From contig MU646476.1 in the NCBI GenBank assembly GCA_026770585.1, positions 10,510 to 31,899 on the forward strand: a stretch of 21,390 nucleotides of DNA, written 5' to 3'. Positions within the stretch are counted from its first letter, which is position 1. The number at the start of each line of letters is the position of its first letter. The DNA comes from Baffinella frigidus. Lineage: Eukaryota > Cryptophyceae > Cryptomonadales > Baffinellaceae. Positions 1-21,390 of the stretch are shown in pieces. Both the position numbers and the translations under genes were made by a program. The notes below the pieces were generated by a model. The model worked only from the letters and a program-made list of their open reading frames with translations. It was not told where the DNA came from and did not search any database.

Positions 1-20
1 TCGGACCTGCATGCTGTGCA

Positions 21-485
21 CATACCGTTTTGGAGGCAGGCGGCAAGGTTGTACTTCGCGCTCGGGACCAAACCCAAGACCCTACACCCTACACCCTACA
101 CCCTCAACCGTCAACCCCTCAGCCCTCAGCCCTCAACCCTAAATTCCAAACCTACCGTATGGTACATACCGTTTTGGAGGCAGGCGGCGAGGTTTTACTT
201 CGCGCTCGGGACCAAACCCTAGACCCTAGACCCTAGACCCTAGACCCCAGACCCTAGACCCTAGACCCTTGACCCTAGACCCTAGACCCTAGACCCTAGA
301 CCCTAGACCCTAGACCCTAGACCCTAGACCCTAGACCCTAGACCCCAGACCCTAGACCCTAGACCCTTGACCCTAGACCCTAGACCCTAGACCCTACTGT
401 ATGGTACATACCGTTTTGGAGGCAGGCGGCAAGGTTGTACAACGATAATCGGGATCCCATGCGCCGCCGCCTTTTCAAACCACGT
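21..485 (-). pseudogene. Three broken 3'-part copies of Sel1 exon 4
   Basis: Copies at 21-66, 165-210 and 407-485 each read (K/Q)YNLAACLQNG on the minus strand and end in AACG^GTATGT. The second has TAA at the Tyr codon. The third also keeps FEKAAAHGIP but is frame-shifted before YNL. All lie downstream of intact exon 4 and are separated by CCCTACA, CCCTCAA and CCCTAGA arrays. Confidence 0.65.
81..396. repeat. Heptamer arrays CCCTACA/CCCTCAA and CCCTAGA
   Basis: 81-160 is CCCTACA, CCTCAAC and CCCTCAG variants. 222-396 is nearly pure (CCCTAGA)n with rare CCCCAGA and CCCTTGA. Both are one-base variants of the CCCTAAA plant/algal telomere unit. They fill the space between exon 4 ghosts. Confidence 0.85.
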
Positions 486-607
486 CCCCTCCCTCTCCCC
501 CAGTCTATTCACCCTCGCCAATCTGCTCCCACCGGGCGCTTTCCTGCTCAGAGTTGACAGATTTGTACCGGGGAACCCAGGACGTCAACTTTAGAATAGT
601 CTGGTAC

Positions 608-698
608 CGTTTTGGAGGCAGGCGGCGAGGTTGTACTGCGCGCTCGGAATGCCGTGTGTCGCGGCCTTTTCAAACAGCTTCCGCGCCTCCACGGGATC
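608..698 (-). CDS. Exon 4 of the Sel1 gene
   Basis: This is a 91-nt exon with acceptor AAGCAG^GATCCC and donor AAAACG^GTACCA. It starts in phase 0 and ends in phase 1. It encodes DPVEARKLFEKAATHGIP, then SAQYNLAACLQNG, a canonical Sel1 repeat that continues the GWGRDK turn of exon 3. Neighbouring partial copies keep the donor as AACG^GTATGT, a better consensus than this copy's GTACCA. Which donor is used in vivo is therefore open. Confidence 0.7.
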
Positions 699-710
699 CT
701 GCTTCAGGGT

Positions 711-791
<81 letters not shown>

Positions 792-3700
792 GGTGGAGGG
801 TTTAGTTTTGCGAGAGATCGTGGGTCGTTCTTTATTGCGGGAAATGGTGCTCAGGGTTTACGGTGCGTCCTTTTCAAACAAGGTTCGCGCCTCCACGGGC
901 TCCTGTTTTAGGGTTTCGGGTTTCGGGTTTCGGGTTTAGGGTTTAGGGTTTAGGGTTTAGGGTTTAGGGTTTAGGGTGTAGGGTTTAGGGCTAAGGGGAT
1001 CCTGTTTTTTTCGCGGGAAATGGTGTGTGAGGTTTAAGGCGCAGGGTTCAGAGTTTGCGAGAAATCGTGCTCGGGGTTTACCAGTTCTGCCTAGCTCTGC
1101 GCCACTCGGGTCGACTAAATTTTGGAGCGTTTTTTAGTAAAAATGAGCTCGCCTTAAAGCACATTTAGAGCAGAAGACCCAGTTCAAACGGGCAACTGTA
1201 ATGCTTTCATGGCGAGCGCAGTTTTAATCAGGCAGGGGTACACCTTGCCACGCCCCATGCCGTTAATCTAAAAACGAGCAGACCGGAAGTTGATTCTCCT
1301 GTTTTTGTGGTTCAACTCCGCCAACTTTTGACGAGAAGACGATCAGTCTAACGGATTGAGACGGAGCTCGACCGTGTCACGCCCCTAAGTAAAATCGGGC
1401 CCGCCATAAACGTATGTTAAATGCAAATTTGTACCCAATTTTATGCTCTAAATGTACTGTCACGCCCCTGAGTAAAATTGGGCCCGCCGCAAACGTATGT
1501 AAGGTGCGAATTTGTACCCAATTTTATGCTCTAAATGTACTTTCACGCCCCTGAGTAAAATTGGGCCCGCCATAAACGTATGTTAGGTGCGAATATGTAC
1601 TAAATTTCCTGCTCTAACTGTACTGTACGGGGAGCCCGGTTGTACTAAGTTTCTTTGTAATAAACCTAAATTTGTTATAAAGTTATACTAAATTATTTTT
1701 ACTGAATTTCCTGCTCCAACTGTATTGTACGCCCAGTTTTACCTTGTCACGGCCCACGCCGTCGAGAGGACTTCTAAAATGCTTTAAATGCGTTCTAAAT
1801 TTCCTGCTCTAAATGTACTGTACGGGAAGCCCAGTTTTACAGTTTTACTGAGGGGAGGGGTAGACCTTGTCACGCCCCTCTCTGGTCTAGGGTTTAGGGT
1901 TTAGGGTTTCGGGTCCAGGGTTCAGGGTTGTTTCCCGGTGATCCATTTCCCAGTGATCCATTTCCCAGTGATACATTTCCCAGTGGTTCATTTCCCAGTG
2001 GTTCATTTCCCAGTGGTTCATTTCCCAGTGGACGGTCCAGGGCGAAGATGCCCAGCATGAACCTTGCGTATTTCCTGCTCTAAATGCGGGGATCCCAGTC
2101 TACCTTCGACGAGACGGTAGTCAATCACACCAGGAAAACGCTCAGAATCTGAGCGCTGTGCCAAAAGTTGACACAAGGTTCCATTGAAATTGACTTTTGC
2201 GATTGACCACCTTCAGGTCTAGGGTGTGTTTAGGGAGAGGTAGACCTTGTCACGCCCCCAGCCGTCGAGGGCGAAGATGCCCAGCATGAACACCGCGTGG
2301 TGGTTCCCTGCATCGTCCAACCAAGGTTCAGGGTTCAGGGTTCAGGGTTTATGGTACCACGCAAGATTCTAGGGCAGAGTGGCCCACAGGAGAAATAGTC
2401 GAATTCGACTATTTCTTAAGTTCATAAGTGGACATTCTTCCCACAGAACAATCGAATTTTCGGAAAGGTGTTACAAATTCCGTGTGAACTGGCTTGTTTT
2501 CCCAGGTCAGCCCTACACTCTTGCGTGGTTTATGGTTTATGGTTTATGGTTTATGGTTTATGGTTTATGGTTTAGGGAGAAGATTGCCAGCATGAACACC
2601 GCGTGGTGGTTCCCTGCATCGTCCAACCAAGGTTCAGGGTTCAGGGTTCAGGGTTCAGGGTTTATGGTATGTGGTTTAGGGTTCAGGGTTTGGGGTTTAT
2701 GGTACGTGGTTTATGGTTTATGGTTTATGGTTTACGGAGAAGATTGCCAGCATGAACCCTGCGTGGTGGTTCCCTGCAACCCAGGGTTCAGGGTTAGACT
2801 ACTCCCAAGTTGTCGTTCTGGGTTCGCGTGACAAATCCGTCAGATTTTTTTTGGGGGGGGAGCCCCGGTCTCACCGAATTGGTGAGACCGAAGGGGCTGC
2901 GATAGAGCAAACAGATCAAGGTCTGCCTGAGTAAATTCTGCGCTCGCCATACAGGATTTGGGGCTTAGGGTTTATGGTTTATGGTTTATGGTTTATGGTT
3001 TGGGGTTTGGGGTTTGGGGTTTGGGGTTTAGTGTTAAGGGTTAAGGGGTTAGGGCGAAGATGCCCAGCATGAATCCTGCGTGGTGGTTCCCTGCGACCCA
3101 GGGTTTATGGTTCAGGGTTTATGGTTCAGGGTTTAGGGTTTGGGGTTTAGGGTTTAGGGTTTAGGGTTTAGGGTTTAGGGTTTAGGGTTTAGGGTTTAGG
3201 GTTTAGGGTTTAGGGTTTAGGGTTCCCTCAGAGCATCGCGCGCGTCCCATCACAGTCTAGCGTTCAGAGTTTGAGGTGTAGGGTCTAGGGTGTAGGGTTT
3301 AGGGTTTAGGGTTTAGGGTCTAGGGTGTAGCGCTTAGGGTTTGAGGTGTAGGGTCTAGGGTGTAGCGTTCAGAGTTTGAGGTGTAGGGTCTAGGGTGTAG
3401 CGTTCAGAGTTTGAGGTTTAGGGTGTAGGGTGTAGGGTGTAGGGTTTGAGGTTTAGAGTGTAGGGTGTAGGGTGTAGGGTTTAGGGCTTAGGGTTCAGGG
3501 TTTGAGGTTTAGGGTGTAGGGTGTAGGGTTTAGGGTGTAGGGTTTATGGTTTAGGGTTTAGGGTTCAGGGCTGAACGGTTAAATAGGGAGAGCTCGCCTG
3601 CGTCGGCGACTTAGTGAGCAGCACGCACCCTAAACCCTAAACCCTAAACCCTAAACCCTAAACCCTAAACCCTGAACCCTGAACCCTAAACCCTAAACCC

Positions 3701-6700
3701 TAAACCCTGAACCTTAAACCCTGGACCCTGGACCCTGGACCCTAAACCCTAAACCCTGGACCCTGAACCCTGAACCACTCAAGCTTCCACGAGGTCCTTC
3801 TCCAGGCCAATCTCATCTGAAAACGGTTTTAATTTAAAACCTCAGGAATCAATGAAAATTACTGCACGAGTTCTTTAATATTACTAATAAAGATCATGTG
3901 GTGTAGTGAATTTCATAGCCAAGACGTTTTAAATCAAAATCGTTTTCATATGAAATCTCCAGGCCCATACAGCCCGTTGACTGAAACCTAAACCCATACA
4001 GCCAGTTGACTGAACCCTAAACCCATACAGCCTCTTGACTAAACCCTACACCCTCCAGGCCCATGGAGTCTGTCGACTGAACCGTAAACCGTAAACCCTC
4101 AAGCCTCAAGCCTCAACCGTAAACCCTCAACCCGCAAGGTTGGTTCGCAGCGGCACGATGGCGGAACCGCGGCAAGATTGCGCACCGGGGGCCGCGTTAC
4201 GAACCGGGGGTCAGGGCTTAACTCTGATCCTTCACCCCTGAACCCTCAACCCTCAACCCTGAAATCTGAACCCTGAACCTCAAAGGGTTGGTACCGGGGT
4301 TCAGGGCTTACACCAAACCACACGAGGCTACCTATAGGGTAGGATTGCGCACCGGGGGCCAGGGCGTGATGTAGGGGTGAGGTTGATTTAGGGGAGAGCT
4401 CGCCTGTTCCGTTGCAAGGCGCACAGCCTTTTGGATCACTCACCTCTAGGTCTGCGAGTAAATAAAGAAGGAAAAGAAGAACGTGCCTGTGTTGGTGCCG
4501 TACATCCTGGTGACTGAACTCTACACCCTAGACCAGGTTGGTTCGCAGCGGCACGATGCCGGAACCACGGCAGGGTTGAGCACCGGGGGGCAGGGCTTAA
4601 CGGTTTATTTAGGGGCAGGGTTAAGGCTTAACGGTTTATTGAGGGGCAGGGTTATTGGACAGGGTTAAGAACCGCAGCAGGGTTACGCAACGGGGGTCAG
4701 GGCTTAACTCTGAACCTTCACCCCTGAACCTTCACCCCTGAAATCTGAACCCTGAACCTCAAAGGGTTGGTACCGGGGTTCAGGGCTTATACCAAACCTT
4801 TGAGGTCCAAGGCTTAACGGTTTAGGGTTGAGGGCTGAAGGCTTAACGGTTGAGGGTTGAGGGTTCAGGGCTTAACGGTTTAGGGTTGAGGGTTCAGGGC
4901 TTAACGGTTGAGGGTTGAGGGTTCAAGGCTGAACGGTTCAAACCTTTGAAGGTCATTGCTTAACGGTTTATTTAGGGGTGAGCTGGGCTTCACGGTTTAT
5001 TCAAGGGTGATAACGGTTTATTCAAGTGTGAGCTCACCTGCGTCGGCAGACTGGGTGATCAGCACACACGCCTCCACGAGGTCCTTCTCCAACCCCATCG
5101 AGCCTTTCATGTACGCCATGCCGAGGTTGTACGCCGCGGTGTCATTCCCCTCATCCGCCTACAGGGGTTCAGGTGTAGGGTTTAGGTCCACGTACAGGGT
5201 TCCGGTTCAGGCTTTGGGGTGTGGGGTTTTGGGGGGTGGGGTATCGTTCCCCTCGTCCGCCTGTGGAGAGTCACATGAGTGGCTGGTTAGTCCTCGTCGG
5301 CCGCACTACCAAGGTCAGATCGGGACTTTTTTCACTAGAGGTACACCTCAGGAGTGAACCTCTGGTGAAAATTAGTACATGCACTAAATTTGACCAGAGG
5401 TTCACTTCTGAGGTGAAAATTAGTACATGCACTAAATTTCACCAGAGGTTCACTTCTGAGGTGTACCTCTAGTGAAAAAAAAGTCGCCAAATCCAATCCG
5501 AGCTAGTTCACTTCGGGTGGCTGGTAGAGCCAATGTGGTAGGACTTGGCCAGGGCGAACTTCGAAGTTACGAAGATGCGAACTTCTAGATGGACTCTTTT
5601 GGACATGTAGTGTTTTAAATTCAAATTTTGCAGTACAAATCATGGTGTTTACTATTAATTACGGTCCATCTAGAAGTTCGCATCTTGCAACTTCGAAGTT
5701 CGATTTGGCCAAGTCCTACCACATTGGCTCTAGGCGAGCGTCACATCCAACCCGAGCTAGTTCACGTCGGGTGGCTGGTGGAGGCCCATTGGGCCTGCCA
5801 AGGTTAATCTCCATACAAGTATTAATTAATTGCTTTTCGGCAACGAAAATTACAACACGATTTGCTCATAAAAGTAATAGTAGAGCGTTTGTGTAGTAAA
5901 TTTCGTTACGCCAAAAGCAATTAATTAATACTTTTGTGGAGAGGAAGGTTGTACTGGTAGGCGAGCGTCACATCCAACCCGAGCTAGTCCACTTCGGGTG
6001 GCTGGTGGAGGCCCATGGAGCCTGCCAAGGTCTACCCTGGAGGGGACTTGCGGCCAATCCCGAATAACCCTTTATCGCAAAAGTTGACAGGATTTGTACC
6101 ACTAAAATACTTGTAAGACCGTTTTGTACCAGATCCATTCATCACGGGGGACTGAGATCTCAGTCCATTCCAAGGGGAGTTGACTTAAGAATGCTCAAAA
6201 TACCCCCACCCTGCCTCCAGGGTGGTGTACGCCGCGGTGGCATTCCCCTCATCCGCCTACAGGGGTCAAGGTCCAGGGTTTAGGTCCACGTACAGGGTTC
6301 CGGTTCAGGCTTTGGGGTGTGGGGTTTTGGGGGGTGGGGTATCGTTCCCCTCGTCCGCCTGTAGAGGGTCACATGCGTGGCTGATTTAATCGCGGCGAGT
6401 GTTTATGATAAATACGCACCGGTGACGAAATTTACTACACAAATGGATCATACTAGTAATTATTGAAGCATTTGTGTAGTAAACTTCGTTGCCGGTGCGT
6501 ATTTATCATAAATACTCGTCCGGATGAGATTGGTTCTCGTCGGCCGCCCTACCAAGGTCTATGTCTTCTGAGCCGGACAAGAGCGAACCCCAAGGCAAAT
6601 TCGGCAACTTAAGATTATTTTGCCCACAGGGCGATCAAAATCTGATCGCCCGTGATGAATGGATTCTGGTACTAAATGGCCGTACAAGTATTATAGTGGT

Positions 6701-8890
6701 ACAAACGTGTTAACTTTTGCGATAAAGGGTTATTCAGCATTTGACCCCGGGTAGGCTCCTGTCCGGGTCCGTCTGGCAAGCCAACCATCGGTGTCAACGC
6801 TCGCTGGTAGGCCATGATACTAGTAATTATTAAAGCATTTGTGTAGTAAAATTCGTTGCCGGTGCGTATTTATCATAAATACTCGTCCGGATGAGATTGG
6901 TCCTCGTCCGCCGCACTACCAAGGTCTATGTCTTCTGAGTCCGTCTGACAAGTCTACCATCGGTGTCAACGCTCTCGCTGGTAGGCCATTTAGTACGCTC
7001 GCTGGTAGGCTATTTAGCGATCGCGGGTAGGCCATTTAGCGTCAACGCTCTCGCTGGTAGGCCATTTAGTGTCAACGCTCGCTGGTAGACCATCTACGAC
7101 ACGGCTATCGGGTTGCCTCCAGGGTGGCATTTTTGTTCACGAATGTTATCCGGGGAACCCTGTTTTTCTTTCATTTGATGGCAGCGAAAATTACTACACA
7201 AATCCTTTAATATTACTTGTAAGAACGAATTGTGCAGTAATTTTCCTTGCCATCAAACGAAAGAAAAATACGTTTCCCCGGATAAAATGCTCTCTTCACA
7301 AATGCTAACTGTGTCTTCCCGAGTTGGGAGCGGTTCTACAGCTGCCAACTCGGGAAGACATAATCTTCGACACGGCCATCGCCGAATGCATCACTCCTGC
7401 CAACGCTACAGGGGTCGTTGCAAGGGTCTGTGACCATCGTAGGGTTGCCGTGAGACCTTCACGTTCGAGCCCTGGGCTCAAAGTGCACTAAGTTTGTGCT
7501 TCGACGTCACACGTTCAATAAATTCTCTTCTCTCATTACCGTTCAGGGTGCAGGGTTCAGGGTGGGGGGTGGGGGGGTGGGGGTTTAGGGTTTGGGGTTT
7601 AGGGTTGCTAGCTCTGTCTCACACGGTTTGGTCTCGCCAATTTGGCGAGACCGGAAGTCAATTCCCCGGGGGTTTGGTGTAAATCCGTCAACTTTTGGAG
7701 TGACCACGATCATTCAACCGGAGTCAGGCAGAGCTAGGTTACTTAGGCGACAGATGTTCGGAATGGAGGTAGGCTTGCTCACTTCACTCGGAGTCAGAAC
7801 ATTTCGCCTAAGTCAACTCCCCCTGAAAGCTAGCGCCTTATGTCAAATGCCGTCCATGGTGGCCAGGTCCATCTAAACGAAAACAGGGGAAAGTTGACTT
7901 AGGTGAGCTGGTTGACTTGGCTGAAATCTTGTGGCTCGGAGTGCACTTGCTCAATGCTCTCTTCCCAAATGCTTGTTCACAAATGCTCTGTTCACAAACT
8001 GACGGAGCATTTGTGAACCAGCATTTGTGAAGCGAGCATTCGTGAACAAAAATGCCACCCTGGAGGCAACCCAGGGGCAAACCTGGAGACATCTATTGGG
8101 CAAATCGATGGTTTCTCAAGTCAACTCCCGTTACAAATGCCACCCGGATCGGGTGGCATCTGCGGGAGATTGACCTACGATTTGCCCCTGGGTTGCCTCC
8201 AGGGTGGCATTTTTGTTCACGAATGTTAAAATGCTCTCTTCACAAATGCTGGTTCACAAATGCTCCGTACGGATCTTGGCGCGCTCGACCACGTGGAGGT
8301 GCATAGGTATGGGGGGATCCGTCGGAACGGATCCTGGCGAGGCACGTTACGAGCCATGTCACAGCTGTTGACTTTTGTATTCCACCCTGGAGGGGACTTT
8401 AACTTGCGGCCAATCCCGAATAACCCTTGCGGGATTGGCCGCAAGTTAAAGTCCCCTCCAGGGTGGAATACAAAAGTCAACAGCTGTGACATGGCTCGTA
8501 ACGTCCATCGCCAGGATCCGTTCCGACAGCACGAGAACCCCCCTCCCCTGCAGCAGTCCTCCCCAGGTCCTTCTAACCCTCTCCGTGGGAGAGAAGCACC
8601 TGCTTCCGAATCGCCGCCCGCGTCTTCTCCATGGTCCCACCCATCGTGACCTTCGTGCCCTCATCCACGACGGACGCAGGTGCTTCAGCCCCAAACGCCA
8701 TCGCCCGCACCTGCCCCGCTCCGCGCAACGCCCTTCCCCGCCGCGCCGCCACTGAGCCGTCCCTCGCACCGGACTGCCACGGCGACGCCGCAGCGGTCTG
8801 CGACGCCGCAAAGGCGCGGGTGCTGAACGAGCGGGGCGTCGAGGAGCGCACAGCGGCGCCAGGGAGGAGCAGCGCCCGCCTGATGAGCAT
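608..8890 (-). CDS. Mitochondrial-type Sel1-repeat protein gene, 4 exons seen, 3' end outside window
   Basis: Gene model built by eye: exons complement(8600-8890), (5038-5158), (2246-2307), (608-698), continuing left of the window. Exon 1 ends in phase 0 with RAAIRKQ. Exon 2 starts in phase 0 with ADEGNDTAAYNLG. Exon 2 ends in phase 1 and exon 3 starts GG AAC CAC in phase 1. Exon 3 ends in phase 0 and exon 4 starts GAT CCC in phase 0. The joined reading gives Sel1-like helix pairs (x-Q-A-x-x-G-x-x-x-A-x-Y-N-L-G-x-x-Y). Family knowledge: Sel1 repeats are TPR-like adaptor scaffolds, and some, such as COA7, act in mitochondria. The N-terminus here resembles a mitochondrial transit peptide, so a mitochondrial Sel1 scaffold is the best inference. 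Three introns of about 3.4, 2.7 and 1.5 kb are packed with broken exon copies, heptamers and hairpins. Exons that I could not see may exist. Confidence 0.7.
708..990. repeat. Heptamer arrays TTGAGGG and TTTAGGG/TTTCGGG
   Basis: 708-792 is about twelve TTGAGGG units. 908-985 is TTTCGGG turning into TTTAGGG. The G-rich strand is on top, opposite to 81-396. Confidence 0.85.
866..910 (-). pseudogene. Broken 5'-part copy of Sel1 exon 4
   Basis: On the minus strand, TAAAACAG^GAGCCC then EPVEARTLFEKDAP, ending in unrelated sequence. The acceptor half is kept and the donor half is missing. The copy lies upstream of intact exon 4, opposite to the copies at 21-485. Confidence 0.6.
1376..1626. repeat. 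Three tandem copies of an 83-bp unit
   Basis: Units start at 1376, 1459 and 1542 with (G/T)TCACGCCCCT and end in TTTTATGCTCTAAATGTACT or a degenerate form of it. Related TTTCCTGCTCTAAATG pieces follow at about 1700, 1800 and 2066. The units differ from each other by scattered substitutions. Confidence 0.85.
1931..2034. repeat. 15-bp tandem repeat TTTCCCAGTGGTTCA
   Basis: Six to seven copies of TTTCCCAGTG(G/A)(T/A)(T/C)CA, ending next to a truncated Sel1 exon 3 copy. No coding meaning is apparent. Confidence 0.85.
2246..2307 (-). CDS. Exon 3 of the Sel1 gene
   Basis: This is a 62-nt exon with acceptor GATGCAG^GGAACC and donor GACAAG^GTCTAC. It starts in phase 1 and ends in phase 0. It completes SADAG from exon 2 and reads NHHAVFMLGIFALDGWG then RDK. 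That is the second helix of a Sel1 repeat plus the conserved G-W-G/R-D turn. It is the only copy in the neighbourhood with both an acceptor and a donor; seven or more truncated copies surround it. Confidence 0.72.
2391..2416. repeat. Perfect 26-bp palindrome
   Basis: AGAAATAGTCGAA followed by its exact complement, with no loop. It lies in Sel1 intron 2 between two heptamer arrays. Confidence 0.9.
2576..3100 (-). pseudogene. Three broken 5'-part copies of Sel1 exon 3
   Basis: Copies at about 2576-2621, 2734-2779 and 3053-3096 each start CAG^GGAACCACCACGC on the minus strand. They read NHHA(V/G)FML(A/G)IF before running straight into TTTATGG or TTTAGGG heptamers. All keep the acceptor and lose the donor, and all lie upstream of intact exon 3. 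Confidence 0.62.
2861..2898. repeat. GGTCTCACC hairpin
   Basis: AGCCCC-GGTCTCACC-gaatt-GGTGAGACC-gaa-GGGGCT. The same hairpin recurs at 7630-7652 (GGTCTCGCC-aattt-GGCGAGACC) and degenerately at 9640-9660. Each has a (G)TCAACTTT(T)GGAG-like or CAAATCCGTCA element nearby, so it is a small hairpin family. Confidence 0.8.
3101..3572. repeat. Long TTTAGGG/TGTAGGG array
   Basis: About 470 bp of G-rich heptamers. A pure TTTAGGG core at 3136-3222 is followed by TGTAGGG, TCTAGGG and TTGAGGT variants with a short higher-order repeat (GTTCAGAGTTTGAGGTGTAG). Unique sequence of about 55 bp then separates it from a C-rich array at 3628. Confidence 0.85.
3594..3812 (-). pseudogene. 3' part of Sel1 exon 2 split by a telomere-like array
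   Basis: Minus-strand LEKDLVEA lies at 3783-3807 and a VADAG^GC-like exon end at 3588-3627. The two are separated by about 150 bp of CCCTAAA/CCCTGAA/CCCTGGA repeat. The exon end keeps GACGCAG followed by GCGAGC (a GC donor) and has gained a stop. Another GCGAGC end occurs near 4395-4405. Confidence 0.5.
3628..3776. repeat. CCCTAAA/CCCTGAA/CCCTGGA array
   Basis: C-rich heptamers face the G-rich array that ends at about 3572, a head-to-head layout. The array lies inside a copy of Sel1 exon 2. Confidence 0.85.
3818..3948. mobile_element. Core A hairpin element, 131 bp
   Basis: The termini are TGAAAACGGTTTT and its complement, with TA at the right (3949-3950) and TC at the left. The centre carries core A arms around TTTAATATTACTAATAAA. 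It is the same length and family as 20531-20661. It abuts a broken Sel1 exon 2 copy. Confidence 0.8.
3960..4300. repeat. Degenerate repeats around CCCATACAGCC(A/T)(G/C)TTGACTGAACC
   Basis: Four CCCATACAGCC/CCCATGGAGTC units at 3963-4080, then CCTCAAG and CCCTCAAC heptamers. A GGTTGGTTCGCAGCGGCACGATG segment at 4139 recurs at 4538. GTACCGGGGTTCAGGGCTTA recurs at 4291 and 4771. No gene is evident; this is intron 2 of the Sel1 gene. Confidence 0.6.
4440..5030. repeat. Intronic repeats, GGCTTAACGGTT family
   Basis: About 10 copies of GGCTTAACGGTT(T/G) interspersed with TTGAGGG and CAGGGTT units, and the duplicated GGTTGGTTCGCAGCGGCACG block. I see no exon here with both splice sites. Confidence 0.6.
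5038..5158 (-). CDS. Exon 2 of the Sel1 gene: one full Sel1-like repeat
   Basis: This is a 121-nt exon. The acceptor reads CCTGTAG^GCGGATGAG and the donor GACGCAG^GTGAGC. It encodes ADEGNDTAAYNLGMAYMKG, then a Gly-Leu-Glu-Lys-Asp loop and the helix VEACVLITQSADAG. This is a textbook Sel1 pattern (A-Y-N-L-G, Y-x-x-G, E-K-D, E-A). A CTAAC branch-point-like sequence lies upstream of a duplicated acceptor copy at 5261. Partial copies of the first seven codons differ almost only at third positions (GAT/GAC, AAT/AAC), which supports this strand and frame. Confidence 0.78.
5129..5288. repeat. Segment duplicated at 6227-6383
   Basis: About 160 bp is nearly identical to 6227-6383, offset by about 1.1 kb. 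Each copy holds two minus-strand starts of Sel1 exon 2 separated by a G-rich stretch (GGTGTGGGGTTTTGGGGGG). In this copy the left start belongs to intact exon 2. The second start (5243-5260) is truncated after ADEGNDT. Confidence 0.7.
5324..5485. repeat. Nested inverted and direct repeats
   Basis: Outer arms are GACTTTTTTCACTAGAGGTA and its complement. Inside are two 48-bp direct repeats, each with AATTAGTACATGCACTAAAT (itself a near palindrome) and a GAGGTTCACTTCTGAGGTG segment that also pairs with the left arm. The left arm can fold with any of several partners. Confidence 0.8.
5527..5730. mobile_element. TA-flanked hairpin element, core B type, 204 bp
   Basis: The termini are GAGCCAATGTGGTAGGACTT and its complement, with TA on both sides (5525-5526, 5731-5732). 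Arms of about 80 bp include GCGAACTTCTAGATGGA. The centre has a TACAAAT remnant of core B. It sits in the repeated GAGCTAGTTCACTTCGGGTG block. Confidence 0.85.
5807..5944. mobile_element. Core A hairpin element, ATCTCCA..AAAGTATTAATTAATTGC family
   Basis: Arms are CAAGTATTAATTAATTGCTTTT and complement, with core A inside. It is flanked by AAGG on both sides. Removing it restores GCCAAGGTTGTACTGG, read on the minus strand as QYNLG. The sister element is at 19482-19623. Confidence 0.8.
6060..6165. repeat. Left member of a separated inverted pair with 6640-6745
   Basis: AATAACCCTTTATCGCAAAA plus about 85 further bp matches the reverse complement of 6640-6745 with roughly 85 percent identity, about 500 bp apart. 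It contains two GTACCA sites and GTTGACAGGATTTGTACC. The start of the block recurs in the palindrome at 8321-8527. Confidence 0.75.
6227..6383 (-). pseudogene. Duplicated broken 5' parts of Sel1 exon 2
   Basis: Second copy of 5129-5288. The minus strand reads ADEGNDT after TACAG^ (6358 leftward) and ADEGNATAAYTTLEA after TGTAG^ (6256 leftward). The latter runs into a CCTGCCTCCAGGGTGG hairpin half. Both keep the acceptor and lose the rest of the exon. Confidence 0.6.
6406..6508. mobile_element. TA-flanked core A element, 103 bp
   Basis: The termini are TGATAAATACGCACCGGTG and its complement with TA on both sides. The centre is core A around ATACTAGTAATTATTGAAGC. The host flanks (GAGTGTT and AATACTC) also pair, so the insertion point looks like the middle of an older palindrome. 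Confidence 0.85.
6450..6939. repeat. Direct duplication 6450-6572 / 6817-6939
   Basis: About 123 bp, including the right half of the core A element and the downstream CGTCCGGATGAGATTGGT and CTACCAAGGTCTATGTCTTC, is repeated 367 bp to the right with over 95 percent identity. The second copy therefore has only half an element. Confidence 0.85.
6964..7097. repeat. Tandem repeat (GTCAACGCT)CTCGCTGGTAGGCCATTTAG
   Basis: Five degenerate units of 22-31 bp. GGTGTCAACGCTCGCTGGTAGGCCAT also occurs once at 6790. No protein repeat is convincing in any frame. Confidence 0.85.
7149..7282. mobile_element. TA-flanked core A element with an empty site
   Basis: The termini are TCCGGGGAAMCSTRTTTTTC (both ends, consensus) with TA at 7147-7148 and 7283-7284. 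The inside has ATGGCA, core A and an exact TAATATTAC at 7208-7216. The paralogous sequence at 8214-8250 reads GTTCACGAATGTTAAAATGC with no element. This proves precise insertion at TA. Confidence 0.9.
7312..7360. repeat. Hairpin TGTCTTCCCGAGTTGG
   Basis: 16-bp perfect arms (7312-7327, 7345-7360) with a 17-nt loop. Confidence 0.85.
7365..7990. other. Unassigned intronic stretch
   Basis: It contains the GGTCTCGCC hairpin (7630-7652), a G-rich heptamer run (7540-7605) and an imperfect inverted pair built on ACTTAGGCGA (7740-7822). A short plus-strand open stretch (FDTAIAECITPANATGVVAR at about 7366) has no splice or family support. I see no exon. Confidence 0.4.
8002..8268. repeat. Long inverted repeat, about 80-bp arms
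   Basis: Arms 8002-8081 and 8181-8268 share GGAGCATTTGTGAACCAGCA, GAACAAAAATGCCACCCTGG and GGCAACCCAGGGGCAAA. The loop holds a small perfect hairpin, ATGCCACCC-ggatc-GGGTGGCAT (8137-8159). Overlapping open frames here on both strands are artefacts of the dyad. Confidence 0.88.
8321..8527. repeat. Near-perfect 207-bp palindrome
   Basis: Arms 8321-8418 and 8430-8527 are almost identical. The main mismatch is CGAGGCACG against CGATGGACG. The loop is 11 nt (AATAACCCTTG). It includes GTTGACTTTTGTATTCCACC and GCGGCCAATCCCG. It lies in intron 1, 73 bp downstream of the Sel1 exon 1 donor. Confidence 0.92.
8600..8890 (-). CDS. Exon 1 of the Sel1 gene: presequence and first helix
   Basis: The ATG at 8890-8888 opens a 97-codon, GC-rich exon that begins MLIRRALLLPGAAVRSS and continues PRSFSTRAF. 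It is rich in Arg, Ser and Ala with no acidic residue in the first 43, typical of a mitochondrial transit peptide. The end reads GTMEKTRAAIRKQ and is followed by CAG^GTGCTT, a donor at 8599-8598. This gives phase 0. The frame stays open upstream to an in-frame ATG at 8986, but the 8890 start puts the presequence at the N-terminus and is preferred. The overlapping plus-strand frames have no splice or homology support. The segment VVDEGTKVTMGGTMEKTR matches no family I know. Confidence 0.68.
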
Positions 8891-9055
8891 GTTCGCCCGT
8901 TGAATGCAGTCCACGCCCCAGCGAGTGCTCGCTGGCGTCAACTTGACGAAAGTTGACAGACAAAAGTCACTTGACAGCTGTGACATTTGACGAACTCCTC
9001 GGTGGTGGGGGCGAAAGGCGAAACTCCTTGAACTGACAGGGCAAGGCCAGAGGGA
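8891..9055. promoter_or_regulatory. Divergent start region between the two genes
   Basis: Only 165 bp separate the two opposed start codons. The interval has no clear TATA box. It carries repeated TTGAC motifs (CAACTTGACGAAAGTTGACA, CTTGACAGCTGTGACAT). The string ACAGCTGTGACAT recurs in the right arm of the large palindrome at 8321-8527, as its reverse complement in the left arm. A shared bidirectional promoter is inferred only from position. Confidence 0.45.
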
Positions 9056-9124
9056 ATGTCGGCGGAGTACCTTGCCAAGGTGCAGGCGCTTCAGGCGCGC
9101 CTCCAGAGCGAGCTCGCCATTCAG
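9056..9124 (+). CDS. Exon 1: N-terminal coiled coil
   Basis: The ATG lies in AGGGAATGTCGG and opens 23 codons, beginning MSAEYLAKVQALQARLQSEL. Leu, Val and Ala spacing suits a coiled coil. The donor is ATTCAG^GTTCCC in phase 0. The frame runs to a stop at 9182-9184 if unspliced. It is divergent from the Sel1 gene. Confidence 0.6.
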
Positions 9125-12100
9125 GTTCCCCTACATCGCACACACACGATCCAGTGGCCCACTGGAACACCACAAATACTCTGAAGCCCCTTTTGACCCA
9201 GCGACCAGCACCCAGCACCAGCACACACTCGCCCCGACCCCCACCGTATGCCCCCAAACCCTGCACGCCACCCCGCCAGATCCAGACCACCCACCACCCA
9301 CTCTGAACCTCGAACCCCACGCGTGGCAGGAACGCCTGAGGCTGGGGCTCGCGAGCTCGACGCCCAGCACGCCAGTGCGCTCCTCCGCGAGTGGACCTTC
9401 GACGCCCTTCACCGCCGAGAAGCGTGCAGGGCAGCGCAGCCCGTCCCAGGGCGATGTCGTGCTCCCTCCGTCCGAGGTACCTTGACACGGAACACTCCTG
9501 TGTTCGGGAAACTTCCACACGCTATTGGGAAATGGCCGGCCGTAATCCCAGCTGTGCCTCAGTTGGGTTGGCTGACTATTCTCAAGTTTACATGCTGGGT
9601 GTTCAGTACAAATTGGTCAACTTTGGAGCGGAAAACAGCCCGGTCCCACCAAATTGGTGAGCCCAAATAGACGGAGACAGCTAGGTGGTAGCTTTTGAAA
9701 CGATTTTTTTATACATCCCACAGATAAAGCGGCGGGGTCGGCGGGGGTCCCTACCACGCCAGAGGGCTCGAGGAAAACCGACGTCTTATCCACGTCAGAT
9801 CTGACGTCGTTGACTTTAGGTTTCAGGGCATTTCCCCTGAAAGATGTCAAAAGTGGGAGGGTGGTGAAGCAGGTTATTTGCACAGGAACACGATCTTCCC
9901 GCGAGACCCCCAAAAAGTTAGCAGTACTTTTGTGAAATAGAATTGAAATTTAGTCCTCGAAAGTGCCTCTGACTTTTTTGGGATCTTCCGGGAACACCTC
10001 GAAAAACAGGTCCTGTTTTGATACCTGAGGCGGGCCCGTCCGGGGGAAAAAAACGCAAACAATCAACTTTTGGCAAAAAATCAAGGGGATCGACGATAAC
10101 TTTTGGTCTGCTTCAGCACTCTCAAAAGTGGATGTTTCGAGCCCTCTGGCGTGGTAGGCATGTCCTACCGTAGGGTCCTGAGGACCGATTATCCGAAGCT
10201 CCCAGACCCGAAATAAGCTGTTTCGGGTTGCTGGCGGGGAAATAGCCCGCCGTAATCGGTTTTCACACGACCGTCATCTCAAATCGCAGATTTCATAGGC
10301 TAACGTCCTGAAAACCGGGTAGTTGACCCTACGGTATTGCCTACGGTAGGCTGTAGGGGCCAGGGGGGGTCCTATGAAACATTAGCTCATAGGGGCCCTA
10401 CGGCCTACCATAGGCAATACCGTAGGCCTAACTACCCAGTTTTCAGGACGTTACCCTATTAGATTGTGGTACACATTTAAAACTGAAAGGGTTTTACAGT
10501 TTTACCAGGACCTTATTTCAAAATGTATCCGAGAAAGACGTTCCAAATCGCAACGATGTTCCCTCGACTCTCGATCGCAGATAAAGCGGCGGGGTCGGCG
10601 CGAATCGATCACAGTCGAAATCGCACCCCCGCCCGCGCGCACCTCCCTCGATGGTCGCACCTCCCACCAACCCTCACGGGCGCCTCACGGGAGGACCAAA
10701 TCAACGATTCTCGACCTTGTGTGCAAAGCAGTTTTAAAACTCCCAAAACCTTGAGACCGGAGCTTCTATTGGGCCATGACAAAATCAGAGGAGTCGGATT
10801 CGAGCCCTCTGCGAAGGAAAAATGGCTCCAAGAATTCGTTGATTCGGTCTCGCCGTGAGGGTTAGTGGTCCCGCCCACGTAGAGCGCTGTGCAGAGAAGT
10901 TGGCCACGGGAAATAATGGAAAATCGAGAAATTGGAGCCATTTTGTCAACTTTTGAAAAAATTAGTACCATGAATTTCTCAAAAGTGGACAAAATGGCTC
11001 CAATTTCCCCATTTTCCCATTTTTCGGTGGCCAACTTCTCTGCACAGCGCTCTACTACACAGCGGGATACGAAGGGATTTTCATGTACTTGTATGGCTTC
11101 GCGAAGGCAAACGGCTCCCTCTTACACATTGTGTACCAACCTTCTGGACGAGGCACTTTTAAATAGTACCAGCATTGCGCCTCTTGGTACTATTTAAAAT
11201 CCGGTTTTCCGGTTTTCAAAGGGACTTATAGGACGTGACAAGGATTTTAAATAGTACCAAGAGGCGCAATTCTGGTACTATTTAAGATCCACTAGAATCG
11301 GACCAAACCCCCCTGGATCTGCTTTTTTTTCGTTTTTTTTTCGCGAGGAAGTGTTGACTGAACAGCGCAGGTTTGATTCAAGGATGGTTGACTGAACCGG
11401 ACAGGGTTTGAACGTGGGCGGTGACTGCTCCGGGCGGTGGTATCATCGAGATAACGTCTTTTTAGTCAACGTGCGTGAGATTTTTGAGTAGGAACAGTTG
11501 GAAGGGAACGGGCGTGCCATGGTGATGAACAAACTCATCCCGGGTGTTTGTTCATCACCATGGTCTATTCAGGTCTAGGATTTAATTTCGGGAATCTATT
11601 CAGGTTTAGGGTTTAATTTCGGGAACTGTCCATCTAAAATATTTATGGTACAAACCCAGCTATTTTAAAGCCCTAAAAGTACGCAATGGCTCAAACGGCA
11701 AGCCAAATCTGAAATTAAATCTATTCAGGAACGCGAAGAAAACGGTGCTTCCCCCTTTGCTGATACATCCCGATTGAATCGCGGACAGTTGTGAGCCTTG
11801 GTCGGACAGGTGATGAGCCTCAATGGTTGACTAATGAAGGTAAGTTCTCTCTCGCTTGTGTGTCGGGCCTTGGCCGGCGCGGCCTCTCTCCTCCCAAGCG
11901 GGGTCACATCTGGTAGCGAAGGTCGGTAGGCTCCCCTGGCTGTTGAAAAAAATGAGGGGTTTCGGGTACTGATCTTCTTTCATTGTTCACATCAGGTTCC
12001 CCCCAAAATCTTCTTCTTCATTACCCTCGTAACTTTCTGGACAGTGATCAACTTACTAACTACTCGCCGACAAGGAGATTGATAGAGTTAAAGGGTGTAA

Positions 12101-15100
12101 GTGATAGTGATTTTATTTCACTATCACATGTGAAGGCGAAATGAGGGAGACACGGGGGGAATGGGGGAAAGTGATAGTGAGTTTGCTCCGAACACGGACA
12201 GCCCCCCCCCAACATTCTTCTTATTCATTACCCTCGTACACCACACGAGAATGCAAGAGGAGCCTTTTTAAAACCAGGATAATTTTATGTGGCATTTGTG
12301 TAGTAACTTTCATTGCCCTTGGAGCCACTGAAGCCATGAGTAGGCCAGTTACGAGGTTGGGATACCCTATCCTGGTACAAACTTTTACAACCCCGCATGT
12401 AAATAGGCCCCTCTACCATTCTCGAGTGGCAGGCTCCGTAAACAGGTCTTAACCTTCTGAAAAAGTGATCAATCTGACATTTTTGTTTGCTCCGATTACG
12501 GGCAGGTTCCCCCAAAACGGGTTCGGGTACTGGTCTTGTTTGATTTCATCCGGTCAGGTATTTGATTTAAATGGTTCGGAGTCCCCCCGAATGAACGAAA
12601 TTTTCTACACATTTGTCACGTCCAGCCCTTATTATTACTAGTATGGTCAAACGTGCAGTAAATTTCGTACATTCGGGGGACTCCGAACCATTTAAATCAA
12701 ACACCTGACCGGATGAGATTGGGCACATCAGGTTCCCCCCAACATTCTCCCTCTTCATTGTCCTCGGTCAGGCCCTGTAAGCACCCAACTCACCAACTCA
12801 CAACTTTTGAAAAAGTGATCAACTTACTGACCACTCACCGTTTGCTCCGAATACTTGACTAGACTCAACTCGAGGCCGGTACAGGCCCTGTAAATAGGTC
12901 TTAACCTTTTGAAAAGTGATCAATCTGACTTCTTTGTGTGATCCGAATTCGGGCAGGTTCCCCCCAACATTCTCCCTCTGCATTGTCCTCGTACAGGCCC
13001 TATAAGCAACCAACCAACTGACTCACCACTTTTGAAAAAGTGATCAACTTACTGGCCACTCACCGTTTGCTCCGAACTCGGGCAGGTTCCCCCCGACATT
13101 CGCCGCAGAGTTCTACCAGGAACCTCTTCACGCTCACCACCAGAGGGCAAAGCCCCAGAAGGTCATCATTCACATCCCACCAACCCTCCGAAGTGGACCA
13201 AATCTCGTCACGCAAGCTTCCAGCCCTGGAGGGCTTTTCTGAGCCCTGAAGCGGATCAAATCCCTTTTCGAGGCCTGAAATGTTTCAAAGTCTGAAAAAG
13301 GGGTGAGTGTAGAGGGGATTTGATCCGCTTCAGGTCCCAAAAAGCCCATCAGGGCTGGAAGCTTGCGTAAGGAATTCACATCCCACCAACCCTCCGAAGT
13401 GGACCAAATCGTGAATCCGACTTTTTGGATTGCTTAGCACCAGGGTGCACAGCCTCAGAAGGTATTCCACTTAGCAGCCACCGAGTTCTTCACGGATGCA
13501 GTTCATCTAAACGATTTGTACTAGAATCTTATCCATTGCTATGGATTCCAACCGGAATTTCCCCCGAGAATCCCAGAAGGTGCCGTTACCCCCCCCACAC
13601 ACGAAATGCAAGGTGTAAGAAAACAAACGCGTGGCAGGATTTTGGATATGGGTACAACCTCTTCATGATTGCCACTAGAGTGCAGAGCCCGAGAAGCTTA
13701 TACCCATATCCAGCATCCGGTTAGCACCAGAGTGCAGAACTTACTACGCCAGAATGATCGAGGGAAACCGACGCCTTATCCGCGTCAGATCTGACGCGGT
13801 TGACTTACGAATTCAAGGCATTTGCCTTGAAAGATGTCGAAAGTGGATGTTTCGAGTGCCCTGGCGTGGTAGCACCAGAGTGCAGAGCTTAGCTCCAGAG
13901 TGCAGAGCGCATGCCTACCACCAGAGCCTGCAGAGCCCGAGAAGGTACACATTCCCATCCAGCAACTGCCAGAACAAGAATTGCCCGGCTTTGAAGCTTT
14001 TTGAAGGGCGTTCGGGGTAGCCGCGTCTGGATAATATTGTACTTGTCGGGTCAGCGCGGATTTTCTCGAGGTCGGGTCGGGGTGTCGGGAAATGAAAATC
14101 TCGATAATTGGTGCGTCCATCTAAAGTTTTATGCTATCTTATGCATTGATATGATGACAAGATGCACCCCCCACCCATAATATGTCACAAATACTAGAGC
14201 CCTTTGTCGATATTTTCGATTTTTCCCGACTCCCCGACCCCGACCCAAAATCCGCGCTGACCCGAAAAGTACAATACTGAGCACGAACCTCTTCATTCTT
14301 TCCACCCGAGTGCAGAGCCCCGGGAAGTTACCCATACCCAAACTTCTTCTTCTTCCCTATGACTCTCGATACCGGTCCTAGATAGGCCCTCACGCCTTGA
14401 GTTGAGCGATACAATCGTCTATGCGCCCTAACCAACCAACGCCCCCGGGAGCAGCGCGTTGGATGACAGCTGCTATGATGCATTTTAAAATGCAGTTCTT
14501 TGGATGATAGAGCGTTTGCGGTAATTGTTGTCCGTTTTGGACTTGCGGGTTTCCCGTTTTCCAATTTTGATTTGTACCAGAAGTGTCCATTTAAAGTTCG
14601 TAAAACATTTTAAATGGACACTGCTGGTACAAATCAAAACCGGGAAACGGGAAAACCGTGTGTCCAAAACGGACAACAATTACCGCAAACGCTCTAGCAC
14701 ATCCGTTAACGTTACATTTACTGACCGCTGTCCCCGGGAGCAGCTCGTTGGATGACATCCGGCCCAGCCCTCCGCTCGATACGTGGTCTCCTAAACCATC
14801 ACCCCCAAACCTTCGACCCCTAAACTCCAAACCCTGCTCCGGGGAGCAGCTCGTTGGAAGACAGCAGGGACAGAGTGGTACAATAAGTCTATGCACCCTA
14901 ACCAACCAACGCTCCCGGGAGCAGCTCGTTGGATGACATCCGGCCGAGCCCTCCACTCGACACGGTTCTCGAACCTGCTGCCAAGGTGCGCGCTTGCCTG
15001 CCTCTCTAATTTAACTTGTTGAACGTATGACGTCAAGCCACTTTTTGCTATCTTAGGGGTGGTTTTAATCGTATGTTAAAGCCGTGTGTTAAAGGTCGAG

Positions 15101-18100
15101 GCTAAGATAGCAAAAAAATCGTATGTTAAAGGTCGAGGCTAAGATAGCACTTCCACCCGTAAGATAACACCTCCTCTCGACACAGTGCTCGAACCTGTTG
15201 CCAAGCCGCTGTCGAGCCAACTCGGCACATATAAGACAGCCAGGACCGGGATTTCGGTCCTGGCTTTCCATTTTAAAAGTCCATCTCCTTCAGGATTCAG
15301 GTTAAAGTTTTTAAAATCGTGTCCCGTCCTGGCTCGGTAGCGGTTCGCGTTCTTGCCCTCTCGCTTGATTTTATCCCGCGTGATGGTCCTCTCGCACGGC
15401 TGCCTCTCGCTTGGTTGATGGGCGATTGCTGGCCCTGCTAATGCGAAAAGCTTACGTTAACGGACCCCTTAAGTCCCTCGTTAACGTGGGCTTGCCAGCT
15501 CTAAAACGATTTTAAAAGCGATTTCATGGCTTTTAAAGCCCAAGAATGTTTTCCATTATAAATTTTGTACCAAAGTTACTACTCCGTTAACGTAAGCTTT
15601 TTGCATGACTGCGCGTGGTGCTTGATTGCTAGCCCTGAGACGGTGCTCGAACCTGCTGTGAAGGTTCGCTTTCTTGCCTCTTTAATTTTAACGTCCGCGT
15701 CCGTTTTGTGCGAAGGTACTACCTCGACGCTAGAGCCCTTGAAAATGCACCGATCGACTTTTTGGTGGGGACATGTGCAATTCCCCCCTCAGACCACACG
15801 AGGCGGATCAACCACCCTTTTTAAAACCCGGGGAGCTGTACAAGTGAGGCCGTGTGCAGTAATTTTCACATGTTTGGTCACGTGTCGACCCGCTTTTCGG
15901 GGGGGACACGTGACCAACTCCGTACAAAACGCCTACAATCGATATTTAAAAAGGGCGCTTGGTTAGCCTCGTGTGGGAGGACCACGAGGAGGGGTCCGTT
16001 ACGTGGAAGAAGAAGAAAAAACAGCCGTTACGAAGCGTAACGGCTGTTTTTTTTTGCGCGCGTAACCGCCGGCTGGTAGTAGTCGGCACGGACTGCACCA
16101 CCAACCCTCACGGTTTGGGCAAATGGTCGAATTTGGCGGTACGTAATGCCCTGGGATGAAGTCGGATTCCGACGTCGGTTATTTTTAAAACTCCAAAAGT
16201 AGGGTTTTTAGAGTTTCAAAACTGGTACGTAATTTCCCAATTGCCCAAACCGTGAGGGCTCGTGGCAGGTTTGGGGTTTTCTGTAGTCCCAGCGCAGTGT
16301 ACTTCTTAATTCAGTAAAGCGACTCTCTCTCTCACCGCCGACTTGTGTGTTGGTTCGAGCCCTCTCTGGACGCCTTAAGTTTATGGTCCGACGTCATAAG
16401 TTCAGTAAAAGTCTCTTCGCTTAAGTTGACATGCTGGGTTTGCCTCAAGTTGACATGCTGGGTTTGCGTGTGGGTGCAGGGTGGGGCAGGAAAGAGACGG
16501 GCCTCGACCTCTGCTGGCAGGGTACGCGCTCCAATTTCATCCCGGACCTAAATAGATTTAATTTCGGGAATGTCCTTCTAAACGAAGATTTGTACCAAAA
16601 ACTTTTAGGGCTTTAAAATATTCGTGGTTTTAGGGCTTGAAAATATCTGGATTTGTACCAAGAATCGTTTAGAAGGACAGTTTCCGAAATTAAATATATT
16701 CAGGTTCGCGAAGAAATTGAGTCATTCACTCACGTCCCAAAGCAAATGTGTAGTAATTTCGTGACTGAATGACTCAATTGACGCACTTTCCCTTTCCATG
16801 CTGCGACTTTCCCCAGTGCGAGTTTCAGTGTGGTTATTTTTTTCCTGTTTTTTTTGGTTTCAATGTGGTTATTTTTTTCCTGGGTTTTTTCCTTGTTTTT
16901 TTAGGACCTCCTCGTCCTCTGGTAGGGTACGGTTTCGCTCCAAAGTTGACGGGTTTGTACCGCAAAACCAGCAGGTCAACTTAAGTATAGCCAGAATCAT
17001 CTGGCCATCCACTCGAGGCTGGAAGAGGCAGTATTTTAAATGTGGGTTCTTTGAAATTTGTACCAGTCACGGGCGGGCTTGGTCACGTATCTGGGGGAAT
17101 TCCCCCAAATACGTGACCGAACGCCCCTCTTTGTGTGAAACTAACTACACAGCGGTCCACTTGTAAAGGACTTGTTGAGTTAAAACTTTTAAAATAGTCA
17201 CATTTCTAGCCTCGAGTGGATGTCCCACTGCAAGTTCGTTAGAAAAGGCTGCAGTTTCTGGACCCTTGTTTGACCATCAATTGATGGTCTAAGGACCCCT
17301 TAGACCATCAACTTGATAGTCAAAAGTTCGCAAAGGAGTTTTAAAAAATCTGGATTTTCAAAATTTGTACCAGGAATTGACTTTTGGACTTAATCAAGGG
17401 GCCAGAAACTGGGGCCTTTTCTAATTCAAGTGTGTGGAAATTTTCGTGCATGCGGGGACCTTCCGACGCCTTTGCAATAAATGCCTGGCGAGATGAGAGT
17501 CGCGTCCTTGGTGGGTAGCTCGAGCGTATCGGGGGAGGAAAAAAAGAGGTTATGTAGGTTCATAACCTGATAACCGGTTATGTTCATAGCGACGCAACCT
17601 ATACTTAGTTTTGTAAAGTAACTCTTTCCTGGTACAAATTATAAAACAAGACCTCGTTTAAAAAGGAATTGGAGCCCTTTTTAGTTTTAAATGGACCTTG
17701 TTTGATAATTTGTACCAGAACGAGTTGCTTTACAAAACTATTCATAGGTTGCGTCGCTATTAATGTGGGTTCATATCCTGATATACCTGAGGGTGTCTTG
17801 CAGGTTGGCGCTATGATCTTCAAGCTGTCAAACGTGTTCACGGGCGATCGTTCCACTGTAGCATCCCCAGGCACACCCTACACCCTACACCCTACACCCT
17901 ACACCCTACACCCCAAACCCTAGAACCCTAAAACCCTAAAACATGAAGAGTCTTACACCCTACACCCTACACCCTAGAACCCTAGAACCCTAAACCCTAG
18001 AACCCTAAAACCCTAGAACCTCAAGAGTCGAACGTGTTCACGGGCGATCGTTCCACTGTAGCATCCCCAGGCACAACCTACACCCTACACCCTAAACCCT

Positions 18101-21100
18101 AAGCTCTAAACCCTAAACCCTAAACCCTAGAACCCTGGAACCCTAGAACCTCAAGTGTCAAAACGCGTTTGGGGGCGATCGTTCCCCCGTAGCATCTCCA
18201 GGCAAAACCTACACCCTAAACCCTAAGGTCTAGAACCTCCAGAGAAAACGTCAACTCTAGAATCTCCACGCGAGCCTCCATGACGGTTTATTGGACGGGG
18301 TAGTGAGGTAGTGATTTTCGGGCGCTGAGAGCCCGAGTTCCCGTTACCTTATCCGTAGGAACCCGCCTATGTCCTTACGGGTTGCCTACTGTAGGGTCCT
18401 AGGTCTTGTCGCGTAGGGGTCATTCAAAATCCCTTCGAAGTCCGCTGTGTGGCTAGGGTTTCGCGGAGACAAAGAGGGAATGGCCTCCCGCGCCCCCACC
18501 CCGCTAGCACCCAACGACCTACCCCGCCCCCTAACCCCTAAACCCTAAACCCTAAACCCTAAACCCCAAACCCCAGGTGTTCAGATAGGTGCAGGTTGTC
18601 TGATATCTGATGTATGCAGGTTTCGCGCCGATGCGGGAGGACGCGAAAACACCCATTAAAGTCTTTGATCCGTCCGCCGCGCGAGAAGAGCCAGGTGGCT
18701 ACCCCACCCAGGATTGTTGGGGGGGGGTAATTGATTTGATTAGGATTCATAAGTAGAATTACTTATGCCATAGTAATTTCTCCTATGAGTTCTCTTATGA
18801 AGCCATGCAAACCCTCAGCCCCGTGGTGTGATGCACTGCCAACCTGCGTCCGCCTCGACCTTTACTGTCCTTTTTTTCTCATCTGGTGGCCGCGCGAAGA
18901 CGCCCATTAAAGTTCATAGGCTAACGGCCTGAAAATGGGGTAGTTAGGCCTACGGTAGGAGGTCCTAGGCAATAGGCTTACGGCATTGCCTAGGACCTCC
19001 TACCGTAGGCCGAGGGATCCTAGGGCCAAAAAGTCTCGGCCTACGGTAGGAGGTCCTAGGCAATCCCGTAGGCCTAACTACCCCATTTTCAGGCCGTTAC
19101 CCTATTAAAGTCTTCACGCCATCCGCCCACGCATCTCCATTATAGAGTATTCCTTATCTCCCTTATCCTATTATATAGTCTCCCTTATCTCCCTTATATG
19201 TTATTACTTATCTATCTTATCTCCCTTATCTGTTATTACTTATCTCTCTTATCTCCCTTATCTGTTATTACTTATCTCCCTTATCTCCCTTATTTGTTAT
19301 TACTTATCTCCCTTATCTTATCAATTATGTATAGTTCTAACCATCCGTCCTGCGAGGGGAGTCACGTTGCAATCAATTGCTTTTGGCCGATCCATTTGCC
19401 CCCTCGGTATCCGAGCAAGGACACTCTCTCCAGGATGGACGGGGGCGTGGGGCTGGATGGAGCCCCCGGGTGGACTCCATAATCTCATCTCCACAAAAGT
19501 ATTAATTAATCACTTTCGGCGCAACGAAATTTACTACACAAATGCTCTTCTAATACTTTTATAAGCAGATCGTGTGGTAATTTTTGTTGCCCAAAAGCAG
19601 TTGATTAATACTTTTGCGGAGATTAAAGTGTTCACCCCGTCCGCCCCGCCTGAGGAGACAGGTTGCAAACCTTCTCTTCTTCCAGAAAGCCAGATCTGGC
19701 TATTTCTTCTATGAGCTAGTCAGCTCTACACTCTTGCGTGGCCATGCCCACCAGGTTAAAGACAGAACGGGTTTGTAGCAAGAAAAGGCCGTGTTAAGGT
19801 CTCTCTGTTGTCTTCTCTTCTTCTGGATCACCCTCACATGGTGTGCACCAAGGAGACCTCGAGAGAGGCCCCCCAGCCTTTTGAAAAGTGATCAACTTAA
19901 TACTACTCTGATACCGGTTGCAAACCCTGAACCCTAAACCCCATACCCTGAACACCGAACACCGAACACCGAACACCGAACCCTAAACCCCATACCCTGA
20001 ACCCTGAACGCAGAACACCGAACACCGAACCCTAGACCCTAGACCCTAGACCCTAGACCCTAGACCCTAGACCCTAGACCCTAGACCCTGAACCCTAAAC
20101 CCTAAACCCCAAATGTGAGAGGAGCCAGGTTGCTGCCTCTTCCCACACATTAGTGTCCGAGGCAATGCAATTCAAACCGCCTGTTATGCTATCTTAAGGG
20201 TAAATTTTGTCAGATTTTGCTGTTTTAGCGTCGACACAGCTTTACAACAGGACAAAATCCACCCTAAGATAGCAAAAGCACGGTTGAACTTGCATGGCCT
20301 AGGACACTAACATGTGCCACTCAGAAGGCTGCAGGGGCCACTTTTGGAACTGGAGCCGTTTCTTCACTTTGTATTGACAATTGGTCACGTTGCTCGCGGG
20401 TGTCCGGGCTGAGTGGTCATACGGTTTGGGCAAATGATCGAATTTGGCGGTACGTAATGCCCTTGCAAGTCGCCGGATTCCGGCGTCGGTTATTTCCTGA
20501 GCGTCTTGTTCGGAGGTCTCTGATCTCATATGAAAACGGTTTTGGTTTAAAATTCCTGGACAGTGAAATTTACTACACAGCATGACATTTATTAGTAATA
20601 TTAAAGCATTCGTGTAGTAATTTCCATTGATTCCCAAGGTTTCAAATCAAACCCGTTTTCATATGAGGTCTCGCCAACGCTCCCACCCCCACGCAGGACC
20701 GAACGTATATTCCATTGCCCTGCATGAAATTTACTACACAGCATGATATTTATTAGTAATATTAAAGCATTCGTGTAGTAATTTCCATTGATTCCTAAGG
20801 TTGATAGACTCCGGGGGCGTGTACACTCGCGGGGCGCCTCTGGGAGGCGACACGCGAGAGCAGAAAGATGCTCCAGAGAGTCACCTACCCAGAGTCATAT
20901 ATCACCGAGTATACAACAGTATACGAAGATTTTATACGAGATCTCGCCAACGCTCCCACCCCCCAGGGTGCGGTGCGGGGCCCCCCCAAACAAATCAGGA
21001 TATCTGGATAATAGTCCGTCAACCCGACTGAGAAAGAGCTAGAGAGTGGTCGTACGACCTCACTCTCGGCGTCCCTGCTCAGACACGCCTCTGCGGGTGT

Positions 21101-21390
21101 GCCGCCCTGCCGCGCCCTGCCGGCCTCGCAGAGCCGACCGAGCTTATCTCAGAAAACGAGTTCTAAAACTCGTTTTCTTAAGTCAATTCCCCTACAAATT
21201 CGTCAACTTATTCTTTACTCTCCGCATAACTTGACAAATTTGTAGAGGAATTGACTTACGAAAACGAGTTTTAGAACTCGTTTTCTGAGATAAGAGCCGC
21301 ACGCCTGAACGACCCGCTCGCACAGTGCGAGCTGAACGTCGTTCAGTCCAGCATCCCCTCCTCTCCCCCCCGCACCCCACAGGCCCCGCA
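9056..21390 (+). CDS. Coiled-coil, Ser/Thr/Pro-rich protein gene of unknown function, 7 exons seen
   Basis: Model: 9056-9124, 9330-9476, 10581-10653, 13086-13161, 14925-14985, 17804-17870, 18620-18694, perhaps continuing at 21383. The phases at successive junctions are 0, 0, 1, 2, 0, 1 and each matches the next exon start. That agreement is unlikely by chance for exons picked by splice site and composition. The protein starts with a short amphipathic coiled coil and then becomes rich in S, T, P and R, with many possible phosphorylation sites and no domain I recognise. Introns 2-7 hold broken exon copies and hairpin elements. Intact neighbouring exons could have been missed, and the end of the gene lies outside the window. 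Confidence 0.58.
9330..9476 (+). CDS. Exon 2: Ser/Thr/Pro-rich segment
   Basis: This 147-nt exon has acceptor GCGTGGCAG^GAACGC and donor TCCGAG^GTACCT, and is phase 0 at both ends. It continues the helix as ERLRLGLASS and then reads STPSTPVRSSASGPSTP, AEKRAGQRSPSQG and LPPSE. Intron 1 is 205 nt, the shortest and cleanest intron in the window, without heptamer arrays. Confidence 0.62.
9721..9743 (+). pseudogene. Broken 5'-part copy of plus-gene exon 3
   Basis: CCCACAG^ATAAAGCGGCGGGGTCGGCG, identical to the acceptor AG and first 20 bases of exon 3 at 10581, then interrupted near the hairpin element at 9751. The acceptor is kept and the donor lost. Confidence 0.6.
9751..10157. mobile_element. 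CTACCACGCCAGAG element carrying a nested insertion
   Basis: The termini are CTACCACGCCAGAGGGCTCGA and complement, with internal palindromes CGTCAGATCTGACG and AGGGCATTTCCCCT. A compact relative at 13744-13872 lacks the central 275 bp and so serves as the empty site. Confidence 0.82.
9857..10121. mobile_element. Nested element with a 10-bp target duplication
   Basis: The direct repeats TCAAAAGTGG lie at 9847-9856 and 10122-10131. The insert ends are GAGGGTGGTGAAGCAGG and, reversed, GAGTGCTGAAGCAGA, short imperfect inverted repeats. The empty site in the 13744 copy reads GATGTCGAAAGTGGATGTTT. A 9-11 bp duplication is typical of Mutator-like elements, so that class is a tentative inference. Confidence 0.78.
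10293..10460. mobile_element. TCATAGGCTAACG element, 168 bp
   Basis: The termini are TCATAGGCTAACGTCCTGAAAA and the complement of CGTTACCCTATT, with internal CCTACGGTATTGCCTACGGT. It is flanked by AGATT (8-bp comparison CGCAGATT/ATTAGATT). It is of the same family as 18914-19103. Confidence 0.8.
10581..10653 (+). CDS. Exon 3: basic, Pro-rich segment
   Basis: The acceptor is CTCTCGATCGCAG^ATAAAG. In phase 0 it reads IKRRGRRESITVEIAPPPAR then TSLD. The proposed donor is GATG^GTCGCA in phase 1, giving a Gly codon with exon 4. The frame stays open past this donor to 10754, so the 3' boundary is less certain than the 5' one. A ghost of the acceptor plus the first 20 bases sits at 9721-9743. Confidence 0.48.
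10882..11052. mobile_element. TA-flanked hairpin element, 171 bp
   Basis: The termini are GAGCGCTGTGCAGAGAAGTT and complement with TA on both sides (10880-10881, 11053-11054). Long near-perfect arms meet a roughly 20-nt loop, AAAAATTAGTACCATGAATT, with a core B-like GTACCA. Apparent open frames on both strands are dyad shadows. Confidence 0.87.
11159..11285. repeat. Paired palindromes TTAAATAGTACCA..TGGTACTATTTAA
   Basis: Two 39-bp near-palindromes (11159-11197, 11247-11285) are also reverse complements of each other. The asymmetric centre (CATTGCGCCTC against GAGGCGCAAT) shows the second is an inverted copy. Alternative folds are two hairpins or one long stem. Confidence 0.88.
11517..11563. 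repeat. Hairpin CCATGGTGATGAACAAAC
   Basis: 18-bp perfect arms with an 11-nt loop, TCATCCCGGGT. Confidence 0.88.
11563..11732. mobile_element. CTATTCAGG..TTTAATTTCGG element
   Basis: Ends are CTATTCAGGTTTAGGGTTTA ATTTCGGG and GAAATTAAATCTATTCAGG. The left end is duplicated (11566-11590 and 11597-11624). The centre holds GTCCATCTAAA and GGTACAAA of core B. A sister is at 16546-16704, with matching outside bases CGCGAAGAAA. Confidence 0.65.
11733..11995. other. Unassigned stretch with a strong donor-like site
   Basis: CTAATGAAG^GTAAGTTCTC at 11830-11848 is the best 5' splice consensus in the window. The preceding bases read RTGDEPQWLTNE in one frame, but no acceptor is clear. It may be a cryptic or additional exon of the plus gene. 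Confidence 0.3.
12101..12127. repeat. Hairpin GTGATAGTGA..TCACTATCAC
   Basis: 10-bp arms with a 7-nt loop. GTGATAGTGA recurs singly at 12171. Confidence 0.8.
12547..12715. mobile_element. Core A hairpin element, CATCCGGTCAGG arms
   Basis: Arms of about 60 bp (CATCCGGTCAGGTATTTGAT, GGTTCGGAGTCCCCCCGAAT and complements) surround core A and a TTATTATTACTAGTATGG loop. No clean target duplication is seen. The bases after it (AGATTGGG) resemble those after the elements at 6508 and 6875. Confidence 0.82.
13086..13161 (+). CDS. Exon 4: Ser/Arg/Pro-rich segment
   Basis: The acceptor is CTCGGGCAG^GTTCCC and the donor CCAGAAG^GTCATC. The 76-nt exon starts in phase 1 and ends in phase 2. It reads GSPRHSPQSSTRNLF then TLTTRGQSPR. 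Partial copies elsewhere preserve NLF-x-x-x-TRVQSP in the same frame, including NLFMIATRVQSP at 13655 and NLFILSTRVQSP near 14287. This supports the frame. It is the only copy carrying both the acceptor half and the donor half. Confidence 0.55.
13168..13410. mobile_element. 159-bp inverted-repeat element between 37-bp direct repeats
   Basis: Element 13210-13368 has ACGCAAGCTTCCAGCCCTG(G)(A)GGGCTTTT arms and GAAGCGGATCAAATCCC pairs. It is bracketed by identical 37-bp repeats (13168-13204, 13374-13410) beginning ATTCACATCCCACCAACCCT. That is far longer than a normal target duplication and fits local duplication or template switching. Confidence 0.8.
13744..13872. mobile_element. Compact CTACCACGCC element, 129 bp
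   Basis: It ends in CTACGCCAGA and TGGCGTGGTAG. It contains the perfect palindrome CGCGTCAGATCTGACGCG and AAGGCATTTGCCTT. It is the uninterrupted relative of 9751-10157 and lies inside the exon 4 ghost series. Confidence 0.8.
14037..14274. mobile_element. TA-flanked hairpin element, 238 bp
   Basis: The termini are TTGTACTTGTCGGGTCAGCG and complement with TA at 14035-14036 and 14275-14276. Arms include CGCGGATTTT and GGGTCGGGG. The centre holds GTCCATCTAAAGTTTTATGC of core B type. Confidence 0.84.
14455..14867 (+). pseudogene. Three broken 5'-part copies of plus-gene exon 5
   Basis: Starts at 14455, 14744 and 14850, each after CCCCGGGAGCAG^ or CCGGGGAGCAG^. They read (S)SLDD..; the second reaches SLDDIRPSPPLDT with only synonymous differences from intact exon 5. 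None has VLEPAAK or the donor. A 16-bp palindrome (TGCATTTTAAAATGCA, 14479-14494) follows the first. Confidence 0.65.
14510..14694. mobile_element. TA-flanked core B element, 185 bp
   Basis: The termini are GAGCGTTTGCGGTAATTGTT and complement with TA on both sides. Core B is complete: TTTGTACCAG, GTGTCCATTTAAA and their complements around TTCGTAAAACA. The overlapping open frames on the two strands are nearly the same peptide (MLSVLD..SRFP), a dyad artefact. Confidence 0.9.
14925..14985 (+). CDS. Exon 5: SLDDIRPSPPLDTVLEPAAK
   Basis: The acceptor is CCCGGGAGCAG^CTCG, with a CTAAC branch-point-like site at 14899-14903. The donor is GCCAAG^GTGCGC. The 61-nt exon starts in phase 2 (AG from exon 4 plus C gives Ser) and ends in phase 0. 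A partial copy at 14744-14783 differs only at synonymous third positions (CCG/CCC, CCA/CCG, GAC/GAT), which strongly supports this frame as once or still coding. Confidence 0.6.
15042..15149. repeat. TTTTGCTATCTTAG inverted repeat with a duplicated arm
   Basis: The left arm lies at 15042-15055. The right arm occurs twice (15102-15115, 15139-15149) in direct repeats of ATCGTATGTTAAAGGTCGAG. It is related to 20186-20275. Confidence 0.75.
15238..15265. repeat. Hairpin AGCCAGGACCG
   Basis: 11-bp arms with a 6-nt loop, followed by TTCCATTTT. CGTCCTGGCT recurs at 15326. Confidence 0.8.
15441..15606. mobile_element. GCGAAAAGCTTACGTTAACGG inverted-repeat element
   Basis: 24-bp arms with one mismatch. 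Internal CGTTAACGTGGGCTTGCC and core B-like TTTTGTACCAAAG. GATTGCTGGCCCTG/GATTGCTAGCCCTG lie on either side. Confidence 0.75.
15789..15982. mobile_element. Composite hairpin element with half of core A
   Basis: Outer arms CACACGAGGC..ACC..CCCTTTTTAAA and complement of about 40 bp. Inside are GTGTGCAGTAATTTTCACAT and a second hairpin, TGGTCACGTGTC (15875-15915). Confidence 0.7.
16016..16052. repeat. AAAAAACAGCCGTTACG hairpin
   Basis: 17-bp perfect arms with a 3-nt loop (AAG). It looks like a bacterial terminator, but nothing else here is bacterial. Confidence 0.85.
16105..16258. mobile_element. CCCTCACGGTTTGGGCAA element
   Basis: Arms CCCTCACGGTTTGGGCAA plus GGTACGTAAT surround GTCGGATTCCGACG and TTTTTAAAACTCC. 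A left-half relative lies at 20417-20500, TACGGTTTGGGCAAATGATC. Confidence 0.75.
16431..16476. repeat. Tandem AAGTTGACATGCTGGGTTTGC
   Basis: Two copies, spaced by 21 bp. A degenerate copy, TCAAGTTTACATGCTGGGTG, is at 9583. Confidence 0.8.
16546..16704. mobile_element. CCTAAATAGATTTAATTTCGG core B element
   Basis: Arms include GATTTAATTTCGGGAATGTC and CCTTCTAAACGA, with core B ATTTGTACCAA on both sides of TTTTAGGGCTTTAAAATATT. Sister of 11563-11732. Confidence 0.8.
16715..16779. mobile_element. Short core A hairpin AATTGAGTCATTCAGTCAC
   Basis: 19-bp arms around CAAATGTGTAGTAATTTCGT, a single half of core A. It abuts the previous element. Confidence 0.7.
16815..16905. repeat. Tandem TTTCA(G/A)TGTGGTTATTTTTTTCCTG
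   Basis: Two copies, 34 bp apart, followed by T-rich sequence ending TTTTTTTAGGACC. It could serve as a polypyrimidine tract, but no exon phase fits. Confidence 0.7.
17003..17224. mobile_element. GGCCATCCACTCGAGGCT hairpin element
   Basis: 18-bp outer arms and matching TATTTTAAA blocks enclose core B ATTTGTACCAG. They also enclose a 38-bp near-perfect palindrome GGTCACGTAT..ATACGTGACC (17081-17118) and a core A-like AACTACACAGCGG. Confidence 0.8.
17242..17421. mobile_element. TA-flanked element with chained palindromes
   Basis: The termini are GAAAAGGC..AGTTTCTGG and complement with TA at 17240-17241 and 17422-17423. Inside, GACCATCAATTGATGGTC, GGTCTAAGGACCCCTTAGACC and GACCATCAACTTGATAGTC overlap in a chain, followed by core B ATTTGTACCAGG. 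Confidence 0.85.
17589..17757. mobile_element. TA-flanked core B element, 169 bp
   Basis: The termini are GCGACGCAACCTATAC and complement with TA at 17587-17588 and 17758-17759. Core B CTGGTACAAATTAT lies on both sides of a TTTAAAAAGGAATTGGAGCC centre. It ends 46 bp before the exon 6 acceptor. Confidence 0.88.
17804..17870 (+). CDS. Exon 6
   Basis: The acceptor is GTCTTGCAG^GTTGGC. In phase 0 it reads VGAMIFKLSNVF then TGDRSTVASP and ends in phase 1. The following bases are CCCCAG^GCACAC, so the donor would be a GC donor. Two ghosts to the right keep the same CAG^GC boundary. The copies differ at synonymous sites (TTC/TTT, TCC/TCT) and at a few replacements (V/A, T/G, T/P). The minus-strand reading through this region is also open but has no matching splice phases. 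Confidence 0.48.
17871..18235. repeat. CCCTACA/CCCTAGA/CCCTAAA arrays with two exon 6 ghosts
   Basis: The exon 6 end (AACGTGTTCACGGGCGATCG..CCCCAG^GC) recurs at 18031-18070 and 18162-18201. Each copy is followed by CCCTACACCCTA arrays and CCTAGAACCTCAAG. The ghosts keep the exon 3' part and CAG^GC boundary but not VGAMIFKLS. Further heptamers lie at 18527-18575. Confidence 0.75.
18620..18694 (+). CDS. Exon 7: contains TPIKVFDPSA
   Basis: The acceptor is TGATGTATGCAG^GTTTCG and the donor GAGCCAG^GTGGCT. The 75-nt exon starts in phase 1, pairing with exon 6 to give Gly, and ends in phase 1. It reads GFAPMREDAKTPIKVFDPSA then AREEP. Three partial copies to the right keep IKVFTPSA or EE-P/T^GTTGC with synonymous changes (GTC/GTG, TTT/TTC, CCG/CCA), which supports the frame. 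Confidence 0.55.
18895..19135 (+). pseudogene. Exon 7 copy split by an inserted element
   Basis: AAGACGCCCATTAAAGT (18897-18913) and CTTCACGCCATCCGCC (19112-19127) rejoin to AKTPIKVFTPSA when the element at 18914-19103 and one ATTAAAGT duplicate are removed. The exon start and acceptor are missing. Confidence 0.7.
18914..19103. mobile_element. TCATAGGCTAACG element with 8-bp target duplication
   Basis: ATTAAAGT lies on both sides (18906-18913, 19104-19111). Arms TCATAGGCTAACGGCCTGAA and complement; inside are three blocks of CCTACGGTAGGAGGTCCTAG, two direct and one inverted. An 8-bp duplication suggests a hAT-like non-autonomous element. Confidence 0.85.
19140..19325. repeat. Pyrimidine-rich tandem repeat, ATCTCCCTTATCTGTTATTACTT
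   Basis: Four to five units of about 33 bp over CTTAT/CTCCC submotifs. The open frame through it is low-complexity and not a gene. Confidence 0.85.
19482..19623. mobile_element. TA-flanked core A element, sister of 5807-5944
   Basis: ATCTC..CCACAAAAGTATTAATTAAT arms with TA at 19480-19481 and 19624-19625. Core A inside. The left end has an extra ATCTC. It inserts directly before a ghost of exon 7. Confidence 0.82.
19624..20128 (+). pseudogene. Two more 3'-part copies of exon 7
   Basis: 19624-19661 reads IKVFTPSAPPEET followed by CAG^GTTGC. 20117-20128 keeps only GAGGAGCCAG^GTTGC. They show synonymous changes relative to exon 7. Between them lie TCAGC(C/T)CTACACTCTTGCGTGG (shared with 2507) and heptamers. 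Confidence 0.62.
19922..20112. repeat. CACCGAA and CCCTAGA heptamer arrays
   Basis: ACACCGA units at 19950-19980 and 20010-20028, then about eight CCCTAGA units and CCCTAAA. It abuts the exon 7 ghost at 20117. Confidence 0.85.
20186..20275. mobile_element. TGCTATCTTAAGGGT inverted-repeat element
   Basis: Arms TGCTATCTTA(A)GGGT..ATTTTGTC and complement. A 45-nt centre contains GCGTCGACAC. Related to the repeat at 15042. Confidence 0.78.
20531..20661. mobile_element. TA-flanked core A element, 131 bp
   Basis: TGAAAACGGTTTTGGTTTAA arms with TA at 20529-20530 and 20662-20663. Complete core A, with TAATATTAC on the minus strand at 20595-20603. Same family and length as 3818-3948. Confidence 0.88.
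20726..20801. mobile_element. Bare core A copy without outer arms
   Basis: About 76 bp nearly identical to 20563-20641 (ATGAAATTTACTACACAGCA..TTCCATTGATTCC). The TGAAAACG arms are absent. TAATATTAC lies on the minus strand at 20756-20764. The sequence GTCTCGCCAACGCTCCCACC after the full element recurs at 20942. Confidence 0.8.
20805..21142. other. Last stretch of intron 7, possible exon not resolved
   Basis: GC-rich and stop-poor in several frames (GGVYTRGAPLGG, SASLLRHASAGVPP). A CTAG^AGAGTGGTCG acceptor at 21035 would be in phase with exon 7, but it has no pyrimidine tract. I do not commit to an exon. Confidence 0.3.
21147..21290. mobile_element. TA-flanked hairpin element with hairpin arms
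   Basis: TCTCAGAAAACGAGTTCTAA arms with TA at 21145-21146 and 21291-21292. Each arm contains its own 26-bp palindrome GAAAACGAGTT..AACTCGTTTTC. The centre has AATTCGTCAACTTATTCTTT and CTTGACAAATTTGTAGAGG, a core B-like pair. Confidence 0.87.
21383..21390 (+). CDS. Possible start of the next exon (partial)
   Basis: A long pyrimidine tract (CATCCCCTCCTCTCCCCCCC) followed by CACAG^GCCCCGCA is the strongest-looking acceptor in the window. GG CCC after exon 7's phase-1 end would give Gly-Pro. Only 8 bases of exon are visible. An alternative is that the GC-rich, stop-poor stretch at 21040-21340 already belongs to an exon. Confidence 0.35.

Follow-up and report, generated by a model that had tools for sequence, protein, structure and literature searches.

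Truncated exon copies follow a side rule at splice junctions of Baffinella frigidus and may record local insertions and duplications

How introns lengthen and originate has long been a question for which few readable events are available, and the closest precedents for the case described here are the neo-introns of Daphnia pulex and an intron of the potato RdRp gene. The relevant passages on Daphnia pulex ascribe neo-introns to staggered double-strand break repair, with internal repeats in 55 of 90 new introns (PMC4202315), and those on potato RdRp describe an intron that arose when a segment crossing an intron-exon boundary was tandemly duplicated (PMC4974935). In rice, insertions of 10-1000 bp have been explained as the outcome of asymmetrical nicking and subsequent break repair (Vaughn and Bennetzen 2014, as summarised in PMC7407515). 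Direct repeats near splice sites, as reported in the passages concerned, measure 4-30 bp (mean 11.4 bp) and lie at either end of a single intron (PMC11782384); introners with inverted repeats are described with target duplications of 3-9 bp, the splice sites of most families coming from the element or the target (PMC9860276).

The window, the whole stretch analysed here, comprises 21,390 nucleotides of Baffinella frigidus (assembly GCA_026770585.1, contig MU646476.1, positions 10,510 to 31,899) with a gene on each strand. Its exon calls are putative and follow splice logic, supplemented in the minus-strand gene by Pfam Sel1 and homologous proteins. When the two ends of 12 putative exons were aligned, with gaps allowed, to 2.5 kb on each side, 14 truncated copies emerged upstream, which retain the acceptor side and the exon 5′ part, and 17 downstream, all with the exon 3′ part and 14 of them reaching past the donor; two internal exon pieces both lie on the downstream side. 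Reversed and antisense controls of the same alignment gave no copies for the 12 exons. Left out of the count were four matches to flanking intron only, copies re-found by another probe, and a match between P5 and P6. Ungapped alignment agrees and adds an internal downstream piece of exon M2 at 3774-3813. Single exons have up to eight copies (M3), whose breakpoints are still visible, and exons M1 (8600-8890, minus strand, with a mitochondrial-type leader by eye and the homologs P0002, P0003 and P0006), P1, P2 and P3 showed no truncated copies by gapped alignment within 2.5 kb on each side. The truncated copies and their polarity in the window are confirmed as real.

In the minus-strand gene, where all features lie on the minus strand, M2 (intact, 5038-5158; a Sel1 repeat by its Sel1 match, and aligned with P0004/P0005) has three upstream copies with the acceptor and the exon 5′ part, at 6226-6272 (31 nt of exon, score 79), 6338-6371 (score 33) and 5240-5262 (score 31). 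Its one downstream copy (3590-3813) consists of exon positions 58-98 and 89-121, the latter with the donor, separated by a telomere-like array. M3 (intact, 2246-2307, called by splice logic and alignments) has three upstream copies with the acceptor, at 3051-3094 (exon 5′ 40 nt, score 73), 2736-2778 (38 nt, score 61) and 2574-2633 (40 nt, score 105), an internal piece downstream at 2035-2062 (exon 16-44, score 51), and four downstream copies: the exon end plus donor at 1853-1878 (score 47), 1364-1385 (score 29) and 1230-1263 (score 38), and the exon 3′ part plus donor at 1741-1766 (score 37). M4 (intact, 608-698; Sel1 match and alignments) has one upstream copy at 865-922 (acceptor and exon 5′ 38 nt, score 67) and three downstream, at 409-489 (exon 14-47 and 57-91 plus donor), 167-209 and 23-65 (each exon 3′ 40 nt plus donor, score 76). 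The joined M2-M4 translation scores 63.1 bits against the Pfam Sel1 HMM (cut-off 30.7). Two window introns are missing in homologous ORFs at 76-79% identity, and in the alignment M2, M3 and M4 are uninterrupted in the homologous ORFs, the M2-M4 stretch of P0004 and P0005 having no extra units. The M2|M3 intron terminates in CGATGCAG and the exon end reads CGACGCAG, 7/8 identical, an apparent likeness read from the sequence.

In the plus-strand gene, all features lying on the plus strand, P4 (intact, 13086-13161, from splice logic and ungapped alignment) has four copies on each side by gapped alignment and one more upstream by self-BLAST (11982-12029). The upstream copies lie at 12182-12217 (acceptor side and exon 5′ 16 nt, score 42), 12486-12513 (acceptor side and merely 8 nt of the exon 5′ end, score 41), 12729-12750 (score 34) and 12939-12975 (acceptor and exon 5′ 19 nt, score 54); those downstream lie at 13432-13463 (score 34) and 13917-13960 (score 41), both with the exon 3′ part and donor, at 13656-13696 (exon 3′ 41 nt, ending at the exon end, score 42) and at 14282-14321 (exon 31-71, score 40). 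P5 (intact, 14925-14985, called likewise) is preceded by copies at 14435-14468 (score 58), 14733-14783 (acceptor and exon 5′ 40 nt, score 87) and 14836-14863 (score 46), and followed by copies at 15170-15205 (exon 3′ 36 nt, ending at the exon end, score 52) and 15637-15681 (exon 3′ part and donor, score 46). The sole apparent exception to the side rule is the end of putative exon P6 (16480-16521), which is similar to the P5 end; rather than being an exon, P6 is probably a further downstream P5 copy. P7 (intact, 17804-17870, with GC at the donor position) has downstream copies at 18027-18090 (score 118) and 18156-18221 (score 74). P8 (intact by gapped alignment, 18620-18694) has a downstream piece at 18893-18913, broken by a foldback element at about 18913-19109 with a short flanking repeat read by eye, and a downstream copy at 19622-19666 (exon 3′ part and donor, score 35). 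The sequence-only reading had stated the same rule, with acceptor plus exon 5′ part upstream and exon 3′ part, usually with the donor, downstream, and had extended it to minus exons 2, 3 and 4; the counts and the empty controls bear out both statements. Its three upstream and two downstream copies of exon 5 agree with our counts, and its exons 6 and 7, said to have downstream copies only, behave so as P7 and P8. For exon 4, its five upstream copies are recovered with the help of self-BLAST, but only four of its six downstream copies were found.

The genome that holds the window comprises 382 Mb. Outside the window, 49 hand-picked exons of kinase and TCP1 genes at 22 loci were searched, and 26 of them, at 15 loci, have truncated copies. 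With array-like matches removed, the polarity was upstream-5′ in 22 cases, downstream-3′ in 24 and on the opposite side in none; for a second set, 27 exons of the 49, polarity was predicted before counting. When each exon was compared with one wrong locus, 2/49 gave matches, which we read as kinase-motif homology. The sequence-only reading had called for a count over every exon of the assembly, and the side bias holds in the genes sampled; its long introns lined with decoy-like splice sites appear in these genes as well. It is scarcely credible that ordinary alternative exons or paralogous Sel1 repeats account for the copies: Sel1 repeats do cause some long-range similarity between M2 and M4, but no counted copy has more than one splice site, P0004 and P0005 have no extra units, and the pattern recurs in kinase and TCP1 genes.

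We consider it somewhat probable (roughly 0.6) that the truncated copies arose when local insertions and duplications doubled their target, probably through insertions at staggered breaks with long flanking duplications beside plain tandem duplication. A stretch of about 30-95 bp would be duplicated, usually with other DNA between the copies: offset nicks would give a staggered break, filling in of the overhangs would double whatever lies between the two nicks, and before the ends are joined additional DNA would be taken up in the form of trimmed mobile elements, foldback elements or other sequence. Where the stretch crosses an acceptor, the outer copy would be the acceptor with the exon 5′ part, and the inner copy would rebuild the intact acceptor and exon; where it crosses a donor, the inner copy would be the intact exon and the outer copy the exon 3′ part with the donor. 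Since the outer copy has a single splice site and would end up in the intron, splicing would pass over it, the protein would be unchanged and the event could persist, whereas stretches wholly within an exon would mostly be lost. Repeated rounds would leave a ladder of copies and long introns. As in staggered-break insertion, direct repeats flank an insert and their length is variable rather than fixed.

We modelled this geometry, setting the stretch length at 28-95 bp and the exon length at 60-140 bp. Flanking duplication gave both observed classes and events inside the exon, and pasting on a random side misplaced half of the copies; in the model, a local duplication that reaches from the exon into the flanking intron would give exactly the observed polarity. 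The AGGT tandem-duplication model of intron gain concerns duplications wholly inside an exon. It predicts the end of the upstream exon just before the acceptor, for which the window offers only the 7/8 likeness at M2|M3. The sequence-only reading had taken the side rule to contradict tandem duplication, which does not hold: duplication spanning exon and intron yields the same polarity in the model, and the potato gene is described with this geometry (PMC4974935). Of its mechanism, repeated local duplication at junctions and the strict side rule stand, the latter also in the kinase and TCP1 genes, but duplication outward from the junction is not needed. A junction-directed process of this kind, for example via transcription-coupled damage or RNA, is very improbable. 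The counted copies do adjoin a junction, but they run from flanking intron into the exon, the pair 13168-13204/13374-13410 is wholly intronic, and pairs at L072 and L076 7-317 lie outside any exon identified; moreover, selection conserves the exon originals, which would make junction copies the easiest to spot.

Young repeat pairs (identity at least 92%; 59 rows reduced to 45) have a median repeat length of 50 bp (quartiles 35 and 76, range 28 to 188 bp) and a median spacing of 126 bp (middle half 85-176 bp). Those at kinase exons include L081 3058-3273, L074 1031-1266, L074 2263-2497 and L070 2679-3001. A foldback occupies at least 90% of the spacer in 3/45 pairs: in the window at 13168-13410 (plus strand, perfect 37-bp repeats, 37/37) and at 5731-6031 (74-bp repeats, 95%, around the foldback 5808-5942), and at L005 1875-2184, where repeats of 66/67 bp cross the acceptor of an ion-channel-like exon (Ion_trans 17 bits, under the 25-bit cut-off). 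Also in the window, direct repeats of about 45 bp (5485-5783) are flush with the foldback 5525-5732. These data bear on plain tandem duplication of junction-spanning units with later divergence and later entry of mobile elements into the spacers, which we regard as possible but rather doubtful. It shares the polarity in the model and has one precedent, in potato; plain tandem events do occur at L008 (gap 0), L046 and L005/L086 (a unit of about 205 bp repeated together with its insert), L067 carries a six-copy array of exon end, donor and intron start, and P4 upstream units have intron in common (12729-12851/12954-13076 by self-BLAST). However, only 2/45 young pairs lie less than 10 bp apart (three with the L005/L086 tandem), in pairs that are at least 92% identical a spacer belonging to the unit would be expected to match the flank still, and the three foldback-filled spacers also argue against it.

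Foldbacks were found in 8/36 spacers versus 23/300 random segments (p 0.01), and dispersed-element matches in 17/36 versus 116/300; most spacers thus resemble ordinary sequence, and enrichment concerns foldbacks only, which speaks against the insertion model. For 18/36 spacers the sample contains no matching element, foldback or array; insert donors would go unseen because the comparison covered 233 kb of the 382 Mb. Long flush repeats surround 10/70 element copies versus 158/3896 random intervals, but four of the ten are probes chosen for such repeats; without these the figure is 6/66 (p 0.05), and without window 5807 as well 5/65 (p 0.19). This test does not support the insertion model and somewhat lowered our confidence in it, and the want of a clear long-repeat preference once self-chosen probes are removed suits plain tandem duplication. 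Also counting against the insertion model, an abundant 173-bp element has 2-bp repeats at its ends in 17/21 distinct copies, by eye. That introner-like transposons, with an insertion machinery making unusually long and variable target duplications, produced the pattern is improbable. Some spacers consist of a foldback or terminal-inverted-repeat element that directly abuts the repeats, and the 7/8 likeness at the end of the M2|M3 intron would fit, but among the copies of these elements 60/70 have no long flush repeats, repeat length spans 28 to 188 bp, spacer elements are trimmed in L067 and L074, and half of the spacers match no element in the sample.

Doubled targets of local events might also, as we tentatively propose, unite intron growth (chiefly by target-doubling insertions of tens of bp) and intron gain in a single mutational process that leaves a legible fossil record; junction-straddling events would be neutral because the exon is rebuilt. 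If so, splice junctions would be repeatedly replaced, with exons as islands in ladders of their own ends, and the same events within exons would sometimes make introns, as may apply between M2, M3 and M4. The lengths of duplications, the sources of inserts, the order of events by age and the use of decoy sites can be counted across one genome, because single exons such as M3 have up to eight copies with visible breakpoints and unrelated genes look alike. An apparently strict splice-junction rule can arise from duplication geometry and protein conservation.

A within-exon duplication that creates a new intron likewise doubles splice signals, but it lies in the exon and makes an intron. Introners share inverted-repeat elements associated with introns, whereas, compared with the account in PMC9860276, Baffinella has long repeats, and its splice sites there are the doubled old ones. 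The intron-border direct repeats treated in PMC11782384 are similarly ascribed to insertion with break repair, but those of Baffinella are longer, several per exon and truncated inside the exon. In rice, break repair likewise yields local inserts and duplications that are wholly or partly tandem, and the summary in PMC7407515 does not mention an exon-junction pattern. The potato RdRp case is alike in that the intron 3′ end and the exon 5′ side are duplicated and the working acceptor lies in the downstream copy; as described, it concerns one gene, mentions no spacer and involves a cryptic donor that gave a new intron, whereas Baffinella has many exons affected, spacers in most young pairs and donor-side copies too (PMC4974935). 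In Daphnia pulex, too, insertions are flanked by direct repeats, recur within introns and lengthen these passively; the relevant passages describe no ladder, and the exon-shared repeats given there are 4-12 bp, whereas those of Baffinella are tens of bp long, span splice junctions already in place and leave truncated copies of the exon (PMC4202315).

Within the assembly (382,457,362 bases in 1364 contigs), the window corresponds to C174:10510-31899 and holds two genes on opposite strands, both with a eukaryotic structure. The putative exons of the minus-strand gene (M1, 8600-8890; M2, 5038-5158; M3, 2246-2307; M4, 608-698) encode a leader and then Sel1 repeats (Pfam Sel1, 63.1 bits against a cut-off of 30.7), and the putative exons of the plus-strand gene (P1 to P8) extend from about 9056 to beyond 18694. 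For the plus-gene protein, a protein-database search gave no match at E values up to 1 and no Pfam family was found; an Rfam search returned nothing at the gathering threshold.

We aligned both ends of these 12 putative exons to 2.5 kb of sequence on either side, on the same strand, with reversed and antisense sequence as controls. Each of the 14 upstream copies retained acceptor-side sequence plus the exon's 5′ part, and all 17 downstream copies carried the 3′ part, together with the donor in 14 cases; two internal exon pieces were found, both downstream, and the controls for the 12 exons gave no matches. M1, P1, P2 and P3 had no truncated copies within 2.5 kb on either side. The only oddity was P6, which resembles the end of P5 and, judged by this likeness, is probably best read as a further downstream copy of P5 and not as an exon. 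The copy counts of the sequence-only reading were reproduced by alignment for P5, P7 and P8; for P4, four or five upstream and four downstream copies were found, against five and six in that reading. Exon P7 (window 17871) and one of the downstream M2 copies (3590-3628) have GC, not GT, at the donor position.

The pattern extends to other genes of the assembly. Protein-kinase and TCP1 exons placed by Pfam profiles were surveyed at nine discovery loci, which showed the pattern as in the window, and at 13 replication loci, before which the polarity prediction had been written down; a single rule was then applied to both sets. After an array and low-complexity filter, the 22 discovery exons had 10 upstream-5′ copies (acceptor side and exon 5′ part) and 14 downstream-3′ copies (exon 3′ part), as well as one upstream copy covering nearly the whole exon and one internal piece; the 27 replication exons had 12 upstream-5′ and 10 downstream-3′ copies, plus two internal downstream pieces. 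A discovery copy at locus L070 spans -4 to 90 of 105 and is classed as whole by the rule, yet lacks the exon end. Copies accompanied 14 discovery and 12 replication exons and were present at 15 of the 22 loci (none at L065, L075, L077, L080, L082, L083 and L084); as the loci were hand-picked as multi-exon genes and the exons were hand-picked too, 26/49 is not a genome-wide rate.

Across both sets, all 46 filtered copies lay on the expected side. The unfiltered data had contained three wrong-side matches, all upstream-3′ and all in telomere-like array at the replication locus L081. The filter was devised after these had been seen and was applied alike to all sides, removing three wrong-side, three downstream-3′ and two upstream-5′ matches from the replication set and one upstream-5′ match from the discovery set; two of the side-consistent matches removed (at L074 and L076) seem to be genuine copies to which an array is attached. 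The one-rule controls gave one reversed and three antisense matches in the replication set and none in the discovery set, and a first pass on the nine loci gave one antisense match (L071, score 76). When each exon was compared with one wrong locus, 2 of 49 matched, which we read as conserved kinase motifs. Kinase-profile matches on four contigs of the genome (G000 C811, C546, C477 and C28) fell within open frames reported to be 7,968 to 46,653 codons long, which are perhaps masked runs or simple repeats.

A separate set of 32 loci, obtained along with the searches, partly overlapping and kept outside these totals, gave 12 matches: four downstream-3′ (one array-like), two upstream-5′ (both array-like), five internal and one on the wrong side at threshold (L050, score 34, GC-rich), with one antisense control match (L058). 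This run took the loci as turned to the strand of the match. L005 was actually in contig orientation, so others of the 32 may be too; since a strand turn exchanges upstream-5′ with downstream-3′, side consistency in this set is unaffected.

These fixed sides would follow from how a duplicated stretch a-b is placed. If the stretch starts (a) in the upstream intron and stops (b) in the exon, its first copy would end inside the exon and the second would run into the intact exon, leaving an upstream copy made of the acceptor and the 5′ part. If it starts in the exon and stops in the downstream intron, the intact exon would be the first copy and the second would start within the exon, leaving a downstream copy made of the 3′ part and the donor. 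The remaining combinations would put the stretch inside the exon, which would be damaging, or, rarely, across the whole exon; in simulation (stretches of 28-95 bp, exons of 60-140 bp), the whole exon was spanned in 1%. A model in which exon pieces are pasted in on whichever side was rejected, because it predicts wrong-side copies (half of all copies when pasting on a random side was simulated) and 0/46 were seen after filtering. The side rule is therefore one of geometry and exon conservation, and is not a sign of a junction-directed mechanism. The sequence-only reading had contrasted the polarity with that predicted by the tandem-duplication (AGGT) model of intron gain, and thought that it looked like outward duplication from splice junctions; that contrast is not supported, as the AGGT model covers duplications inside an exon and the stretches here cross the exon/intron border.

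The window introns are rich in repeats. They contain about 30 near-palindromic foldback elements, from a hand-made list of 33 intervals. Foldback elements have in common a GAAATTTACTACACA-like core at their centre, which had 17 matches with at most three mismatches against 0.08 expected, and have outer arms that differ between families; examples lie at window 3810-3957, 6396-6518, 7143-7288, 12543-12719, 19487-19623 and 20522-20670. The core was not found in viral contigs; in the genome contigs database, two bacterial loci matched. Telomere-like heptamer arrays are also numerous in introns (long ones at 216-396, 706-802, 3100-3776, 17873-18226 and 19922-20113), and one such array separates two pieces of an M2 copy. 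An 83-bp unit stands in three tandem copies in a minus-gene intron (1375-1626), one of which overlaps an M3 exon-end-like stretch. A 173-bp element (2356-2529) with inverted ends ACCACGCAAGA/TCTTGCGTGGT had at least 39 further matches, at 89-98% identity among the matches listed. The idea that a single transposon family left the exon copies as its target duplications was rejected: by eye, 17 of 21 distinct copies of the 173-bp element have matching 2-bp repeats at their ends, and of the 21 copies scored for long repeats, one had such a repeat with neither gap above 30 bp.

A search of 247 kb for direct repeats (length at least 28 bp, identity at least 92%, simple repeats excluded) gave 59 rows, which we reduced by hand to 45 young pairs, one per first copy. 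The median repeat was 50 bp and the median spacing 126 bp, with a spacing below 10 bp in only 2 of 45; two of the 45 (L007 and L076) start at or near a locus edge, and L005 2890 proved tandem past the edge. A foldback occupies at least 90% of the spacer in 3 of 45 pairs. These three are an intronic pair (window 13168-13204/13374-13410, 37/37 identical), a repeat pair at window 5731-6031, and a pair at L005 (1875-1941/2118-2184), where 67 bp across the acceptor and start of an ion-channel-like exon (Ion_trans match below cut-off) are present twice, on the two sides of a 176-bp spacer. At L074 and L067 an inverted-repeat element, in trimmed form, makes up part of the spacer. In 36 spacers, nine small, large or array-like ones having been removed by hand, foldbacks were enriched (8/36 versus 23/300 random segments, p 0.01); otherwise the spacers resemble ordinary sequence, in comparison with 233 kb only. 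Long flanking repeats occurred at 10/70 known-element copies versus 158/3896 random intervals, four of the ten being probes chosen for that feature; without self-chosen probes the count was 6/66 (p 0.05), which is no help to an insertion model. Plain tandem duplication occurs too: L005/L086 contains a unit of about 205 bp, made up of repeat and insert, that is itself repeated, and in L067 the exon end, donor and start of the intron recur together in an array of six.

Homologs of the minus gene bear on the history of its introns. P0004 (79% identical) and P0005 (76%), open reading frames of other contigs, are uninterrupted across the M2|M3 and M3|M4 boundaries, so the introns of 2.7 and 1.5 kb (window 5038-608, minus strand) are absent there; by eye, both appear to enter introns elsewhere. 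From these alignments, the two introns may have been either gained here or lost in P0004 and P0005. CGACGCAG precedes the M2|M3 intron and CGATGCAG stands at its end, which hints at a possible short target repeat. P0006, a homolog of M1, continues, by eye, into translated sequence resembling the foldback region at window 8046-8303, which suggests that it may come from a relative with the same foldback element near the same exon.

The spacers between young copies moved us from plain tandem duplication, the mechanism first named, to repair of breaks with offset nicks, plus capture of other DNA, as the most likely mechanism. Offset nicks would make a break, fill-in of the overhangs would double whatever lies between the nicks, and further DNA would be captured during the repair. 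The variation in repeat length, the mixed nature of the inserts, some of them trimmed, and the presence of spacers in nearly all young pairs fit such a repair.

In the literature searched, most subscription papers being outside its reach, nothing was found that describes ladders of truncated exon ends across a genome. Several papers describe related events. Fill-in at break ends is reported to yield small tandem duplications (PMC8355091), and according to the summary in PMC7407515 a related break-repair model has been put forward for insertions in rice. For Daphnia neo-introns, this offset-nick break-repair model has been proposed; 55/90 of them have internal repeats, and the repeats shared with an exon measure 4-12 bp (PMC4202315; also reviewed in PMC3443670). 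One potato gene has the acceptor-side geometry of the duplication found here (PMC4974935).
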